From positions 1,660,867-1,724,866 of the forward strand of contig NC_014722.1 in assembly GCF_000198775.1 (NCBI RefSeq): DNA of 64,000 bases, given 5' to 3'. The notes below the pieces were generated by a model. The model ran no database searches and was not told the origin of the DNA. It saw nothing but the letters and a program-made list of their open reading frames with translations. The DNA comes from Mycetohabitans rhizoxinica HKI 454 (GTDB lineage Bacteria > Pseudomonadota > Gammaproteobacteria > Burkholderiales > Burkholderiaceae). The position numbers and the translations under genes were made by a program. Positions 1-64,000 of this stretch are shown piece by piece. Position 1 is the stretch's first letter. Every line of letters starts with the position of its first letter.

Positions 1-2
1 CG

Positions 3-332
3 TTGCTTGAACGCTATCTGGGGAGCGTGCCGACGGCGCAGCGCACGCAAGCAGCAGTCGGGTTAATCAGAAGTACCTATTTCATCAATGACACGCTAGC
101 CAAGCGGGGATGGCAGCAGGGATTGAGTCTACTGAACGGGGCGGACGAGGCCGCTTTATGGGAGGTACTGAGCGAGCTTCGGGCCAATGGGGTGCTATGT
201 CGCCGGAGCAATCGTCAATGGAAAGTGGCAATGGGCGAGATCACGCGCTTTATGAAAGCCAACCAGTTTTCCAAACCCGCCCAGGCGCGAATCCAAGACA
301 GTGCGACCTGGCTCAGAAGTGAGCCAGATTAA
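3..332 (+). CDS. hypothetical protein, 5' end probably outside window
   Basis: An open frame of 109 residues runs from the window edge to TAA. The first possible start is a TTG two bases from the edge, so the true start may lie upstream. The C-terminal half (about residues 60-105) is basic, with RRSNRQWK and FMKANQFSKPAQAR. I recognise no domain and no signal peptide or membrane segment. It is followed by about 180 bases with no gene and then by an IS256-type transposase, so it may be a gene end or a gene truncated by mobile DNA. No function is proposed. Confidence 0.4.
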   Translation: MLERYLGSVPTAQRTQAAVGLIRSTYFINDTLAKRGWQQGLSLLNGADEAALWEVLSELRANGVLCRRSNRQWKVAMGEITRFMKANQFSKPAQARIQDSATWLRSEPD

Positions 333-514
333 CAACAACAGTGGTCCAAGAACACCAATCCGTTAGGGCATTGCATAGCGATGATCTGCATGATTTCTTC
401 GGACCGTTTCACTTTTGAAGAACGGCATCGACATAGCGCGACGTCAGATCGTCGTGCGCCGAGCCTATCCGATTTCTTGTGTGTGAGGCATAAACTATTG
501 GCAAAGGAGCCAAC

Positions 515-1775
515 ATGCCTCGCAAGCGAAAAGAAGAATCGACGATTAAGCCCGGTCGCGGGCTGAACCTAGAGCCGGAGCTGATCAAGCAACTGGTGCC
601 CGGCACGCTGGAGCGAACAACGATTAACGAGCAGTTTGCCGCGCTCAAGAAAGCGATCTTCGAACGGGCCCTGGGCGCAGAGCTGACGCATCACCTGGGC
701 TACGAGAAAGGCCAAGCCAAGCTTCAGGAAAACGAAAATCATCGCAACGGCAGTAGCCGCAAGCGAATCACAACCGACGATGACCTGCTGGAATTAAATA
801 TTGCGCGCGATCGCAACGGGACATTCGACCCGGTGCTCATCGCCAAAGGCGCGCAGCGTTTTACTGGATTTGACGACAAGATCATCGCGATGTATGCACG
901 CGGTATGACTGTACGAGAAATCCAGGGGTTTTTTGCAGCAGATGTACGGCATCGAAGTCTCACCTGACTTTGTCAGCACGGTCACGGACGCCGTAATCGA
1001 CGAGGTACGCGAGTGGCAGCAACGGCCCCTTGAAGCGATGTATCCAGTTGTGTTCTTTGATGCTTTGCGCGTGAAGGTGCGCGACGAAGGAACGGTGAAG
1101 AATAAGGCGATTTATCTCGCACTTGGCGTGCGCCGCGACGGCACACGCGATGTGCTCGGGCTTTGGATCGAGCAGACTGAGGGCGCCAAGTTCTGGCTGC
1201 GCGTGGTCAACGAGCTGAAGCTGCGCGGTGTGCAGGACACTCTGATCGCCGTGGTTGACGGCCTGAAGGGCTTTCCCGAGGCGATTAACACTGTGTTCCC
1301 CGAGACAACAGTGCAAACCTGCATCGTTCATTTGATTCGCAATTCGCTGGATTTTGCGAGCTGGAAAGAGCGCAAGCAAGTCGCCGCCGAACTCAAAGAA
1401 GTGTATCGGGCGCCGTCGGCCGAAGCCGCGGCGCTGGCGCTCCAAGCGTTCGACGACGGCCCGTGGGGGTGCAAATATCCGCCGATCGCCGCCCTGTGGC
1501 GGCGTGTGTGGGAGCAGGTCACTGCCTTCTTTGCCTTTGCGCCGGACATTCGCAAGATCATCTACACAACGAATTCGATTGAGTCGTTGCACATGCATCT
1601 GCGCAAGATCATCAAGGCACGTGGCCACTTCCCGACCGATGAAGCCGCGCTCAAGCTGGTCTGGCTGGCGCTGCGCAATGTCATTGCCAAATGGACCAGT
1701 TCCCGACATGATTGGAAAAGCGCAATGACGCAGTTCGCGCTGCTCTACCCTGTGCGATTCACGGACATTGTTTCA
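515..1775 (+). pseudogene. IS256-family transposase, frameshifted
   Basis: The first part (515-967) starts MPRKRKEES and has the family N-terminus (ALGAELTHHLGYEKG, RNGSSRKRI). The second part continues from about 933 in another frame with MYGIEVSPDFVSTVTDAV. The catalytic region is present: Asp in VFFDALRVKVRDEG, Asp in AVVDGLKGFPEAI and Glu in TTNSIESLHMHLRK. The break lies in a run of six T at 918-923, where five would keep QGFLQQMYGIEVS in frame, so a one-base insertion is the simplest reading. The C-terminus reaches the usual QFALLYPVRFT and then runs on into the adjacent IS481 element, whose terminal repeat overlaps these last codons. IS256 enzymes are normally single-ORF, so programmed slippage is unlikely but not excluded. 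Confidence 0.85.
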
Positions 1776-2844
1776 CTTTTTGGAGCGCCGTTTCCGTTGT
1801 GTGTTGAGTCGCGGCTCCGGTGGGAGACGCGAGCTCCAACACACGCTGATGATGTTCGGCGAGGGTTTTGTCGACTCGCCATTCGCGGTGCCGAATTCGC
1901 TCTTTCGTTTCGTCGTAAGCACCGTGGACATCCTCCGCGAGAGGTGTAATTTCGCTCAGCTCCGCGATACGATCGACTGGTGTCTTGCCACCGAGTGATC
2001 CGTGCGGACGCCGCCAGTTGTAGTCGAACTGCTACTCCTCAATTCGCTGGCCGATCGCATCTTCGGTCGGCCGATGATGCAACCAGAACTCATTTAGATC
2101 GGTGAGCTGTGACCGCTCGACTTTGCCGTTGAGGTGTGGCGAGCGTGGCGGAATTGGTCGGAATTTGATGCACTCGCTCATCAAACGCCGTTGCACTGAC
2201 TCGGCGAAGAACTCGCCGCCTCGATCAGCCTGGATATGCTCGATCGGAAACGGCATTTCCTCGATGACGCGGTCAAGAAAAAGCAGCGTATTTCGAGCAT
2301 TTCTGCATGAGTAGAGCGCCAGTATCCGGAAGCGTGAGCAGTCGTCGATCGCCGTGTATTGATAGATACCTCGCGCGATCTTCATCGTGTCCATCTGGAC
2401 TCGGTCTCCTGGAACCGGACGGCTATAGCGTTTGGGCTGCGATGGCCTTCTGGCGTGGACCAGCGGCTTTACCGATGCCTTACACAAAACCTTGTGAATG
2501 GTTGCAAGGGACAGCTCTCTTTGCCCGTGCAGCCGTAACTCGCTTTGGATCCGCCGTGCTCCCTTGCGCTCGGCACGCAGCCGCAGAATTTTTGCTCGAT
2601 CCGCCTCAGAGACCTTCCCATTCGGACTGTTGAGAGGGCGACGGCTTTGAGAGCGAAGTCCTTCCTCTCCGTCATCTCGGTAGCGACCTAACCACTTGCG
2701 AAGTGTCGGTCTCGATATGCCGCATCGCACGCATACAAGACCGGCGTTGCCGGTCTCATGATACATGCGTACCCAACGTAATCGCGTTGCAATCTCACGG
2801 TCCATCGCCTCATTCTAGTTGAAACGATGTGTGCGAATCACACA
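1751..2844 (-). mobile_element. IS481-family insertion sequence, inserted at IS256 3' end
   Basis: Imperfect terminal inverted repeats bracket one transposase gene. The left end at 1751-1775 reads TGTGCGATTCACGGACATTG, and the complement of the right end (2820-2844) reads TGTGTGATTCGCACACATCG; both continue with GTTTCA-type sequence. The element is about 1.09 kb, normal for IS481. Its left end coincides with the last codons of the IS256 transposase, and its right end cuts into a CdiA C-terminal fragment. Insertion here therefore separated or captured both neighbours. I could not identify a target duplication with confidence. Confidence 0.7.
1759..2805 (-). pseudogene. IS481-family transposase with an in-frame amber codon
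   Basis: The open part (2805-2032, 257 residues) has an N-terminal helix-turn-helix (VRCGISRPTLRKWLGRY) and an rve/DDE integrase core with DTMKIARGIYQYTAIDDCSR, QADRGGEFF and SPHLNGKVERS. Reading ends at TAG (2034-2032). In the same frame translation resumes with QFDYNWRRPHGSLGGKTPVD and runs to TGA at 1761-1759, which is the usual IS481 C-terminus. The family has Trp just before this QFDYNW motif, so the stop is most simply TGG changed to TAG. The full frame would give 348 residues. The enzyme is probably inactive without suppression. Confidence 0.85.
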
Positions 2845-3057
2845 CGCGACAGTAGCTGGCGTTCATCGGCCAATCACCCAAGTCCGCGATTTGCTTGAAA
2901 TACTGGTAGGCCGCACTGTCTTCTGGATATTCCGTAAAGCATTTTGCCATCGCACAGGCTGCTGCCATCAACCGGGCTCCTTTGACCTCATCCTTTCCTG
3001 CGAGCTCTCTAATGCTCTGCTTCTCCTCTGAGCGCAACTACCGATTGAACCGAACAC
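2845..3057 (-). pseudogene. orphan CdiA C-terminal fragment (module 4)
   Basis: The complement strand reads RFNR, then TAG, then LRSEEKQSIRELAGKDEVKG and on through AAACAMAKCFTEYPEDSAAY. This matches the start of the variable region of the main CdiA (RFNRQINDNEKRAIAERAG, then AACYAVKCWAEYKPGSEEY). The Gln of RFNRQ has become a stop (CAG to TAG). The right-hand IS481 repeat ends at 2844 and removes the rest, so the last residues of the open frame are IS sequence. This is a dead toxin-module leftover at the distal end of the cdi array; no immunity gene remains. Confidence 0.7.
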
Positions 3058-3085
3058 GACAAATGCAAGGTTCATCGTTCACTCA

Positions 3086-3322
3086 CTAAAATTGGCGAAT
3101 CTTTAGCCAAGTGAGAAACGTAAAGACTAGAGCGAGAAGTATCCCTTTTATAACAATACTTTTTATGTTAATCGCAGCTAGCACGCCCAATACTCCTAAT
3201 TTTCGATAGCAACCACTAACAAATAGGCAACTTATATAAATGCCCGCTACCCAAATCAAGGCCATTCCTGCGATGCAAATAAAAAGGAAGAAAACCAGCA
3301 AGGTTAGCAAGCGCCCTGTCAT
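3086..3322 (-). CDS. putative CdiI-type membrane immunity protein (module 1)
   Basis: A 78-residue protein starting MTGRLLTLLVFFLFICIAG. I chose the ATG at 3322 because a G-rich Shine-Dalgarno (GGGGGGAG) lies just upstream; a longer frame reaches 3364. At least two hydrophobic segments (about residues 5-28 and 50-70) predict an inner-membrane protein, as expected for immunity to membrane-targeting or pore-forming CDI toxins. It sits directly downstream of, and overlaps by 107 bases, the end of an orphan CdiA C-terminal frame. The toxin assignment rests on position only, since immunity proteins share little sequence. Confidence 0.6.
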   Translation of the reverse strand: MTGRLLTLLVFFLFICIAGMALIWVAGIYISCLFVSGCYRKLGVLGVLAAINIKSIVIKGILLALVFTFLTWLKIRQF

Positions 3323-5560
3323 TTCTCCCCCCAGGTTGCGATCGCATCTGCTGGTAAATAGCATCGATTATTTCCTGCCCTGATGCACCGCCAATCGAAC
3401 CTCCGATGGGACCAAAGTTGTTCGGTCTAAACAAATTCCATCCGCTACCGGCCCATACTCCCGTGCCTGTCCAATTTGGGGTATTAATTGTCGATTTGAT
3501 AGCAGAGTTGACTCCGGATTCGCCAAGCTTTCCAATTCCATAGCCCAGACTTGATAGCAGACCACTGGTCACAGCCGATTCCGTGACACTATCGCTCTTA
3601 CCGTGCATCGCATTGTTGAGTGCTGTCCTAGCCGCTCCGCCAGCAGCGTTCACGCCCATATTCCACAACAGCCCGCCATATGCACCAGCCATACCCGTAC
3701 TAAAACTGGTCGCCACATCCACCGGATTGACTGTGCCATTTTGCAGATATTGCGATCCAGCATTAATACCGCCACTAATAATGCCAGTTCCCACTGGTGA
3801 CGCCCACATGCCGGAACCCAGCGCACCCTCGCTGCTAAAAATCGGCGCTCCTGGCAACGCAGCAACTGGGCCTCCCACTGCAATCGCGGCCGCGCCAGCC
3901 GCTGCGCCCAGCGTCTGTTTTGCAATCACCTCACGACTAGCCGCATCGCGATTCATTGACGCATTGATGGCCTCTGGTGAGGGCGCGTTAAGCCCCATGC
4001 CGTCTGGATAATATCCTACATATATACCCGGATCAGCCTTCTGTTCCGGCGTCGCGTAGAACATATACCCCGGCCCGCTGTCACCGTCTGCCGGCATCAT
4101 CCCATGCGCCTGCCTCAGGAATTCATGGGCCCGTTGATTCCATTCGCCTGGCGAGCCATTCTGTATTTGCAGGTTTGCCTGTATTGTCAGTTCTTCACGC
4201 GCCTGTTCGGCGCTCAAACCGTAGCGCTTCGCATACACCGCTTCACGATCACTGATCCACTTCCTCTCCTGCGGATGCAGCTGCCGATTAAACCGCCCCT
4301 CCGTCACCGCAGCCGTCGTCACAGCCGGTGTGTCTTGACCCGCCATCCCCGCCACCGCTGCCACCAACGAACTCACCAGGTTTGTTTGCGCTTCTTTCTG
4401 CCGCTGCGTCAACCCCTGCGTCGGCCCGAGTAGCGTGCCCAGCATCGAACTGGCCGCCGCCCCCATCGCCCCCGCGCCGCAATCCTGGCGGCTAGCCGCC
4501 GCGCCCGCGCACCCCACCAGCGCATGCAGCGCCGCACGCGCCTCCTCGCTTTGCAAGCCATCCGCCACGCGTTTCACTTCACTAGCCGCCAAACCCTGCA
4601 CGTAATTGACGGTCGCCGACAGCGCGAACTGCCCCGCGCCTGCCGTCACATTGCCTCCCGCTGCTGCGCCCAACGCCGACAGCGCCCGTCGATAAGTGCC
4701 GCCCGGGCCCCATTGCGCCTTCAGCTGCGCCGCCTGCTGTTGCGCTTGCGCCCTGGCCTGTGGACTCAGATTCGGGTCCTGCGCCGCTTGTTGCGCTTCA
4801 TCCAGTTGCGCTTGACGATGACCCACGAACGTACCGATTTGATGCGTCAGCTGATTCGCCATCTCGAACCCCGCCTGAATCTTCTGCTTGTCAAAGATCG
4901 GCTTGAGCGCGTTATCGCCATCTTGCCCGCTCCACACCTGCTGGTTCAGCCCGGCCAGGCTTTGCGCAACGTCTTGCCCCGTCAAAGCTTGCTGTTGCGC
5001 CTCGTCCGTAATGCGAATCGTACCGGCGCTGATCCCGCTCAGCGTCGTGCTGCTGGCCTTGCCCGAGGCGGCCATCACGCTGGGCGGCGCAACGCTGAAT
5101 CCGCCCGGGGTCGACGGCAGCTTGCTACCCGGGACTTGCTCGGCGCCCGTCGCCGCCTGTCCAGACTGGGTCGTGCCCACCCCTTCCAGGTCTTCGCCAC
5201 GACCACTGCTGCCCAAACTGTACCCCCTGCTCATGCCCACGCTACTGGCCTTGTACCGTCACGCTGCCGCCGAACGATACCCTTAAGCGTAGTGTCGCCG
5301 CCCGACTCCAGCACCAGTCGGTTACCCGCGCTCACGTGAGTGGATGTCCAGTTCACGTCAGTGCCTTCGCCCCGGCCACGTGCGCCACTGACGCTCGCCG
5401 TCACACCGGCTGCCTTACCCTGGGAGCTTAGGTTCACCGCCACGCCTGCTCCACCGCTGAGAGTGACAGTGCCATCGGGTAGTTGCACCTCTTACTCAAC
5501 CAGCCAGACGATATCGTGGGTCAACTGCGCCATCTGCTGCGCGCATCAGATTCAATCACT
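3216..5560 (-). pseudogene. partial, internally deleted cdiA copy carrying orphan C-terminal module 1
   Basis: The main open frame (5240-3216, 674 residues) begins inside a GYSLG...GGEDLEGVG segment and is nearly identical to the main CdiA up to RFNRQ. It then carries a different C-terminus starting LHPQERKWISDREAVYAKRY and ending QQMRSQPGGRNDRALANLAG. Upstream, 5281-5457 matches main cdiA 9890-10066, and 5461-5547 matches 11761-11847, so two internal deletions fused distant parts of the repeat region. There is no secretion domain or start, so it cannot be exported on its own. It is either a silent donor of toxin modules or a recombination by-product. A third frame ends GEK then TGA overlapping the immunity ATG, suggesting the G6 run near 3330 has shifted the toxin end. 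Confidence 0.75.
4288..5222. repeat. direct repeat copy A of cdiA pretoxin region (copy B 8553-9487)
   Basis: About 935 bases are almost identical to 8553-9487, at a constant offset of 4265. They cover the conserved region from GEDLEGVGTTQSGQ to VTEGRFNRQ. Only scattered substitutions are visible, for example CGCACGCGCC against CGCGCGCGCT near 4533/8798. The copies lie in the same orientation, so recombination between them would swap the C-terminal toxin module and delete the 4.3 kb between. Confidence 0.85.
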
Positions 5561-5576
5561 CACGCCAAGCTCGTTG

Positions 5577-5831
5577 CTATTGCTTGCCATTTTTTTCTGA
5601 AACTCCCGTCCTCTCCTCTTGCTTTAGTACCAGCAGCTCTTTGATAAATTGATATGTAATACTTCCAAATATGGTTATATAGACTGGAAAACCGACTATA
5701 ACCGGCTTCCATCCACCACCTTGCGCGAACGAAAATATAAGCACAACCACCGGAATACCAATGGCACACATATATGCAACCGCCGCACGCTTAAATATGT
5801 TTATTTTTTTCCTTCTCAAATCAGTAAACAT
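5577..5831 (-). CDS. putative CdiI-type membrane immunity protein (module 2)
   Basis: An 84-residue protein, MFTDLRRKKINIFKRAAVAY..., with two clear hydrophobic stretches (about 15-35 and 43-65) and a charged tail ending EERTGVSEKNGKQ. It starts 14 bases after the stop of the module 2 CdiA C-terminal frame, behind a purine-rich AGAGGCG ribosome-binding site. Size, topology and position fit an immunity protein; sequence alone does not identify it. Base composition is AT-richer than the conserved cdiA sequence, typical of exchanged toxin/immunity cassettes. Confidence 0.6.
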   Translation of the reverse strand: MFTDLRRKKINIFKRAAVAYMCAIGIPVVVLIFSFAQGGGWKPVIVGFPVYITIFGSITYQFIKELLVLKQEERTGVSEKNGKQ

Positions 5832-5845
5832 ATCGCCTCTATTCT

Positions 5846-6692
5846 TTACTCTTTATTTTTATTCGTCTCTATCACTGCTTGAGCCGGACCAGATAAAACT
5901 TGGATTAACTGATTTATAAACGCCCCTGCAGGTCCTGGCATTGTTGCATTTATTCCTTGACTCAGTGCTGCTCCAGTCAAACCGATACCCGCAGAGAGGT
6001 CCGGGTTGCCTGATTGCGTGATTGCCGTACCCGCAAACGCCCCTGTTCCCGCCAGCAGGCTGTTATAACCACCCACCACAATTTTTCCCGCGGTACTCCC
6101 GCCCAACGTACTCAACGGTAAGAAAAACGGTGCCGTTACTCCAGCAACACTACCCACAACCAGCGACTTCCCTACATCCGGCTCACTATTCGACAACCCC
6201 ATTGCTCGGCTGATCACATCGCCTGCGTAGTCATACCCCGTACCCAGCCCCGCTGCCACAGCAACCTTCGGTGCCAACACAATCGCTCCTGCGCCAGCCG
6301 CCGCACCCAGCGTCTGTTTCGCAATCATCTCTCGACCGGTTGCATCATGATTGGCCGACGCATTCATCGCTTCTGATGTGGGCTGGTTAAGTCCCAAGCC
6401 GCTCGGATAGTGCCCCGCATACATGCTCGGATCAGCTTTCTGCGCCGGCGTCGCATAAAACATATAACCTGGCCCGCTCTCACCGTCTGCCGGCAGCATC
6501 CCATGCGCCTGCTTCAGAATTTTATGGACTCACTGATTCCATTCGCCTGGCGAGCCATTCTGCACTTGTGGGTTTGCCTGTATTGTCAGCTCTTCACGCG
6601 CCTGTTCGACGGTCAAACCGTAGCGCTTCGCATACACCACTCAAGACCATTGATCCACCTCCTCTCTTCCGGATGCAACTGCCGGTTAAACG
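5846..6692 (-). pseudogene. orphan CdiA C-terminal module 2
   Basis: The open part (6499-5846, 217 residues) begins MLPADGESGPGYMFYATPAQ and ends INQLIQVLSGPAQAVIETNK. Upstream, the sequence starts at FNRQLHPEERRWINGLEW, then loses frame near TAC/TGT and meets a stop, then resumes VEQAREELTIQANPQVQNGS, so the 5' part is broken by a frameshift and a nonsense codon. The first 120 residues resemble module 1 (HGMMPADGDSGPGYMFYATP; AKQTLGAAAGA) but the final 90 differ completely. This is the CDI pattern in which a shared entry or pretoxin segment is joined to different toxin ends. The toxin activity is unknown; the glycine- and alanine-rich hydrophobic end would suit a membrane-acting domain. Confidence 0.7.
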
Positions 6693-6700
6693 TAGATTTT

Positions 6701-6960
6701 CTATCTCGACTCTCCCTTCTGAGCATCATCTTTCTTTTTGTAACTCTCCCGCGCTTCGCGATATGAATTTCCGAATGGCTTAATCCCTAACATAGCTGCT
6801 CTTGATGATATACCACCCACTGCAACCAACGCAAAACCGAACAGAGCTACAAACATTACATTATACTTGAATCCAATAAGCGTGATCGCCCCTCCTATAA
6901 AACACGCCCCCCTCTAACAACCGGGGTAAAATTTCCATCTCGAATGACCCAATTTTTCAT
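6701..6960 (-). pseudogene. cdiI-like immunity gene with frameshift (module 3)
   Basis: It starts at ATG 6960-6958, which overlaps by four bases (ATGA) the stop of the module 3 toxin frame. It reads MKNWVIRDGNFTPVVRG and then stops at TAG after a run of six G. In a neighbouring frame the protein continues FIGGAITLIGFKYNVMFVAL, then FGFALVAVGGISSRAAMLGI and ...SYKKKDDAQKGESR to TAG at 6703-6701. Joined, this gives about 86 residues with two hydrophobic segments, like the other immunity proteins here. An indel in the G run is the likely cause. Each half is short, so it is easily missed. Confidence 0.6.
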
Positions 6961-7495
6961 TTCTTTTCAGGCTGCTCAAATTGATTTATCCAGTCTAAAC
7001 CCTTGACTACTCCTCCAATCTCATTGAATACAGGACCATACAAGGGATATCGCTCGGAAGCAAAGTAATCGCCCTCCTTGAATTTATTAATCGTATTTTG
7101 AATCCCCCACCAAGGATTCGAGACAGGATTGAAGAATGGATCAACTGCTCGACCCAGCCCTATCGAATCCCCAAAAAGAATTCCAACCTCCTTTCCTGCA
7201 AAGGCCGGCGTAGCCTTTGTTATTCCAAGAACCGCCTTTCCAATCCATGAATAATTACCACACCTTTAGAATCAACTTCGAATAACAATATACTTTGCAT
7301 CGCACCATCAGACAAAGACAATTTTGTTAAGTAATTTAAAATATGATTATTGAAGTGCGGCACAGTTACATCAAATATAGAATTATAACGATTTATCCCA
7401 TTATATACTACCATCTTCAAGATAACTTGAAATTGCAATCCTCCAATAGCAAGGAAAAAATTTTTTCTACCGTATGCAGCGTCACCCCATATCAA
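6957..7495 (-). pseudogene. orphan CdiA C-terminal toxin fragment (module 3)
   Basis: The 5' part (7495-7220 frame) includes DAAYGRKNFFLAIGGLQFQV and ends its good stretch at LLFEVDSKG. One base out of frame it continues NYSWIGKAVLGITKATPAFA, then GKEVGILFGDSIGLGRAVDP and ends LDWINQFEQPEKK with TGA at 6959-6957. A single-base indel near 7262 therefore splits it. The stop overlaps the start of the immunity gene by ATGA, the same coupling as in the intact cdiA-cdiI pair. The N-terminal entry region and the RFNRQ junction are missing: the fragment begins 13 bases after the main cdiI stop. The toxin family is not recognised. Confidence 0.6.
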
Positions 7496-7508
7496 ATTTT
7501 TAGGACTC

Positions 7509-7775
7509 TCACTTGAACCACGGACCGAATTTCTCCGGATCGTCGCTCAACATCCCTGCCTTGCGCAGCGGTTTCGGTAAATATTTTGCAAACAGGATAA
7601 ACTGGATCAAAAATACCGGAAACCCAACACCAAAGACGGAAACGCCATCACTCCAGCCAAGCAACTTCCTACATACCCCGATCACCACGACCGTATTGCA
7701 GCCAGCAGTAGAAAATGAAGTCAGACCAACCATAATCCAGATTTGAAGCATGGCATATAATCTGCACCAATTCAT
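7509..7775 (-). CDS. cdiI: CdiI immunity protein paired with the main CdiA
   Basis: An 88-residue protein, MNWCRLYAMLQIWIMVGLTS..., with two or three hydrophobic segments (about 8-35 and 45-65) and a short charged tail (LSDDPEKFGPWFK). Its ATG overlaps the cdiA stop as ATGA (7775-7772), so translation is probably coupled and the immunity protein is made in step with the toxin. A membrane location would match a toxin that attacks the inner membrane. The specific pairing is inferred from position; immunity families diverge too fast for recognition by eye. Confidence 0.7.
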   Translation of the reverse strand: MNWCRLYAMLQIWIMVGLTSFSTAGCNTVVVIGVCRKLLGWSDGVSVFGVGFPVFLIQFILFAKYLPKPLRKAGMLSDDPEKFGPWFK

Positions 7776-10700
7776 TTTTTGTCTCCAACTGTCTGCCGCA
7801 CATCGTTAACCACTGCCGCCCCTTTCGTACCCACACCAAGCAGTAACATGCCCTGCGTCGTACCATATGGCCAAGGCTGTTTAGTAAGCGGAAGTAGATT
7901 CACATTATCGATACGTGGAACCGTCACGCCAAACATGGAAACAGGGCGATTCAATCCATCGGCCACTCCCACATTGAGCGGAACCGGAGTCCTCAACGCA
8001 GCGACCGAGAATGCGAAATTAAATCCGTCATAAGCAACGTTGCCCCATCCTGGCGGCAACATCTGGTTGAAACCCCAGCGCAACGGATTATCACCAGGTG
8101 CATTCACACCGTTATAGCGGTTATACAGACCACTTCCGCCCTCTACCGCTTCGCTCAACCCAAAGCCCGCCATCCAGCCGCCGACCGTGCAGCCAAGTCC
8201 TGTCGTGCAAAGTCCGACACCTGTCTTCGCCGTCACGCCTCCAATAACGACCTTCGCCGCATCCTTCGCCACGCCCCCTGGATCGCTCTTCACCGCATCG
8301 CCAATCTTCTGGCCTGGGGTGTACTTGAACAGCCCCGCCTCTTTCCGTTGATTTACCCAATCGATTTCTGGTTGAAGTTGTGAAGCCTCAAGCTGGCTCA
8401 CATAGTGCTTCTTGTACTCCTCGCTTCCCGGCTTATACTCCGCCCAGCACTTCACCGCATAGCACGCTGCCTTTGTTAGCCGCTCTTGCTCAGCCTTATT
8501 GCTGCCCGCTCTTTCCGCGATCGCCCTCTTTTCATTGTCGTTAATCTGCCGATTAAACCGCCCCTCCGTCACCGCAGCCGTCGTCACAGCCGGTGTGTCT
8601 TGACCCGCCATCCCCGCCACCGCTGCCACCAACGAACTCACCAGGTTTGTTTGCGCTTCTTTCTGCCGCTGCGTCAACCCCTGCGTCGGCCCGAGTAGCG
8701 TGCCCAGCATCGAACTGGCCGCCGCCCCCATCGCCCCCGCGCCGCAATCCTGGCGGCTAGCCGCCGCGCCCGCGCACCCCACCAGCGCATGCAGCGCCGC
8801 GCGCGCTTCCTCGCTTTGCAAGCCATCCGCCACGCGTTTCACTTCGCTGGCCGCCAAACCCTGCACGTAATTGACGGTCGCCGACAGCGCGAACTGCCCC
8901 GCGCCTGCCGTCACATTGCCCCCCGCTGCTGCGCCCAGCGCCGACAGCGCCCGTCGATAAGTGCCGCCCGGGCCCCATTGCGCCTTTAGCTGCGCCGCCT
9001 GCTGTTGCGCTTGCGCCCTGGCCTGTGGACTCAGATTCGGGTCCTGCGCCGCTTGTTGCGCTTCATCCAGTTGCGCTTGACGATGACCCACGAACGTGCC
9101 GATTTGATGCGTCAGCTGATTCGCCATCTCGAACCCCGCCTGAATCTTCTGCTTGTCAAAGATCGGCTTGAGCGCGTTATCGCCATCTTGCCCGCTCCAC
9201 ACTTGCTGGTTCAGCCCGGCCAGGCTTTGCGCAACGTCTTGCCCCGTCAAAGCTTGCTGTTGCGCCTCGTCCGTAATGTGAATCGTACCGGCGCTGATCC
9301 CGCTCAGCGTCGTGCTGCTGGCCTTGCCCGAGGCGGCCATCACGCTGGGCGGCGCAACGCTGAATCCGCCCGGGGTCGACGGCAGCTTGCTACCCGGGAC
9401 TTGCTCGGCGCCCGTCGCCGCCTGTCCAGACTGGGTCGTGCCCACCCCTTCCAGGTCTTCGCCGCCACCCCTGCCGCCCAAACTGTAACCTCCGCTCAGC
9501 CCCACGCTACTGGCCTTGTAATCGGCGTAGTTGACGATATCCTCGGTACTTAACGTGCGCGTCGTCAAGCTATTCGCTCCGTCACGCACCGCCTGCTGCG
9601 TGCTGGCGATCGCCGCACCCTTCAAGCTCGTGTGACCCTTGACGTTAATCTGGAAACCACCGTCGCCCGCTTGGATGCCACTGCGCTCGGTCACGCTCGC
9701 CCAGTCGCTTGCAATCTTTTGCTGGCTGAAGCTAACGCTACCCGACACACCCAAACCCGCCGTCACGCTGCCGCCGAGCGACATATCCCGGCTGCGCTCG
9801 CTACTGCGCTCTTGCAGGCTTTCGATGCTCAGATCCCCGCCTACCTCGCCGATCACTTGCCGGCCATTGAGCACCGCTCCCTTAAGCGTAGTGTCGCCGC
9901 CCGACTCCAGCACCAGTCGGTTACCCGCGCTCACGTGAGTGGATGTCCAGTTCACGTCAGTGCCTTCGCCCCGGCCGCGTGCACCACTGACGCTCGCCGT
10001 CACACCGGCTGCCTTACCTTGGGAGCTTAGGTTCACCGCCACGCCCGCGCCACCGCTGATGCTGCTGTGGGTCAGGTGCGACTCGCGGGCGTTTTGCGCG
10101 GCCAACAAATTGATTTTGCCATCGGCCTTCAGTTGGATATCACCGCCACCTTGGATGTCGCTGCCTTGTACGGTCAACGTGGAATCTTGGCCCGAACCGA
10201 TGGCTTGAACCCTCACGTCGCCGCCAGCGGCAATGCTCGATCCCGATGCGGTGGCGCTGTTGTAGGTGGCCTGACTCCCCGTCTGCGCGCTGCCCACGGT
10301 GACTGAAATGTTGACCCCGCCACCCGATTTCGGATCCTGGGCGATGGCGTCGACGGTGTTCTTGGCGGCCAAGCCAGTCGTCACGCCCAGCAACGCTTGC
10401 ATACGGGGATCGGATGTCTGTCCTGCCGACCGCTCCACCTGCTGCGCGGTCTGGACCGCTGCTATCACTGGCGCCGTCACCGCCACTGTCAAACCCGATT
10501 GCTTGAACTGAGTTTGCTGCGTACCCTGACTCTGCTCACGGGCTTCCGTAATAATGACTTTGCCCGCTTGAATATCCACATCGCCCCTCGGCGTGAGGAT
10601 ATGACTGCCTTCTTGCCGATAAAGCTGTTTGGCAGCCAAGGTCACGTTACCATTGGTCGAGCCCACGGTGGAAGCCGTTGCACGAGTGCCGGCCTCTTGC

Positions 10701-13700
10701 TGGTCAGCGCTGTGCGCCTGACTGCCAATTGTCACCGACATCGCGCCATTATGTAGTAAACCACTCTTCTTGGTCTCCTTGAAGTGGCTTTCGCTGTGGG
10801 TCTGCGTCGCAGCCTGGATAGTCAGGTCGTTTTGCGCCTCAATGAATGTGCCCTTATCTGACACGACGTTGCTGCCGGTCAAGGTCACGTTGCGACCTTG
10901 CACCGCCACCGTGTGGCCGCTGAAGATGCTGGCCTGCGCGGTAGTGTCCGCCAGGCTGTCGCGAGTGGTGGTTTGACTGGAGCCGAACAGATTACGACTT
11001 TTATACTGCCGGCCTTCGCTCCAGTAGCGGCTCGTTTGCCCGCTCACGATGTTGATATCCCCATCGGCCAGCGCCACCAACGCGTCTTGATCGCTGTTGA
11101 CGCGGGCTGCACGGGCATTCAGATCGCCACCCGCCTGCATGCGTACGTTACCCCGCGCATGCACGGTGGCCCCGATCTCTTGCTCAGCGCCTTGCTTCAG
11201 GTAGTTGTTGGCGTCGATGACGTTGCTTTCTTGCTCCGCGACTTTGACCGTGCCGAGATTCAGATCACGGCCGGCAACTAGGGCAGTCTGACCGTTCTGC
11301 CCGTTGTTGGCGATCTGCGCGGCAATTAGATTGACGTCGCGCCCAGCGCCGGCCACCAGGGGGCCGCCAAGGGGGTAGTTAACGCTCAGACCGGCTATAC
11401 GGTCCAAATGAGTACGGCTAAAGTCGCTCTGGCCAGCTTGCTTGGCATCGCTGCGGGTTGTGGTGATCACATTCAGGTCGCGGCCAGCCTGAACGAATAA
11501 GGCTTGGTCAGCATCAATGCTGCCGCCGATTACGTCAATGTCGCCAAGCGCTTGGGCAGATACTGTCTTGCCGGTGATCCGGCCACCCACGTTACGCAAA
11601 TTTTCGGCATTCAGTTGCACGGCAGTGTGTCCAGCAAGGGTGCCTGTGTTGACGAGATCCTCCTTGAGTCGCATGTCGATCGCTTCCGCGGCGAGCAGTG
11701 TACCGTTACCGTCAAGGTCGCCCGGCTTGACGCGTGCGTAGACTTGCGGCACTAGCGCGCGAGTGACAGTGCCATCGGGTAGGTACACGTCCTGCTCAAC
11801 CAGCCAGACAATATCGCGGGTCAACTGTGCCATCTGCTGCGCGCTCAGCGCTACGCCAGGACGCAGGCTCCATGCTTTCGCATAAGCGCTGCCGGCCTCG
11901 AGCAACGCTTGGTATTGCGCCTCATCGCTGGCGTAGCCTTTCAAAAAGCGCCGACCTGTCAATTGCGCAACTTGCTCACGCACCAGCATTTGTTCGTAAA
12001 ATCCGTCCCCCAGGCGCTTGTGTGTGGCGGTTGGATTCTGCTTTGCTTGCGACAGCAGGGTAGCGGCGCTTTGCCAGGTGCGATAGTCGCTAAAGCGCGG
12101 GTCGGTCTCAATCAGATAGCTGCCATTGTTGGGCTGAACACGAAATAAGCTGTTGGCCGGTACTTGAGCGCTCGGCTGGACAGTGCGGATAACCATAGGG
12201 GCATCGCCGCGCATATCAAGCACGCCTTGCTCATTTTGGCCGCTCGTGGGTTCCTGGCCGTTTGCGCTTTGTTCCTGGCCGCTTATCGCCGGATCCGGAC
12301 CGCTTAGCGTCGGATCCTGGCTGTTTATCGCCGGATCCGGACCACTTATCGCGACATCGACCTGGCCCAGCTCGAGAGCGCCCGCACTAGGCGCGGCCGA
12401 CACTTCGATAATCGCACTTGCTCTCGGAGCGTCATCTGCCTGGCTAAGCTGTTGCTGTGCGATCGCATAGCCACGCGCGCCGCTGGCGGTATGCTGCTCG
12501 ACCTTGGAGACGGGCAGCGTAATCGTGTGCACAGTGTCGGCTGGCGTGTAAGCCATCCGTGCCCCCCAGTGGCGCTGATGTCGGCGCCTGGTGCCACCAC
12601 GCCACTCATTCCAAGTGTACTGGCTAGTGCCTGCTTCTCGGGTGATATGCTGGCCAAACACAGCCTCATTTTTCAGATTACCTAAATCGCCCTGTAACGT
12701 GCCACCGACGAAGATATGGCTTTTGTCGTTGGTGAAGTTTTCACCCTGCAGCACAAGATTACCGCCCGAGCGAATGAGCGCCGGCGCGCTTTGCGTGACC
12801 CGGGTCTCGTATTCGGTGCGCGTTATATCGTACTGGGTCCAATTGCTGATTTCGGCGCCGGTGCCATTGTGAAAATAACAGCCGGATTTGTGCCCTCCCG
12901 CCCAATGATAGTCGTTGATATCGTGTTTATTGGGATCACCGGCTGGCTGGAGCGCCATACTCTGGGTGGGCCCGCTAACCTGCACCAGTTCGGTGGCAAA
13001 GTGCGCGTTGCGATTGAGCAGGTGCTGGGTGTTGAAACTCAGGCCGCCCAGCGATTCGATCGTAGCGCTGTCGTTAAGTACGTGACCGGCACGACCCATG
13101 GCCTGGCGCTGCTCACTCAGCGTGCCGCCGATGTTTAGCGCTGTACTATTATGGCCAGCGCTAAAGATCAGCGCCTGCTCGCGGTTGTTGACGACTTTCG
13201 CACCAATATCTAGCCGTGCCCGCGCAGCAATGACCGCGGCTCGACCATCCTCTTGTCGATTGTCAACGGTGTTGGCCTGCAGCGCAAGGTGATCGCCATA
13301 AAGGCGGCCTGTGCCGATATTGTCCACCGCGTCGGCCTCGATGCGCGACTGCGCTCCGTCAATCAAGCCACGGTTAGACAGCTTGCCATCGGTGGCCACC
13401 CACACGCGGGTTCCATTGATCCGGCCACCAACGGTGTTGTCGATTTGCGCGCCCCGTACTTCAAGCTCGCCTGCTTGGAATACGCCACGGATGGTCAATT
13501 GCCCCTCCGTACGCACGACGGCATGGCCGTTGGCAATCACTTCGTGATCGTTGTCAAAGTCCTGCTGCAACTCCAGATTCAAATCACCGTTGGACAGCAA
13601 ACGGCCCGCTCCGCTTAGCCTGCTCGCACCGATATCCAGCCGTGCCCGCGCGGCGATGACCGCAGCCTGGCCGTCCTCCTGTCGATTGTCAACGGTGTTG

Positions 13701-14710
13701 GCCTGCAACGTAAGCTGATCGCCGTAGAGACGGCCCGTGCCGACATTGTCCACCGCGTCGGCCTCGATGCGCGACTGCGCGCCGTCAATCAAGCCACGGT
13801 TAGACAGCTTGCCATCGGTGGCCGCCCACACGCGGTTCCCATTGATCCGGCCATCGACGGTGTTGTCGATCTGCGCGCCCCGTACTTCAAGCTCGTCTGC
13901 TTGGAAAGTACCGCGGTTAACCAGCCGGCCCGCCGTGCGAATGACGGCATGACCGTTGGCAGTCACTTCGTTCTCGTTGTCAAAGTCCTGCTGCAAATCT
14001 AAGTTCAAATTGCCCTTAGAGAGTAGATGGCCTGCTCCACTCAGACGATCAGCCTCGACACGAAAGTCGGTGCCAGACAATAGCGTGCCAGCCGAGTTAT
14101 ACACGCGGTCGGCAAAAACTTGAATGCTACCGGCCGAGGAGACGTTGCCTTGCGTGTTGTCCAGTACGCTATCAGTGTCCGCGCCGGTGATCTCCACGCT
14201 GCGATTGGCGGTGATGGTCCCGGCATAGTTGTCGATATGCTTGGCTGTCAACGCAACGGCGTCACCTCGCAAACCTAACGGCGTAGCCGGGTCCGTGCTA
14301 CGGGTGTCACGGTTATCAATCCGTTTAGCGTTCAGCGATAACTCGCCACTCGCGGCTATCAGGCCGCCCTCGTTATCGGTGACATCAGCCACGCCCATCT
14401 GCAGCGCCTGTCCAGCCTGTATCACGCCACCCCTATTGCGCAGACTGTCAGCCTTGAGCCCGACTTCGGCGCTGCCGCCAAACTGGCCTTGAGTATTATT
14501 CAACGCACCAACGTGCGCGGTGAGTTGGCCTTGGCTATGCACCACGCCGGCGCGATTGTGCAGTTCGCCACTATTTAAGTCCAACTCGCCGCCGCTAAAG
14601 ATGCCGCCCGTTTTGCCGGAATCGATGTTACACACCGTTTGACCGTGTGTTTGCACGCGCATCGCGCCGCACGATTGCACTAACCCGCCGGTGTTATCCC
14701 AGTGCGCCAC
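7772..14710 (-). CDS. cdiA: CdiA/filamentous haemagglutinin-like exoprotein, middle and C-terminal part
   Basis: A 2312-residue open frame without its own secretion signal: the continuation of the frame at 14680-17331 after a double indel. In order it has FHA-1-type repeats (many ...LDNTQG, NRGLIDGAQ, IDNTVGGRING units); a central segment with MAHWDNTGG-like motifs and a Gly/Pro/Asp/Gln-rich linker (GPDPAI-type repeats near 12.3 kb); haemagglutinin repeats (LNVITTTRSDAKQAGQSDFS; SGGAGVAVNLSSQGKAAG); a conserved pretoxin region (SQTGQ...VTEGRFNRQ); and the variable C-terminus from INDNEKRAIAERAG to VRQTVGDKK. The usual junction motif (VENN or E/QLYN) is not obvious; the orphan modules show that the exchange point here is RFNRQ. 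In CDI systems this C-terminus is cleaved and enters the neighbour cell. Whether it is made depends on the upstream frameshift. Confidence 0.85.
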   Translation of the reverse strand: MAHWDNTGGLVQSCGAMRVQTHGQTVCNIDSGKTGGIFSGGELDLNSGELHNRAGVVHSQGQLTAHVGALNNTQGQFGGSAEVGLKADSLRNRGGVIQAGQALQMGVADVTDNEGGLIAASGELSLNAKRIDNRDTRSTDPATPLGLRGDAVALTAKHIDNYAGTITANRSVEITGADTDSVLDNTQGNVSSAGSIQVFADRVYNSAGTLLSGTDFRVEADRLSGAGHLLSKGNLNLDLQQDFDNENEVTANGHAVIRTAGRLVNRGTFQADELEVRGAQIDNTVDGRINGNRVWAATDGKLSNRGLIDGAQSRIEADAVDNVGTGRLYGDQLTLQANTVDNRQEDGQAAVIAARARLDIGASRLSGAGRLLSNGDLNLELQQDFDNDHEVIANGHAVVRTEGQLTIRGVFQAGELEVRGAQIDNTVGGRINGTRVWVATDGKLSNRGLIDGAQSRIEADAVDNIGTGRLYGDHLALQANTVDNRQEDGRAAVIAARARLDIGAKVVNNREQALIFSAGHNSTALNIGGTLSEQRQAMGRAGHVLNDSATIESLGGLSFNTQHLLNRNAHFATELVQVSGPTQSMALQPAGDPNKHDINDYHWAGGHKSGCYFHNGTGAEISNWTQYDITRTEYETRVTQSAPALIRSGGNLVLQGENFTNDKSHIFVGGTLQGDLGNLKNEAVFGQHITREAGTSQYTWNEWRGGTRRRHQRHWGARMAYTPADTVHTITLPVSKVEQHTASGARGYAIAQQQLSQADDAPRASAIIEVSAAPSAGALELGQVDVAISGPDPAINSQDPTLSGPDPAISGQEQSANGQEPTSGQNEQGVLDMRGDAPMVIRTVQPSAQVPANSLFRVQPNNGSYLIETDPRFSDYRTWQSAATLLSQAKQNPTATHKRLGDGFYEQMLVREQVAQLTGRRFLKGYASDEAQYQALLEAGSAYAKAWSLRPGVALSAQQMAQLTRDIVWLVEQDVYLPDGTVTRALVPQVYARVKPGDLDGNGTLLAAEAIDMRLKEDLVNTGTLAGHTAVQLNAENLRNVGGRITGKTVSAQALGDIDVIGGSIDADQALFVQAGRDLNVITTTRSDAKQAGQSDFSRTHLDRIAGLSVNYPLGGPLVAGAGRDVNLIAAQIANNGQNGQTALVAGRDLNLGTVKVAEQESNVIDANNYLKQGAEQEIGATVHARGNVRMQAGGDLNARAARVNSDQDALVALADGDINIVSGQTSRYWSEGRQYKSRNLFGSSQTTTRDSLADTTAQASIFSGHTVAVQGRNVTLTGSNVVSDKGTFIEAQNDLTIQAATQTHSESHFKETKKSGLLHNGAMSVTIGSQAHSADQQEAGTRATASTVGSTNGNVTLAAKQLYRQEGSHILTPRGDVDIQAGKVIITEAREQSQGTQQTQFKQSGLTVAVTAPVIAAVQTAQQVERSAGQTSDPRMQALLGVTTGLAAKNTVDAIAQDPKSGGGVNISVTVGSAQTGSQATYNSATASGSSIAAGGDVRVQAIGSGQDSTLTVQGSDIQGGGDIQLKADGKINLLAAQNARESHLTHSSISGGAGVAVNLSSQGKAAGVTASVSGARGRGEGTDVNWTSTHVSAGNRLVLESGGDTTLKGAVLNGRQVIGEVGGDLSIESLQERSSERSRDMSLGGSVTAGLGVSGSVSFSQQKIASDWASVTERSGIQAGDGGFQINVKGHTSLKGAAIASTQQAVRDGANSLTTRTLSTEDIVNYADYKASSVGLSGGYSLGGRGGGEDLEGVGTTQSGQAATGAEQVPGSKLPSTPGGFSVAPPSVMAASGKASSTTLSGISAGTIHITDEAQQQALTGQDVAQSLAGLNQQVWSGQDGDNALKPIFDKQKIQAGFEMANQLTHQIGTFVGHRQAQLDEAQQAAQDPNLSPQARAQAQQQAAQLKAQWGPGGTYRRALSALGAAAGGNVTAGAGQFALSATVNYVQGLAASEVKRVADGLQSEEARAALHALVGCAGAAASRQDCGAGAMGAAASSMLGTLLGPTQGLTQRQKEAQTNLVSSLVAAVAGMAGQDTPAVTTAAVTEGRFNRQINDNEKRAIAERAGSNKAEQERLTKAACYAVKCWAEYKPGSEEYKKHYVSQLEASQLQPEIDWVNQRKEAGLFKYTPGQKIGDAVKSDPGGVAKDAAKVVIGGVTAKTGVGLCTTGLGCTVGGWMAGFGLSEAVEGGSGLYNRYNGVNAPGDNPLRWGFNQMLPPGWGNVAYDGFNFAFSVAALRTPVPLNVGVADGLNRPVSMFGVTVPRIDNVNLLPLTKQPWPYGTTQGMLLLGVGTKGAAVVNDVRQTVGDKK
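13205..14056. repeat. tandem duplication inside cdiA, two 426-base units
   Basis: Units 13205-13630 and 13631-14056 are closely similar at an offset of 426 bases (142 codons), preserving frame. Each encodes one block of FHA repeats including SNRGLIDGAQSRIEADAVDN and TGRLYGDxLxLQANTVDNRQ. A few substitutions separate them, for example GTHVWVATDG against GNRVWAATDG types, so the duplication is recent but not brand new. It lengthens the extracellular stick by one block. Confidence 0.8.
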
Positions 14711-17331
14711 TGCTCACGTCGAGGCGACCGGCGGTGGCTCATCAGTGTGCCGCCAGTGTTATTCAGTGCCGCCTGCCGAGTATCGAGTTTGACCTGGCTG
14801 CCCCGGATCGCGCCGTCGGTATTGTCCAAGTCTGTGCTGTCCAACGACAGCTCGCCGGCAGCCTGAAGCGTGCCGCCCGCGTTATGGATATGGCCTTGGC
14901 TGTCCACCTTCAGGTGGCTTTCGGTTGCACTCACCAAACCGTCTTCGCGATTATCCAGCGTGGTGGACGTGACGCGCAGTCCGTGGACACCGATCAACTT
15001 ACCCCGGCGATTGTCCACTGTAGATGCGGTTACACTCAAAGCACCGTCGGCGGCGAGCGTACCTTGCGCACGGTTGTCGAGCGTGCCGCCCACGCTCACG
15101 TCCAAGTTGGATCGACCTTTGGTTCTGATCATGCCACCCTGGTTACGTAAATCGCGCGCCTTCACCGTCGCGTTGCCGGCAGCAACAAGCTGGCCATTGG
15201 TATTGTTGAGTTGATCCGCGATGTCAACCTGCGTGTCGTGTGTGCCAGCCGCGCTAATCCTACCCCGTTCGTTGATCAGTTGTTGCGTCTGCAACGTCAT
15301 CGCGCCATTACCGTGAATGGCGCCGTGGGCGTTGTCCAACACGTCGCGTACCTTCAACTCGAGCATGCCGGCGCCGCTGCCATGCAGCATGCCTTCGGCG
15401 GTAATCAGCGTGTCTGTGTCAACATGAATCTGCTTGGCTTGGGTCAAGCCGCCGCGCAGGTCGGCCCTATTACTGATCAGAGTCAAAACGCCATCGCTCA
15501 CCAGCGTGCCACCGACGCCTTCGAGCTGCGGCACCTCGATCTGCAAATGGCCACCGCAAGCTTGCTGCACGCGACCTTGCGCGTTCTTGAGCGTGTTGGC
15601 GCGGATATGCAGCGCCCCGTCGCTGACAATCTGCCCGCCTCGGCTATTATCAAGCGCATTTTTCGCCTCCAGACGGTTATCACCACCGGCTACCACCAGC
15701 TGACCCGCGCGGTTATCGAACGATTGGGCGTTCAGCGTTAGCGGCCCGGCTAGTTGCATCTGCCCCGTCTCGTTTTGTAGCGCACCAAGTTGGAGTTGAT
15801 GGCTGCCTGTCACATACAGTGCGCCCAGACGGTTGACCAGATCGCCGCCCTTTACGTTTAAATCGCGCACGCCTAAATGGCCGCCCTCATTGTCCAGACC
15901 TGCGTGGGCCGTCAAATCGATGGCACCCTTGGCCATGACGCGGCCGCCGTCGTTATCCAGTATGTGGGTAACGTTGAGTGCACCCGCCACGAGCGGCACG
16001 GCGCCACTGTCACCCAAGACGTTCATGCCCGATAGGCCGTCATGCCCAGGCGTCGTGGCGGCATCGGCGTCCGCCCCAGCCTGTCCGATGCGGCCGTCCT
16101 CCCGGTTATGCACCTGCGCGGCGCGCACAACCAGGTCCTGCGCACCAGTTTGCTCCATGGCGCCGCCCCGGTTTGTCACGGAATCTGCGTTCACTTCCAA
16201 GCGCATGGCATTCAACGTGCCTCCCCGGTTGTCCAGATCTTTTGGGGTGTCGAGCACGAGTTCGCGTCCAGCGCTGATCGTACCGCTGTTCGCCACGCCA
16301 CCGCCAACGTTCAAGCGCGTATCGGTACTGGCCTGCAGAGCGCCGCTGTTTTCCAAACGGCCGTCGGCGGTCACCACCAATTCGCCGGCTGATGCGCCGA
16401 TTTGGCCAGCGTTGCGCATACCCACGCCGTGCTCAGTACCGAGCAGAACGATTTTCTGCGCGTACATGCCGCCGAGTTGGCCCACGTCCAGGGCGAAAGC
16501 CGGCACATTGCTGTCGGTGGCAATGGGATCCACCACGCTCTGGCTGGCACTGACTTGATTGGCGCCGGTGGTAACGCGCAACTGCTGGGCCCAGAGGCCA
16601 GCATTGAGCCGGACGGAGCGCGCGATAATGTCAGTGTAATCGGCGCGGCTCGCATCGAGCCCGCCACCAGTGATGGTAACGGCGCCTTGCTGCACGCGGT
16701 AGCCGTCGAGGTTGCCGCCATTCATGATCGGGGCGCCGGTGGTCAGCGTGACACGATTGGCATTGATGAAGCCACAGCCGTCACAACTAATCCCGGCCGG
16801 ATTGGCAACCACGACGTGGGCACGCTCGCCGGCCACTTCCATGTAGCCGCGCAACTGACTTGGATGGCTGGCGTTGATCTCGTTGAGAATCACACGTGCG
16901 GTGCCATTGACTAGCCACGGATTGCCTTGCACCCACCCACCGAGCTGCGTCTGCGTGTGGGCGCTAGCGTTGTTGAGAATCACGCCTCGATGGCCGACGT
17001 CAAATTGCTTATAGGTATTGCGCGACACACCGCCCGCGTTGGGGGCTTGGATGTTAATCAGCGGCACGCCGTTGGCGGCGTTCAGTACGGTTGACTGCTG
17101 GTCGCGCGGCGCGCCAAGATCAGGCACGATCTGCGCTTGCGCGAGATCAATGACCAACCCGAGCGACAATAGAATCGAAAAATCCAGCACTCGCATCGTC
17201 GCCAGTAGGCTGCAAGCCGATCGTGCGGCCCGAACGCCGCGTGGCTTGCCTTGACTGGCGACATGCTCCGCCACGGCCATCTGTAAACCGCGGGCCCGAT
17301 TGAAGACGACCTGATATGAATGTGAATTCAT
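14680..17331 (-). CDS. cdiA: CdiA N-terminal part: ESPR signal, TPS secretion domain and first FHA repeats
   Basis: I chose the ATG at 17331 because MNSHSYQVVFNRARG is the extended signal peptide region typical of large two-partner secretion exoproteins. It is followed by a hydrophobic core (VLDFSILLSLGLVIDLAQAQ) and probable cleavage after AQA near residue 69. The TPS (haemagglutination activity) domain follows: NGVPLINIQAPNAGGVSRNT, KQFDV, NPAGISCDGCGFINANRVTL. FHA repeats fill the rest. The frame ends at 14680 after GGTLMSHRRSPRREQW. The homologous reading GGTLMSH-GRLDVSSGAL-DNTGG can be recovered with two small deletions about 30 bases apart, so the gene is broken or the assembly is wrong here. 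It lies 32 bases downstream of cdiB and is probably cotranscribed. Confidence 0.88.
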   Translation of the reverse strand: MNSHSYQVVFNRARGLQMAVAEHVASQGKPRGVRAARSACSLLATMRVLDFSILLSLGLVIDLAQAQIVPDLGAPRDQQSTVLNAANGVPLINIQAPNAGGVSRNTYKQFDVGHRGVILNNASAHTQTQLGGWVQGNPWLVNGTARVILNEINASHPSQLRGYMEVAGERAHVVVANPAGISCDGCGFINANRVTLTTGAPIMNGGNLDGYRVQQGAVTITGGGLDASRADYTDIIARSVRLNAGLWAQQLRVTTGANQVSASQSVVDPIATDSNVPAFALDVGQLGGMYAQKIVLLGTEHGVGMRNAGQIGASAGELVVTADGRLENSGALQASTDTRLNVGGGVANSGTISAGRELVLDTPKDLDNRGGTLNAMRLEVNADSVTNRGGAMEQTGAQDLVVRAAQVHNREDGRIGQAGADADAATTPGHDGLSGMNVLGDSGAVPLVAGALNVTHILDNDGGRVMAKGAIDLTAHAGLDNEGGHLGVRDLNVKGGDLVNRLGALYVTGSHQLQLGALQNETGQMQLAGPLTLNAQSFDNRAGQLVVAGGDNRLEAKNALDNSRGGQIVSDGALHIRANTLKNAQGRVQQACGGHLQIEVPQLEGVGGTLVSDGVLTLISNRADLRGGLTQAKQIHVDTDTLITAEGMLHGSGAGMLELKVRDVLDNAHGAIHGNGAMTLQTQQLINERGRISAAGTHDTQVDIADQLNNTNGQLVAAGNATVKARDLRNQGGMIRTKGRSNLDVSVGGTLDNRAQGTLAADGALSVTASTVDNRRGKLIGVHGLRVTSTTLDNREDGLVSATESHLKVDSQGHIHNAGGTLQAAGELSLDSTDLDNTDGAIRGSQVKLDTRQAALNNTGGTLMSHRRSPRREQWRTGITPAG

Positions 17332-17372
17332 AACGGGCATCCGATAAAGATAGCAGCACCCAAAATCGGGGC

Positions 17373-19121
17373 CTAATACGACCAGCTGACGTTAAAGCCG
17401 GCATTGAAGCGACGGGTCTGAAAACCCGCCGGCTTGCTAAGCGGCGTACCGGCAAAAACATCCCAAAACAAGCCCTTGGCCCCGCCGCGCAGGCCAATCA
17501 CGGCACCCGCTAAGTGCTGCCCAATCAAAAAGCTTGTGGACGGCCCGCCCACTTCTGCATAATCCGCACCCAGATAAAGCGTCTGACCGGTGTGGCCCAG
17601 CGACCAGCCTAGGTCATTGCGCACCAGCCAGCCTCGGTCGCCGATCAAGGCGCTTTCGCCATCAAAACCGCGCACGGTATAGCGCCCACCGATGGAAAAG
17701 CGTTCCGGCAACGCCAGCGGTGTGCGGCTCCATTGTCCGCGCCATGCCGTGGTGTAGCGCAGTTGCTGTGCAGCGATGGTAAATGGAATGGTCAGTTGGG
17801 CATCCGCGGTAATCAGCGATGGACGCGACGTCCCCTCACCCAAAAATTCCTCCGGCGCCGGCTGAGCCCCCAACATGCCCGTACCCTTGCGGTACGCCAC
17901 GCCGCTCTCCAGCGTGGCGGAGCCGATGAATTCGCGGTGACTTAACCCGATTTCCCAGCCTGCCGTGTGGCGGCGCTGTACCCCGATCTCGGTGCCATTA
18001 ACGAAGCTGCGCGCATGGCGTAACCACCCGCGCACATGGGCGTAGGTCTTGCGCACGGCATCGCGATAAAGCAGGCGCGAGAGGCGCACCTCAGTGAAAT
18101 CGCCATCGCCACCGTAGCGGTAAGTTTGGTAAGCACCCGCGACCGACTGGTGATAATCATAGCCACTGGTCGTGAAGCCCAAGAGCCAGTAACGATACGG
18201 CACCTCATAGTGAACGGTATAGCCACGCGTGCCTTTGGGGCCGCTGTGCCCGCCGCCAAGGTCGTGGTTAAAGCTGGCGTAAAATAAATCATTAAGCGTC
18301 CACCAGTTGTCGTATGAAACAGTCACACTACCCTGGTATCGACCGGTGTACCGGCTGCCTGCATCGTCGATAGCGACGTTCAGGCGGACCGGATGCGCCT
18401 GTGTCCACGCAATCACCAGGTCGCTCTCGCCAGGCTGGGCGTCGGGCCCTTCGGCCGGCGTGATTTGGATGTCAGCGTCGGCCGTCGGCACACGCTTAAA
18501 GTTTTCTAGCCCCTGCTCGATGTCACGCAGGTTGAGCAAATCGCCTGAGGTAACTGGCACGGCGTTCCACCACGTCGCGCGCGGGCTGCTGTCGTCGGCG
18601 AAACGAATCGCTCGGATCCGCCCCGGAATAAGCGTAAGTGCAAGCGTGCCGGTCTTCAAATCCTGCGGGGGTGCTAGCACGCGCGTGGTCACGTAACCAC
18701 GCGCGACGATCGCGTTTTGCATCCGCTTCATCGTCAGGTTGATGCCTGCCGTGCCCAGACAGCGTCCAATGGCCGGATCGTTCGGCGGATTGGCCGCTGC
18801 CAACGCCCACTGAAAATGCATGGCCATGTCACCGTCGAGTTTAATGCGCTCGATGCGGAAACAGGGTGACTCTTCCACAGGAAGACGCGCTTGCTCAGGC
18901 ACGAACGGGCGTGCCAACCGCACGTCCGGCGTGGCCTCGCGCTGCTGCCGAAGTACGCGCTCGCGCTCCTGTTCTCGCAGCGGCTGCTGCTCGGTACCCT
19001 CAAGCGGTAGCGCTTGCGCCAACATCATGGGCGCCAGACCCACGCAAAACCCTACCCCTTTTCTGCTCCACTGGCGATGACAAACCGCCTGCTTCGCCTT
19101 TTTCCTTGTCGTAATAATCAT
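17373..19121 (-). CDS. cdiB: CdiB/ShlB-type outer-membrane TpsB transporter
   Basis: I chose the ATG at 19121 (582 residues); a longer frame to 19457 has no matching content and would be too long. N-terminal helices and a signal-like segment (about 23-38, GVGFCVGLAPMMLAQAL) come first, then two POTRA domains (PCFRIERIKLDG near 85; TGTLALTLIPGRIRAIRF near 170). A 16-stranded barrel follows, with the lid-loop motif RYTVRGFDGE near 475, a hallmark of TpsB proteins, and a final aromatic strand FNAGFNVSWSY. It recognises the TPS domain of CdiA and secretes it across the outer membrane. The frame is intact. The order cdiB-cdiA-cdiI is that of the enterobacterial type, rather than the bcpAIOB order common in Burkholderia. 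Confidence 0.92.
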   Translation of the reverse strand: MIITTRKKAKQAVCHRQWSRKGVGFCVGLAPMMLAQALPLEGTEQQPLREQERERVLRQQREATPDVRLARPFVPEQARLPVEESPCFRIERIKLDGDMAMHFQWALAAANPPNDPAIGRCLGTAGINLTMKRMQNAIVARGYVTTRVLAPPQDLKTGTLALTLIPGRIRAIRFADDSSPRATWWNAVPVTSGDLLNLRDIEQGLENFKRVPTADADIQITPAEGPDAQPGESDLVIAWTQAHPVRLNVAIDDAGSRYTGRYQGSVTVSYDNWWTLNDLFYASFNHDLGGGHSGPKGTRGYTVHYEVPYRYWLLGFTTSGYDYHQSVAGAYQTYRYGGDGDFTEVRLSRLLYRDAVRKTYAHVRGWLRHARSFVNGTEIGVQRRHTAGWEIGLSHREFIGSATLESGVAYRKGTGMLGAQPAPEEFLGEGTSRPSLITADAQLTIPFTIAAQQLRYTTAWRGQWSRTPLALPERFSIGGRYTVRGFDGESALIGDRGWLVRNDLGWSLGHTGQTLYLGADYAEVGGPSTSFLIGQHLAGAVIGLRGGAKGLFWDVFAGTPLSKPAGFQTRRFNAGFNVSWSY

Positions 19122-19682
19122 TTTATGCCTAGCGCTGCGGCCTAAATAAAACACGCTGGGACCCATCCTAGCAGAACTCGCACACCACACACTCGAGCAG
19201 CCGCCGCACCCCTCCGTTATGACGGCGGACCGCGAGCGTGAAGGCATGAAGAAACGATCGGCCCGGCGCCACCATGTTGATCGGGTACATCCCGTTTCCA
19301 GCCGGGACACTTTAAGGATCCGGTGAAGGCACCCCAGACGCGAATTCCCATCGATCAGACCGCGGCGAGCGACCCATGACGTGCCATTCCTCACCGGTGA
19401 GGGGGTGACCCAGCCACGCTGCAAGCAGCAGGTCATCATTGGCAGCAAGCAGTGCACCGCACCGGGTTTGGTGCAGGCTCCAACGCTTAAGAGTGGTTCA
19501 TCGGGCTTTGCCCGATCCCGAAGGATGAAGCAAACCTGTAACGCCGCCGGGTCCGCAGAGGCCAGTATGCGTAGGCAGCGGTGGTCGAAGTCGGCGCATT
19601 ATCGGGTGCGATAAACCCGTTTGACAGTTGGACCCGCAGCCTCAGGCGGCGCTACGCATTGCGTTGCGCCAAATCAAACCTA
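19122..19682. other. 561-base region without a recognisable gene
   Basis: This stretch lies between cdiB and the LysE-type gene. It must contain the promoter of the cdi operon, but I see no convincing -35/-10 pair. Short open frames on both strands (for example 19381-19614 plus) have no recognisable content and look like decayed sequence. Frequent stops and mixed composition suggest an old insertion remnant. Confidence 0.4.
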
Positions 19683-20312
19683 TTATTGCTGCATCGCCAG
19701 CTTCAGTCCAAGCAGGACGAAGATGATGCCAATAATCTTTTTCTCCCAGCGGCGCAGCCAGTGCAAACGTGACATGATGCGGCCAAGCGAGCGTATCGAA
19801 AAAATTACAGCCGTCAAGTACAACGTACCTATGGCGACAAAGATCAGCCCGAGCACGATGAACTGCCAAAACGTCGCACCGCGCTCCGGATGCGCAAACT
19901 GTGGCAGGAATGCAAGAAAAAACAATGCGACTTCTGGATTTAGCACCTCGACCAGCATCGCTTGAACAAAGGCTTTCTTAGGTGGAACCGCAGCCGGCCT
20001 CGGCGTGCGCGCATACCCAAGCGTCGATTTCTCGAGCAAGGCCTGCACCCCAAGATACAGTAGATACGCGACGCCGGCCAACTTAACGATATTGAATGCC
20101 AGCGCCGAGGTCATCAGCAACGCGGATAGGCCCACTGCTGCACAAAGCGTGTGGATAAGATCTCCGGCCGCCACACCGAGCCCAGTGAATACGCCGATTT
20201 TGCGACCGCCTTGTACTGTGCGCGTGAGCACCAGCAGCACGGCTGGCCCGGGAATCAACAACAGCCCGAGCACGACCACGACAAAGGTGCCCAAAGTCGA
20301 AAATTCCAGCAT
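19683..20312 (-). CDS. LysE/RhtB-family amino acid exporter
   Basis: A 209-residue integral membrane protein with about six hydrophobic segments. The family N-terminus is clear: LLLIPGPAVLLVLTRTVQGGRKIGV (glycine-proline-glycine near residue 22), followed by GVAAGDLIHTLCAAVG. The region VEVLNPEVALFFLAFLPQF is the second LysE hallmark (NPK/NPE...FFLAFLPQF). It probably exports an amino acid or a small derivative; the substrate cannot be read from sequence. The start follows a GGAGCTTTTA ribosome-binding site. It is a stand-alone gene, intact, between the cdi locus and IS fragments. Confidence 0.88.
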   Translation of the reverse strand: MLEFSTLGTFVVVVLGLLLIPGPAVLLVLTRTVQGGRKIGVFTGLGVAAGDLIHTLCAAVGLSALLMTSALAFNIVKLAGVAYLLYLGVQALLEKSTLGYARTPRPAAVPPKKAFVQAMLVEVLNPEVALFFLAFLPQFAHPERGATFWQFIVLGLIFVAIGTLYLTAVIFSIRSLGRIMSRLHWLRRWEKKIIGIIFVLLGLKLAMQQ

Positions 20313-20454
20313 TAAAAGCTCCTATCGCCGTTCATTAATCACTTCAAGCCACGTCCATGCGTACTGCTATCAAGTCTGGCACATGGGCGATAATAGCCCA
20401 TAGTCACTCTGGGGAGCCTTAACGTGATTGTTGCGCGTGTCTAGTATGCGATTT

Positions 20455-20630
20455 TCGCGCGGGCAACTCCTAGGCAGCCACAGCGTGTTTTGCAAGTCAG
20501 TGAATAATGCCTTGAAGCTCTCGCTTCCTTTGGCGACATGGACGTATTTCTAGCGCGAGAAGGCTAGCACGAAATGATACAGCCGGTGATCGAATGGCGC
20601 GCTGGCGATCGCCACGCGTAGCCAGCCATG
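20455..20630 (-). pseudogene. IS21-family IstA transposase fragment
   Basis: The complement strand reads GWLRVAIASAPFDHRLYHFV, LAFSR, TAG, then KYVHVAKGSESFKALFTDLQNTLW. This matches the core of IS21 IstA (DHRLYHF...HVVLGGESF.AL..GLQNALW). The stop replaces an aromatic position. About 60 residues remain; both ends are missing. No IstB is nearby. Confidence 0.6.
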
Positions 20631-20635
20631 TCGGT

Positions 20636-20850
20636 TAGGATTGCCGCGATCGGCGTTCCGTTGGCGTCGGTGGAGATTTGATGCTTGAAACCGGGTCGCG
20701 CTCGACCGGTAGGGTTCGGACCAGGTTCCGCCCGCCCCAATCGCGCAGCCTGCGCCAGCGACTCACCCCCGAGCCGCAACCCAATTGCGCTAGCAGGTCA
20801 CGCCAGCGAATGTCGGTCTTGGGCACGAACACGGACGCCCCGTCAACGCC
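20636..20850 (-). pseudogene. IS5-family transposase fragment with internal deletion
   Basis: Two pieces in adjoining frames: TDIRWRDLLAQLGCGSGVSR-WRRLRDW, the N-terminal motif of IS5-type enzymes, joined directly to GPNPTGRARPGFKHQIS-TDANGTPIAAILT, which normally lies about 60 residues further on and carries the first catalytic Asp region. The intervening part is deleted and the frame broken. It lies head to tail against the IS21 scrap. Confidence 0.65.
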
Positions 20851-20934
20851 GTTCTCTTTTGTAGTTACAATGCCCGGAATACACTTTAGTTTTTCGCTGA
20901 CCCCTACTCGGAGCTCATTAATTGATTGGTGCAC

Positions 20935-21270
20935 ATCAATATAATCTTTTGAATGAAATTAGAAATCTTTAATCACATTATTTTCCGATAGCACACAACA
21001 ACAAAAAACTAGTATTAAAATTATGGCATAGTATAATTATAAACACCGCCACCCCACTATAAAATATATTAATCTATAATTATATTTATAGGCACCCAGT
21101 TTTTCAACCATAAAAATTAATGACTTGATTGGCTTGCGCAAACACATTCGGCGTCGTTTTAACATTTTCCTCTAGCTGGACTTTTTGCACCTTTCATGCA
21201 GAAACTAGCGGCAAATACCTACAAAGGGGCTCATAGAAAAATTCCGATTTTATGCATATTTAAAATTGAG
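20935..21270. other. AT-rich intergenic region
   Basis: About 335 bases of markedly AT-rich sequence (long A/T stretches at 20940-21120) without any coding signal, in otherwise GC-rich DNA. It separates IS scraps from the eCIS end. Nothing specific is recognised. Confidence 0.5.
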
Positions 21271-21668
21271 CACTACACAACCCGTTTAAGCATAATATTT
21301 TTCCACCTATACCACCATTGCTTGCACCAAAGTATGGCAATTCCGTTAGGCTCCGCTCCAAGTCCAATAAGCCAAAACGCGTGATAACTTGCGCAAGCCG
21401 GCCACTGGCCGGCGGTGCGGTCGGCACAGTACTGCTCTCCTTCTCAAACCAGGCAAACACATCAGTTAGCTGGGCAAGGCGTGCGATAATAGTCTCGAGC
21501 GGCAGCACCAATGCATAAAGCCCAACTGATCGTCCGCGTGTTGCTCAAGCCCATACAGATAAGACTGCAGCAGAGCGTCCAGCCATTCAACGTGCGGCAG
21601 TAAGGCCATCATCGGCGAACTTTGTCAATCTGATAGTTCAGGTCATGCGTCGGTGCCAGCAGCCGCAT
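21260..21668 (-). pseudogene. decayed ORF of unknown function downstream of the hydrolase
   Basis: Three short coding pieces can be threaded on the minus strand: MRLLAPTHDLNYQIDKVRR ending TGA; an ATG overlapping it, MMALLPHVEWLDALLQSYLY, then GLEQHADDQLGF; and, one frame over, ALVLPLETIIARLAQLTDVF, then AWFEKESSTVPTAPPASGRL. Amphipathic helices and similar composition suggest one or two former genes broken by a frameshift near 21515. It could be a vestige of another eCIS-associated gene. I do not recognise it. Confidence 0.35.
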
Positions 21669-21758
21669 TGGGGTGCGTTAAAACACGTATTGAAAGGTTT
21701 AGTCCATCATGTTTACAACATGCGTTGGATAACAAGCGTCGCTATCCATTGAGCAGCA

Positions 21759-22721
21759 TCACAATCGTGTTGCTTGTGTTGCTATAGCCCTAATCAACCC
21801 TAAAACGGCTTTCGAATGTAGTTCCCTATGGTCTGCATCCACCACATGAAGCTGGGTATTGGCCAACGAGTTCTTTATCTTAGCGTTGTTTACACCCATT
21901 TTTTGGCGGTAATTTTTTTTAAACGGCGTAACAAAATCCAAGCCTCCTTTAGGGGCAATATTATCTTTTCCACCCGAAATATGGATATAATGCTTTACCG
22001 TCTCTCCGAGCTTTTCTTCCGAAGGCAAATGATCACTCCGTATAGGCGTGCCCAAAGTGACCAGTTGTTCAATATTACCTTGTGTTAGTTTAATCGCTTC
22101 AAAAGCGACATTACCACCATGGCTATGAGCGATCACATTCGTGATGATGCCAGCCCGTGTGTTTTCATCGATTTTTTTCGCAAGGGTTTGCCCCGCCTCA
22201 ATACGAGCGAGTCGATGATTTTTGCCACTCCATTGCAAAGCGGTCACCTTCCCACCAAAGTTTCCTCGAACAATATCGGCATACTTTCCGTTCGGGCGGG
22301 TCCAGCCCACTTCAGCCGCTGTGGCGTTAAATGTGCCGTGAATCAAAATAGTTTCAATACCATTGTCGGGTCGCTCGGACGGTTCTATAAAATTAGGTGG
22401 ACGATTGAGATAGTGCATTTTATGAAAAAAATTCAATAAGCCATAGGACATCTGCTTTCGAGTGGCTTCTGATATGGGTTCTTTTTTTTCTTTGGGTACA
22501 CTTTTATCATGACCGATTTCGAGGTTGGTGATATAAATTTCTTTCGATCCATTGTAAAGGCGTTCCGAAATTGCTTTCACCCATTTAAATGGCCTATCTG
22601 GGTCTATATCAGGCCAGCTAACCGGTCTCACTGACGAATCCAGCTCATCTTGGCTGGAGGCAACCTGCGCTCGCCGAGCCTTTCTCTGTTGGTCGGACTG
22701 AAGTTCATAGGACTTTCGCAT
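21759..22721 (-). CDS. alpha/beta hydrolase (lipase-like), candidate eCIS cargo
   Basis: A 320-residue protein with no signal peptide or membrane segment. Residues about 120-320 form an alpha/beta-hydrolase: oxyanion strand ETILIHGTFN, nucleophile elbow VIAHSHGGN (Ser in the H-S-H-G-G elbow), probable acid Asp in HISGGKDNIAP and His in VVDADHRELHS. Residues 1-110 are a charged, poorly structured leader rich in Lys, Arg and Gln. The fold suggests an esterase, lipase or phospholipase. It is the first gene after the tail-terminator gene of the eCIS operon, same strand, 109 bases away, with its own GAGGTG ribosome-binding site. It is clearly AT-richer than the structural genes. In Afp and PVC loci toxin cargo genes follow afp16, so I infer it is a loaded effector; no experiment supports that here. 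Confidence 0.75.
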   Translation of the reverse strand: MRKSYELQSDQQRKARRAQVASSQDELDSSVRPVSWPDIDPDRPFKWVKAISERLYNGSKEIYITNLEIGHDKSVPKEKKEPISEATRKQMSYGLLNFFHKMHYLNRPPNFIEPSERPDNGIETILIHGTFNATAAEVGWTRPNGKYADIVRGNFGGKVTALQWSGKNHRLARIEAGQTLAKKIDENTRAGIITNVIAHSHGGNVAFEAIKLTQGNIEQLVTLGTPIRSDHLPSEEKLGETVKHYIHISGGKDNIAPKGGLDFVTPFKKNYRQKMGVNNAKIKNSLANTQLHVVDADHRELHSKAVLGLIRAIATQATRL

Positions 22722-22830
22722 AGCTCACCTCATTGAAAAATATAACTTCATAATTTTCCAGTAGTCAGATGGCAATCATTTCAGCCGGACCATAGCAGGT
22801 TTTCCGGCGCAAAAAATAATTACCTGCTTA

Positions 22831-23766
22831 TTAAACAGCATACTTGCTCGCTGTCACTTCAGTCAGCCCGTTGATGTTCACCGGCACCTGCACGCCGATC
22901 TTGCTCCACTCGTCTGCATTCTCGTTAATCACCCGGTTCACGACCCCGTACGTCTTCTTATCAAGCAGCCCACTCACATGAACCACCGGCGGATCATTGC
23001 GATTTGTGTACTCGCAGGTCACCGCCAGACGCGCCAGTTGCACACGCGCTGATTGCACTTGATTCACGTCTTCCAGTAATGTCAGTACCTTGTCCACTAG
23101 CGCGCGCTTGAACGGCAACGACTTGTCGTAGTCCTCCCACGATTTGGGCATCGCCTGGTCAAGCATCGGTTTCAATATTGGTGGCGTCTTCTCCGTCTGA
23201 TCCCGCCCCAGCTCGATCGGAATGGTCACTTGGAAATTTAGACACAAGCGTGGCCGATCGCCCAACGATTGCCAGAAATTACCCAGGCTGGACAAATGTT
23301 CCGATGGCGCAATGACCCGCGAGAATAACGGCAAGTTCAGCTCCCTGAGACTCGTATCCAACTCAGCGTTAAGCAACGCGTTGAGCACCGCGTTCATCAC
23401 CATCATCGGTTGGCTGTCCGGCCCCATCCCTTGTTTCTTCGGCTGTTCCCAGTACGTAACGAGGTAACAACAGCGCGCGTTCACTTGCCGGGGGTCAAAT
23501 GTTCCCGTCTGCGCCCGATACGGGCGGGGTTGCGCATGCCGCAGCTCCAGATCCTCCTGAATATCGTAGAGGAACACACAGACTGTGGGATTATCCGGCA
23601 GGCAGGTTTTGTCCGGGATATCAAAACGAATATTGATTAAACCTGCGCTGATCTCATCCAGGTGTTTTTTCAGTGCAGCTTGAATCGTTCTATTCAGCGC
23701 AATGATTGCCTGGCCACGCTCTAAATCCTTGCATACTTGCTGCTTAAGCTCGTCATCCATCATCAC
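22831..23766 (-). CDS. eCIS tail terminator/sheath-end protein (Afp16-like, DUF4255)
   Basis: 311 residues. The N-terminal half is the DUF4255 (Pvc16-type) domain: ALNRTIQAALKKHLDE, IRFDIPDKTCLPDNPTVCVF, LYDIQEDLELRHAQPRPYRA, then CYLVTYWEQ. The C-terminal part (KRALVDKVLTLLEDVNQ to the end) is less conserved. In Afp and PVC particles this protein caps the tube and sheath at the end away from the baseplate and fixes assembly length. It is the last structural gene, 66 bases after the ATPase. Several ATG codons at the start (MMMDDELKQQ) make the exact start uncertain by two residues. Confidence 0.88.
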   Translation of the reverse strand: MMMDDELKQQVCKDLERGQAIIALNRTIQAALKKHLDEISAGLINIRFDIPDKTCLPDNPTVCVFLYDIQEDLELRHAQPRPYRAQTGTFDPRQVNARCCYLVTYWEQPKKQGMGPDSQPMMVMNAVLNALLNAELDTSLRELNLPLFSRVIAPSEHLSSLGNFWQSLGDRPRLCLNFQVTIPIELGRDQTEKTPPILKPMLDQAMPKSWEDYDKSLPFKRALVDKVLTLLEDVNQVQSARVQLARLAVTCEYTNRNDPPVVHVSGLLDKKTYGVVNRVINENADEWSKIGVQVPVNINGLTEVTASKYAV

Positions 23767-23832
23767 GTCCGTTATTCAAAAGTGCGATTTCCCAGCGCGC
23801 CGCATCCCCTCAACCGAGAGTCCCTATGACGC

Positions 23833-25995
23833 TTAGATAGGCGGCATGATGCGCCCGGTCTTACTCAATTCACGGCGCACCGCGCGCGCGATATCGGCCC
23901 AATTGACCGCTCGACTCTGCTCGGCTGCGAGCCAGCTCGCGAGCAACGCGACGTTACGAATGCCCGCGCCGGTCAATTCCGTGACTGACGCAAGCTGCGC
24001 AAAATCCACTTCCTCGTCCACTGCCACCTGCGCCGGCCAAATCGCACGCCACATTTTTTCTCGCAAATGGGCATCTGGTGCTTCAAAGCGCGTCATGAAC
24101 GTTAGCCGGCGCGTGAACGCATCGTCCAAATGGCTCCGGTTGTTTGTTGTCAGCACCACGAGCCCCGGGTACTGCTCTAGTCGTTGCAACAGGTACGACA
24201 CCTCGATATTCGCGTGCCGATCCTGCGCGTCCTTGACCTCACTGCGCTTGCCAAACAGCGCATCGGCCTCATCGAACAGCAACACACCAGTGTCGGCCCC
24301 GGCCAAATCAAAAATCCGCGACAGGTTCTTTTCCGTCTCACCGATGTACTTGTTGACCACCGTCGACAGATCGACACGAATCAGCTCCACGCCTAATTCG
24401 CCGGCGAGCACTTCAGCGGCCATCGACTTGCCAGTGCCCGACTCGCCATAAAAAAGCGCACTGATGCCCGTCGCGTGGCCAATTTTGTGTGCAAACCCGC
24501 GCGCGAGCACCGCGTCGCGCTGCCGGATCGCCGCAATAATCTCGTGCAGCTGCTCGGTCACGCTAGCGCTGACAATCAAGTCATCGAACGTGCGCCGCGG
24601 TAGCACGCGCTGCGCGAGCGAGCCAAAGTGTTGCTGGCCCCGCACGCGCAGTGCCTGATGCAGATCGGCTGGCGTGAGTGGCGCCTGCGCGTCGCGCAGT
24701 ACTCGATAGCCGTGCGCCTCCTGCAACGTGGACTCGAGTGCATCCGGATTGATCCGCGTGTGTTGCAGCAACACCGTCAGGTCCCACGCGTCACCGGCCC
24801 GCCCCAGACTAGCCTGCAGCACCTGCGCGTCGTCTTCGCGTGTGCGCGGCGGCAGCGTCACGCGCACACGCGGCAAAGTGGCAAACACGTCGCTCGCGTC
24901 CTGCTCGGAGCATAGCCCCACTACCAGCTGCCCCGCCAAGCGTGGCGCCAGCGCATTGAGCAATCGACCATGCCGCGCCACACCGTCAGCGAGTTGTTGC
25001 AGCACCAGCACGCTGCCGTGCAAGCGCGCTTCGCGCAGCGCCGCGAGCAGCAGCGGCCATGCCTCGTCCATCTCGTCTGGTAATGCCGCCAGATTGACGA
25101 TTAGCGTCGGGCGACTCGCGTCGCGAGCCAGCTGCGCGATCAGCGCCAGGCAACCGTCGGCTGGGTGCAACAGTAATAACGGGGCACGGCCCGGTTCAGC
25201 CCCGAAACAGCACGCGGCAATCTGCTGCGCGCAGGCGGCCCACGGGCCGTCACGCAGTACGTCACCGGCGCAAGAAGCGGAGCACCACTGCGCCACCTGC
25301 GTGAGCGCCGTAGGCAGCGATGTCGCGTCTGCGCCGCTTAAGTAGCGATAGACGGTCTCGTCCACGCGCAAGTACGATGCGTCATCGCGCGTGCTCGCGC
25401 GGCCGTTGCGCTCCGCCAAGTAGACAAGGCCGTGGTACACCAAAGCGCCAGCGTCTGTGCCAAGCAAGTGGCGGTGCGCGATGCGCTGCACAGGCGTCGC
25501 GCTAAAGAGCGTTAACGCGAATTCCACACCGGGCCAACTCGCGCCTTCATCCCCCTGCAAATAAGCGATCAGCGCACGATAACGCGGCTCGAAAAGTGGC
25601 AGCACGCATAGCATCAGTACCTGGGTCTCAAACGGTGTCAGCTCAAAACGATTGACCAACTCGGCCAGTCGCCCGTGTGCGGCCGGCGCATGCAGCGTTG
25701 TCCACGGCGCGGCGCTGTCGCTGCTCCAATGCGGCATGCCGCGCGGGTGTGCGCAACTGGCTTCGAGCGCCTCCACGGGCTGGAGCAACCCGGCGAGGTT
25801 GAGCCGGTCGTCCTCGTGTTGCTGCTGCCAGATGAGCAGGCGCTGCACTACCTGATCAACGTATTCCAGCCACGGCCCTAGCGTCTCGAACGCTGCGCTC
25901 ACGCGCGCCGTCTCGCCTTGCGCCCCGGCCGGTTCGACTGCGAGGCGCGGCTCCGCGTCTGGCGCGGGCACATCGAGTGAGGGGAAGAGCTTCAT
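23833..25995 (-). CDS. eCIS AAA+ ATPase (Afp15-like)
   Basis: 720 residues from the ATG at 25995, which overlaps the preceding stop as ATGA; a longer open frame to 26364 lies inside the tape-measure gene and is rejected. The N-terminal 430 residues are helical and variable. The AAA core is C-terminal: Walker A FYGESGTGKSMAAEVL, Walker B VLLFDEADALFGKRSEV, sensor 1 VVLTTNNRSHLDDAF and arginine-finger RR after it. The DAQDRHANIEVSYLLQRLE linker is typical of the Afp15/Pvc15 group. These ATPases are soluble, are not part of the finished particle, and are needed for assembly or cargo loading in Afp/PVC systems. Their presence is a diagnostic difference from R-type pyocins and phage tails. Confidence 0.93.
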   Translation of the reverse strand: MKLFPSLDVPAPDAEPRLAVEPAGAQGETARVSAAFETLGPWLEYVDQVVQRLLIWQQQHEDDRLNLAGLLQPVEALEASCAHPRGMPHWSSDSAAPWTTLHAPAAHGRLAELVNRFELTPFETQVLMLCVLPLFEPRYRALIAYLQGDEGASWPGVEFALTLFSATPVQRIAHRHLLGTDAGALVYHGLVYLAERNGRASTRDDASYLRVDETVYRYLSGADATSLPTALTQVAQWCSASCAGDVLRDGPWAACAQQIAACCFGAEPGRAPLLLLHPADGCLALIAQLARDASRPTLIVNLAALPDEMDEAWPLLLAALREARLHGSVLVLQQLADGVARHGRLLNALAPRLAGQLVVGLCSEQDASDVFATLPRVRVTLPPRTREDDAQVLQASLGRAGDAWDLTVLLQHTRINPDALESTLQEAHGYRVLRDAQAPLTPADLHQALRVRGQQHFGSLAQRVLPRRTFDDLIVSASVTEQLHEIIAAIRQRDAVLARGFAHKIGHATGISALFYGESGTGKSMAAEVLAGELGVELIRVDLSTVVNKYIGETEKNLSRIFDLAGADTGVLLFDEADALFGKRSEVKDAQDRHANIEVSYLLQRLEQYPGLVVLTTNNRSHLDDAFTRRLTFMTRFEAPDAHLREKMWRAIWPAQVAVDEEVDFAQLASVTELTGAGIRNVALLASWLAAEQSRAVNWADIARAVRRELSKTGRIMPPI

Positions 25996-26942
25996 GCGAT
26001 CCAGTCCACGCTCAGCGGGCTTGATAGCCACGGCAGCGCCACCTGCGTCAGCGGCCATGGCACTTCGTTCAGTAAAATATCGATTGCCTCGCGCGACACG
26101 CTCAGCATCAATGCGCCGTCGATCTCGTGTAATGTGCCGGGGCGTTGCAGAAACAGGGCGCGCAGCTCGCCGATCGAGCAGCGGCTCAGGCGCGGCAAAC
26201 TGTCCAGCGCACCCGCCAGCCATCCGTCCAGCATCTCGCGCAACTGTGCTGTCAGCGGCTCGGGCTCCAGCGGTCCAGCGTCCGACACGCCGCATAGCAT
26301 GCGCGTGAGCGGCGTTCGCCATTCGGCACACACTGGCTCGCTCCATGCGAGCCAGTCCAGGCACGCGAGCGCCTGCTGCCGCGCCGCGTTATCCTTGAAC
26401 TGGCCCGTATCATCGGTCAACGTCAGCGTCCGGAACAGCCTTGGTAACGTCGGCCATAGCAGCACTAAACCGGCATTGGCAACCGGCAACGGCAGCGCTT
26501 GAACCAGCGAACGGCTCATGTCCCTCGGCGCCTGTGTTCGGACACGCGGCTTAGGCGCGGCTGCTTCGCCATAGCGCGCCGCGTCAGAAGCGGCCTGCGC
26601 GGTTGGCAGCGCTGATGTATTCTGACCCGCCACCGTCGAGTGCCTGTGCCCTGCACCGGTCACCTCAAACAAGCGAGCGCGCCAGCTGCCCGTTGCGTCA
26701 TCCGTGGCCACGGGCTCACCGAGTCCGTGCGCCAGCGCCTGCAGCGCGGCCTGCACCGGCTCAGTCGGTGTCTCGCTCAGCAGTGCGTGCGCATGCTGCA
26801 CTAGCGCCTCGCCCAACCGGGTCGGAATCATGGCTGGCATGGGCTGCGTCGCGCCGAGCACTACCCGCCACAGTGCCAGGCCCACCGGGTCGGGTGGCGG
26901 CCACTCCGGTAGCCAGCTGCGCCGCCTCGACAGGCGCCGCAA
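25992..26942 (-). CDS. eCIS tape-measure protein (Afp14-like), C-terminal part
   Basis: The frame contains the hallmark of contractile-injection-system tape-measure proteins: NAGLVLLWPTLPRLFRTLTL, then QQALACLDWLAW, ...LTRMLCGV, and a closing PWPLTQVALPWLSSPLSVDW. The frame opens at a TTG and its first 15 residues are meaningless, so it is most simply the second half of the gene starting at 27912, broken by a small indel near 26880-26930. Good sequence begins at about PPPDPVGLALWRVVLG. An internal ATG (MPAMIPTRLGE) could restart translation. The stop overlaps the ATPase start as ATGA. Confidence 0.8.
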   Translation of the reverse strand: MRRLSRRRSWLPEWPPPDPVGLALWRVVLGATQPMPAMIPTRLGEALVQHAHALLSETPTEPVQAALQALAHGLGEPVATDDATGSWRARLFEVTGAGHRHSTVAGQNTSALPTAQAASDAARYGEAAAPKPRVRTQAPRDMSRSLVQALPLPVANAGLVLLWPTLPRLFRTLTLTDDTGQFKDNAARQQALACLDWLAWSEPVCAEWRTPLTRMLCGVSDAGPLEPEPLTAQLREMLDGWLAGALDSLPRLSRCSIGELRALFLQRPGTLHEIDGALMLSVSREAIDILLNEVPWPLTQVALPWLSSPLSVDWIA

Positions 26943-27912
26943 CGGGCCAGCTGCGCACCCACGGCAGCGCCCGCAGAATCACCGCCAGGCCCGCCTCAAC
27001 GCGCGTGGTGCTCAGCCATAACGGCCCCCCCGTCTCGGGCGAGTGTCCAGTCGCCAGCCACGCTGCCAGCGCATCGCACGTGGGCGGCGAGAACGTGGCC
27101 AGCAACCGCAGCAAGCCGCGAGGATGCAGGCATGCGCTCGCCAGTGCAACTCGGAGTGCGTCAGGCTGCGGCTGCATTAGCTGCGCACACAACCACGCGT
27201 CCGGCGTACAAGGCGGCATCCAGGCCGCCGGCGCGTGCCACACGCCAGTGCGCAGATACGCAGACAGCGCCGGCAGACCAACCACGTCGGGTGCCGGGAC
27301 CAGTGCCGAGGCAGTCGTCGTTAGCGCCGTAACGCTGCCAGCCCTCGCCGCCTCTCGCCCGCGCAGCATCTGCCCCGTCTCGGTGCGCGTTTCTCGTTCA
27401 TACATCCGCACTCCGGCGCGCGTTCCCAGCGTCACCCATCCGTCGTTCGCCATCACGTCCTCCCACGCAGCCAAACGCGCTTCACCGATCCGCGACGGCG
27501 ACACCCGCCTCGCCTCCCTTTGCCATCGCCGCCACTGCTCGCTCAGCTGCTGCACGATTTGTTCATCGCGTTCCGTTTCAACCAAACTTGCTCCGTTAAT
27601 CTGCAACGGCGACGCCCGCCTCGCTTCCATTTGCCATCGCTGCAACCGCTCGCTCAGCTGCTGCATGATCCGCGCCTCAAGTTCTGCTTCCAGTCGGCTC
27701 AATCTCACGTCGCCCACATCCAGCACCAGTTGTTCGATCATCCCGTTCCCTGCGCCAGTCTGCGCTCGCAGCGCCGACAGGCGCGACTTCAGATGCGTGT
27801 GGCACCATGCACTGCAGCGTTGCTGCACCCGTGGTGCATCGCGTCCGTTCACGCGCAGCACGAAGTGCAGCGTGTCGATACTGACACCATGAAAATCACT
27901 CAATCCGTCCAT
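26761..27912 (-). CDS. eCIS tape-measure protein (Afp14-like), N-terminal part
   Basis: 383 residues. It starts MDGLSDFHGVSIDTLHFVLR and has the Arg/Gln-rich helical character of these proteins, including two similar blocks (...QQLSERLQRWQMEARRASPL and ...QQLSEQWRRWQREARRVSPS). From about residue 325 the reading (AAQLATGVAATRPGGPGTVA) makes no sense in this family, and the adjoining frame does, so translation leaves the true frame near 26900. Joined, the two parts would give roughly 640 residues. Tape-measure length sets tube length in tails, so the break should matter: either the particle is not made, or it is short, or the sequence has an error. Confidence 0.78.
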   Translation of the reverse strand: MDGLSDFHGVSIDTLHFVLRVNGRDAPRVQQRCSAWCHTHLKSRLSALRAQTGAGNGMIEQLVLDVGDVRLSRLEAELEARIMQQLSERLQRWQMEARRASPLQINGASLVETERDEQIVQQLSEQWRRWQREARRVSPSRIGEARLAAWEDVMANDGWVTLGTRAGVRMYERETRTETGQMLRGREAARAGSVTALTTTASALVPAPDVVGLPALSAYLRTGVWHAPAAWMPPCTPDAWLCAQLMQPQPDALRVALASACLHPRGLLRLLATFSPPTCDALAAWLATGHSPETGGPLWLSTTRVEAGLAVILRALPWVRSWPVAAPVEAAQLATGVAATRPGGPGTVAGSARRDAAHASHDSDPVGRGASAACARTAERDTD

Positions 27913-28680
27913 ACGTTCTCCCTGACATGCCCTAAACGATTTGCTCGCTTAATGTCGGGTGCAGCGCTCCTTAGACCACGATGCCGCTACCTCATCGTTT
28001 ATTGCGCTCCGTTGCCGATCGCACCGATTGCGAATACGGCAGTGGAACGCGTGCTTCTCGTGCGCTCTGCCTTCCGTCACGCATGCCTGTGCCGCGCTCG
28101 CGTCAGCCCTCTCTCGGTCAACGCGCAATCTATTCCACTGGGCAACTTGTCCGGCGTACTCGTCAACAACGCTTATTCTTGGCTGTGCATACAACGTCGC
28201 CACTATTCCGCTCATGCCAATACTTGGCATTTGCGCTTCCATTGGCAAACCGAACTGGTTCGGATCAAGAATGCACTGGTACGCAGCACGTACCGCTTCG
28301 AGCCGTTGTCGCATATCGCGAAAACGCGGGGCGAAACGCTCGTCGTAGGGTCGCCGACCGATGTGCCCTTGTAATCAAACGCCTGACACTGCTGCAAGCC
28401 TCCTTCCGAGCTTGCGAACATGTCTGTTGAACACGGAGGCGCCCCTGCTTCCGTGACACACTTGCACCGACTCGTCAATCAGGCGTTCGCGGCCAACCCC
28501 TACCTCTTCTACGCTTATCCAACCATGCGATGAAACTCCGACGGCTTTATAAGCAAGCACAACGCGATAACCTCACGAAAGGTCGGAAATGCCAAACGCA
28601 CATGCAACTCTGACCGCTGGCCAAAGAAAAGCACGGAGTATGGCCTGCACGGTGTACGTCTAGCCGCTTCCCACTGGGCC
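27913..28680. other. 768-base gap inside the eCIS operon, no confident gene
   Basis: Between the fibre-like gene and the tape-measure gene. Minus-strand frames at 28314-27949 (121 codons, with an acidic/basic mixed content such as EAVRAAYQCILDPNQFGLPM) and 28478-28212 are overlapping pieces that might be a single gene broken by a frameshift; I cannot identify either. Canonical Afp-type operons are tightly packed here, so a gene has probably been lost. Confidence 0.4.
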
Positions 28681-30444
28681 CTATTCCTGTGCGAGAAACA
28701 CCTGGCAGCGCACGCCGTCGGTGTCCGTGTACTCCGCGATCTTATAAGGTCCATTGGGCAAATCCAGGGTCCACCACTCCGTGTCAAAAGGCTGAGGTTG
28801 ATCATTACCTGGCCAGTCGGAACCGGGATTACCTGGCCAGTCGGAACCGGGATTACCTGGCCAGCCGGAACCGGGATGACCTGGCCAATCGGAACCCTGA
28901 TTACCTGGCCAACCGGAACCGTGATTACCTGGCCAGTCGGAGCCCTGATTACCTGGCAAGCTGGAACCGGGCTGGTTATCATCAGGTGAAGTACCAACAT
29001 CCCCTGAAGAAACCTCAAACGTGAGCCGTGACGATCTCCCTCCTCGGCCGTTCGGGTCGTCCTCTGCCCTTATTACGACAGACGCGGATGAATTCGAGAA
29101 CAGCTTTGACTTAGCCTGCACACTTCCTACTACCAACTTGAACTCGCCTGTCGTTGTGCTGAAGTCGTCTTGGGCTGGACGTGCCACAAAAAATTTCCTG
29201 GGTATTTCGCGTGCGGTTATGGTGACTTTGGCTCCGCTTTCGTCCGTGCTGTACTCGAAACTGACGAAACTGCCATCAGCGCCCTTTAGGCAATCGACGC
29301 CGCATGCGCCAAATATTCCTACCTGGACCTCGAGTTGTACCGCACGCGACAAGAGTTTGGGGTCTTGCGTCAACTCCTGCACCAGGACTGCAATGTGTCC
29401 AGCGCTCCTCAATGTTATGTCGCCGTTCCTGCTGAGGTCCGCAACTATCGGCTTCCACTCATTGTCTGGCGTATTACCTTTGGTAAAACACAATTCGCCG
29501 CCCCGGGACGGGCTCACGTAGGCCAGCTGCCTTAGGCTCACGGACTGAGACTTTGCAAGTATAAATGGGTTGGTCTTCTTCACGTCCGGCTTCACCGTCT
29601 CGCAATACGCCGCTTTATACCCTTCTCCGTAGGCATCATTGAGCGCCTTGGCAATATCCTGTTCCATTTTTGAGGGGTTTGAGTTGCTGTTCGGCCTGGA
29701 ACCGGTGCTCGTGCCGCTGACCGCCTTACCTAACGCACCGCTGCCGGCCTGCACGGCCGCCTCCTTAAATTTGGTCAGCTGTATGTCGGTGAATTTCAGC
29801 TGCTTATCCTTGAACTCAAACCACCCCATATCGGCCTTAAGCTGTACCCCTCCCGTTGGATCGATATCCAGGCCCTTGTCTTGATTCACCTTGACCGACA
29901 ACTGATTTGTTGCATTGGGTTCAATCAGACTCAGTCCACCTTTTTCTGCAATATGAAGCTTGATCGGCTCATTTGCTTTTTCTACGATCAGCCCCGCGCC
30001 GAGCTTGACCCTCAGTCCATCATCGGTCGGATCAAGGCCGCCGTCGGGCGCTGCCTTCACCGCCACGCCGCTCTCCTCCACCCGAATCCCGAGCCCTGGT
30101 TTAACCATGAGCCCCTTGTCTTTCTCCAGCACTAGACCGCTTTGCTTGTCATCTACTGTCAACTCGAGCGCTTGAGTCACCTCGTTAAACTTCAGTCCGC
30201 CTGATTTATCCGCCGCAATATTTACCTGCAGCGGATGATTGACATCCGGCACAGTTAACCCACTACCCGGCTGCGGGGGCTGCGTAAAATCGCCCTCGTT
30301 AAACCCCAACGTTTTTCGCCCCACGTCGGCCAGATCGATCAATTCGCTAAAGGTTGCCTGCGTCGGGATCTGCCCCGAACCAAAGCTTTTCTTTAACCCC
30401 TCTGCTTTCGATCCCTTGCCGTTTTCGTTGTATTCGTCCGTCAT
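28681..30444 (-). CDS. eCIS fibre-like protein, large (Afp13-type N-terminus)
   Basis: 587 residues from the ATG at 30444 (MTDEYNENGKG), chosen because AGGA lies 12 bases upstream; an ATG five codons earlier (30456) is possible. Residues 15-45 (KKSFGSGQIPTQATFSELID-LADVGRKTLG) form a module shared with the next fibre gene and probably bind the baseplate. Residues about 70-240 are short repeats of the pattern GL.V....GL.L, like adenovirus fibre shaft repeats, described for Afp13. A Ser/Asn hinge follows, then a globular domain of about 200 residues, then seven copies of an eight-residue GSDWPGNP-type repeat, then a final 40-residue segment with WWTLDLPNGPYKIAEYTDTD. The C-terminal part should decide what the particle binds. 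Confidence 0.75.
   Translation of the reverse strand: MTDEYNENGKGSKAEGLKKSFGSGQIPTQATFSELIDLADVGRKTLGFNEGDFTQPPQPGSGLTVPDVNHPLQVNIAADKSGGLKFNEVTQALELTVDDKQSGLVLEKDKGLMVKPGLGIRVEESGVAVKAAPDGGLDPTDDGLRVKLGAGLIVEKANEPIKLHIAEKGGLSLIEPNATNQLSVKVNQDKGLDIDPTGGVQLKADMGWFEFKDKQLKFTDIQLTKFKEAAVQAGSGALGKAVSGTSTGSRPNSNSNPSKMEQDIAKALNDAYGEGYKAAYCETVKPDVKKTNPFILAKSQSVSLRQLAYVSPSRGGELCFTKGNTPDNEWKPIVADLSRNGDITLRSAGHIAVLVQELTQDPKLLSRAVQLEVQVGIFGACGVDCLKGADGSFVSFEYSTDESGAKVTITAREIPRKFFVARPAQDDFSTTTGEFKLVVGSVQAKSKLFSNSSASVVIRAEDDPNGRGGRSSRLTFEVSSGDVGTSPDDNQPGSSLPGNQGSDWPGNHGSGWPGNQGSDWPGHPGSGWPGNPGSDWPGNPGSDWPGNDQPQPFDTEWWTLDLPNGPYKIAEYTDTDGVRCQVFLAQE
28804..28971. repeat. tandem 24-base repeat, seven copies, in the fibre gene
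   Basis: Seven head-to-tail units of the type ATTACCTGGCCAGTCGGAAC followed by CGGG, differing at a few positions, in frame, encoding GSDWPGNP/GSGWPGNQ on the minus strand. Such a tract can gain or lose units and so change the spacing between the globular domain and the tail. Confidence 0.85.
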
Positions 30445-30529
30445 GATTGGTTTCATTCCTGATTCAGAGCGTGCGAGTTGCGTGATCAAGCAACGATACA
30501 CATGATTCTGTGCCTCTCTGTCAACGTGA

Positions 30530-31243
30530 CTAGCTCATCAAGTCCTCAAGGTCGAGGGTCAGCTCGCCATTGCCGTCGAACTTCAGCCCCCCGTTAGGCG
30601 CGAGTGCCACGGCCACCCCGGCTTTATCACTCGCCACCCCTTCGTCACACTGGATCTGCAGCGCGGGCCTCGGAGATTCGGCGTCGAACTCCACGCCCCG
30701 ACCGGGCCGCACCTGCAGCCCAGTGTTGGTTAGCACCAAACCGGCCCCTGCATTGACCGACAGTTGCGGCGACTCATCAGGCGCCTGTTGCTGACATGTC
30801 AAACCACTGTATTGCGCCAGTTTTACATCGAGCGCTCCGGTGTCCTGCCCGAGCTGCAACCCACCGGCAGAAATCAGCATCAGATGCAAACCAACGTTGC
30901 GCTCGAGTCTCAGTCCCGGCCCCGCCGCGACACTCAATACGTTGTCCGCCACGTTCAATCCGCCTGCGTTCGCATCAGTCAGATTGAGCATCGCCTTGCC
31001 CATATCCGCTCCTGCCGTTCCGATTTTTAAGCCCGGGCCGGGTGCGGACTCACTACCCAGCCCTAGCAGCGTCGCTCGGTTTGCTAAATCAATCAGGTTC
31101 ACAAAATCGGCGGCCCGGGGTACCGCTGCGACCATTCCTGGCTTTATGGTAAAAGCGTCACGGACCGCGGCCAACGACGGCTCTGGATGATACGGGCTCG
31201 CACTTTGCATTTCGGATTGCTTTTCGGTTTTCGACCTTGCCAT
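30530..31243 (-). CDS. eCIS fibre-like protein, short (Afp13-type)
   Basis: 237 residues from the ATG at 31243, selected because AGGAGGT sits seven bases upstream (31251-31257); a GTG further up is unnecessary. Residues about 30-70 (VRDAFTIKPGMVAAV-PRAADFVNLIDLANRATLLG) match the N-terminal module of the adjacent large fibre. The remainder is made of shaft-like repeats (AAGPGLRLERNVGLHL; NAGAGLVLTNTGLQVRPGRG) and ends soon after them without a globular tip. It could form a fibre with its larger neighbour, act as an adaptor, or be a truncated fibre. Confidence 0.7.
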   Translation of the reverse strand: MARSKTEKQSEMQSASPYHPEPSLAAVRDAFTIKPGMVAAVPRAADFVNLIDLANRATLLGLGSESAPGPGLKIGTAGADMGKAMLNLTDANAGGLNVADNVLSVAAGPGLRLERNVGLHLMLISAGGLQLGQDTGALDVKLAQYSGLTCQQQAPDESPQLSVNAGAGLVLTNTGLQVRPGRGVEFDAESPRPALQIQCDEGVASDKAGVAVALAPNGGLKFDGNGELTLDLEDLMS

Positions 31244-31317
31244 GTCACGCACCTCCTGCCACCCAGTTCAGTTTTCGAGACAGTCCGGCGGGTATGCCGC
31301 TATTAGACTTGAAGCTA

Positions 31318-34299
31318 TTAATCCTTTGCCACATAGAAGACCAGTGTACTCTTAAGCGTATCCACATTATTTGGACAGGTCCACATAGTTAGTTCTTCTT
31401 GCGATTTTTCATCAAGAATATGGGCGATCCCAACCCCTGTCCTGTTGTCGATCGGTGCATAGCCAATCGACAACAAATCGAGTAATCGATAGGACAGATC
31501 ACCTGCTGGTTGGCCTTCCTGCTGCCATTGTTGATAGAGCGTGCCGAAGCTCTGGAAATCAACATCGTTCAACCAGTGCAGTTGAAATGTGAGATGGCTA
31601 GGTACTTCATCAGCCAGGATGCCCCGTACCCATCGGTCCACGGCCATCGGATCGGCGACCGGATCCTGCCTGAGTCGCTCGCGAGGCAATACCACACTTA
31701 GCGTCAATTCGAACAAATCCTGCTTGTATGGTGCCGACCACTTCCACAGATAGGTTTTATCGTTTGGCCAATCATCAGAACCTTCCCATTGAGCCAACAC
31801 ACAGCCTGCGACCGGATCAATCTGCACGATCGTCGCTGTGTGCAAATCAGGCGGCGACATCGGCTGCTTCGTATCGAATTTACTCAGCGTGATCGTGGTA
31901 CCCGGCAGCAAGTCGTCGGGGAAGCTTTCCATCCACAACACTCTCCACCTCTGAGTGGGATCGTCCTGTAACCGACTGTTTATCGTCTGATATGAAGGCT
32001 GGTACATAAGGTCATATACCTTACGCTTAAGCCATACGGGACTGAATTTCCATTGCCAAAATTTCCCCTCCTGATAATCGGCCACGATCGACTCGGCCGA
32101 TCCTTGCAAACGATGGTGCTGCTTCAAATCGATCTCGACCGTATAGCCCGATCCGGTGATGCTCACGTCATGAACCACATTTGCAAGCAGCGGGATAGTT
32201 TCTTCATCGTGGTCTTTCGGTATTAGGTCGATGAGTTGACCCTTCTGAAGACGCTCCACTCCGCTTCCCGCCATAAGCGTCAATGTCAGCAGATCTTTGG
32301 GCCTGTCGTGCGTAATATCTTGAATATCTTGCCAGTCACGACGCAAATCCTCGAAGGCGGGTGCGACGGGTAATAGTTCTCGGTGCTCAATCAAATAGAA
32401 TGGCACATCCTCACGCCGAATGTCCTTGAATCCCTGGCCACTAAACAACCTCGGCCCCATGCCCAGACGTGCGGCGATGCGCCGCTGCAATGCTGACGGC
32501 TCGCTGATACTAATGGCCGCGCGATCATAGGTCAGCGCGGTAATTTGGCGCAGATAGGCTTGCTGAACCCGACGAAACTCTGTGCTGCTCACTTTGAGCA
32601 GCGTCCGCTCGGCCCGCCCCGCCCCAAAGTAGCCCAATAGATAGTTTAAGATCTGCAGTTCTTTCTCGTTGTCCCGTGCAGCTTTGTCCGCGCACTTTGA
32701 CAACTCGTCGATGTAATCATCCAATATCCATCGCGCATTGTCGCGGCTCGGCTCGTCTTCTGGCGCGAGCACTTCCTTCTTGCCGCGCGCATAGGCAGGT
32801 AATTGCCCATCGCCCCAAATCAGTGGCGTATCCAGCATGCTCGACTCCGGCTTGGGATCCTCACGCCGATCGAACGACAATACACTGGGTAGTTGCGCCA
32901 GCTGCGCACAGCGATTGACCAACCATTGCTCAAACGGTAGTAAAAACAGCATCAGTTGACGTACCGACTCGCGAGTCGCGATTTTTGACAGAGCATCCGG
33001 CACCGTTGTCAGCATGTCCCACACCTGCTGCAAGCCATAGCAAGCCGGCAAATACGAGCCTGCGCTGCGGTAGCGCGCCGGATCCCGATATTGGCCATAT
33101 GGCATCTGCTTGGGCCGTTCACATTGTCGGGCAGGCTGCTGCGCCTGACAATCGAGTTTGTTCAGTTCGTCTTCGAGTAATTCTTTCCTCACGGGGAACT
33201 GCTGTCCGCGCTTCCGAAATTGCAGGCCGCCGCCGTTTTCCAGCAGTTGATCCAAGTCGCGCTTGCCATCCTCCTTGCGCCAGACGAGTGGATAGTGCTC
33301 CGGCGGCACCGTGAACTGGGTACTGTCCTTTCCCTTCAATGCCACGGCGCTTACACGCTTGACTCCGGTAAGCGCTTGCAGCGGTATCACTAACCGCCGC
33401 ACGTCCAGCACGCGCGCTTGCCGGTAATCGACCAACGTGGGCAACTGCGTCATCCAGCCATGTTCGAGTTTGGGGCCACAATAGACCGTATCGACCGCAT
33501 ATCCTTGCCCAGTCAGCTCGTTCGCACTCACATGTTCGACCGGCGCATTGAACCAGTGCTCCACCGTCATCACCACCTTCGCCGCCAAGCTGACCGCCTG
33601 ATCGTCGGTCAGATCGTCGTCAACATCGATGACAAGTTGCAATGGCACTGGTGCCGGCTTAACCCAGCACACCTGGGGGATCGATTCACACAGATTCCGG
33701 TGCGCCTGAAAGAAGGCATCGACTGCCGCGCTAGCATCGGATAGCGAAATTTCTGGATGAGGTGCGGCCCACAACTGATAGCTCCCAGCAAGCACATAGT
33801 CTGAGGGATCCGGCTGCATCGGGAACCGGAATTCAAGTGTCTTTAGATCGTATTGATAACGGTAACGCGCATCAAAGGTCGCCGGTTCAAGCTGCGCATC
33901 GAGCAGACAAAAGCGGCTGCTGCCGCTCTCGCCCACCGTCAGATCCAGCAACGCACGGCGGTAATCGTCCAGCGTGACCGGGCCGCACGTCAGCGCACGC
34001 TGCGGCCCGTAGACCGGCGTGATCAGACTATCCTGTTGTTGCCACTCGGGATCCTGCGTCTTCTCCGGCGGCTGTTCTTCAGGTGTGAGCAGATCGATCA
34101 GCGGTAACGTATGCCGATAGCTTACGTCCGCCGCAATGAAGGTCAACGCCTGCAGCAATGTCACGCCCGGATCGTGCTCGCTCGGATCAGTCCACAGTTT
34201 GCCTGAATGGGCCTGGATGGTCTCCTGCACTTGGGACCAAAGCGTATCGAAATGAATCTGTTCACGCACGTCGTCCGGGACAGTCAGCTCTTGCGCCAT
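31318..34299 (-). CDS. eCIS baseplate wedge protein (Afp12-like)
   Basis: 993 residues. The N-terminus has the baseplate signature SEHDPGVTLLQALTFIAADV-SYRHTLPLIDLLTP (about residues 43-77), found at the start of Afp12/Pvc12 and T4 gp6/gp7-type wedge proteins. The rest is long, mixed alpha/beta, without recognisable catalytic motifs, in keeping with a structural role linking spike, fibres and sheath. It follows Afp11-like by 19 bases and is intact. Slightly larger than the reference Afp12. Confidence 0.88.
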   Translation of the reverse strand: MAQELTVPDDVREQIHFDTLWSQVQETIQAHSGKLWTDPSEHDPGVTLLQALTFIAADVSYRHTLPLIDLLTPEEQPPEKTQDPEWQQQDSLITPVYGPQRALTCGPVTLDDYRRALLDLTVGESGSSRFCLLDAQLEPATFDARYRYQYDLKTLEFRFPMQPDPSDYVLAGSYQLWAAPHPEISLSDASAAVDAFFQAHRNLCESIPQVCWVKPAPVPLQLVIDVDDDLTDDQAVSLAAKVVMTVEHWFNAPVEHVSANELTGQGYAVDTVYCGPKLEHGWMTQLPTLVDYRQARVLDVRRLVIPLQALTGVKRVSAVALKGKDSTQFTVPPEHYPLVWRKEDGKRDLDQLLENGGGLQFRKRGQQFPVRKELLEDELNKLDCQAQQPARQCERPKQMPYGQYRDPARYRSAGSYLPACYGLQQVWDMLTTVPDALSKIATRESVRQLMLFLLPFEQWLVNRCAQLAQLPSVLSFDRREDPKPESSMLDTPLIWGDGQLPAYARGKKEVLAPEDEPSRDNARWILDDYIDELSKCADKAARDNEKELQILNYLLGYFGAGRAERTLLKVSSTEFRRVQQAYLRQITALTYDRAAISISEPSALQRRIAARLGMGPRLFSGQGFKDIRREDVPFYLIEHRELLPVAPAFEDLRRDWQDIQDITHDRPKDLLTLTLMAGSGVERLQKGQLIDLIPKDHDEETIPLLANVVHDVSITGSGYTVEIDLKQHHRLQGSAESIVADYQEGKFWQWKFSPVWLKRKVYDLMYQPSYQTINSRLQDDPTQRWRVLWMESFPDDLLPGTTITLSKFDTKQPMSPPDLHTATIVQIDPVAGCVLAQWEGSDDWPNDKTYLWKWSAPYKQDLFELTLSVVLPRERLRQDPVADPMAVDRWVRGILADEVPSHLTFQLHWLNDVDFQSFGTLYQQWQQEGQPAGDLSYRLLDLLSIGYAPIDNRTGVGIAHILDEKSQEELTMWTCPNNVDTLKSTLVFYVAKD

Positions 34300-34318
34300 A
34301 AATCGACCTTATTTTGTA

Positions 34319-37300
34319 TTAGCAGTTATCCGAGTGCTCATCCAGCGTCTGCGCACACCTATGTTTTACTTCCGGCCGATCACGCTGGATGGCTAGGTGC
34401 ACCGTGCCTTCATTGCCGTAGCTGTCCGTTACGTGGGCGACTGGCACGCCGGTATCGAGTGTGCCCATCGGATAAGGCTCAATGCCGCCGCTAATCGCAA
34501 GGTCAGTCTGTTTCGAACGGATATGCAACCCGTAGATCGTCAACCATTGCATAGGCTGACGACACGGGACCGGACTGAACACAATATCCGTGTCCCCGAA
34601 TGAAATCGATTGACTGTGCTCGCCCAGCGGGATTTCAATGGTCGCGCCTTGCTTAATCCCATACCGCTTTATAGGAGATTCAGGAGATCCCGAATTGGAA
34701 GACTCGGAAGGCTCCGAACCGACCCACCAGCAATGAATCGCATCATCACTTACCGTAATTGCATGCGGTGCCTCATCCGACAGCATTTTGATCGCCGTAC
34801 CCCAGGCTTTGCTCAACTCCTGACTCGTTAACGCCGTCGGCAGCGTCGGCATCAGTGTGAGCTGCGCCGGTCCCACCAACAAAGTGTTCGCCTGCAGCAC
34901 ATACGTGCCTAATTCAACCGATACCTGTGCATCGGTTGCCACGGCAAGCGGCACAGGCGGCAGCGTGTTGATCAACCAATTTTCGGGCGCAGCGTAATCC
35001 ACCTTTGGCAACACCTGCAGGCCCAGTTCGAGGCCCGCATCGTGCGAACGCAGCTTATAGGTCCGACCATCCGATAGCGGCACGTCGGCACCCACACCGA
35101 TGCGATATCGCCCCACAATCTGATCAGCCTGGACATATCGGTGTAACGACCACAGATCGTCCTTCGTCGGCAAGGTGTCCCGCTTGCTCGCAACCTGCAC
35201 GGGCAAGCAGTACTGGCCGGTTTGGTTAGTGCAGCTTGGACCAGCAGGGGATCCCTGTACGTCCAGACGCTTGCCTGTGTCGCAGTCATACAAAAAGACC
35301 TTCTGGTCATCAATATCTATTTGACCGGCGCCCGCAAGGGTAAGCTTCTTCGGGATCACGCAAGCTACTTCGACCTGATTTCGCCCATTGCCATAAATCA
35401 CCGCGCGTTGCCAGTATGCTCCCGCCAGCTGCTCCCGATAAAACGCCAGTTTGACCTGCGCATATTCAGGCGACGCAAACACCGGCACTAACACCTCGGT
35501 GTCCGCTGCATCCACCGAGTCCTCTCGCCCATTGAGCGTCAGACTGTCAACATGTTGCACGACGTCGCAGGCTTGGATCACCCGCATCATCTCGTGATAC
35601 GCCAGCGGCTGCCCGATCAGGCTTACCAATACGTCGCTCGTACTCCAAGCCAGATAATGAGTATGCAACGCCTGCTGGATCTGCTGGTTGCCCAACGCGC
35701 GACTGATGCCCGGCGCGAACGTAACAGACCATCTCACCTGGACCGGCACATAGTCCGGATTGCAGCAGGTGATTTGCAGCCACGGTGACGCACGTTGTGC
35801 AAGCCAATCGCGCATCTCGTTCAAATGGGCCTGACTGAACGCCGGTCGTAGCGGATCGCCGTTGTCATTGGTTGACGCCCGAGGCATCAGCACGATCGTC
35901 TGACGCGCACGGTGCTGCATCGCACGTACCACGCGCGATTCGGCCAGATGCAGATCGCGGATACCCGGATAGTAATCCCGCAATAGGCGCCCGATATCCC
36001 AGTCGGTCAGCGCACGTTCGCGATGACGCAGGCGTGCCGAGACGCGCGCAATCCATGCTGCGCGCGTCTCGGCCGCTCGCCCGCCCGCGGACGGCCATGG
36101 CTGCAGCACGCGTTGCAGACCGTCCACCGAATCGACTGTGGCCACAATCGTGCCTGCGGGTAGTGGCTGCTTGAAATGGGCCGCATCGATCGTCTGTGGC
36201 TCGGCAAGCGTAGCCGACAATGCGTTTGTGTGCAGGCCGTGTGCCCACGGATACGCGGGCATTGACGCGGCCTGCGACGGCTCGCGGGCCGGGGACTTGA
36301 CACGCACGCGTAGCCAGTAACGCCCTGGCGGCATCCGACGCTGCAGCGGCGACTCAATCTGAGCTGTATCGAGCGCATCGTGCGGCCAGCTTAGCGACCA
36401 CACGCCGCTTGTGTACCAACCGTTCGTGCCATCGATCAATGCGTCGTCCAACGGCTCCCAGTGGCCACCTTGCGCATCCTGCGCCAAGTAACTGCATTCG
36501 TCGAAGACTAACTGCTGCGGACTACGCAATTGCCAATGCAAACTCAACAACTGGTCCGGCTCGATCGACCGGATGCCAAGATACAGTTCATCGCCATCGT
36601 ACGGGGGGCTGATCTGCCGCGCATAGCCGAATGGCAGCCGCACACTTTGCTCAAATGCGTTTGGTGTGTACGTGACTGCCCCCACCTTGGGCGCGATGCA
36701 TGAGATCGCTTGCACGTCGGGTACTGCGCCACCGTCCACCAATGAAAGCCGTACCAGCGGCATGCTCGTTGTCAAGCCATCCAGTTTAGACGCCGCAGCG
36801 GGCTCCAGGTCCGCCTGCTCGAACGAGAACGTGATTTTTTTAAAGTTATTTGGATCGGGTTGAGCGTTCTTGTTCTTGACCCAATGGCCCCCCGCACTCA
36901 CTTCCGCATGCAGTTTCGACGAATCAATGTTGTCCGCGAACGTGACAACCAGCTCCGGTAGAGTCCTGTCGCCAGGCGGATCCAACTGAACCAAAGTCAC
37001 GATCCGCGCCGCGCGTACTGGGCGATCCTCATCCGGGCTCAGCTCAGGCAAAATCGATTGGGGTGCCGGCGCAAACAGGCGCACGCCGCCGCTTGGCCAC
37101 GCCTGGCCCGCCGCCTCATCAAACAGCACTCGTGCCACCCGCGCCTTCTGTGACCCGATACACCAGCGCAGATCCGTGCACCGCGCGTGATTGACCGTGC
37201 ATGTCTGGTCCAACCGGTACACGCGTGCGGTGCCTTCGCTATCCTGGCCACCATCAAACGCCAAGCCGGCTTTCATGACCAGCTCGGGACACGCGTCCTC

Positions 37301-37693
37301 CAACACCGCCGAGAGCATTACACGGTCCGGCTGCGCCACGCGCTCGAGCATGCCCAGATAATCGCGGTAATATAAATCCCGCAGTTGCTCAGGCAACTGG
37401 TTAATCAGCCGCCGGGGCGTGTCGAGCAATTTGAGCATCGCCAGCACGACCGTTTGCGCAACAGGCAATTGGCCATCGGCTTGTTCGGGGCCAGTGGCCA
37501 GTTGCGCAAGAGTGCGCAGCACCGCGTCACGTTCATGCTCTGGACCAAACAGTACCGTCTCCCACGTGCCGGTACCGCCCTGCGTTACCGGTGGCAATGC
37601 TCGACTGTACTGCGCCAATTCTTGCAGCAGTCGTGGCACGCTGCGATCGTCCAGCACAAAATCCGTCTCGGGTGGCACAATCGGATCGGACAT
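34319..37693 (-). CDS. eCIS baseplate J-like protein (Afp11-like)
   Basis: 1124 residues. The central region (about 500-740) has the baseplate J-like signatures: ETRAAWIARVSARLRHRERA-LTDWDIGRLLRDYYPGIRDL and the following strand IVLMPRASTNDNGDPLRPAF, then QITCCNPDYVPVQVRWSVTF. The N-terminus (PRLLQELAQYSRALPPVTQG...) and C-terminal extensions are longer than in phage gpJ proteins, as is normal for Afp11/Pvc11. It builds the baseplate wedges around the spike. Located 45 bases after the tip protein; intact. Confidence 0.88.
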   Translation of the reverse strand: MSDPIVPPETDFVLDDRSVPRLLQELAQYSRALPPVTQGGTGTWETVLFGPEHERDAVLRTLAQLATGPEQADGQLPVAQTVVLAMLKLLDTPRRLINQLPEQLRDLYYRDYLGMLERVAQPDRVMLSAVLEDACPELVMKAGLAFDGGQDSEGTARVYRLDQTCTVNHARCTDLRWCIGSQKARVARVLFDEAAGQAWPSGGVRLFAPAPQSILPELSPDEDRPVRAARIVTLVQLDPPGDRTLPELVVTFADNIDSSKLHAEVSAGGHWVKNKNAQPDPNNFKKITFSFEQADLEPAAASKLDGLTTSMPLVRLSLVDGGAVPDVQAISCIAPKVGAVTYTPNAFEQSVRLPFGYARQISPPYDGDELYLGIRSIEPDQLLSLHWQLRSPQQLVFDECSYLAQDAQGGHWEPLDDALIDGTNGWYTSGVWSLSWPHDALDTAQIESPLQRRMPPGRYWLRVRVKSPAREPSQAASMPAYPWAHGLHTNALSATLAEPQTIDAAHFKQPLPAGTIVATVDSVDGLQRVLQPWPSAGGRAAETRAAWIARVSARLRHRERALTDWDIGRLLRDYYPGIRDLHLAESRVVRAMQHRARQTIVLMPRASTNDNGDPLRPAFSQAHLNEMRDWLAQRASPWLQITCCNPDYVPVQVRWSVTFAPGISRALGNQQIQQALHTHYLAWSTSDVLVSLIGQPLAYHEMMRVIQACDVVQHVDSLTLNGREDSVDAADTEVLVPVFASPEYAQVKLAFYREQLAGAYWQRAVIYGNGRNQVEVACVIPKKLTLAGAGQIDIDDQKVFLYDCDTGKRLDVQGSPAGPSCTNQTGQYCLPVQVASKRDTLPTKDDLWSLHRYVQADQIVGRYRIGVGADVPLSDGRTYKLRSHDAGLELGLQVLPKVDYAAPENWLINTLPPVPLAVATDAQVSVELGTYVLQANTLLVGPAQLTLMPTLPTALTSQELSKAWGTAIKMLSDEAPHAITVSDDAIHCWWVGSEPSESSNSGSPESPIKRYGIKQGATIEIPLGEHSQSISFGDTDIVFSPVPCRQPMQWLTIYGLHIRSKQTDLAISGGIEPYPMGTLDTGVPVAHVTDSYGNEGTVHLAIQRDRPEVKHRCAQTLDEHSDNC

Positions 37694-37738
37694 GGTTAAT
37701 CTCGGTGATAGAAAGAAATTGCCTGCTTTTGCCTTTCG

Positions 37739-38170
37739 CTAGCCGGCGTAGGTGGAACGCGTCGGGCTCTCGGTTATAAACTCTCCAGTTCCAAGGTACT
37801 CCGACATGGGGTCTTCCTGAGGAGGGCTGGAAGTTGATTTAGCTTTGCTTATTACTTTAAGCTTCGCTAAAAATTTTACTCCCTTGACCATGACCGGCTT
37901 TCCGCCCACCACTCTCGGCGCAGTTTGTTCTTGAAGTTTTTCGATAACCACCTCTCCAACTCCGCCCATAAAAATCCCTGATTGGTATGTCACACCCGGT
38001 ACTTTCACGCTGGCCTCATCACCGCTGATGCATACCTTCTTGCCATTCACCGAAAATTGCCCACTTCCTGCGATGTGCGCGACCGGCGGATTGAGCGCCA
38101 CCGCAGGCCCAAACGTCGTGTCAAACTGCACAGTATCGCCGTCCAACACCACAAGCTTCAACGGGTCCAT
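37739..38170 (-). CDS. eCIS PAAR-like spike-tip protein (Afp10-like)
   Basis: 143 residues, beginning MDPLKLVVLDGDTVQFDTTF and with KKVCISGDEASVKVPGVTYQ, then VVIEKLQEQTAPRVVGGKPV-MVKGVKFLAKLKVISKAK. This is the Afp10/DUF4280-type tip that sharpens the VgrG-like trimer. The tail (STSSPPQEDPMSEYLGTGEF) is a short low-complexity extension. Its ATG shares one base with the gp25 stop (TGATG), so the two are translationally coupled. Confidence 0.83.
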   Translation of the reverse strand: MDPLKLVVLDGDTVQFDTTFGPAVALNPPVAHIAGSGQFSVNGKKVCISGDEASVKVPGVTYQSGIFMGGVGEVVIEKLQEQTAPRVVGGKPVMVKGVKFLAKLKVISKAKSTSSPPQEDPMSEYLGTGEFITESPTRSTYAG

Positions 38171-38601
38171 CAGAATCCCCCGCCTTGCCCGTCTGCAATG
38201 TTCACCGCACCCGAAATACGATCCACCGTGTCACCGTCAGCCAATCGATAGTTCACGTCCACGTGCAATGCGCCCTGTTGCTGCGTATCCGGATACAGCG
38301 ACACCGTCTCGAGCGCCACGCGCGGCTCGTTGCGCGCCACGCTGTCAGTAATGCGCGTATGCAGCTCGGCAAACAGCGCCTCACCGATGTTGTGAAACAT
38401 CGCGAACTGCAGATCGCATCCGTAGTCCTCACGCATGATCCGCTCGCCCGGTTGCGTCATGAATAGAATTCGCATACCTTGCAGCAGATTTTCCCGTGCC
38501 GTCTTGGCCAGCATGACACTGCTTTTCTGCGACGTATCTGCCGTGAAACGTGGTGGGAATGTCCAACCGCGACCAAACAATTCATTTACTTTGTCTTGCA
38601 T
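38170..38601 (-). CDS. eCIS gp25-like baseplate protein (Afp9-like)
   Basis: 143 residues with the GPW/gp25 pattern: FPPRFTADTSQKSSVMLAKT-ARENLLQGMRILFMTQPGERIMREDYGCDLQ, including the EPR-like NEPRVAL segment near residue 108. This lysozyme-like fold without catalytic activity joins the wedges to the first sheath ring and is a universal part of contractile tails and T6SS (TssE). Intact; 52 bases after the spike gene. Confidence 0.92.
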   Translation of the reverse strand: MQDKVNELFGRGWTFPPRFTADTSQKSSVMLAKTARENLLQGMRILFMTQPGERIMREDYGCDLQFAMFHNIGEALFAELHTRITDSVARNEPRVALETVSLYPDTQQQGALHVDVNYRLADGDTVDRISGAVNIADGQGGGF

Positions 38602-38653
38602 GATGGGCTCCTTAATAGATTTAAACTTCGTTTTGAATCGATCCCATCACAAT

Positions 38654-41338
38654 TTAGTTTTTCAGGTCAATCGTCTTTCCGGTGATATCGACTGCCGTAG
38701 TACCGTTTATATCAACTTTGTTACTTTCTATCTGCGCTTTACCCGACGCAAGCGACACCGTCGATTTCGATCCGTTGATGGTCACGCTATCCTTACCTTC
38801 CACTTCCACCTTCGGTGCCTTTACCACAACCTCATCACCGCCTGACACGTCAAGCTCGATCTTCTTTGTGCTGCTCACCTTGATCTGTTTGTCGGCTTCA
38901 ATCGTGACGCTTTCCTCGCCGCTTTGAATACCTACCTTGTCTTTGGCGTGTACCTTCAGCTGTTTGTCCGCCTGCATCTCGATATCGCCTTGCGGATTGC
39001 GCAGCGTCACCTGACGCGTGCTCTTCGCGTCGATCGCCAACTGAATCTGCTTATCCGCCTGCTTCGGATCACCCACCGCTTGCGTGATCGTGTCGTGAAC
39101 TTGTATCGTCATGTCTTTGTCCGCCGTCACGCGCACGTTACCGTTCTTCTTGCCCTGCCCAAAGGTTGCGCTCAGCTGGATGTCGCCATCCTGACTCGCC
39201 AGCATGATGCCGTCCTGGTCACTGAGCTTGAATTGATTCTTCGGCTCGCCGTCGACCGTCTTTGTGTTGAAGTAATTGACCTTCACTTCCTGCTTATCCC
39301 GATCGAACAGCCATTCGTACCGGCGCTCATATTGGTTCCCGTTTTTGTTGTCTTGCAGGATCATGCCCTTCACATCATTTTTTGCATCGAGCTTGTGTGG
39401 CGCCTTATTCTTCGGATTGTGCATTGCACCAAGCATTACCGGAAAGCGCGGATCGTTCTCAAAGAACCCGAGCACGATCTCATCGCCCGGCTCTGGATAG
39501 AAAAATACGCCGTTGTCCTGGCTCGCATACAGATGCGTGATGCGCGCCCATAGCGGCTTGCTCTCATCAATCGCCGGCACCTTGACGCGAATCCGGTCCC
39601 AATCCGTCTTCGGATCCGCCTTGAACGTGTCCACCACTCCAACCGTCAGTCCCTGGGCCTTGGGCACCAAGGGTGCATCCACCTCCCGAACGGCCTCCAA
39701 CCCCAGCATCACCGTCGTGCGCCACACGTTCTCTTCGGCTCGAAACCGATGCACGACGCCCGTCACCACACCGAGCCCATCGAGTTGCTTACCAAAACCC
39801 TTCACTTCCAGCGTCTCACCCAGTTGGTAATCGGCCTGCCCACGCAGCGTGAAACGCGCCTGCACACCCATCGCCTGCTGGCCCAGCAACCGACCATTGG
39901 CCAGCGCACCACACTCGGTCGCGCTTAGCGGCACACCGTATTGCAGCGACCACGTCGCCGCCTGGTCAACCGGCGTCTTGAGCGACGCGGGGTCCAATGC
40001 GTGGCTGCCCAGTTTGGCCGCCTTGCCGCGCTTGGGCGGCAGCATCGCTTGCTCGCCGATATTCCAAGCTGACACGTTCACGCCGTGAGGCATGTCCCGG
40101 TTGTTTGAGAGCCACATCGCTTCCTCGATTGGGCTTGTCGGTTTGTTGGCCTCCAGGCGATGCTGGGCACCAATCGCCAGTTTCGGCACACCGATCGACA
40201 CTTGCGCCTGCGGCAGCAGCCACAGTCCGTTGGCTGCCAGCCGTGCGCGCACAAACGCCCAGTCCGAGCAGTCGTATTGCACCATCTGCTCGTGCTTAAG
40301 CTCAACACTGGCCGGTATCATTTCCAGATGGGCGCCGACCCACTTCACCGACACGCCATGCTCTTTTAGAATCGCCTGGATGATCTGCCGATCGCTTTGC
40401 TCGGCAAACACCCGGCTGCGGTGCGTTGCGCTGAGCCGTTGCACACGATGCGCCACGCGCAGCGTCAATCGCTTGCTACCCTGGCGGACCGTGACCTCGC
40501 GTGCAACGATCAGACCCTCAAAGAGCACGTTGCCCGCGGCCTTGATCGTCACTGGTTGGTCCGGCGCGCACTGCGCCAAATCCGCTTGCAATGCATCGTA
40601 ATCGTCGTGCTCGTTTAATGCGCTTGTCCAGCGCAACGTGGCAGATGGCAGTCGATTAATCAACGTTTGCACATCCACTTCAGTGAGCCGGAATTGCTTC
40701 AGAGTGCCGCCTTGGCCAAACTCCACCGCAATATCCAGTGCCGGTGCGTGCGGCGTCACCTCGCCCGCCTGCACGCGCGGCTTATACCGGTTCGCGAGAC
40801 CGCGCAGTGGCGTGGCCCCGCCCAGCCGACCCGGCGCTGGGATACGCTGCTGTCTTTGGATGGCTGCGAGCGTAATACGCGCCACCGCTCGCTGGGGCGC
40901 AGCTTGCCGGTTGAATATCGAATAGTCGATTTCCAGCTGCGTCATGCGCGCCCAAAACTCACGCGGCGCATCGTTGTCCGACAGCCAGCGCACATTGCCC
41001 CATTGCACTTTCAAAAAGTGCGGCTCGCCGGTGCCGCTGTCAAGATCGAAGCACAACGCGCGCAGGTGCGCGAGCTGCGCTTCAATCGAGCCACCTGAGC
41101 GCGTGCCAATCGCGTCCAGCATCAGCTCCAGGCTCACTTCGCCCGGGTTTGAACGCACGTAGCGACTCATCTGCCGCTGATCGTTTACATACTGCTCCGG
41201 CGTGTAGTCAGCGCTGTAGCTCACCTCGATCGACTCCGGGTTGTACATCGCCTCGAACGTGCCGAGCGGGTGTCGACCATCCCGATCCCGATACGCGGAT
41301 AGCGTCAGCTTGACCAGCGTCTGTTCCCGTGCGCCCAT
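38654..41338 (-). CDS. eCIS VgrG-like spike with fused Afp7-like N-terminal domain
   Basis: 894 residues. Residues about 1-180 are not VgrG: TFEAMYNPESIEVSYSADYT, then SRYVRSNPGEVSLELMLDAI-GTR and PHFLKVQWGNVRWL match the CIS tube/cap domain of the neighbouring Afp7-like protein. From about residue 195 (PALDIAVEFGQGGTLKQFRL) a gpD-like VgrG body follows; an OB-fold near 545-650 (LTVGVVDTFKADPKTDWDRI, DEIVLGFFENDPRFPVMLGA); then a long repetitive beta-helix (KQIQLAIDAKSTRQVTLRNP and similar) to the end. It forms the trimeric needle. The fused cap domain is unlike the separate Afp7 and Afp8 of the reference particles, and a separate Afp7-like gene is also present just upstream. Confidence 0.9.
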   Translation of the reverse strand: MGAREQTLVKLTLSAYRDRDGRHPLGTFEAMYNPESIEVSYSADYTPEQYVNDQRQMSRYVRSNPGEVSLELMLDAIGTRSGGSIEAQLAHLRALCFDLDSGTGEPHFLKVQWGNVRWLSDNDAPREFWARMTQLEIDYSIFNRQAAPQRAVARITLAAIQRQQRIPAPGRLGGATPLRGLANRYKPRVQAGEVTPHAPALDIAVEFGQGGTLKQFRLTEVDVQTLINRLPSATLRWTSALNEHDDYDALQADLAQCAPDQPVTIKAAGNVLFEGLIVAREVTVRQGSKRLTLRVAHRVQRLSATHRSRVFAEQSDRQIIQAILKEHGVSVKWVGAHLEMIPASVELKHEQMVQYDCSDWAFVRARLAANGLWLLPQAQVSIGVPKLAIGAQHRLEANKPTSPIEEAMWLSNNRDMPHGVNVSAWNIGEQAMLPPKRGKAAKLGSHALDPASLKTPVDQAATWSLQYGVPLSATECGALANGRLLGQQAMGVQARFTLRGQADYQLGETLEVKGFGKQLDGLGVVTGVVHRFRAEENVWRTTVMLGLEAVREVDAPLVPKAQGLTVGVVDTFKADPKTDWDRIRVKVPAIDESKPLWARITHLYASQDNGVFFYPEPGDEIVLGFFENDPRFPVMLGAMHNPKNKAPHKLDAKNDVKGMILQDNKNGNQYERRYEWLFDRDKQEVKVNYFNTKTVDGEPKNQFKLSDQDGIMLASQDGDIQLSATFGQGKKNGNVRVTADKDMTIQVHDTITQAVGDPKQADKQIQLAIDAKSTRQVTLRNPQGDIEMQADKQLKVHAKDKVGIQSGEESVTIEADKQIKVSSTKKIELDVSGGDEVVVKAPKVEVEGKDSVTINGSKSTVSLASGKAQIESNKVDINGTTAVDITGKTIDLKN

Positions 41339-41353
41339 CTCGTCTGGCTCCCG

Positions 41354-42028
41354 TTAGTCCTCGTCCCGTCCGAGTGCGAGCGCCGCATGCGGCGCCAGCA
41401 CGCTGATACTGTCTAAATTGTTTTGGTAGGCCAGCGACAGATAATCGCGCGCGGCCGTGCTGCGGCCCGACTGTGCGGCCACCAGTGGCAGCGTATCGCC
41501 ACCCGGCACACGATGCGCGAGTGCCTGACGCACCTTGCCCGCCTGCTGGCGCTTTAACCCGCCATCAGCCATTAATGTGAGCCGCGCGCTGGCCTGTAGT
41601 ACCTGGCCGCTGCGATCGAATTGCGTATAAGCGACCCGCAGCGAACGGGCCCGGCCGGCAAAATATCCGTCGCCATGCCAGCGCATCTGCCCCCAGACCA
41701 CCCGCAGGAACATCGGCTCGCCGGTCTGACTGTCCGGCTCGATCCCAAAGCACATCCGATGCAGCGACTGAATCGCGGTGGCGACATCATCGCCTTGGTC
41801 CCAGCGATTAAACACGAGCTCCAGCGACAGGCTGCCCGGCTGCACCTGCCGGTACGCATCGCCGGGCCAGGTGGTCGTCAGCGACGCCTGCGACACATAG
41901 TCAGCCTCATAACTCAAATGAATTGAGCTCGGGTTGTACAGTGTCGTGAGCGTGCGCGTGGCCGTCACCGCGTCGCGATCCGCGTAAGCTTCTACGCGCA
42001 GTTTCGCCAATGCATGATCGGCTCGCAT
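41354..42028 (-). CDS. eCIS tube-cap/LysM-like protein (Afp7-like)
   Basis: 224 residues. Residues 20-150 contain the CIS tube domain (TLTTLYNPSSIHLSYEADYV, SLSLELVFNRW, MFLRVVWGQMRWHG). Residues about 165-215 look like a LysM-type segment (RVPGGDTLPLVAAQSGRSTA, then YLSLAYQNNLDS), as in gp53-like proteins that join tube to spike. The ATG shares a base with the preceding DUF5908 stop (TGATG). The next gene starts 15 bases later and repeats the first domain. Confidence 0.85.
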   Translation of the reverse strand: MRADHALAKLRVEAYADRDAVTATRTLTTLYNPSSIHLSYEADYVSQASLTTTWPGDAYRQVQPGSLSLELVFNRWDQGDDVATAIQSLHRMCFGIEPDSQTGEPMFLRVVWGQMRWHGDGYFAGRARSLRVAYTQFDRSGQVLQASARLTLMADGGLKRQQAGKVRQALAHRVPGGDTLPLVAAQSGRSTAARDYLSLAYQNNLDSISVLAPHAALALGRDED

Positions 42029-42201
42029 CAGACCTGCTCCTGTTGTTCACGCAACGCCTCCAGCACGCGTTGCACAACCCGGTCAATTAGCTGTGCCTGT
42101 TCCAGAGAATTTAAGTGCGGTGTGGCACGCCGCGGCACACGGCCGCGTTCGTCGTCTACCACGCGCGCTTCAATCACCAATTGTCGAATCTCAACGGTCA
42201 T
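42028..42201 (-). CDS. eCIS small DUF5908-type protein (Afp6-like)
   Basis: 57 residues: MTVEIRQLVIEARVVDDERG, then a linker, then an amphipathic helix LIDRVVQRVLEALREQQEQV. The start motif M(T/P)IEIRELVI is the signature of DUF5908 proteins found between tube and cap genes of eCIS loci. It overlaps the upstream tube stop by ATGA (42201-42198) and the downstream gene by TGATG, so all three are tightly coupled. It is too short for many gene callers. Its role in the particle is not established. Confidence 0.85.
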   Translation of the reverse strand: MTVEIRQLVIEARVVDDERGRVPRRATPHLNSLEQAQLIDRVVQRVLEALREQQEQV

Positions 42202-42779
42202 GCCCGCACCCCCAGCCAGCGCATCCGGTGATACGCCAGCTCCATCGTATTGATCAATACCGTATTGCTGCTCGCGTCCAAATCACCAACCTGCCATCTG
42301 ATCGGCACCACGCCGGTGAGCGTCCAGCTGCTGATCGGTAAATTATGCTCGTCAAGCAACATGATGATCGCGGTCAGTCCGTCCGAAAACTGGTCCAGCG
42401 CCTTTTGCGTGAGCTGCCCTAGCACTTTCGCGTCCAACCTGTGCATCACGCCATTCACCGCTTTGCCGCCCCCCGCTATACCCAGCACGCTGATATCGAA
42501 GTCGTTAAAAGCGCGGCCCAGCCAATCCGTGAGCATCGTTGTGGGCATCACGCCGCGCTCGAGCACCACGTTGCCGAACGTCACCCGTTCTGGTAAATGC
42601 CGGCTGCCCACATTGTCGCCGCCCTCGTTGATCGTTTTGACGCTCATCTCACGCGACAGCCCGCTGATGCGCTGAAACCGCATATCGGCCGCCGACACAC
42701 TCGGCATACGATTCAAGAAAAACGTCGCTGTAAAGCGATGCGACAGGCTCGGCGCATTCGGTTCGATGATCTTGGCCAT
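42198..42779 (-). CDS. eCIS inner-tube protein, spike-proximal (Afp5-like)
   Basis: 193 residues of the T4 gp19-like tube fold: HRFTATFFLNRMPSVSAADM-RFQRISGLSREM, then LPERVTFGNVVLERGVMPTT, and INTMELAYHRMRW at the end. It is larger than the Afp1-like tube protein encoded upstream, consistent with a ring next to the baseplate rather than the bulk tube. Intact; 21 bases after the Afp4-like sheath gene. Confidence 0.88.
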   Translation of the reverse strand: MAKIIEPNAPSLSHRFTATFFLNRMPSVSAADMRFQRISGLSREMSVKTINEGGDNVGSRHLPERVTFGNVVLERGVMPTTMLTDWLGRAFNDFDISVLGIAGGGKAVNGVMHRLDAKVLGQLTQKALDQFSDGLTAIIMLLDEHNLPISSWTLTGVVPIRWQVGDLDASSNTVLINTMELAYHRMRWLGVRA

Positions 42780-42800
42780 GATCCTTGTTCTTTTCGCTTG

Positions 42801-44069
42801 TTATGCGGCCTGCTCAATTGCCGCCTGCTGGTCCAAACGCAATTGAATCTCGACGAATTCCGCCGCATGCAACACCGCCAAGCGCACTTTGATCCGTAAT
42901 TGGCCCGTTATCACATCGTGTGCCGTCATGCTTTCGCCCAACCCCACGTGGACTTCGAATGCCTGCTCCTCGCGCCCGCCCGCCAATCCGCCGAGCTGCC
43001 ACAACTCATGCAGCCACGCGCTCACCACTGACTTCAACTTGAACCATGTCATCGGCTCGTTCGGCTCGAACACTGCGAACTGGCACAGCTGTGTCAGGCT
43101 GGTCTGCACATATGTCAATAACCGACGAATCTGCACATAACGAAACGGTCCCGCCGTCGTACCGGCCAGTGTGCGGCATCCCCATACCCGCACGCCTCGT
43201 CCGGGAAAGCGACGAATCAGGTTGATTGACGGTGCGGTCGCACTGAACCACTGCTGCGCGCCGCTCTCGTGGCATTCGGTGCGCACCACTCTTACCAATG
43301 CCTCATTAGCCGGCGCGGACCACACGCCGCGCTCGCGGTCCGTGCGCACCATCATGCCCACGACCGCACCACTTGGAGGCAACACCGGTGGGCCATCCTC
43401 ATAGTCGGTCACCAAGTGCGGCCCATACAGCGCCGCGTGCTGGCCACGCTCACCCAACGCGTGGGAGCCGCGCAGCGCGTCCAGGCACGCCTGTGCCAGT
43501 GCCATGTCGCGCGGTGCATCAAGTACAAAGAACCAATCTGGCCGCTCCTGGCACGCGCTCAACAGGTTGCGCCAGAGGTCGATATAAGACTGCGCTGCTG
43601 TGCCAAGCAAGGCCGCACCTGCCGGTTCGGCAGCCATCGTCGGCAACTCCATCGCCTGAACCAGTTGCGGCACCGCTACAAGCGTGATATCTGTTTGGTT
43701 GACAATTGGCTCATATGTTTGCGGATTGCCCAGCACTGCCTTCAGCTGCTCAAGCGTAGGCTCTGACTGCATGCGCAGCATGTATACATAACAGAGGTCC
43801 CCACCATTATTGAAATAGTGACGCACACTTCGGTAAAGCGGCTGTTGCTCCTGTTGTTGCTTCCACGGCCAATCATCGATTGTCGTCAAGCGCACCAGTT
43901 GACTATGCGGCAGATCGTTAGGATTGGAGTCGGAGTCTACCTTTTGCTCGAGCCAGCCTATCCACACCGGCACGGCACTGGGCACCTGCGGTGCCTGCGG
44001 CGCCACGCTGTTCGTCTCGGCCAGTCTAACCCCAGACATACTCCATTGCTCCGACCATTGCATGCTCAT
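42801..44069 (-). CDS. eCIS contractile sheath protein (Afp3/Afp4-like)
   Basis: 422 residues. The sheath signatures are VYMLRMQS-type strand after NNGGDLCYV, the conserved TDRERGVWSAPANEALVRVV, INLIRRFPGRGVRVWGCRTL, then RYVQIRRLLTYVQTSLTQL and the C-terminal strand RIKVRLAVLHAAEFVEIQLR. The N-terminus is short and lacks the usual PGVYVEE motif, so it probably forms a specialised ring near the baseplate. Its ATG overlaps the stop of a vestigial sheath gene (ATGA at 44069-44066). Confidence 0.88.
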   Translation of the reverse strand: MSMQWSEQWSMSGVRLAETNSVAPQAPQVPSAVPVWIGWLEQKVDSDSNPNDLPHSQLVRLTTIDDWPWKQQQEQQPLYRSVRHYFNNGGDLCYVYMLRMQSEPTLEQLKAVLGNPQTYEPIVNQTDITLVAVPQLVQAMELPTMAAEPAGAALLGTAAQSYIDLWRNLLSACQERPDWFFVLDAPRDMALAQACLDALRGSHALGERGQHAALYGPHLVTDYEDGPPVLPPSGAVVGMMVRTDRERGVWSAPANEALVRVVRTECHESGAQQWFSATAPSINLIRRFPGRGVRVWGCRTLAGTTAGPFRYVQIRRLLTYVQTSLTQLCQFAVFEPNEPMTWFKLKSVVSAWLHELWQLGGLAGGREEQAFEVHVGLGESMTAHDVITGQLRIKVRLAVLHAAEFVEIQLRLDQQAAIEQAA

Positions 44070-44181
44070 GCCGCACTCTCACTCTCGTCGCCCGCATTTA
44101 CCACTTTTTGCATAAACTGCAGTTCAATGCATTTTGCCGGGCGTACTGCCGCTGCACCTATTTTCACGGTTAGTTTAGATC
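44066..44181 (-). pseudogene. C-terminal remnant of a third sheath gene (Afp3-like)
   Basis: The complement strand reads SKLTVKIGAAAVRPAKCIEL, then QFMQKVVNAGDESESAA and TGA at 44068-44066. This is the terminal strand of contractile sheaths (compare GKLIVQIGLAAVRPAEFIIL in the gene just upstream). The stop overlaps the next gene start by ATGA, as in an intact operon. Nothing recognisable as sheath lies between 44181 and 44308, so about 350 codons have been deleted. It shows that the locus once had three sheath genes, as Afp does. Confidence 0.75.
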
Positions 44182-44308
44182 GCCAGAAAATAAATCGCCG
44201 TCTGTGTCGGAATATCCAGTCCGCCGGCAATAATCGCGTTGCGGACCACTATTCGATCGGCGCTCCATTATGAAGCGCCGCCCACTTTACATCGCGTCGA
44301 ATCCGGTT

Positions 44309-45613
44309 TCACGATACCGATAGCTGCTGCTGCGACACTTGCAAGATGATGAACTCGGCCGGACGCACCGCCGCCAGACCAATCTGCACAATCAGCTTGC
44401 CGTTATTAATGTCGTCTGCCGTCATCGTCTGGCCCAGTCCAACCTGCACAAAATATGCTTGCTGCGGCGTACTGCCCTGCAGTGCTCCTTGCCTCCATAG
44501 ATTGTGCAGATAAATATCGATAGCACTGCGCACCCGCTCCCACGTCGGCGCGCTGTTAGGCTCGAATACCGCTACCCCCATCGCACGGTGCACGTCTTTT
44601 TCCACCGCATTGAACAGGCGCCGCACCGGCACATACCGCCACGTGTCCAGGTCAGACTTCAATGTACGCGCCCCCCAAATCAACGGACCCATGCCACGAA
44701 ACGTGCGAATCACGTTGATTGCTTTGCCGCCCGAGCTCGGCACATTCAGTATTCCGTTGAGATCATTGGACACTTTATACTTTGGCGTCACGCCGCCTTT
44801 GAGCGCCACGTTGGCCGGCGCCTTCCACACCCCACGTTCACGGTCTACTGTACAATACGCGCCCGCAACCGCCGCGCTCGGCGGGATGTCAACGCGCGTC
44901 TTATCTGACTTAATCGCCCAGTCTGCCTGCAGCCACGGGTAGTACGCTGCCGTGTACGGATTCGAGTCGTAGTCTTTTGTTGGGTCTGTTGCGTTCTTTT
45001 GTTCTGTTGCGTCTTTTGGTTCTGTTGCGTTCTTTGCCTTTTTCTGCGTCTCTTGATCGCTGCCTATACTAGCTGTCGAGGCGGTCACCTGACCGTTACG
45101 ATCGATTTCTTCAGACGGCCCGTCGAATACCGCAAAGTACGTGTTGCCCGGCTTGCAGAGTGTGCTGACAGACGTCTTGAAACTGTCTAGTTTTGCCCCG
45201 GCCTGCACCAGTAACGTGATGTCGTCGAACCCCGGCACGGCCGATGCCAGCGAATTCACGTTCATCACGTAGGCCCGCCCGCCACCGTTGTCGAAATACG
45301 TCTTCAACGACAGATACAGCGGATCGCTTAACAAAGCGTCGTTAAAATTATTCAACGCCTCCTGAGCTGTCTTCAAGCTGTCTGTCGTTGTTGCGTTGGC
45401 CACCGCTTGCTGCAGTGGATCGCGCTGTTTTGCGATGAGTTGGTTTACGTCCAGCCACGACTGGATTTCCTGCCCATCCTGCAGATCGGAAACCTTAGAC
45501 TGCTTGACGTCGTCACATGCAAACACTGGAATCGCTGTCTCGCCCGCCGGAATTGACAGCGCCAGCTCAAACGGCTCCTCCACATACACCCCAGGTACCT
45601 TGTAATCAACCAT
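44309..45613 (-). CDS. eCIS main contractile sheath protein (Afp2-like)
   Basis: 434 residues from the ATG at 45613 (MVDYKVPGVYVEEPFELAL), selected because it starts with the conserved sheath N-terminus and has AGAGGGG upstream; nine extra codons upstream are unlikely. Further signatures: YFDNGGGRAYVMNVN, VDRERGVWKAPANVALKGG, INVIRTFRGMGPLIWGARTL and the last strand GKLIVQIGLAAVRPAEFIIL. A surface insert near residues 205-225 has a short internal repeat (KNATEPKDATEQKNATDPTK). As the first sheath gene and the most complete, it probably makes the bulk of the sheath. Confidence 0.92.
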   Translation of the reverse strand: MVDYKVPGVYVEEPFELALSIPAGETAIPVFACDDVKQSKVSDLQDGQEIQSWLDVNQLIAKQRDPLQQAVANATTTDSLKTAQEALNNFNDALLSDPLYLSLKTYFDNGGGRAYVMNVNSLASAVPGFDDITLLVQAGAKLDSFKTSVSTLCKPGNTYFAVFDGPSEEIDRNGQVTASTASIGSDQETQKKAKNATEPKDATEQKNATDPTKDYDSNPYTAAYYPWLQADWAIKSDKTRVDIPPSAAVAGAYCTVDRERGVWKAPANVALKGGVTPKYKVSNDLNGILNVPSSGGKAINVIRTFRGMGPLIWGARTLKSDLDTWRYVPVRRLFNAVEKDVHRAMGVAVFEPNSAPTWERVRSAIDIYLHNLWRQGALQGSTPQQAYFVQVGLGQTMTADDINNGKLIVQIGLAAVRPAEFIILQVSQQQLSVS

Positions 45614-45675
45614 GATCCCCTCTTTACATTCATTGTCCATTCACCAACTCAATCGTTTGGCGACACGCTCAACTC

Positions 45676-46125
45676 TCAATGAAAATTTACCGTCACACGA
45701 TCCGCCGCCAGGCTCAGCTCCTCGAATGCCACTTCGTTACTCGCTGCATCCAGACTTGGCGCGGTAAGCTTGGTCGGAAACGCGTTGCTCACGTTCCACG
45801 TCACCAACAGCTCTTTACCCGCCTCATCGGTCAAGCTAATCGAAATGTCCTTCTTTTCCACCCGGTTCAGTGAAATCGAGCTCATCCAGTCATACAGTTG
45901 GCTGTTTTTGGGCATCACTCCACGCTTAAGCGTGAGCGTGACTGATTGCGCCTGTCCTGGCATTTGATACAAGCCACCGAGCCCGTCCTTGTACTCAATC
46001 TTTTCCACTGACTGCTCTAACCCCGACACGCTGCTGAAGGCCATCTGCTCCTTACCGACCGTTACCGTAAAGCGATAGGTCGGAATTGGATAAGTCGCCG
46101 CCATCGTCTTGGAATCCAGTGCCAT
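45676..46125 (-). CDS. eCIS main inner-tube protein (Afp1-like)
   Basis: 149 residues, the normal size of Afp1/gp19 tube proteins: YPIPTYRFTVTVGKEQMAFS, then SVSGLEQSVEKIEYKDGLGG, LTLKRGVMPKNSQLYDWMSS and a final VAFEELSLAADRVTVNF. It stacks as hexamers into the rigid tube driven into the target. First gene of the operon, with AGGAAA eight bases before the ATG. Upstream lies a 535-base leader and then IS remains, so a nearby promoter is expected but not recognised. Confidence 0.93.
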   Translation of the reverse strand: MALDSKTMAATYPIPTYRFTVTVGKEQMAFSSVSGLEQSVEKIEYKDGLGGLYQMPGQAQSVTLTLKRGVMPKNSQLYDWMSSISLNRVEKKDISISLTDEAGKELLVTWNVSNAFPTKLTAPSLDAASNEVAFEELSLAADRVTVNFH

Positions 46126-46660
46126 GTTCTATTTCCTACGTTAATGAGCGTAATCGATCCACTTCGTTACACCACATACTGGGCCCCTTCCCGACTGGGA
46201 GGTACCGGCCACCAATCGACATGTCCGGCCAGCTGGAGCCACCGCGTACGTCGCTTCCTTTTCATTGTCAACTTCTTACTCGTGTGCGCCACTCGCCTGA
46301 CTCGTCGGGGTGGATCGCACACGCTCTCTTTTTGCGGCATTCGGCATACCGCACAAGAACGCGAGTGACCGCATGATATGTGCTGACCTATCGTCTTTGT
46401 AGCGCAAATTGTTTCTAGACAACTGCTGCATCCCGAAACGAAAAACGCCCACCTATGTCCGCTTACCGCGCATGTCTTCCCCGAAGGCTGCACGCTAACC
46501 TCGGCGGCGGACGACTCTTGCTCGACGACTTATTTGTCGCGCACGACCTTTTATCGGCTTATGCGCCACTCCGACTACCTGGGTCCAACAGCTGTCGTTA
46601 TCCTCTAAGAGGGCTGATAAAATGCTTGCACAAGAGACAAAAAAGAACCAGGTAACACTC
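46126..46660. promoter_or_regulatory. leader region upstream of the eCIS operon
   Basis: 535 bases without a recognisable gene between the first eCIS gene and an IS3 remnant. Transcription of the operon must begin here or inside the IS remains. I see an imperfect palindrome TTGTTTCTAGACAA at 46409-46422 but no convincing sigma-70 promoter. No regulator gene is adjacent. Confidence 0.35.
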
Positions 46661-47113
46661 TCATCCCATCTCACAAGGCCGAGAAATCGGCGCGCGCGCA
46701 GCAGAATTTCGACTGAGCGTGGGGTCATTCGCCGCGTCGAAATTGAATTGTGAACGGGACAGCCGAAGCAACTGACACGCCCGTGATACGCTGCTCAAGC
46801 GCATCGTGCGCGCCCGAAGTACCATGGCTCGCTTTTGCTCCACCGTCAGCTCGAGTGCCTGCAACACAGCCTGTAGTAACATCCGGTCGGCTTGTTCGCG
46901 CAACATTTGGCGCCGCAGTACCGCGTGCTCACGCGCGAGCGCATCCCATCGGTGGATCGCTTCGGCCGACATGCCAGTATAGGTCTGCTTCCATAAATAC
47001 AATGTCGCTCGGCTAATGCCGTGGGTCTTGCACAGCGCCGATGTTGAGTACCCCGCTTTCCATGCATCGAGCACGGCCATGCGCTGATGCGCAGACAATT
47101 TGTGTCGCCTCAT
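46661..47113 (-). pseudogene. IS3-family transposase, truncated (OrfA with start of OrfB)
   Basis: 150 codons. The N-terminal part is an OrfA with helix-turn-helix (MRRHKLSAHQRMAVLDAWKA, then HGISRATLYLWKQTY) and a coiled region. From LTVEQKRAMVLRARTMRLSS it reads as the start of OrfB. It then loses similarity and stops, so the integrase core is gone. Confidence 0.65.
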
Positions 47114-47446
47114 CGAGTTTCCTAGTGATGTTGCCCCGTTCCAGGCGGCGAGCGAGGCGCTGCCGCCGGCAGGGCGTTTTTGAGGTTCTTGCTTACACTG
47201 TTTAAAAACTATTCTTTCTAGACATTGCTTTAAAATTGAGGTATGTAAGGCTTACCGCTGGCGTGTGCCAGATAGCAGCCAAGCTGAGCAAGCTTGATCA
47301 GGTTGCCCAAGAGCAACGGCGCCTGCGGAACAGACCGGCTGATCATGGTGAGCCAGAATATGCGCCATGATCTGCTTTAAGAATTCTGGGCCGATGCGAG
47401 AGCGAGTTTTGCGTCAAACTTGACCCTGAGCCAGGAGGGGGGCGCC
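47114..47446. other. 333-base gap between IS remnants
   Basis: No gene is seen. GC-rich at first, with an inverted repeat CTGCCGCCGGCAG followed by GGCGTTTTTG near 47161-47183 that could act as a weak terminator, then more AT-rich. Confidence 0.3.
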
Positions 47447-48570
47447 ATGAAACGGAAGCGCTTCTCGATAGAACAAATTGTAACTGTGCTCAAGCAAATG
47501 GAACTGGGAGGCTGGTGGCGGGCATGATCCGCCAGATCGGCATTTCCGATGCAGAAGTCCTATCGATGGAAGAAGCAATACGCTGGAATGCAGTCGGATC
47601 AAGTGCGCAATCTCAAGCAATTGCATGACAAGAATGCGCGGCTCAAAAAGCTCGTTGCTGAGCTGAGCCTGGACAAGACTGCTGCCTCAAAAAGTGGCCC
47701 GGCCCGCCCTGAGGAAAGACGTAGTCGATTACGTGGTAAGCCACTACGGATTGACGATGAGGCGGGCCTGGCGGCTCGTGAAGCAACCGCGCAGCGTTCA
47801 GTACTACCACAGCGTCAAGGACCCTCGTGCGGAGTTTCGCGTGCGCATGCGCGAGATTGCCTACACGCGCGTGTGCTACGGCTATCGACGTGTCCATGTG
47901 CTACTGCACGTGAAAACTGGCAGTTGGGAAAGAACCAGGCGTACCGGCTGTATTGCAAAGAGCAGTTGCAGTTGCGCTCGAAGCTGGCGAAGCGACGAAA
48001 GATGGTGGTGACACGGGTAGCGAAGATCATGCCGGCCAAACCGAACGACACCTAAAGTATGGATTTATAGCCGACCAGCTTGCTGATGGCTCAAAATTCC
48101 GAACCTTGACGATCGTGGGTGTCTTTACGAAGGAGGCACTGGCCATCAAAGCCGGTCAACGATTAAGAGGCGAACACGTGGTGTCAGCACTGAATCGAAT
48201 CACAGCCAGAAGCGGCGCTCCACGACACCTGTTCGTGGACAATGGCAGCGAATTTTCCTGGCGTCTGCTCGATATATGGGCGTATCATCATCGCGCAAAA
48301 GTTGACTTCACCCGGCCGGGTAAGCCGACGGATAATTGACACATCGAAATGTTACGGATCATTCTGCGACGAGTGTTTAAACTTATATTGGTCCAAGACG
48401 TTGAGCGAAGCAAAAGCGCCTCGTCCAAGCGTGACGCCGGAATTGCAACGAGAGCCGTCCTCTCTCTGCTCTCAAAGAGTCGGCGCCCGCTGAATTTGCC
48501 TGTCAGCTGGTGCTTTTGCCGGATCCGGCTGGACCCGAAACGCCGAAAAACTCGCAACTCGTTCTAGATC
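47447..48570 (+). pseudogene. IS3-family (IS407-like) transposase genes, heavily decayed
   Basis: OrfA begins MKRKRFSIEQIVTVLKQMEL, breaks at GGWW, and resumes QKSYRWKKQYAGMQSDQVRN, LKQLHDKNARLKKLVAELSL. OrfB pieces follow in three frames: ALRKDVVDYVVSHYGLTMRR, YGFIADQLADGSKFRTLTIV (core strand), LFVDNGSEFSWRLLDIWAYH, GKPTDN then TGA, GSFCDECLNLYWSKTLSEAK, and ALKESAPAEFACQLV at the end. At least four frameshifts and one stop; clearly inactive. Confidence 0.75.
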
Positions 48571-49140
48571 TGGTCTGCGAAACCCAAACGGATCAAATCG
48601 GATCACACTCTCGCTTCACACGCAAAGCGATTCATGCATCAGCTGGTTTAAAGCACTGCAACACGCCGGCACACACCAGCGCGGGTCGCTAAACAATGAG
48701 CAGAAGAGTGGATATGCTTGATCAAGTATCACGCGGCGTTACTGCCGTGCTCGTGAAACTGACAGTAGGAGAAAGAGACTGGGGCTGTACCGCGCACTTG
48801 AGGAGAGTGTCGTTGAGTCAAGCCAGTATCCACTTTCATTATCGTGCCTCAAACATCGCTTGCATGGATTGAAGACCGCGGTACTGCACCTGCCTCAGCG
48901 AACCGTCATGCCTCATTTCGCTGCGCGCCCTTCGTTCAGATAGAAAGGAATTTCTCACAAGTGCAACAAAATTTCAAGCTTTATGAACTGCGGCATTTGT
49001 CCCATCGTGCCATCACGCTATTGACGTACCCGCTTATGTCGCCCAGGTGCAGTGCGCGATTGACCGCCTCAGACGCTTGAAACCCGTACCACCGATGCAT
49101 TACCGGCTTGAATTTTCTCATTAAGGCAATTCTACGGAAT
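48571..49140. other. 570-base region without a recognisable gene
   Basis: Between two decayed IS3-type elements. Short frames exist (for example 48844-49080 plus) but none is recognisable. Composition is intermediate, consistent with decayed mobile DNA. Confidence 0.35.
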
Positions 49141-50027
49141 GAAGAAATCGAAATTTACAGACAGCCAGATCATGGACGCGCTCAAGCATGAAGAGTCGGA
49201 ACTGGCGGTACCGGACCTATGCCGAGAATTGGTTATCAGCACAGCGACGTTCTACAAGTAGCGTTCGAAGTACAGTGGCATGGACGAGTTGTTGATCGCG
49301 CGGATGAAGGAGTTGGAGACCGAGAATGCCCGGCTGCCCAAGATGGTCATCGAGGAGAAGATCAAGGCCGAGATCGTTGCTCAGGCGCTCGCAAAAAAGA
49401 CTGAGGCTATCTTGCTGGCGTGATATGGCCATGCATGCGGTGTCCAGCCGGAGCGTATCGATTCGGCTGGCATGTGAGGCGTTTGGGATCCGCCAAGCCT
49501 GTTATTAGTACGTCGGTCGGCGCAGCGCCGAGAACAACGAGATTGCGAACTGGCTACTGCGTCTGTTCGACAACCGCCGGAACTGGGGCTTTGGGCTGTG
49601 CTTCCTGTACTTGCGTAACGTGAAGGGCTTCAGCTGGGATCACAAACGTGTGTACCGGATCTATCGCGAGCCCGAGTTAACTTGCGGATCAAACCGCATA
49701 AGCGGCTAATCAGACAGGCACCTGAACCGCTGACGGTACCGTCAGCCGTCAACCAGGTTGGATCCATGGATTTCATGCACGTCCAACTGTCCGCTGAACG
49801 CCGCATTCGGCTACTCAACGTGATCGACGATTTCAACCATGAGGCACTCAGCATCGAAATCGACCTCTCGTTGCCGTCGCAGCGGGTGATCCGTGCGATG
49901 CGCCAGATCATCAGTTGGCGTGGCAGGCCGAATCGCGACCGATTGGATGTGGATTAACCATCACGACTGCCCGAGCATGGCCCTGGGCGGATTAACTTCA
50001 AAGCAGCGGCTGGCCATCGCCGCATAG
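49141..50027 (+). pseudogene. IS3-family transposase (OrfA and OrfB), broken
   Basis: OrfA reads MKKSKFTDSQIMDALKHEES through STATFYK, a TAG stop where the family has Trp, then RSKYSGMDELLIARMKELET. OrfB fragments follow: NEIANWLLRLFDNRRNWGFG, LCFLYLRNVKGFSWDHKRVY, LRIKPHKRLIRQAPEPLTVP and SAVNQVGSMDFMHVQLSAER (core Asp), then LLNVIDDFNHEALSIEIDLS. An internal deletion then removes the second Asp and the Glu, and the end MALGGFTSKQRLAIAA and TAG follows. Confidence 0.75.
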
Positions 50028-50073
50028 CTTCTACTTCTGAACTGCGTGAAAAGGGGGTCACCTTTCAAGGTGA

Positions 50074-50335
50074 TTAAATGGCACATGCAGCCTTGATGAC
50101 ACGTGCGGTTAAGACATGCTCGTGCCACGCATCCGCAGCATAGCTTCCCTTCTTGGGCACTTTCGGTTCCCGCACATGTTTGCGCAACGTGCGAAGATCA
50201 ACGTGCGTAGCGATCTTGTTCAGCCTACGGCCGAGTTGAGCCAATCATAGCCTTCCTATATCTGGGCTGGTACCGCGATCAACATCCCGGCATAGGTTGC
50301 CCGGATTCCGCTGACAAAGTAATACGGCGAGAGCT
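50074..50335 (-). pseudogene. IS4-type transposase C-terminal fragment
   Basis: The complement strand reads PYYFVSGIRATYAGMLIAVP, then, after a break, LAQLGRRLNKIATHVDLRTL, RKHVREPKVPKKGSYAADAW and ...VLTARVIKAACAI to TAA at 50076-50074. This resembles the tail of IS4-type enzymes (YxGMxIAxP...VDLxxLRKHxRGPKKP...HVSTARVIKA). The catalytic region is missing. Confidence 0.55.
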
Positions 50336-50346
50336 CAATGCCACCG

Positions 50347-50610
50347 CTAAACAGCGCCGCGCGGCCAAGACGCGGAAATCGGCGTGAAATGAACAGGGAA
50401 GCGCCGATGACGAGCGAACCAAATGTTGATCGAAGGCGTGTTGTGTGTACCGTCGTTGCCCATCAACAGATGCCCGTCCATGTCGACGGGCACGCTGGCG
50501 ATCGTGCGCAGCAAGTGAAGGAATTCGCTGCTGCGATAGAGCCGGCCCAATTCACCCACAACTTTGCCGGCGGTGATGTTCCCATTCTCGCAGCATGCTT
50601 TTTGGGTCAG
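50347..50610 (-). pseudogene. IS630-family transposase fragment
   Basis: The complement strand reads NITAGKVVGELGRLYRSSEF, LHLLRTIASVPVDMDGHLLM, GNDGTHNTPSINIWFARHRR, FPVHFTPISASW. This is the DDE core of IS630-type enzymes, in which the family has VMDNYGTHK; here the catalytic Asp has become Gly (LMGNDGTHN). The last DDE residue region (ASWLNQVE) is lost. It ends 34 bases from the PBP1A stop. Confidence 0.7.
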
Positions 50611-50643
50611 CGCGTATGGAGTAGCCCGGCGGCTTGGCACGCA

Positions 50644-53136
50644 TTACGGCTTGCTGTCGTCGAACAGGTTCATGATCTGCTGGCGCTCCGCCGAATTCAC
50701 ATCGGGCGGCGGCGTCGGCGGTTGCATACCACCCGGCCCCACCGTGCCGAACTGTGCGTTCGAATCGCTTGCACCGGCCGGCGCGTTCGCGTCGAGTCCG
50801 ATCGACGCGATAAAGCCGTTACCCGGCGTCTTGTCCGCGTAGAACAGCTCACCATCGATCGTTGTCAACCCTTCAGGCATTGGCGCCTGGTACTGCGGCA
50901 CGCCGCGCAGCGCGCGTCCCATGTACTGGACCCAGATTGGCAGCGCCAGCTGCGCACCGAATTCGCGGCTGCCGAGCGATTTGGGCTGGTCATAGCCCAT
51001 CCATGCGACCGCGACCAGGGTGTGCTGATAGCCAGCGAACCAGCCGTCCTTGGCGTCGTTGGTCGTCCCGGTCTTGCCGGCCAGGTCGCCGCGATGCAAC
51101 ACGTTGGTTCCCGAGCCGGTGCCCGCCGACGCGACCGAATGCAATAGGCTGTTCATCACATACGCGTTGCGCGGGGCAATCACCTGCGGTGCATTCTGGC
51201 CGGCCACCAGCGGCTGGGCCTTCAACAACGGCTCGCCGTGCGCATCGTCGACCTGCGCGATCAAATACGGATTGACTCGATAGCCACCGTTTGCGAACAC
51301 CGAATAGGCTGCCGCCGACTGCAGCGGCGTCACCAGTCCCGCGCCCAGCGCCATCGGCAGGTAGGGTGGCGTCTTGTCAGGATCGAAGCCGAACCGCTCG
51401 GTCACGTATTGCTGCGCGTACTGCGTGCCGATATACGACAGAATCCGGATCGATACCAGGTTCTTGGACTTCTGCAACGCCACACGCATCGGCATCGGGC
51501 CCTCGGGCTGGTCATCATCCTTCGGTTCCCACGCGTGCCCACCCGGTGTCGTCGGCGGAAAATACAACGGCGCGTCGTTGATGATGGTTGCCGGGCCCAG
51601 CCCTTTTTCCAACGCGGCCGAATAAACGAACGGCTTAAAGCTCGAGCCCGGTTGCCGCCACGCCTGCGTGACGTGGTTGAACTTGTTCTTGTTGAAATCG
51701 AAGCCGCCGACCAGCGCGCGGATCGCACCGTCCTGCGGCGTGACCGATACGAGCGCACCCTCGACCTGCGGCAGCTGCGTAATCGAGGCCCAACCGTTCG
51801 CCTCGCGCACGATGCGGATCACCGAGCCGGGCCGGATCCGCACTGACGCCGACGCGCGGGGTGACAGTGCGCCTGCGGCAAACCGCAGCCCGTCGCCGCT
51901 CATCTGCACGACGGTGCCATCGGACAACTGCGCATCGACCTGCCGCGGACTCGCGTCAATGACCACAGCGACAAGCAGATCACCGTTGTCCGGATGGTCG
52001 ACGAGCGCGTCCTCGATCGCCTGGTCGCGCTCATCGCCGGCGGGCGGCAGTTCGATGCCCGCCTCGGGTCCGCGATAGCCATGGCGGCGCTCGTAGTCGA
52101 GCACCCCTTTGCGCACTGCGTCGTAGGCGGCGGCCTGATCCGCCGAGTCGATCGTCGTCGTGACCGTCAGCCCGCGCGTATAGGCCTCGTCGCGATATTG
52201 CGCGTACATCGCCTGGCGCACCATTTCGGCGACGTATTCCGCGTGCACATTGTATTCGTTGCCCGCCGTACGCACGTGCAAGTCTTCGTGGATCGCCTGG
52301 TCGTATTGGTCCTGCGTGATGTAGCGCAACTCAAGCATGCGCTTCAAAATGTACTCTTGCCGCACCTTCGCACGCCTGGGATTGACGATGGGGTTGTAGG
52401 CGGACGGCGCCTTCGGCAATCCCGCCAGCATGGCGGCCTGCGCTAGCGTAATGTCCTTCAGGTCCTTGCCGAAGTACACGCGGGCCGCCGCGGCAAATCC
52501 GTACGCGCGCTGACCGAGATAGATCTGATTCATGTACAACTCGAGAATTTGATCCTTGGACAGCGCCGCCTCGATCTTATAGGCGAGCAACATCTCGTAG
52601 ATCTTGCGCGTATAGGTTTTTTCGCTGGACAGGAAGAAGTTGCGCGCTACCTGCATCGTAATCGTGCTCGCGCCCTGCGTCCGCCCGCCATGCATGAGGT
52701 CCGTGATGCCCGAGCGCAGGATACCGATGAAGTCCACGCCGCCGTGCTTGTAGAACCGATAGTCCTCGATCGCCAGCACGGCCTTCTTCATCACGTCGGG
52801 CGTGTCCTGGATTCGCACAAGGCTGCGGCGCTCCTCGCCGAATTCGCCGATTAACACGTGGTCGGCCGTGTAAACGCGCAATGGCACCTTAGGGCGATAG
52901 TCGGTCAACACGTCCAGCGATGGCAGCTTGGGTCCCATCACAACCAGCGCGTAGCCCAGCGCCAGTGCGCCGATCACTGCGGCAGCCGCCACCAGGCTGG
53001 CCAAGCCCAGCATGCACGAGGCAGTCAGCGAGCGCGGCCCACCCCGCTGGCGTGCCGCGGCATGCTGCCGCGTCGGTGACGCGCGGCGCTCGCCGCGTTG
53101 AGGATCGGACGGATCGGGTCGTTTTACGGTAGGCAT
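50644..53136 (-). CDS. mrcA: penicillin-binding protein 1A (bifunctional murein synthase)
   Basis: 830 residues from the ATG at 53136 (MPTVKRPDPSDPQRG); the longer frame to 53316 has low-quality sequence. A basic cytoplasmic tail is followed by one membrane anchor (about 45-70, LASLVAAAAVIGALALGYAL). The GT51 glycosyltransferase domain has AVLAIEDYRFYKHGGVDFIG (catalytic Glu) and RTQGASTITMQVARNFFLS. The transpeptidase has WRQPGSSFKPFVYSAALE (SxxK), then SxN and KTGTTNDAKDGWFAGY. An OB-like insert lies between. It polymerises and cross-links peptidoglycan in the periplasm. It ends with a Gly/Pro-rich tail (GPGGMQPPTPPPDVNSAERQ). Intact; transcribed away from the pspA gene. Confidence 0.95.
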   Translation of the reverse strand: MPTVKRPDPSDPQRGERRASPTRQHAAARQRGGPRSLTASCMLGLASLVAAAAVIGALALGYALVVMGPKLPSLDVLTDYRPKVPLRVYTADHVLIGEFGEERRSLVRIQDTPDVMKKAVLAIEDYRFYKHGGVDFIGILRSGITDLMHGGRTQGASTITMQVARNFFLSSEKTYTRKIYEMLLAYKIEAALSKDQILELYMNQIYLGQRAYGFAAAARVYFGKDLKDITLAQAAMLAGLPKAPSAYNPIVNPRRAKVRQEYILKRMLELRYITQDQYDQAIHEDLHVRTAGNEYNVHAEYVAEMVRQAMYAQYRDEAYTRGLTVTTTIDSADQAAAYDAVRKGVLDYERRHGYRGPEAGIELPPAGDERDQAIEDALVDHPDNGDLLVAVVIDASPRQVDAQLSDGTVVQMSGDGLRFAAGALSPRASASVRIRPGSVIRIVREANGWASITQLPQVEGALVSVTPQDGAIRALVGGFDFNKNKFNHVTQAWRQPGSSFKPFVYSAALEKGLGPATIINDAPLYFPPTTPGGHAWEPKDDDQPEGPMPMRVALQKSKNLVSIRILSYIGTQYAQQYVTERFGFDPDKTPPYLPMALGAGLVTPLQSAAAYSVFANGGYRVNPYLIAQVDDAHGEPLLKAQPLVAGQNAPQVIAPRNAYVMNSLLHSVASAGTGSGTNVLHRGDLAGKTGTTNDAKDGWFAGYQHTLVAVAWMGYDQPKSLGSREFGAQLALPIWVQYMGRALRGVPQYQAPMPEGLTTIDGELFYADKTPGNGFIASIGLDANAPAGASDSNAQFGTVGPGGMQPPTPPPDVNSAERQQIMNLFDDSKP

Positions 53137-53487
53137 GTCAAGATAACACCGCGGTCTCGTCGACGCGCGTGATGTTACCGCCCCGTGCGGATTGCGGCGT
53201 CGCGACAAAACGCGCATTTTAATGCGTGCACGCGGCGCTCCCCCCGACTTTTTTGTAAGCAATTGCTGATGCGCGCTGCCGCACCGCGTCGCAGCCACGT
53301 CGCGTATGATCCGCACATCAGGCAGCGCGGCGGCGCAACAAATCCGCCATCAACCCGTCAAAGCACAGGCGTAGCCTGCACGCGAGCCGGCCAACGGCGC
53401 GACAAGTGCGGCTCTTGCAACCACCCGCCCAGCCCCCATATTCGCGACGGTCAATGCTCGTGCGCGGTCCAATCAACGGAGGAATTC
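53137..53487. promoter_or_regulatory. intergenic region between divergent mrcA and pspA-like genes
   Basis: 351 bases that must hold the promoters of both genes. A strong GGAGGAATTC ribosome-binding site ends it at 53478-53487. An open frame to 53185 on the plus strand extends the pspA frame but lacks a plausible start and is not used. No sigma-54 site (TGGCAC-N5-TTGC) is evident to me. Confidence 0.4.
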
Positions 53488-54171
53488 ATGTCGCTACTGA
53501 ACACCATCTCCCGGACGCTCAAGGGTCTGCTAAACGACGCAGCCGAATCGGTCCAGGATCCGTCGCGAGACGCGCGGCAGATCATACGCGAACTCGACGA
53601 CAGCATCGCGAAGGCAGAGAACTCGCTGATCGAGATCGAGGCGCAGGTCGCGATGCAGCGCAGCAAGCGCGACGTCGCCGATGACAAGGTGAAGAAATAC
53701 GAAGAGGGAGCGAAACGCGCGCTGCAATCCGGCGATGAGGCCCTGGCCCGCGAAGCACTCAGTGCCCAGGCGAATGCGCAGGCCGAACGCGACGCGATTG
53801 CGAAGGAACTGGCGGCACTAGAGCCGTCGGTGGGACAGCTCAAGCAGCAAATCAACGCGATGCGCGAACGTCGCAACGACCTGAATGCACGCTCGAATAT
53901 CCTGCAAGCCAAGCAGCAGATCGCGCAAGCGAAGGATACGGCGGCTACCGCGCTAGGCGGCATCGGCGGCCAAAACCTTGCAGAAGACTTTCAGAAACTC
54001 GAGGACAAAGTCGCGCTGCAGAATGCGCGCTCCGACTCGCGACTGAACTCGGCTGACGAGCGTAGCGGCAAAGCGCTGGATGACAAGCTGGCCGCGCTGT
54101 CCAAGGGGCCCTCCGTCGACGATCGTCTCGAGGCGCTGAAGAAGCAACTCGGCATAACCGCCCAGTCGTAA
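53488..54171 (+). CDS. PspA/IM30-family protein
   Basis: 227 residues from the ATG at 53488, five bases after GGAGGA. It has the IM30 layout: an amphipathic N-terminal helix (SLLNTISRTLKGLLNDAAES), conserved QDPSRDARQIIRELDDSIAK, then a coiled coil of about 130 residues (EEGAKRALQSGDEALAREAL). The C-terminal region has LAEDFQKLEDKVALQNARSD. Such proteins bind the cytoplasmic face of the inner membrane and buffer envelope stress. No PspF, PspB or PspC is nearby, so regulation differs from the enteric psp operon. The next gene starts 59 bases on and is probably cotranscribed. Confidence 0.88.
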   Translation: MSLLNTISRTLKGLLNDAAESVQDPSRDARQIIRELDDSIAKAENSLIEIEAQVAMQRSKRDVADDKVKKYEEGAKRALQSGDEALAREALSAQANAQAERDAIAKELAALEPSVGQLKQQINAMRERRNDLNARSNILQAKQQIAQAKDTAATALGGIGGQNLAEDFQKLEDKVALQNARSDSRLNSADERSGKALDDKLAALSKGPSVDDRLEALKKQLGITAQS

Positions 54172-54230
54172 ACCGCATGCGCCACGCTCCGGTGCACCCC
54201 TGTACGGCCGATGCATGGCCCGATCGAACA

Positions 54231-55427
54231 ATGAAGAAACTTTTGGCGATCATCCTGGCCAGCGCCGCCATCGCAGCGTCGGCTGCCGCCTTTGCGTTGC
54301 CCAGCACGCGCGACGTCGACAACGCGATTGCACGAGGCAACTGGCAGCAAGCACACAGCCAGCTCGTCGAAGTGTTGCGCACGCATCCGAACAGCGCCCA
54401 TGCGCACTACCTGTACGGCCAGGTACTCGCCCGGGAAGGCCGAGCCCCGGACGCGCTGGCCGAACTTCAGAAAGCGCGGGCGCTTGACCCTGAACTGCGC
54501 TTTGCCTCCAGCGCCACACAGTTCAACGCTATCGAGGCGCGTGTGCAGCAACAGGCCGAACGTGCGGTGTCGCGCAGTGGGCCGGCACCGTCTGCACCCG
54601 CGATGCTGCCTGGCAACGCCGGCACGGCGGTGGCGCCCATCACGCCGCCTGTGCACGCGCCGCGCCACGGTCCATCGATCGGCATGTGGATCGGCTTCGT
54701 TATCGTGCTCGCATTGGTCGTGCTGCTGGTGTGGCGCACCGTGTTGCACGCACGTTCGAACGATGACAGCCGCGCGCAGGAGCAGCGCCGCGCGCAACTC
54801 AAGCGCGCGACCGAACTGCTGAACGCGGCGCGCTCGCTCAAGCTCGATGTGCGTCTCTCGACGGCGCCGGGACACGAAGCGCTGCTTGTCGAAGTCGACG
54901 TGATCGAAACCGCGTTGCGCGAGTTGACCGACAAGCTTGCGAACAATGGCAGCCCGGTGCCCGACTATGCACTCGAGGATCTCGAGCGTCGCCTGAACAG
55001 CACCCGAGCCCGCACTGAAGGACGCCCCGATCCCAATGCGGCCGCGGGCAATGCCGGCACCGGTACGCTGCCAAGCAGCGGGAACCCGTCCGTGTATGCC
55101 CAGGAAGCCGAACGGTTCGGCCAAGCGCCGGGCGGCGCGGCGCCACCGCCACCGCCGACGCAACCGACCGTGATCGTGCAGCAACCGGGCGGCGTTGGAG
55201 GTGGCATGGGCGGGCTGTTGACCGGCGTGCTGCTCGGTCAGATGCTCGGGGGCAGCCGCGAGCGGGTGATTGAGCGTGAAGTGATCGTTGACGACGAGCG
55301 CCGGCGAGGCAATCCTGGCGTACAGCCCGACCCGGGATTCGATGTCGGCCGCGGCAACGACGATTGGGACGACGACGCGGGCAGTAGCATCGACGTCGGC
55401 GGCAACGACGACTCGAACTGGACCTGA
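54231..55427 (+). CDS. TPR-containing membrane protein, Gly/Asp-rich tail
   Basis: 398 residues. A signal peptide (MKKLLAIILASAAIAASAAA) is followed by a TPR-like pair (AIARGNWQQAHSQLVEVLRT, then AHYLYGQVLAREGRAPDALA, ELQKARALDP). One transmembrane segment lies near 160-182 (IGMWIGFVIVLALVVLLVWR). A coiled region, a Pro-rich linker (GGAAPPPPPTQPTVIVQQPG), a glycine-rich segment (GGMGGLLTGVLLGQMLGG) and an acidic tail (GNDDWDDDAGSSIDVGGNDD) complete it. TPR proteins of this kind follow pspA in several Burkholderia; a role in envelope stress is an inference from position. Confidence 0.7.
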   Translation: MKKLLAIILASAAIAASAAAFALPSTRDVDNAIARGNWQQAHSQLVEVLRTHPNSAHAHYLYGQVLAREGRAPDALAELQKARALDPELRFASSATQFNAIEARVQQQAERAVSRSGPAPSAPAMLPGNAGTAVAPITPPVHAPRHGPSIGMWIGFVIVLALVVLLVWRTVLHARSNDDSRAQEQRRAQLKRATELLNAARSLKLDVRLSTAPGHEALLVEVDVIETALRELTDKLANNGSPVPDYALEDLERRLNSTRARTEGRPDPNAAAGNAGTGTLPSSGNPSVYAQEAERFGQAPGGAAPPPPPTQPTVIVQQPGGVGGGMGGLLTGVLLGQMLGGSRERVIEREVIVDDERRRGNPGVQPDPGFDVGRGNDDWDDDAGSSIDVGGNDDSNWT

Positions 55428-55439
55428 ACAGCCCACGCA

Positions 55440-55827
55440 TTGCGCGCAGCCGATTGGACGTCTATTGCGGCTACGGCTACAGTATGTACCCGCCGGCGAA
55501 CATGCGCACGATGAAACGCTGCGCCGTATCCAGCAACACCTCGCGGCGCGCCGGCGTATGGATGTAGTCTTGCGACAGGTGAAGCAGGTATACGACGATC
55601 CGCGAGTAAACTTCGTCTAAGCTATCATGCAGCCATCACGGCATCTATTGCATCCGCGGCACGTCGTCGGCCATTTCCGGCGCGACGCCTACCCAGCACG
55701 CGACGGACCACGCCGCGCATTGCCGCGAACGCTCCGTGATGTTCGGCCAATGCACAGACGAACACACCCCGATGAAGGAGGACCTGGCTCGGGTGCTGGC
55801 AGAACTGCGGCAATTCCTCGGCAGCCA
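55440..55827 (+). other. intergenic region with traces of two small ORFs
   Basis: One frame (ending TAA at 55618-55620) reads HAHDETLRRIQQHLAARRRM, then DVVLRQVKQVYDDPRVNFV; it looks like real coding sequence but its start is uncertain (TTG near 55467 or a non-ATG upstream). A second (ending TAA at 55834-55836) reads CRERSVMFGQCTDEHTPMKE, then DLARVLAELRQFLGSHHA. Both may be small genes or decayed fragments. I cannot choose. Confidence 0.35.
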
Positions 55828-57345
55828 TCACGCGTAAGGTCGCTCGAATGCGGTGGCTAGCTTGACGGCAACGTCGTCGGCCCGTTCCGGCAGCACGTTG
55901 GTAAAGCTCATTAACAACGCGTCACGTCGCCGCTGATGCAAATACCACTGCGACAGCGCATCGGGTGCGAGGCCGCTGCGCACCGCTGCCCGGGCCAGCA
56001 ACACGTCGTTCGCCAACGAGCCGTCGCGTGGCGCGGAGCACTCACGCAGCCAGCCGATCAGATGCATACCGCCGACGCTGGGCGAAATATCCAATACACC
56101 GCCGACACGACGGTGCAACGCCGCGGCAAGTGCGTCGCGGCGCACCGCATACGCGGCGCGCATCCGGCGAATGTGCCGGCTGAAATGTCCGGCTTCGATG
56201 AAGGCTGCGATGCTTTCCTGCAGTGTCAGGGCCGGGGGCGGGGCCAGCAACGCGGCCACCTTGGCCAAGTGCCCGGCGAGCGTTGGCGGCGCGACGATAT
56301 AGCCGAGCCGCAGGCCGGGCGCGAGCACCTTGCTGAAGGAGCCAACGTAGAGCACGCGCTCGCCGCCGTCCAGGCTTGCCAGCGCGGGCAACGGTCGGCC
56401 TGAGTAACGAAATTCCCCATCATAGTCGTCCTCGACGACCCACGCGTTGGCGCGCACCGCCCAGTCCAGCAACGCGAGCCGCCGCGGCAATGACAGCGAT
56501 ACTCCCAGCGGCGCCTGGTGCGAAGGCGTGACGAATGCCATGCAGGCCCGTGGTGCCTTCGCCACGCCTGCGTCGACATCCAGTCCTTCGTCGTCAATTG
56601 GCACGCCAACCAATTGCGCGCCGGCCAGCCTTAATGCGTCGCGTGCCCGTCGGTAGCCGGGATCCTCAAACCAAATCGGGCGCGACGCCGTCGCCGGCAA
56701 TAACGCCGTCATCAGCAGTCCAAGCGCGCCATGATACCCGTTCGTGATAATGATTCTGGCAGGGTCACAGTCGATTCCGCGCGCTATCGCAAGATAGCCG
56801 GCAATCGCATGACGCAAGCGGAACTGTCCTTGCGCATCGCCGTAACTGAACGCTTCCGCGGCCAACACGCGCCCTTCGTGACTCGCTACCCGGGCCCACA
56901 GCTTGCGCGGGAACAAATCCAACGCGGGCAGTCCCATTTGCAACGGCGCCACGGCTATCGGGGCACTCACTGATGCACTGTCGGCCGACGGTGCAGGCGC
57001 GGGCTTCGTCGGCCCATGCTGTGGCGGGAGTCGTGCATTGATCCGGGTGCCGGCCGCGCCGCGCGTCTCGATGAACCCTTCCGCCGCGAGCAACTCGTAG
57101 GCCAGTTCAACCGTACCACGGGCAGTATTGAGTTGCGTGGCAAGCGCACGCGTGGACGGCAGCCGCATGCCGGCGGGCAATCGGCCGTCCAAAATGCCCT
57201 CACGAAGCCGGGTGACCAGCTGCCGATACATGGGCTCGCCGCACCGGCGGTCTAGCTCTAGCGTGCAGGCCCACTCGGCCGCCGGCATCGTGCTGGTCCG
57301 ACATTCGCGCGCCATGGCCCGCTTGCCGCCGTGCTCCGCTGTCAT
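55828..57345 (-). CDS. MocR-type transcriptional regulator (GntR HTH fused to aminotransferase fold)
   Basis: 505 residues. N-terminal GntR-type winged helix at about 30-100 (MYRQLVTRLREGILDGRLPA, GMRLPSTRALATQLNTARGT, VELAYELLAAEGFIETRGAA). A fold-type I aminotransferase domain follows from about 140: ITNGYHGALGLLMTALLPAT, WFEDPGYRRARDALRLAG, VTPSHQAPLGVSLSLPRR, VEDDYDGEFRYSGRPLPAL and the PLP lysine in YVGSFSKVLAPGLRLGYIV. Such proteins sense PLP or PLP-amine adducts. It is divergent from the AhpD-like gene, which is its likely target. Intact and of normal size. Confidence 0.9.
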   Translation of the reverse strand: MTAEHGGKRAMARECRTSTMPAAEWACTLELDRRCGEPMYRQLVTRLREGILDGRLPAGMRLPSTRALATQLNTARGTVELAYELLAAEGFIETRGAAGTRINARLPPQHGPTKPAPAPSADSASVSAPIAVAPLQMGLPALDLFPRKLWARVASHEGRVLAAEAFSYGDAQGQFRLRHAIAGYLAIARGIDCDPARIIITNGYHGALGLLMTALLPATASRPIWFEDPGYRRARDALRLAGAQLVGVPIDDEGLDVDAGVAKAPRACMAFVTPSHQAPLGVSLSLPRRLALLDWAVRANAWVVEDDYDGEFRYSGRPLPALASLDGGERVLYVGSFSKVLAPGLRLGYIVAPPTLAGHLAKVAALLAPPPALTLQESIAAFIEAGHFSRHIRRMRAAYAVRRDALAAALHRRVGGVLDISPSVGGMHLIGWLRECSAPRDGSLANDVLLARAAVRSGLAPDALSQWYLHQRRRDALLMSFTNVLPERADDVAVKLATAFERPYA

Positions 57346-57399
57346 CGCCCTGCTCCAGCTCGCATCATGGCCTACTCATTTAAACCGTTTTTGGCCTTT

Positions 57400-57428
57400 T
57401 ACGATAACCCATCCGCCGCCTACGATAA
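57400..57428. promoter_or_regulatory. paired TACGATAA direct repeats, likely MocR operator
   Basis: TACGATAA occurs at 57400-57407 and again at 57421-57428, exactly 21 bases apart (two DNA turns), in the short gap between the divergent regulator and the AhpD-like gene. MocR-type regulators typically bind such spaced direct repeats. The second copy lies 33 bases before the AhpD start. Confidence 0.55.
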
Positions 57429-57460
57429 AGGCTCATAGTCCATTGACGTGAAAGGAAACC

Positions 57461-57925
57461 ATGATGAGCCAACCTCGCCTGCCTTACCGTGAACTGTCCA
57501 AGGACGCCTATCTTGCATTGGCATCGGTCAATGCCGCACTGGGACGTTCCACGCTCGGCCAGAAGCTGTGTGATCTTGTGTTCCTCCGTGTATCGCAGAT
57601 CAACGGATGTGCGTTTTGCGTCGACATGCATTCACACGACCTGCTCCAGCAAAGTGAAAACATGCAACGCCTGCTCAGCATGCCAACCTGGCGCGAGACC
57701 GAGCTATTCGATGCGCGGGAGAGCGCAGCGCTGAACTGGGCCGAGCGCCTGACCACACTACCTGGCGGCCATCCAGCCGATGCCGATTTCCAGGCACTGA
57801 AAGCTCACTTCAGCGACACGGAAATTGCCGACCTGACTTTCGCGATCGCGGTGATCAATGCTTGGAACCGACTCGGCGTCGGCATGCAACTGCCAGTCCC
57901 ACGCCGTACCGCCAGCGCCGGTTGA
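57461..57925 (+). CDS. AhpD-like / carboxymuconolactone decarboxylase family protein
   Basis: 154 residues, starting MMSQPRLPYRELSKDAYLAL behind AAAGGAAACC; the second ATG is equally possible. The core is SQINGCAFCVDMHSHDLLQQ with the family CxxC and following His (about residues 49-56), then ALNWAERLTTLPGGHP and FAIAVINAWNRLGVGMQLPV. These proteins use the cysteine pair for peroxide or alkylhydroperoxide reduction; the exact substrate is unknown. It is divergent from the MocR-type regulator and probably controlled by it. Intact. Confidence 0.88.
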   Translation: MMSQPRLPYRELSKDAYLALASVNAALGRSTLGQKLCDLVFLRVSQINGCAFCVDMHSHDLLQQSENMQRLLSMPTWRETELFDARESAALNWAERLTTLPGGHPADADFQALKAHFSDTEIADLTFAIAVINAWNRLGVGMQLPVPRRTASAG

Positions 57926-57949
57926 GTCGCCTGGGTCGCTTACATCGCT

Positions 57950-58051
57950 TGAGCGCTTGACGCCGCTGGGGTCGGGGCAACCCTGGCAGCACCACCCGAA
58001 GATATCGCATTGCTGCGCAAGATCCGCGACAAACTGCAAAAGCGCGACTGA
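57950..58051 (+). pseudogene. short coding remnant, possibly the end of a mechanosensitive-channel gene
   Basis: One frame reads ALDAAGVGATLAAPPEDIAL then LRKIRDKLQKRD and TGA. The PPEDIALLRKIRDKLQK-like end resembles the C-terminal helix of MscL. There is a stop just upstream and no start, so it is at best a fragment. Assignment is weak. Confidence 0.25.
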
Positions 58052-58105
58052 CACGCCTACACAAGGTCCCGCGTGGCGCGCGGCAGGCGCCGCAACGTCA
58101 CGGCG

Positions 58106-60109
58106 TCAAGTGGTAGGCGTGGACAATGCGTCACCGCTGCCCTTGGCCATCGCGATCTCCTCGATCAGGCCTTCGAGCAGCGTGAAGTTGACCGGCTTGG
58201 TCAGGTGCGACATAAAGCCGGCCTCCAGACAGCGGCGCACGTCGTCATCCGAGCCATAGCCGGTCAGCGCCACCGCCGGCACGTGTGCGCCGGTCTCGAT
58301 GCCGCGCAACGCCGTGATCAGGTCTAGCCCCGTACCATCGGGCAAGCCAATATCGCTGACCACAAGATCGAAGTGCCGCTGCCGTGCGGCCTGCAGCGCC
58401 GAGGCCACGGTCCCGGTCGCGATCACGTTGTGGCCAAAGCCCGCGATGAGCTGAGCCATCACGTCGGCTGTGTCCTGATGGTCTTCGACCAGCAGGATGT
58501 CCAGCGTGGCACGCTGCGGCGCCGCCGCGATCGTGCCGCGCTCCATCACCGGCCCAGGTGCCTCGACACTAGGCAACACGATCGTAAAAGTGGCGCCGCG
58601 CCCTAATCCCTCACTGGCAGCGTGCACCGTCCCGCCATGCACGTCGGTCAGCGCCTTGGTGATGGCCAGGCCTAGCCCCAGGCCACCGTACTGCTGGGTG
58701 GTATGCTGCCCACCCTGCTCAAATGCGTTGAATAGTCGCCCCAGTTGCTCCGGCGCGATGCCGATACCACTATCTTGCACGTCAATCTGGATCTGCGGCG
58801 CACCGGTTTCAGATGGCACCTCGGCATCGCGCGTGCGCAGCACGATGCGGCCATGCTCGGGCGTAAATTTGGCCGCGTTCTTGATCAAGTTCCATAACAT
58901 CTGCTGCAATCGCGCGCGGTCGGCGCGGACGAAGCGGTGCTGTGCAGTGCAATCCAGTTCCACGCGCAATTGCTTGACCTGGATGTCGCTGCGAAAAATT
59001 TCCAGCACCGCATCGATGAGTTCGTGCACATCCACAGTCTCCAGCGCCAGCAACAGCTTACCGTTGGCCACTCGCGTCAAGTCCAGTAAATCGTCGATCA
59101 GGCGAGCCTCCAACTCGATATTGCGTCGAATGATCTTCATGGCCGAGCGCACCGGCTCGGGAACGTCACGAGCGCGCTCGAGCATTCGCGCACTGGCCAG
59201 CACCGGCGTGAGTGGCGTGCGCAACTCGTGCGACAGCATCGCGAGAAAACGGTCCTTCGCACGATTGGCCTCTTCGGCCGCCTGCCGCGCCGCCTGCTCG
59301 GACTGGAGCAGCCGCTCACGCTCGTCGCTCGCCTCGCGCTGATCCTGGATGTCCGTACACGTGCCGAACCACTTCGCAATGCGCCCGTCCGCTTCGCGCA
59401 ATGCCGTACCTCGCAAGCAAAACCAGCGATATACGCCGTCATGGCGCCGCAGCCTCACCTCGCGAATGAAGCTATCCGCACCTCGCCCGACGGTCTGTCG
59501 CCATGCATCACGCAGCATGGGAAGATCATCGACATGTACCGCGTCGAACCACCCGGCACCCAGTTCCGCGCCAGCCGGCATTCCGGTGTAATCCGACCAT
59601 TGCCTAGACAGAAAATCGCATTCGCCGCCCGGCGTGCAAGTCCAGACCAGATGCGGCAGCGCTTCGGCAATAGTCCGATAGTGCCGCTCGCGATCGCGCA
59701 TCCGCTCAGACTCCGCCACGACACGCCGCATCTGCGCTTCGTTCAACGCACGTTCGACGGCCTCGGGCAGGTAATCGAGGTAATCGGCCGCTTTTGGCAC
59801 CACATCGGACACACCGGCACGCAACGCCTCGATGATCCGCGACTCGTCCGAAAAGCCTGTCGCCAGGATAGCCGGCAGCTTGATCCCGCGTGCAACCAAT
59901 CCGCGGAAAAAATCCAGTCCGGTTTGTGGCGTACCGAGCCGGTAGTCGAGCACGAGCAGATCCGGCAACGGCTCGCCAATGCAATCGAGCGCCTGCTGCA
60001 CCGTCGAACATGCACTGACACGATAGCCGACCCGCCGCAACGCGCGCGCCGCAAGCAGTAAGATGCCCTCGTCATCGTCGAGCACCAGCACATGAGCGTC
60101 GCTGGACAT
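58106..60109 (-). CDS. hybrid sensor histidine kinase (REC-PAS-HisKA-HATPase-REC)
   Basis: 667 residues with no membrane segment. N-terminal receiver (VLVLDDDEGILLLAARALRR; phospho-acceptor Asp55 in LLVLDYRLG). A PAS domain at about 145-260 (ALPHLVWTCTPGGECDFLSR, WSDYTGMPAGAELGAGWFDA), HisKA with FLAMLSHELRTPLTPVL, HATPase with NLIKNAAKFTPEHGRIV, DSGIGIAPEQLGRLFNAFEQ and GLGLGLAITKALTDVHGG. A C-terminal receiver follows (LLVEDHQDTADVMAQLIAGF, VVSDIGLPDGTGLDLI). It lies 18 bases after the single-domain regulator and probably works in a phosphorelay with it. The output is not in the window. Confidence 0.92.
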   Translation of the reverse strand: MSSDAHVLVLDDDEGILLLAARALRRVGYRVSACSTVQQALDCIGEPLPDLLVLDYRLGTPQTGLDFFRGLVARGIKLPAILATGFSDESRIIEALRAGVSDVVPKAADYLDYLPEAVERALNEAQMRRVVAESERMRDRERHYRTIAEALPHLVWTCTPGGECDFLSRQWSDYTGMPAGAELGAGWFDAVHVDDLPMLRDAWRQTVGRGADSFIREVRLRRHDGVYRWFCLRGTALREADGRIAKWFGTCTDIQDQREASDERERLLQSEQAARQAAEEANRAKDRFLAMLSHELRTPLTPVLASARMLERARDVPEPVRSAMKIIRRNIELEARLIDDLLDLTRVANGKLLLALETVDVHELIDAVLEIFRSDIQVKQLRVELDCTAQHRFVRADRARLQQMLWNLIKNAAKFTPEHGRIVLRTRDAEVPSETGAPQIQIDVQDSGIGIAPEQLGRLFNAFEQGGQHTTQQYGGLGLGLAITKALTDVHGGTVHAASEGLGRGATFTIVLPSVEAPGPVMERGTIAAAPQRATLDILLVEDHQDTADVMAQLIAGFGHNVIATGTVASALQAARQRHFDLVVSDIGLPDGTGLDLITALRGIETGAHVPAVALTGYGSDDDVRRCLEAGFMSHLTKPVNFTLLEGLIEEIAMAKGSGDALSTPTT

Positions 60110-60127
60110 GATGGCTCCGGGACGTGG

Positions 60128-60577
60128 TCAGCGTGCGCTCGGCCGCACGCTGCATGGCAGCTTTACGACCTGCAGGAAGAAGCCCAGCCGCCTGACCGCC
60201 TCGATGAATGCATCGTATTCGACCGGCTTGGTGATATAGACATTGCAGCCGAGTTCGTAGCACCGCTCGATTTCGCGCGGATCGTCGGTGGTCGTGAGCA
60301 CGATGACCGGCAGCGACGCGGTCTGCGGCGATTCCTTCAGACGGCGCAGCACCTCGACCCCGTCCACGCGCGGCATCTTCAGATCCAGCAGCACTACGCA
60401 GTTGCGCAGATCGCCAAGCGGCTCGGGACCGAAGAAATAGTCTAGCGCCTGGTGACCGTCGGACAGCCGCTTAAAGCCATTAGTCAGGCCTGCGCGGCGC
60501 AGATTGCGCTCGACCAGTGTCGCATGGCCATCGTCATCCTCGATTAGGATGATGCTGACCGTCTCCCCGATTGTCAT
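60128..60577 (-). CDS. single-domain response regulator
   Basis: 149 residues from the ATG at 60577, which overlaps the stop of the upstream kinase as ATGA. It is a bare receiver: SIILIEDDDGHATLVERNLR, acceptor Asp in CVVLLDLKMPRVDGVEVLRR, VIVLTTTDDPREIERCYELG and the lysine in NVYITKPVEYDAFIEAV. This is the CheY-like/Rcp1 subtype often paired with phytochrome-like or CHASE3 kinases. There is no DNA-binding domain, so it passes phosphate on or binds another protein. Probably translationally coupled to the kinase. Confidence 0.92.
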   Translation of the reverse strand: MTIGETVSIILIEDDDGHATLVERNLRRAGLTNGFKRLSDGHQALDYFFGPEPLGDLRNCVVLLDLKMPRVDGVEVLRRLKESPQTASLPVIVLTTTDDPREIERCYELGCNVYITKPVEYDAFIEAVRRLGFFLQVVKLPCSVRPSAR

Positions 60578-62448
60578 GATTTTTCCCAAGAAGTATTGTA
60601 TGCACCGGCATACGGACCGAAACCGGCGTCCTCAACCCGGTGCGCGGTCAGTACATGGAGAGCAGCCATGCCCGCCTCGCGCTGTGCCCAGTAAGGCAAA
60701 CGTTTGCCGCTGTCTTGATTTTTCACCTCTGGTGCGCGACCGATCGCGACACCTCCCGGGTACGCCATGCCCAGCGGCGCGTGCGCAGGTAATGCAACGT
60801 AGAACGTCGATCCCGCGCCTTCGGCCGACTCGACCCAGACACGTCCGCGATGGCGCTCCACCATCCGCTTGACCAGCGCAAGCCCGATTCCATCGCCAGG
60901 GCCCGCATCCGTATGCAGCCGCTGGAACGCGCTGAATACCTTTGGCAGCGACGCCGCCGGAATGCCGCGCCCGTTGTCTCTTACATAATAGACGCGATGG
61001 CGCTCGCCCGTGCCAGCTAGCCGCACCGTGGCGATGCGACCGTTCGGCCCAGGCTGCACGACGTGCGCCGTGGGCGCGGCGGCTTGTGGCAAGTCACCGT
61101 CACCGCCCGGATTGATCCAACCGACCTCGATCACGCCGCAGCGGGACGGATCTAGGTAAGCAAATGCATTGCCGACCAACTGGCCGAAAATTTGCTCGAT
61201 CGCGCCAGCATCGCCCCATGCCGGCGGCAGCGGCTGAACCAGCACGCGTGCGCCGTTCGCCGCCGTTTGGCCTTTCAGCGCCCCGATTATCCGCTGCAAT
61301 ACAGCGCTCATGTCCACCAGCGCCCACTGGTACTCGACCCGACCCGCGCGCGACAACCGCAGCAATGCCTCGATGATGCCGCCTGCGCGGGTGACCGCGC
61401 TTTGCAGGAAACCGATCGACTCCTGAATTTCGCCGTCAACGATGCGCTGCAGCCGCTCACGCTCGGCCACGGGCAGATCCAGCTCGCCAATCGTCTCGCG
61501 CAACTCGCTGGCCGAGACCTTCAACTCGCGCGAGAATCCTTGCAGATTCACCAATGGCGAGCGCAGATCATGCGACACGCTGTAAATAAACATCTCATTG
61601 TCCTGCGTCTGTTGACGCAATTCCTCGTTGACCTGCGCAAGCTCACCGGTGCGTCGTTGCAAGTCGGCCTTCAACAATGCGTGCTCGCGTTCGGCCCGCA
61701 CCAGCTTGCGGCTCGTATCGTGCAGCACCTCGTCAAGCTGTGCGATTTCGTCGCAGCCACCCAACGGGGCGCCTAGAGGCTCGCCCGTGCCCAGGCGCAG
61801 CGCGTTCATCGTCAAAACCTCGATCCGCTGGCCGATGTGTCGCGCAAACGCAAGCGCTGTGATCACCGCAATCAGCAGCGACACGCTCACCGCAAACCAG
61901 AGCATGAACTGTTGCGTCTTCAGCGAGCCTTGCAACTGAGCGTTACGATCCGCCTGTAGCTTGTTCTCCGCATCAACAAAGTCGCCCAACTCGCTGCGAA
62001 ATTCATTGATCTCGCGCGGCATTTCCTCACCGCGGTATGCCTCGATGACGCGCTGGCGCTCACCTTCGCGCAATTGCTCAGCCACACGCTGCGTCAGCTT
62101 GCGATACCGGTCGATTGTCTCGCGCATACGCGCAATGCGGCCGGTCTGCTCAGGATTATCGGCTACCGTCGCCTCGAGCGCATTCAGCCGGTCGGCCAGC
62201 TCGACCCATGTCGCGCGCTTGTCCGCGAACGACGGATCACCGACGATAATCCCCGTGCGCAATTGCGACGCCTGGCGCAGCAACGGACCAAGCAGCGCCT
62301 CGGCCTGGTTGATTACCTTTTTGGATTGCAACGCCCATCGTTCGGCGTCGGCCACTTGCCGTTCCACGCCGAATAACGCGACCAACAGCGCCAGTTCGCA
62401 CACTACCGGCACCGCGACGAGCAATAGTCCCTTGGTAAAGAGCCTCAT
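60574..62448 (-). CDS. membrane sensor histidine kinase with CHASE3-type sensor
   Basis: 624 residues from the ATG at 62448 (MRLFTKGLLLVAVPVVCELA), preferred because the membrane helix starts there; the frame extends 20 codons upstream. Two membrane segments (about 6-28 and 180-200) enclose a CHASE3-like periplasmic helical region. Then HAMP-like (ITALAFARHIGQRIEVLTMN), a coiled coil, HisKA with FIYSVSHDLRSPLVNLQGFS, and HATPase with FGQLVGNAFAYLDPSRCG, DNGRGIPAASLPKVFSAFQ and GDGIGLALVKRMVERHRGRV. The signal is unknown. It heads a three-gene operon with the response regulator and hybrid kinase. Confidence 0.9.
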   Translation of the reverse strand: MRLFTKGLLLVAVPVVCELALLVALFGVERQVADAERWALQSKKVINQAEALLGPLLRQASQLRTGIIVGDPSFADKRATWVELADRLNALEATVADNPEQTGRIARMRETIDRYRKLTQRVAEQLREGERQRVIEAYRGEEMPREINEFRSELGDFVDAENKLQADRNAQLQGSLKTQQFMLWFAVSVSLLIAVITALAFARHIGQRIEVLTMNALRLGTGEPLGAPLGGCDEIAQLDEVLHDTSRKLVRAEREHALLKADLQRRTGELAQVNEELRQQTQDNEMFIYSVSHDLRSPLVNLQGFSRELKVSASELRETIGELDLPVAERERLQRIVDGEIQESIGFLQSAVTRAGGIIEALLRLSRAGRVEYQWALVDMSAVLQRIIGALKGQTAANGARVLVQPLPPAWGDAGAIEQIFGQLVGNAFAYLDPSRCGVIEVGWINPGGDGDLPQAAAPTAHVVQPGPNGRIATVRLAGTGERHRVYYVRDNGRGIPAASLPKVFSAFQRLHTDAGPGDGIGLALVKRMVERHRGRVWVESAEGAGSTFYVALPAHAPLGMAYPGGVAIGRAPEVKNQDSGKRLPYWAQREAGMAALHVLTAHRVEDAGFGPYAGAYNTSWEKS

Positions 62449-62697
62449 GCGCCAACCGGCATCCGCTCGAACGTCAATGCATGTCCCCTTGTCGAAGGCC
62501 GGCGTCACATTACGGGTCCAGTGCCGGCCAGCGAACGATTATCGGCCTTGCACGCCGATATTTCAATCGCGGAGCAAGCTCGCGGCGACATGATCCGGAT
62601 TCATTTTTTGAAATCGGTCAATATGCTATAAAGATCGGAACGCCTGCGCGACGACCGCCGCTGTGTTTGCCGCAGCCGCCGTCTTTTCATTCCATCC

Positions 62698-63153
62698 ATG
62701 CCGTTTGAGATGAATACCATGTCCACTCCAAAAAAGCGCAGACACGCATGTAGCGATGAGTCCTTTTTGACCCAACTCGCTGGCTGCAAGCCGTTCGCGC
62801 AACTCGACACTAAGATCGCGCGCGCCCGCGCTCAGGACGAACCCGTACTGTATCCGCATGCGCTGCCGGGCCTGGACGTGCTAATTTGCACGGTGCGCGG
62901 CGCGCAGCCGCCCTACCCGCGTGCGGCCGAGCTGCGCCGGCGCTGTATCGAATCGGTGGCCCATGCGTTAGAGCAGCCGTTGGACGGGCTCGAGCACGGC
63001 GGCTATTGGTACGAGGCCAACGGCGTCGGCTTCCTGGTGTTCGCCAGCCGGGCGCGCACCGCGATCCTTCCGCAATTTTGCTCGATCGCAAACCGGCGCT
63101 CACACGGCGCCGAACGTAACATGCGACGCCCGCTGCGAACACGGCAGACCTAA
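62698..63153 (+). CDS. hypothetical protein
   Basis: 151 residues if the first ATG is used; ATG codons at 62710 and 62719 are also possible. The central part (PVLYPHALPGLDVLICTVRG, then LRRRCIESVAHALEQPLDGL and YWYEANGVGFLVFASRARTA) has good coding character and alternating strands and helix, suggesting a small folded domain. The C-terminus is basic. No family recognised. It lies on the plus strand between the kinase operon and the CysB-type gene. Confidence 0.5.
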   Translation: MPFEMNTMSTPKKRRHACSDESFLTQLAGCKPFAQLDTKIARARAQDEPVLYPHALPGLDVLICTVRGAQPPYPRAAELRRRCIESVAHALEQPLDGLEHGGYWYEANGVGFLVFASRARTAILPQFCSIANRRSHGAERNMRRPLRTRQT

Positions 63154-63207
63154 ACCGCGGCGTGCCGCCGAGTCAGCCACATGCCGTTCATCGGTGCGTT
63201 CGCGCCG

Positions 63208-64000
63208 TCAGGCGGCTTCGCGCAACTGGCCGGATACCTGGGCCTCGGTCAAGTGGGGTGCGAACATCTCAATCAACCGGTATGCATAGGCGCGCAGGAA
63301 CGCGCCCTTGCGCAGTCCGACGCGGGTCGTGCTCGGCTCGAACAAGTGCTGCGTGTCCAGCGCGACCAACTCACTGTCTCGCTTCGGATCGTACGCCATC
63401 GCAGCGACAATGCCCACGCCCAGTCCCAGTTCGACGTATGTTTTGATCACGTCCGCGTCGATCGCCGTCAGCACTATGTCCGGCGCAACACCGGCCCGCA
63501 CGAACGCCTGGTCCACGTGCGAGCGTCCCGTGAAATCCTGATCGTACGTGATGATCGGGTAGTCGGCAATGTCCTCCAGCGTCACTGCGGGCTGGGTCGC
63601 GAGCGGATGCTCACTTCGCACCACGACGGTGTGATGCCACGAGTAGCCTGGAAATGTCACGATCTCGCCGTAGCGGTCCAGGCCCTCAGTTGCGATGCCG
63701 ATGTCCGCGTCGCCGTTGATGACCATCTGCGCGATCTGGTGCGGACTGCCCTGGCGCAGCGCGAGATGGACCTTCGGATACATCTCCTTAAAACGATGCA
63801 CGACCTTGGGCAACGAGTAGCGCGCTTGCGTGTGCGTAGTGGCGACCACCAGGTGGCCGGTGTCCTGATCTGCATACTGCCGCGCGACGCGGCGCAGGTT
63901 TTCCGCATCGAGCAACATGCGCTCAATCAACGTGTGCACGGCCTTGCCAGGCTCCGTCAAACCAGTGAGCCGCTTGCCCCGGCGGATGAAGATATCGACA
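63208..64000 (-). CDS. cysB: CysB-type LysR-family regulator, 5' part outside window
   Basis: The reading frame runs off the right edge; the visible 264 codons are the second half of the DNA-binding linker and the whole sensor domain. The start of the visible part, DIFIRRGKRLTGLTEPGKAV, is the end of the HTH region in CysB-type proteins. Then GHLVVATTHTQARYSLPKVV, HRFKEMYPKVHLALRQGSPH, then NGDADIGIATEGLDRYGEIV and FTGRSHVDQAFVRAGVAPDI, matching CysB/Cbl sulfate-assimilation regulators (TTHTQARY inducer-binding motif). CysB proteins switch on cysteine-biosynthesis genes in response to N- or O-acetylserine. Cbl is the alternative. Confidence 0.88.
   Translation of the reverse strand, partial: VDIFIRRGKRLTGLTEPGKAVHTLIERMLLDAENLRRVARQYADQDTGHLVVATTHTQARYSLPKVVHRFKEMYPKVHLALRQGSPHQIAQMVINGDADIGIATEGLDRYGEIVTFPGYSWHHTVVVRSEHPLATQPAVTLEDIADYPIITYDQDFTGRSHVDQAFVRAGVAPDIVLTAIDADVIKTYVELGLGVGIVAAMAYDPKRDSELVALDTQHLFEPSTTRVGLRKGAFLRAYAYRLIEMFAPHLTEAQVSGQLREAA

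Follow-up and report, generated by a model that had tools for sequence, protein, structure and literature searches.

What does a long run of minus-strand genes in Mycetohabitans rhizoxinica HKI 454 encode, and if it encodes an extracellular contractile injection system (eCIS), what might be delivered and to whom? The genes occupy positions 21759-46125 of the 64,000-nucleotide stretch of chromosome that was analyzed, here called the window. A first-pass annotation had read them as an Afp/PVC-type system in a host-associated betaproteobacterium, a description that fits the organism. This analysis established which genes are present and in what order, to which families and folds they belong, what selection they are under, and that the adjoining payload combines a leader with a hydrolase domain. 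Our overall reading is an Afp/PVC-type eCIS, a headless phage-tail-like particle with an adjoining lipase/esterase-like payload (probability about 0.85). An Afp/PVC cluster of Burkholderia rhizoxinica, Rbrh_00107-00122, is given in the available part of Sarris 2014 (PMC4122934) and could be any of the three loci described below. Both the kind of system and its organism are already in print; the two-lineage loading module proposed below is a testable new idea, and beyond it the locus is a variant of an established type.

Identification of the locus

The predicted proteins were compared with Pfam and PDB. The Pfam matches run along the minus strand in the order tube, sheath, sheath, gp19-like second tube protein, DUF5908, CIS_tube, spike, gp25 and spike tip, and further along the same strand CIS_TMP, AAA plus WHD, then Pvc16_N/DUF4255. 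DUF5908, CIS_tube, the PF19267 tip, Pvc16/DUF4255, and the AAA ATPase with its WHD each scored above the Pfam curated cut-offs. Afp12 and both fibres gave no Pfam match and Afp11 fell under the cut-off; PDB searches identified the Afp11/Afp12 baseplate pair and an adenovirus-like fibre (Table 1). Judged by these comparisons, the series of Pfam and PDB matches along the gene order is far beyond chance. The near-canonical Afp order from tube to terminator, and the marker set of DUF5908, AAA ATPase and DUF4255 named in the first-pass annotation, were both borne out, DUF4255 by PDB as well as Pfam. Synteny is clear with the eCIS loci carried by two plasmids of Mycetohabitans and one of Serratia. 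A spike tree placed the window locus among Pseudomonadota eCIS, with Photorhabdus and Xenorhabdus among its neighbours; the program flagged long branches that join close to the window locus and locus A. Assignment of the locus to the Afp/PVC-type eCIS is virtually certain. A point against the full functional reading is that neither a regulator nor a promoter or lysis gene could be recognised.

Table 1. Features of the eCIS locus, listed from tube to payload (window coordinates).
Feature	Coordinates	Strand	Basis
Afp1/Pvc1-type inner tube protein, 149 aa	45676..46125	-	PF06841 E 1.6e-37
Sheath 1, Afp2/Pvc2-type, 443 aa	44309..45640	-	PF17482; PDB matches
Scar, 30 codons of sheath C-terminus	44093..44182	-	tblastn; M. 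endofungorum short ORF
Sheath 2, Afp4/Pvc4-type, 422 aa	42801..44069	-	PF17482 E 6e-7
Afp5-type second tube protein, 193 aa	42198..42779	-	PF06841 E 5e-27
Afp6-type DUF5908 protein, 57 aa	42028..42201	-	PF19265 E 3e-11
Afp7-type CIS tube adaptor, 224 aa	41354..42028	-	PF19266 E 2e-22
Fused spike/hub, 894 aa	38654..41338	-	Pfam; PDB Pvc7 and Pvc8 stretches
Afp9/gp25-type baseplate protein, 143 aa	38170..38601	-	PF04965 E 4e-17
Afp10-type spike tip, 143 aa	37739..38170	-	PF19267 E 8e-33
Afp11/Pvc11-type baseplate protein, 1124 aa	34319..37693	-	PDB Pvc11 E 2e-111
Afp12/Pvc12-type baseplate protein, 993 aa	31318..34299	-	PDB Pvc12 E 1e-125 over 10-992
Short "headless" fibre, 240 aa, shaft-like repeats, no C-terminal head	30530..31252	-	weak PDB matches
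Long tail fibre, 606 aa as listed, anchor, adenovirus-like shaft and own C-terminal head	28681..30501	-	PDB
Tandem repeat in long fibre, 7 x 24 bp, Pro-Gly-Asn-x-Gly-Ser-x-Trp-like units	28804..28971	-	TRF
Afp14-type tape measure (TMP), frame-split: 26761-27912 + 25992-26942	25992..27912	-	PF19268 on N part
Afp15/Pvc15-type AAA ATPase with winged-helix domain, 720 aa from ATG 25995	23833..25995	-	PF00004, PF22977
Afp16/Pvc16-type tail terminator, 311 aa	22831..23766	-	PF14065 E 5e-17; PDB Pvc16/Afp16
Payload, 320 aa, disordered leader 1-44 and alpha/beta-hydrolase lipase-like domain	21759..22721	-	AlphaFold model, fold matches

Sheaths and spike

PVC (6j0b/6j0n/6j0m; related 9qgl-9qgp) resembles the window locus in component set and order, and the PVC group provides the best solved relatives of the window sheath, spike, Afp11, Afp12, Pvc16 and fibre shaft. 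The window locus differs in having two sheaths where PVC has three, an extra Afp7-like domain fused to the spike, a short second fibre and a different payload. The Afp of Serratia entomophila has the same gene set and order, but the window sheath, spike, Afp11, Afp12 and Pvc16 score lower in PDB against Afp than against PVC, and the Serratia Afp lies on plasmids whereas the window locus is chromosomal.

Between the two sheath genes lies a short stretch with 50-57% identity (tblastn) to the last ~30 residues of the sheaths of locus A, L008 and the Serratia marcescens pE46 plasmid eCIS (L010). The orthologous locus of M. endofungorum has a corresponding short ORF at this position. On these alignments we take the stretch to be what is left of a third sheath gene, now lost. 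By tblastn, sheath 2 shows 40-46% identity to the third sheath in each of L008 and L010.

The spike joins an extra Afp7-like CIS_tube domain (residues 4-160) to an Afp8/VgrG-like spike (residues ~211-661), and its C-terminal tail is weakly DUF2345-like, below the Pfam cut-off. A fused spike ORF was present in 2/86 loci, which form one orthologous pair, and in 2/9 spike loci of the genus. The spike is a trimer in relatives, so the window particle may have a new hub in which covalently attached Afp7-like domains perhaps share the overlying ring with free Afp7. Such a fusion would constrain models of hub symmetry.

Tail fibres

The short fibre precedes the long fibre in gene order. It matched PDB fibre shafts weakly (E 6e-5 and 1e-3), and its dN/dS is 0.27. 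Locus A, L008 and L009 each have a short gene in the corresponding position, weakly similar to it (26-35%, E 3e-5 to 4e-6); Serratia L010 has none there. PDB matches of the long fibre range from 2e-12 to 3e-7 and include a CIS tail fibre (E 2e-12), AfpX13 (E 7e-8) and a chain named adenoviral fibre. The available part of PMC12923769 uses the name eBAP1 for such an adenovirus-like fibre type; the class is read here from PDB matches. Alignment of three fibres showed that copy number of the tandem repeat varies between strains. Outside the window's own protein, the head of the long fibre (residues 236-606) turned up in just two proteins, both of Mycetohabitans, and because of this restriction to the genus the target cannot be read from the head.

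Payload and target

The payload gene lies beyond the terminator gene and is not structural. Both its sequence and an AlphaFold model show a disordered N-terminal leader. S200, D253 and H298 are invariant in the alignment, and a PGAP1 match (E 4e-4) lies below the Pfam cut-off. The leader also occurs on a different protein beside another eCIS. Loading of this payload by the window system is probable.

The available text of a 2024 paper (PMC11297309) describes EAT17, WP_013435507.1, as a PGAP1-like eCIS toxin of HKI 454, an alpha/beta hydrolase that proved toxic in yeast expressing it. A figure legend in that paper shows no inhibition by EAT17 of the single human-cell signalling reporter assayed. 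The payload encoded here is very probably EAT17, an identification made from how two IMG gene numbers are spaced and not from sequence. A rival candidate for EAT17 is an 82% paralogue of the payload at C2:2085775. The fourth, decayed eCIS of the genome retains an intact payload paralogue.

In the working model, a tube would lie in a two-component sheath with a Pvc16 cap, on a baseplate (gp25, Afp11, Afp12) bearing adenovirus-like fibres and a tipped spike. The Pvc15-type AAA ATPase would load the tube with payloads whose N-terminus is a disordered leader. After release, the fibres would bind a eukaryotic surface, the sheath would contract, and the tube would deliver the hydrolase, which could then act on ester substrates such as membrane lipids. 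From the genes we infer that particles form, are released and are loaded, that the hydrolase is catalytically active, and that the target is a fungus or another eukaryote.

The target is less obscure than the "unknown" of the first-pass annotation, given a payload, very probably of this locus, that is toxic to yeast; this part of the model is still conditional, and we put a fungal target at about even odds. Somewhat less favoured is a particle that acts on other partners (amoebae, nematodes, insects, competing microbes) and not on the host fungus. Afp and PVC act on insects, which together with Photorhabdus and Xenorhabdus as spike neighbours and the restriction of the fibre head to Mycetohabitans argues for such partners. 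The yeast toxicity of EAT17 points the other way, as does a survey of the genus in which eCIS were present in 4/4 large genomes searched and in 0/4 genomes of 1.1-1.2 Mb, though neither fixes the target. What gives the locus weight is its setting, apparently a fungus-dwelling bacterium that has three syringe loci together with a lipase-like payload toxic to yeast (EAT17, very probably this gene). This combination makes a role of eCIS in fungal symbiosis directly testable by gene deletion.

Other eCIS loci in the genome

Besides the window locus, the genome has two more eCIS loci, A (C2:2.39-2.42 Mb) and B, and a fourth that has decayed to remnants. Locus A has nearly the same tube (96% identical) and ATPase (86%) as the window locus, but identity drops to 31-53% for sheath, baseplate and spike and to 26-30% for the fibres. 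Locus A and L010 have a common spike and Afp12 lineage; in both the spike is unfused and the sheath genes number three, of which A has one with a broken frame, in contrast to the two sheaths and fused spike of the window locus. Trees support exchange of the ATPase between the window locus and locus A, and those for the tube point no clear way.

These values suggest, tentatively and with considerable doubt, that two injectors of separate lineages rely on a single loading module, whose ATPase, and less surely tube, were exchanged or evolved in concert. One payload pool would then serve two targeting ends, one of them with the putative new hub. With a common loading module, the pool, including the orphan payload by the fourth eCIS, could be fired by two particles. 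An ATPase, and perhaps a tube, common to two distant injectors bears on what decides the choice of particle by a payload.

State of the locus

The tape measure is spread over two frames in the assembly, so HKI 454 may or may not make particles. Three of four TMP queries match the N part and 4/4 match the C part. No report of particles from the genus Mycetohabitans was found in the literature searched. A locus in decay, from which particles are no longer produced in HKI 454, is a reading suggested by the split TMP and the lost sheath. Loci A and B each have one frame break as well, in the third sheath and Afp12 respectively, both intact in the relatives compared, and the fourth eCIS is already reduced to remnants. 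We consider decay unlikely. TMP homologues P0056, P0057 and P0058 are intact, P0058 being near-identical, and the copy of the sister species is intact too. Against the M. endofungorum orthologues, dN/dS is at most 0.5 in the 18 rows counted, with 0.02 for the inner tube protein. Two-sheath loci are also known elsewhere, e.g. L036 and L052, and single-frame breaks in one assembly could equally be sequencing errors.

Comparison with phage tails and type VI secretion

A functional eCIS, the preferred reading, was also compared with other contractile machines. The best solved relatives of the sheath are CIS sheaths (9qgl sheath E 9e-110, Pvc2 2e-107, Afp2 1e-89), and the pyocin sheath scored only 4e-6. 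Other chains of PDB entry 9qgl carry the name Photorhabdus TTO1. The DUF4255 protein matched the DUF4255 chain of 9qgn, Pvc16 and Afp16, and the ATPase has, by Pfam, the eCIS-type AAA and WHD pair. For the sheath, the DUF4255 protein and synteny, the outcome that the first-pass annotation had named as refuting did not occur. An R-type tailocin or defective prophage tail aimed at bacteria would share the ancestry of sheath, tube, gp25 and spike, but the sheath kinship, the presence of DUF5908, CIS_tube, the PF19267 tip, CIS_TMP, the AAA+WHD ATPase and Pvc16, and the absence of capsid, portal and terminase families in the 40 proteins scanned of 72 window ORFs kept make it a negligible prospect and rule out the tailocin/phage tail family. 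A type VI secretion system was rejected since TssJLM and ClpV were absent among the same 40 window proteins.

Gene junctions and start sites

Four-base ATGA overlaps, said in the first-pass annotation to occur at several junctions, do exist, but at 2/6 gene junctions viewed: afp5/DUF5908 (42198-42201) and TMP/ATPase (25992-25995). Two others are TGATG with one base shared and two have gaps; the remaining junctions are gapped by coordinates. A longer ATPase ORF, 23833-26364, was judged spurious and over-extended. The ATPase start is most likely 25995, because alignment to the locus A ATPase sets in only at 25998. For the long fibre, proteins of other strains begin at an in-frame ATG at 30444.

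Gene content and affiliation

Mycetohabitans (Burkholderia) rhizoxinica HKI 454 is an endosymbiont of Rhizopus microsporus. Its genome comprises 3,750,138 bases in 3 contigs, and the window lies at 1660867-1724866 of contig C2 (2,755,309 bases). The best-matching proteins are those of Mycetohabitans. The first-pass annotation had proposed a near-canonical Afp/PVC gene order at 21759-46125. Pfam searches with 20 proteins and PDB sequence searches agree on this gene set and order, from the tube (45676-46125) to the tail terminator Pvc16 (22831-23766). Kinship to R-type pyocins was weighed using the sheath, which matched the 9qgl sheath, Pvc2 and Afp2 with E values of 9e-110 to 1e-89 and the pyocin sheath with 4e-6. 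The PDB matches of the DUF4255 protein were Pvc16/Afp16. eCIS loci on the B3 and B5 megaplasmids of M. endofungorum and on plasmid pE46 of S. marcescens have the gene order in common with the window locus. The refuting outcome named in the first-pass annotation therefore did not occur. ATGA overlaps, which had been described at several junctions, were present at two of the six viewed; the other four were two TGATG and two gaps. Burkholderia rhizoxinica is already included in the Sarris 2014 list of Afp/PVC clusters (PMC4122934). No study of particles from Mycetohabitans was found among the matches listed in the literature on injection systems, phage tails and antifeeding.

Spike, sheaths and fibres

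The spike protein (894 aa) has an Afp7/Pvc7-like domain at residues 4-160 followed by the Afp8/Pvc8 spike at about 211-661, as identified by Pfam and PDB searches. A separate Afp7 gene is still present (41354-42028). The fused ORF was found in 2/86 loci, the window locus and its orthologue L035, or two of the nine spike loci of the genus. The 86 loci comprise 80 that a genome scan kept out of the 114 it found, together with six others. Fused spikes were not reported among the literature matches listed.

The locus has two sheath genes. Between them (44093-44182) are 30 residues with 50-57% identity to the C-terminus of other sheaths, and a corresponding remnant is found in the M. endofungorum orthologue. 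This segment is a scar left by a lost third sheath gene. The two-sheath state need not signal decay, as it recurs in other loci, among them those of Pseudomonas fluorescens HKI0874 (L036) and Duganella (L052) and some from Photorhabdus.

A short headless fibre gene precedes the long fibre gene. Weakly similar short genes occupy the equivalent position in locus A, a second eCIS of this genome, and in the compared loci L008 and L009; none was found at that position in the S. marcescens pE46 locus. Multi-fibre eCIS account for 23.4% of 2585 loci (PMC12923769). The long fibre gene contains seven 24-bp repeats, whose number varies between strains in the alignment. The only matches to the fibre's head (residues 236-606), apart from the window protein itself, were two further proteins of Mycetohabitans.

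Probable ATPase exchange with locus A

Between the window locus and locus A the sheaths, spike, Afp7, gp25, tip, Afp11 and Afp12 are 31-53% identical, the tube 96%, the ATPase 86% and Pvc16 66%, and identity goes up and down at block edges. In the spike and Afp12 trees, locus A and the eCIS of the S. marcescens plasmid form one group, with full or nearly full support. This grouping was rejected by the ATPase tree (p-AU 0.0038) and not rejected by the tube tree (p-AU 0.16). Synonymous divergence of the window ATPase was 0.47 from locus A and 0.30 from the sister species' orthologue; for the tube, Pvc16 and sheath1 the values from locus A were 1.08, 1.03 and 1.56. The tree rejection and the divergence of 0.47 support an exchange of the ATPase between the two loci. 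The tubes likely have a common ancestry, but an old one, and strong constraint (dN 0.02) contributes to their likeness. Because the tube and ATPase hold and load the payload, one payload pool may serve two injectors with different targeting ends. ATPase exchange between eCIS loci was not reported among the literature matches listed.

Integrity and selection

The window tape measure protein (TMP) is spread over two overlapping frames in this assembly. Intact TMPs include P0058 (near-identical, 639 aa), P0057 (676 aa, from other Mycetohabitans) and the M. endofungorum copy, so the break either arose recently or is an error of sequencing. One frame break each is also present in this assembly in the other two eCIS of this genome: in locus A it affects the third sheath, in locus B Afp12. 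That sheath is intact in the single relative compared, and Afp12 in both of those compared. Against the M. endofungorum orthologue, dN/dS of the window locus ranged from 0.02 (tube) to 0.50 (long fibre), with 0.32 for the payload; of 19 rows, one was misaligned and left out, so that 18 entered the count. We interpret these ratios as purifying selection, not long decay.

eCIS loci in the genus and family

A PF19267 search identified three loci in the HKI 454 genome. PF19267 was present in 4/8 genomes of the genus and in 7/299 drawn from the family, these four included. The positive genomes of the genus are 3.3-3.75 Mb; G001, G003, G004 and G005 (1.1-1.2 Mb) gave no match to PF19267, Afp12, spike or payload.

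An intact payload paralogue at C2:2085775 is 82% identical to the window payload. It is flanked in HKI 454 by TMP and ATPase remnants (L032 9297-11596, about 2085.3-2087.6 kb of C2) and its site in M. endofungorum HKI456 has remnants of Pvc16 and ATPase. Judged from these sequences, the paralogue marks a fourth, decayed eCIS. Each of the four large genomes carries it, and pairwise dN/dS was 0.17-0.24; it is therefore retained even though its own syringe is gone.

Just beyond the window payload, 21329-21562 (minus strand) is 35% identical to residues 58-140 of the locus A ATPase and is the remnant of a further eCIS end. A different putative payload (L029 544-1656) adjoins Pvc16 of the G006 eCIS and has its leader in common with the window payload. 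It had no Pfam match; its GSHDAGTY motif is reminiscent of PI-PLC.

Proposed mechanism

The sequence shows the gene anatomy; by established PVC/Afp biology, the particle would assemble from these parts. By analogy, the payload would be loaded by the ATPase in dependence on its leader, fibre binding would be followed by sheath contraction, and the lipase-like enzyme would be delivered into a eukaryotic cell. A fungal target is plausible, given that the bacterium lives within a fungus and that EAT17, very probably this payload, is toxic to yeast.

Neighbourhood of the eCIS

Features beside the eCIS in the window, identified with Pfam
Feature	Position	Strand
Two-partner secretion locus	7772-19457	-
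ShlB/FhaC transporter	17373-19457	-
Filamentous-haemagglutinin-like exoprotein, ORF 1 of two overlapping (ESPR and TPS domains)	14680-17340	-
Filamentous-haemagglutinin-like exoprotein, ORF 2 of two overlapping (haemagglutinin repeats)	7772-14710	-
Transposase ORFs (mutator family, rve/IS481-like, HTH_Tnp_1)	515-2805, 46661-47113, 47549-48055	

Inside the large haemagglutinin-like ORF, 8546-9520 and 9879-10059 have counterparts of 97-98% identity at 4281-5255 and 5280-5460, respectively; 4281-5460 and 8546-10059 are duplicated fragments. Transposase ORFs flank the haemagglutinin and eCIS region on both sides.
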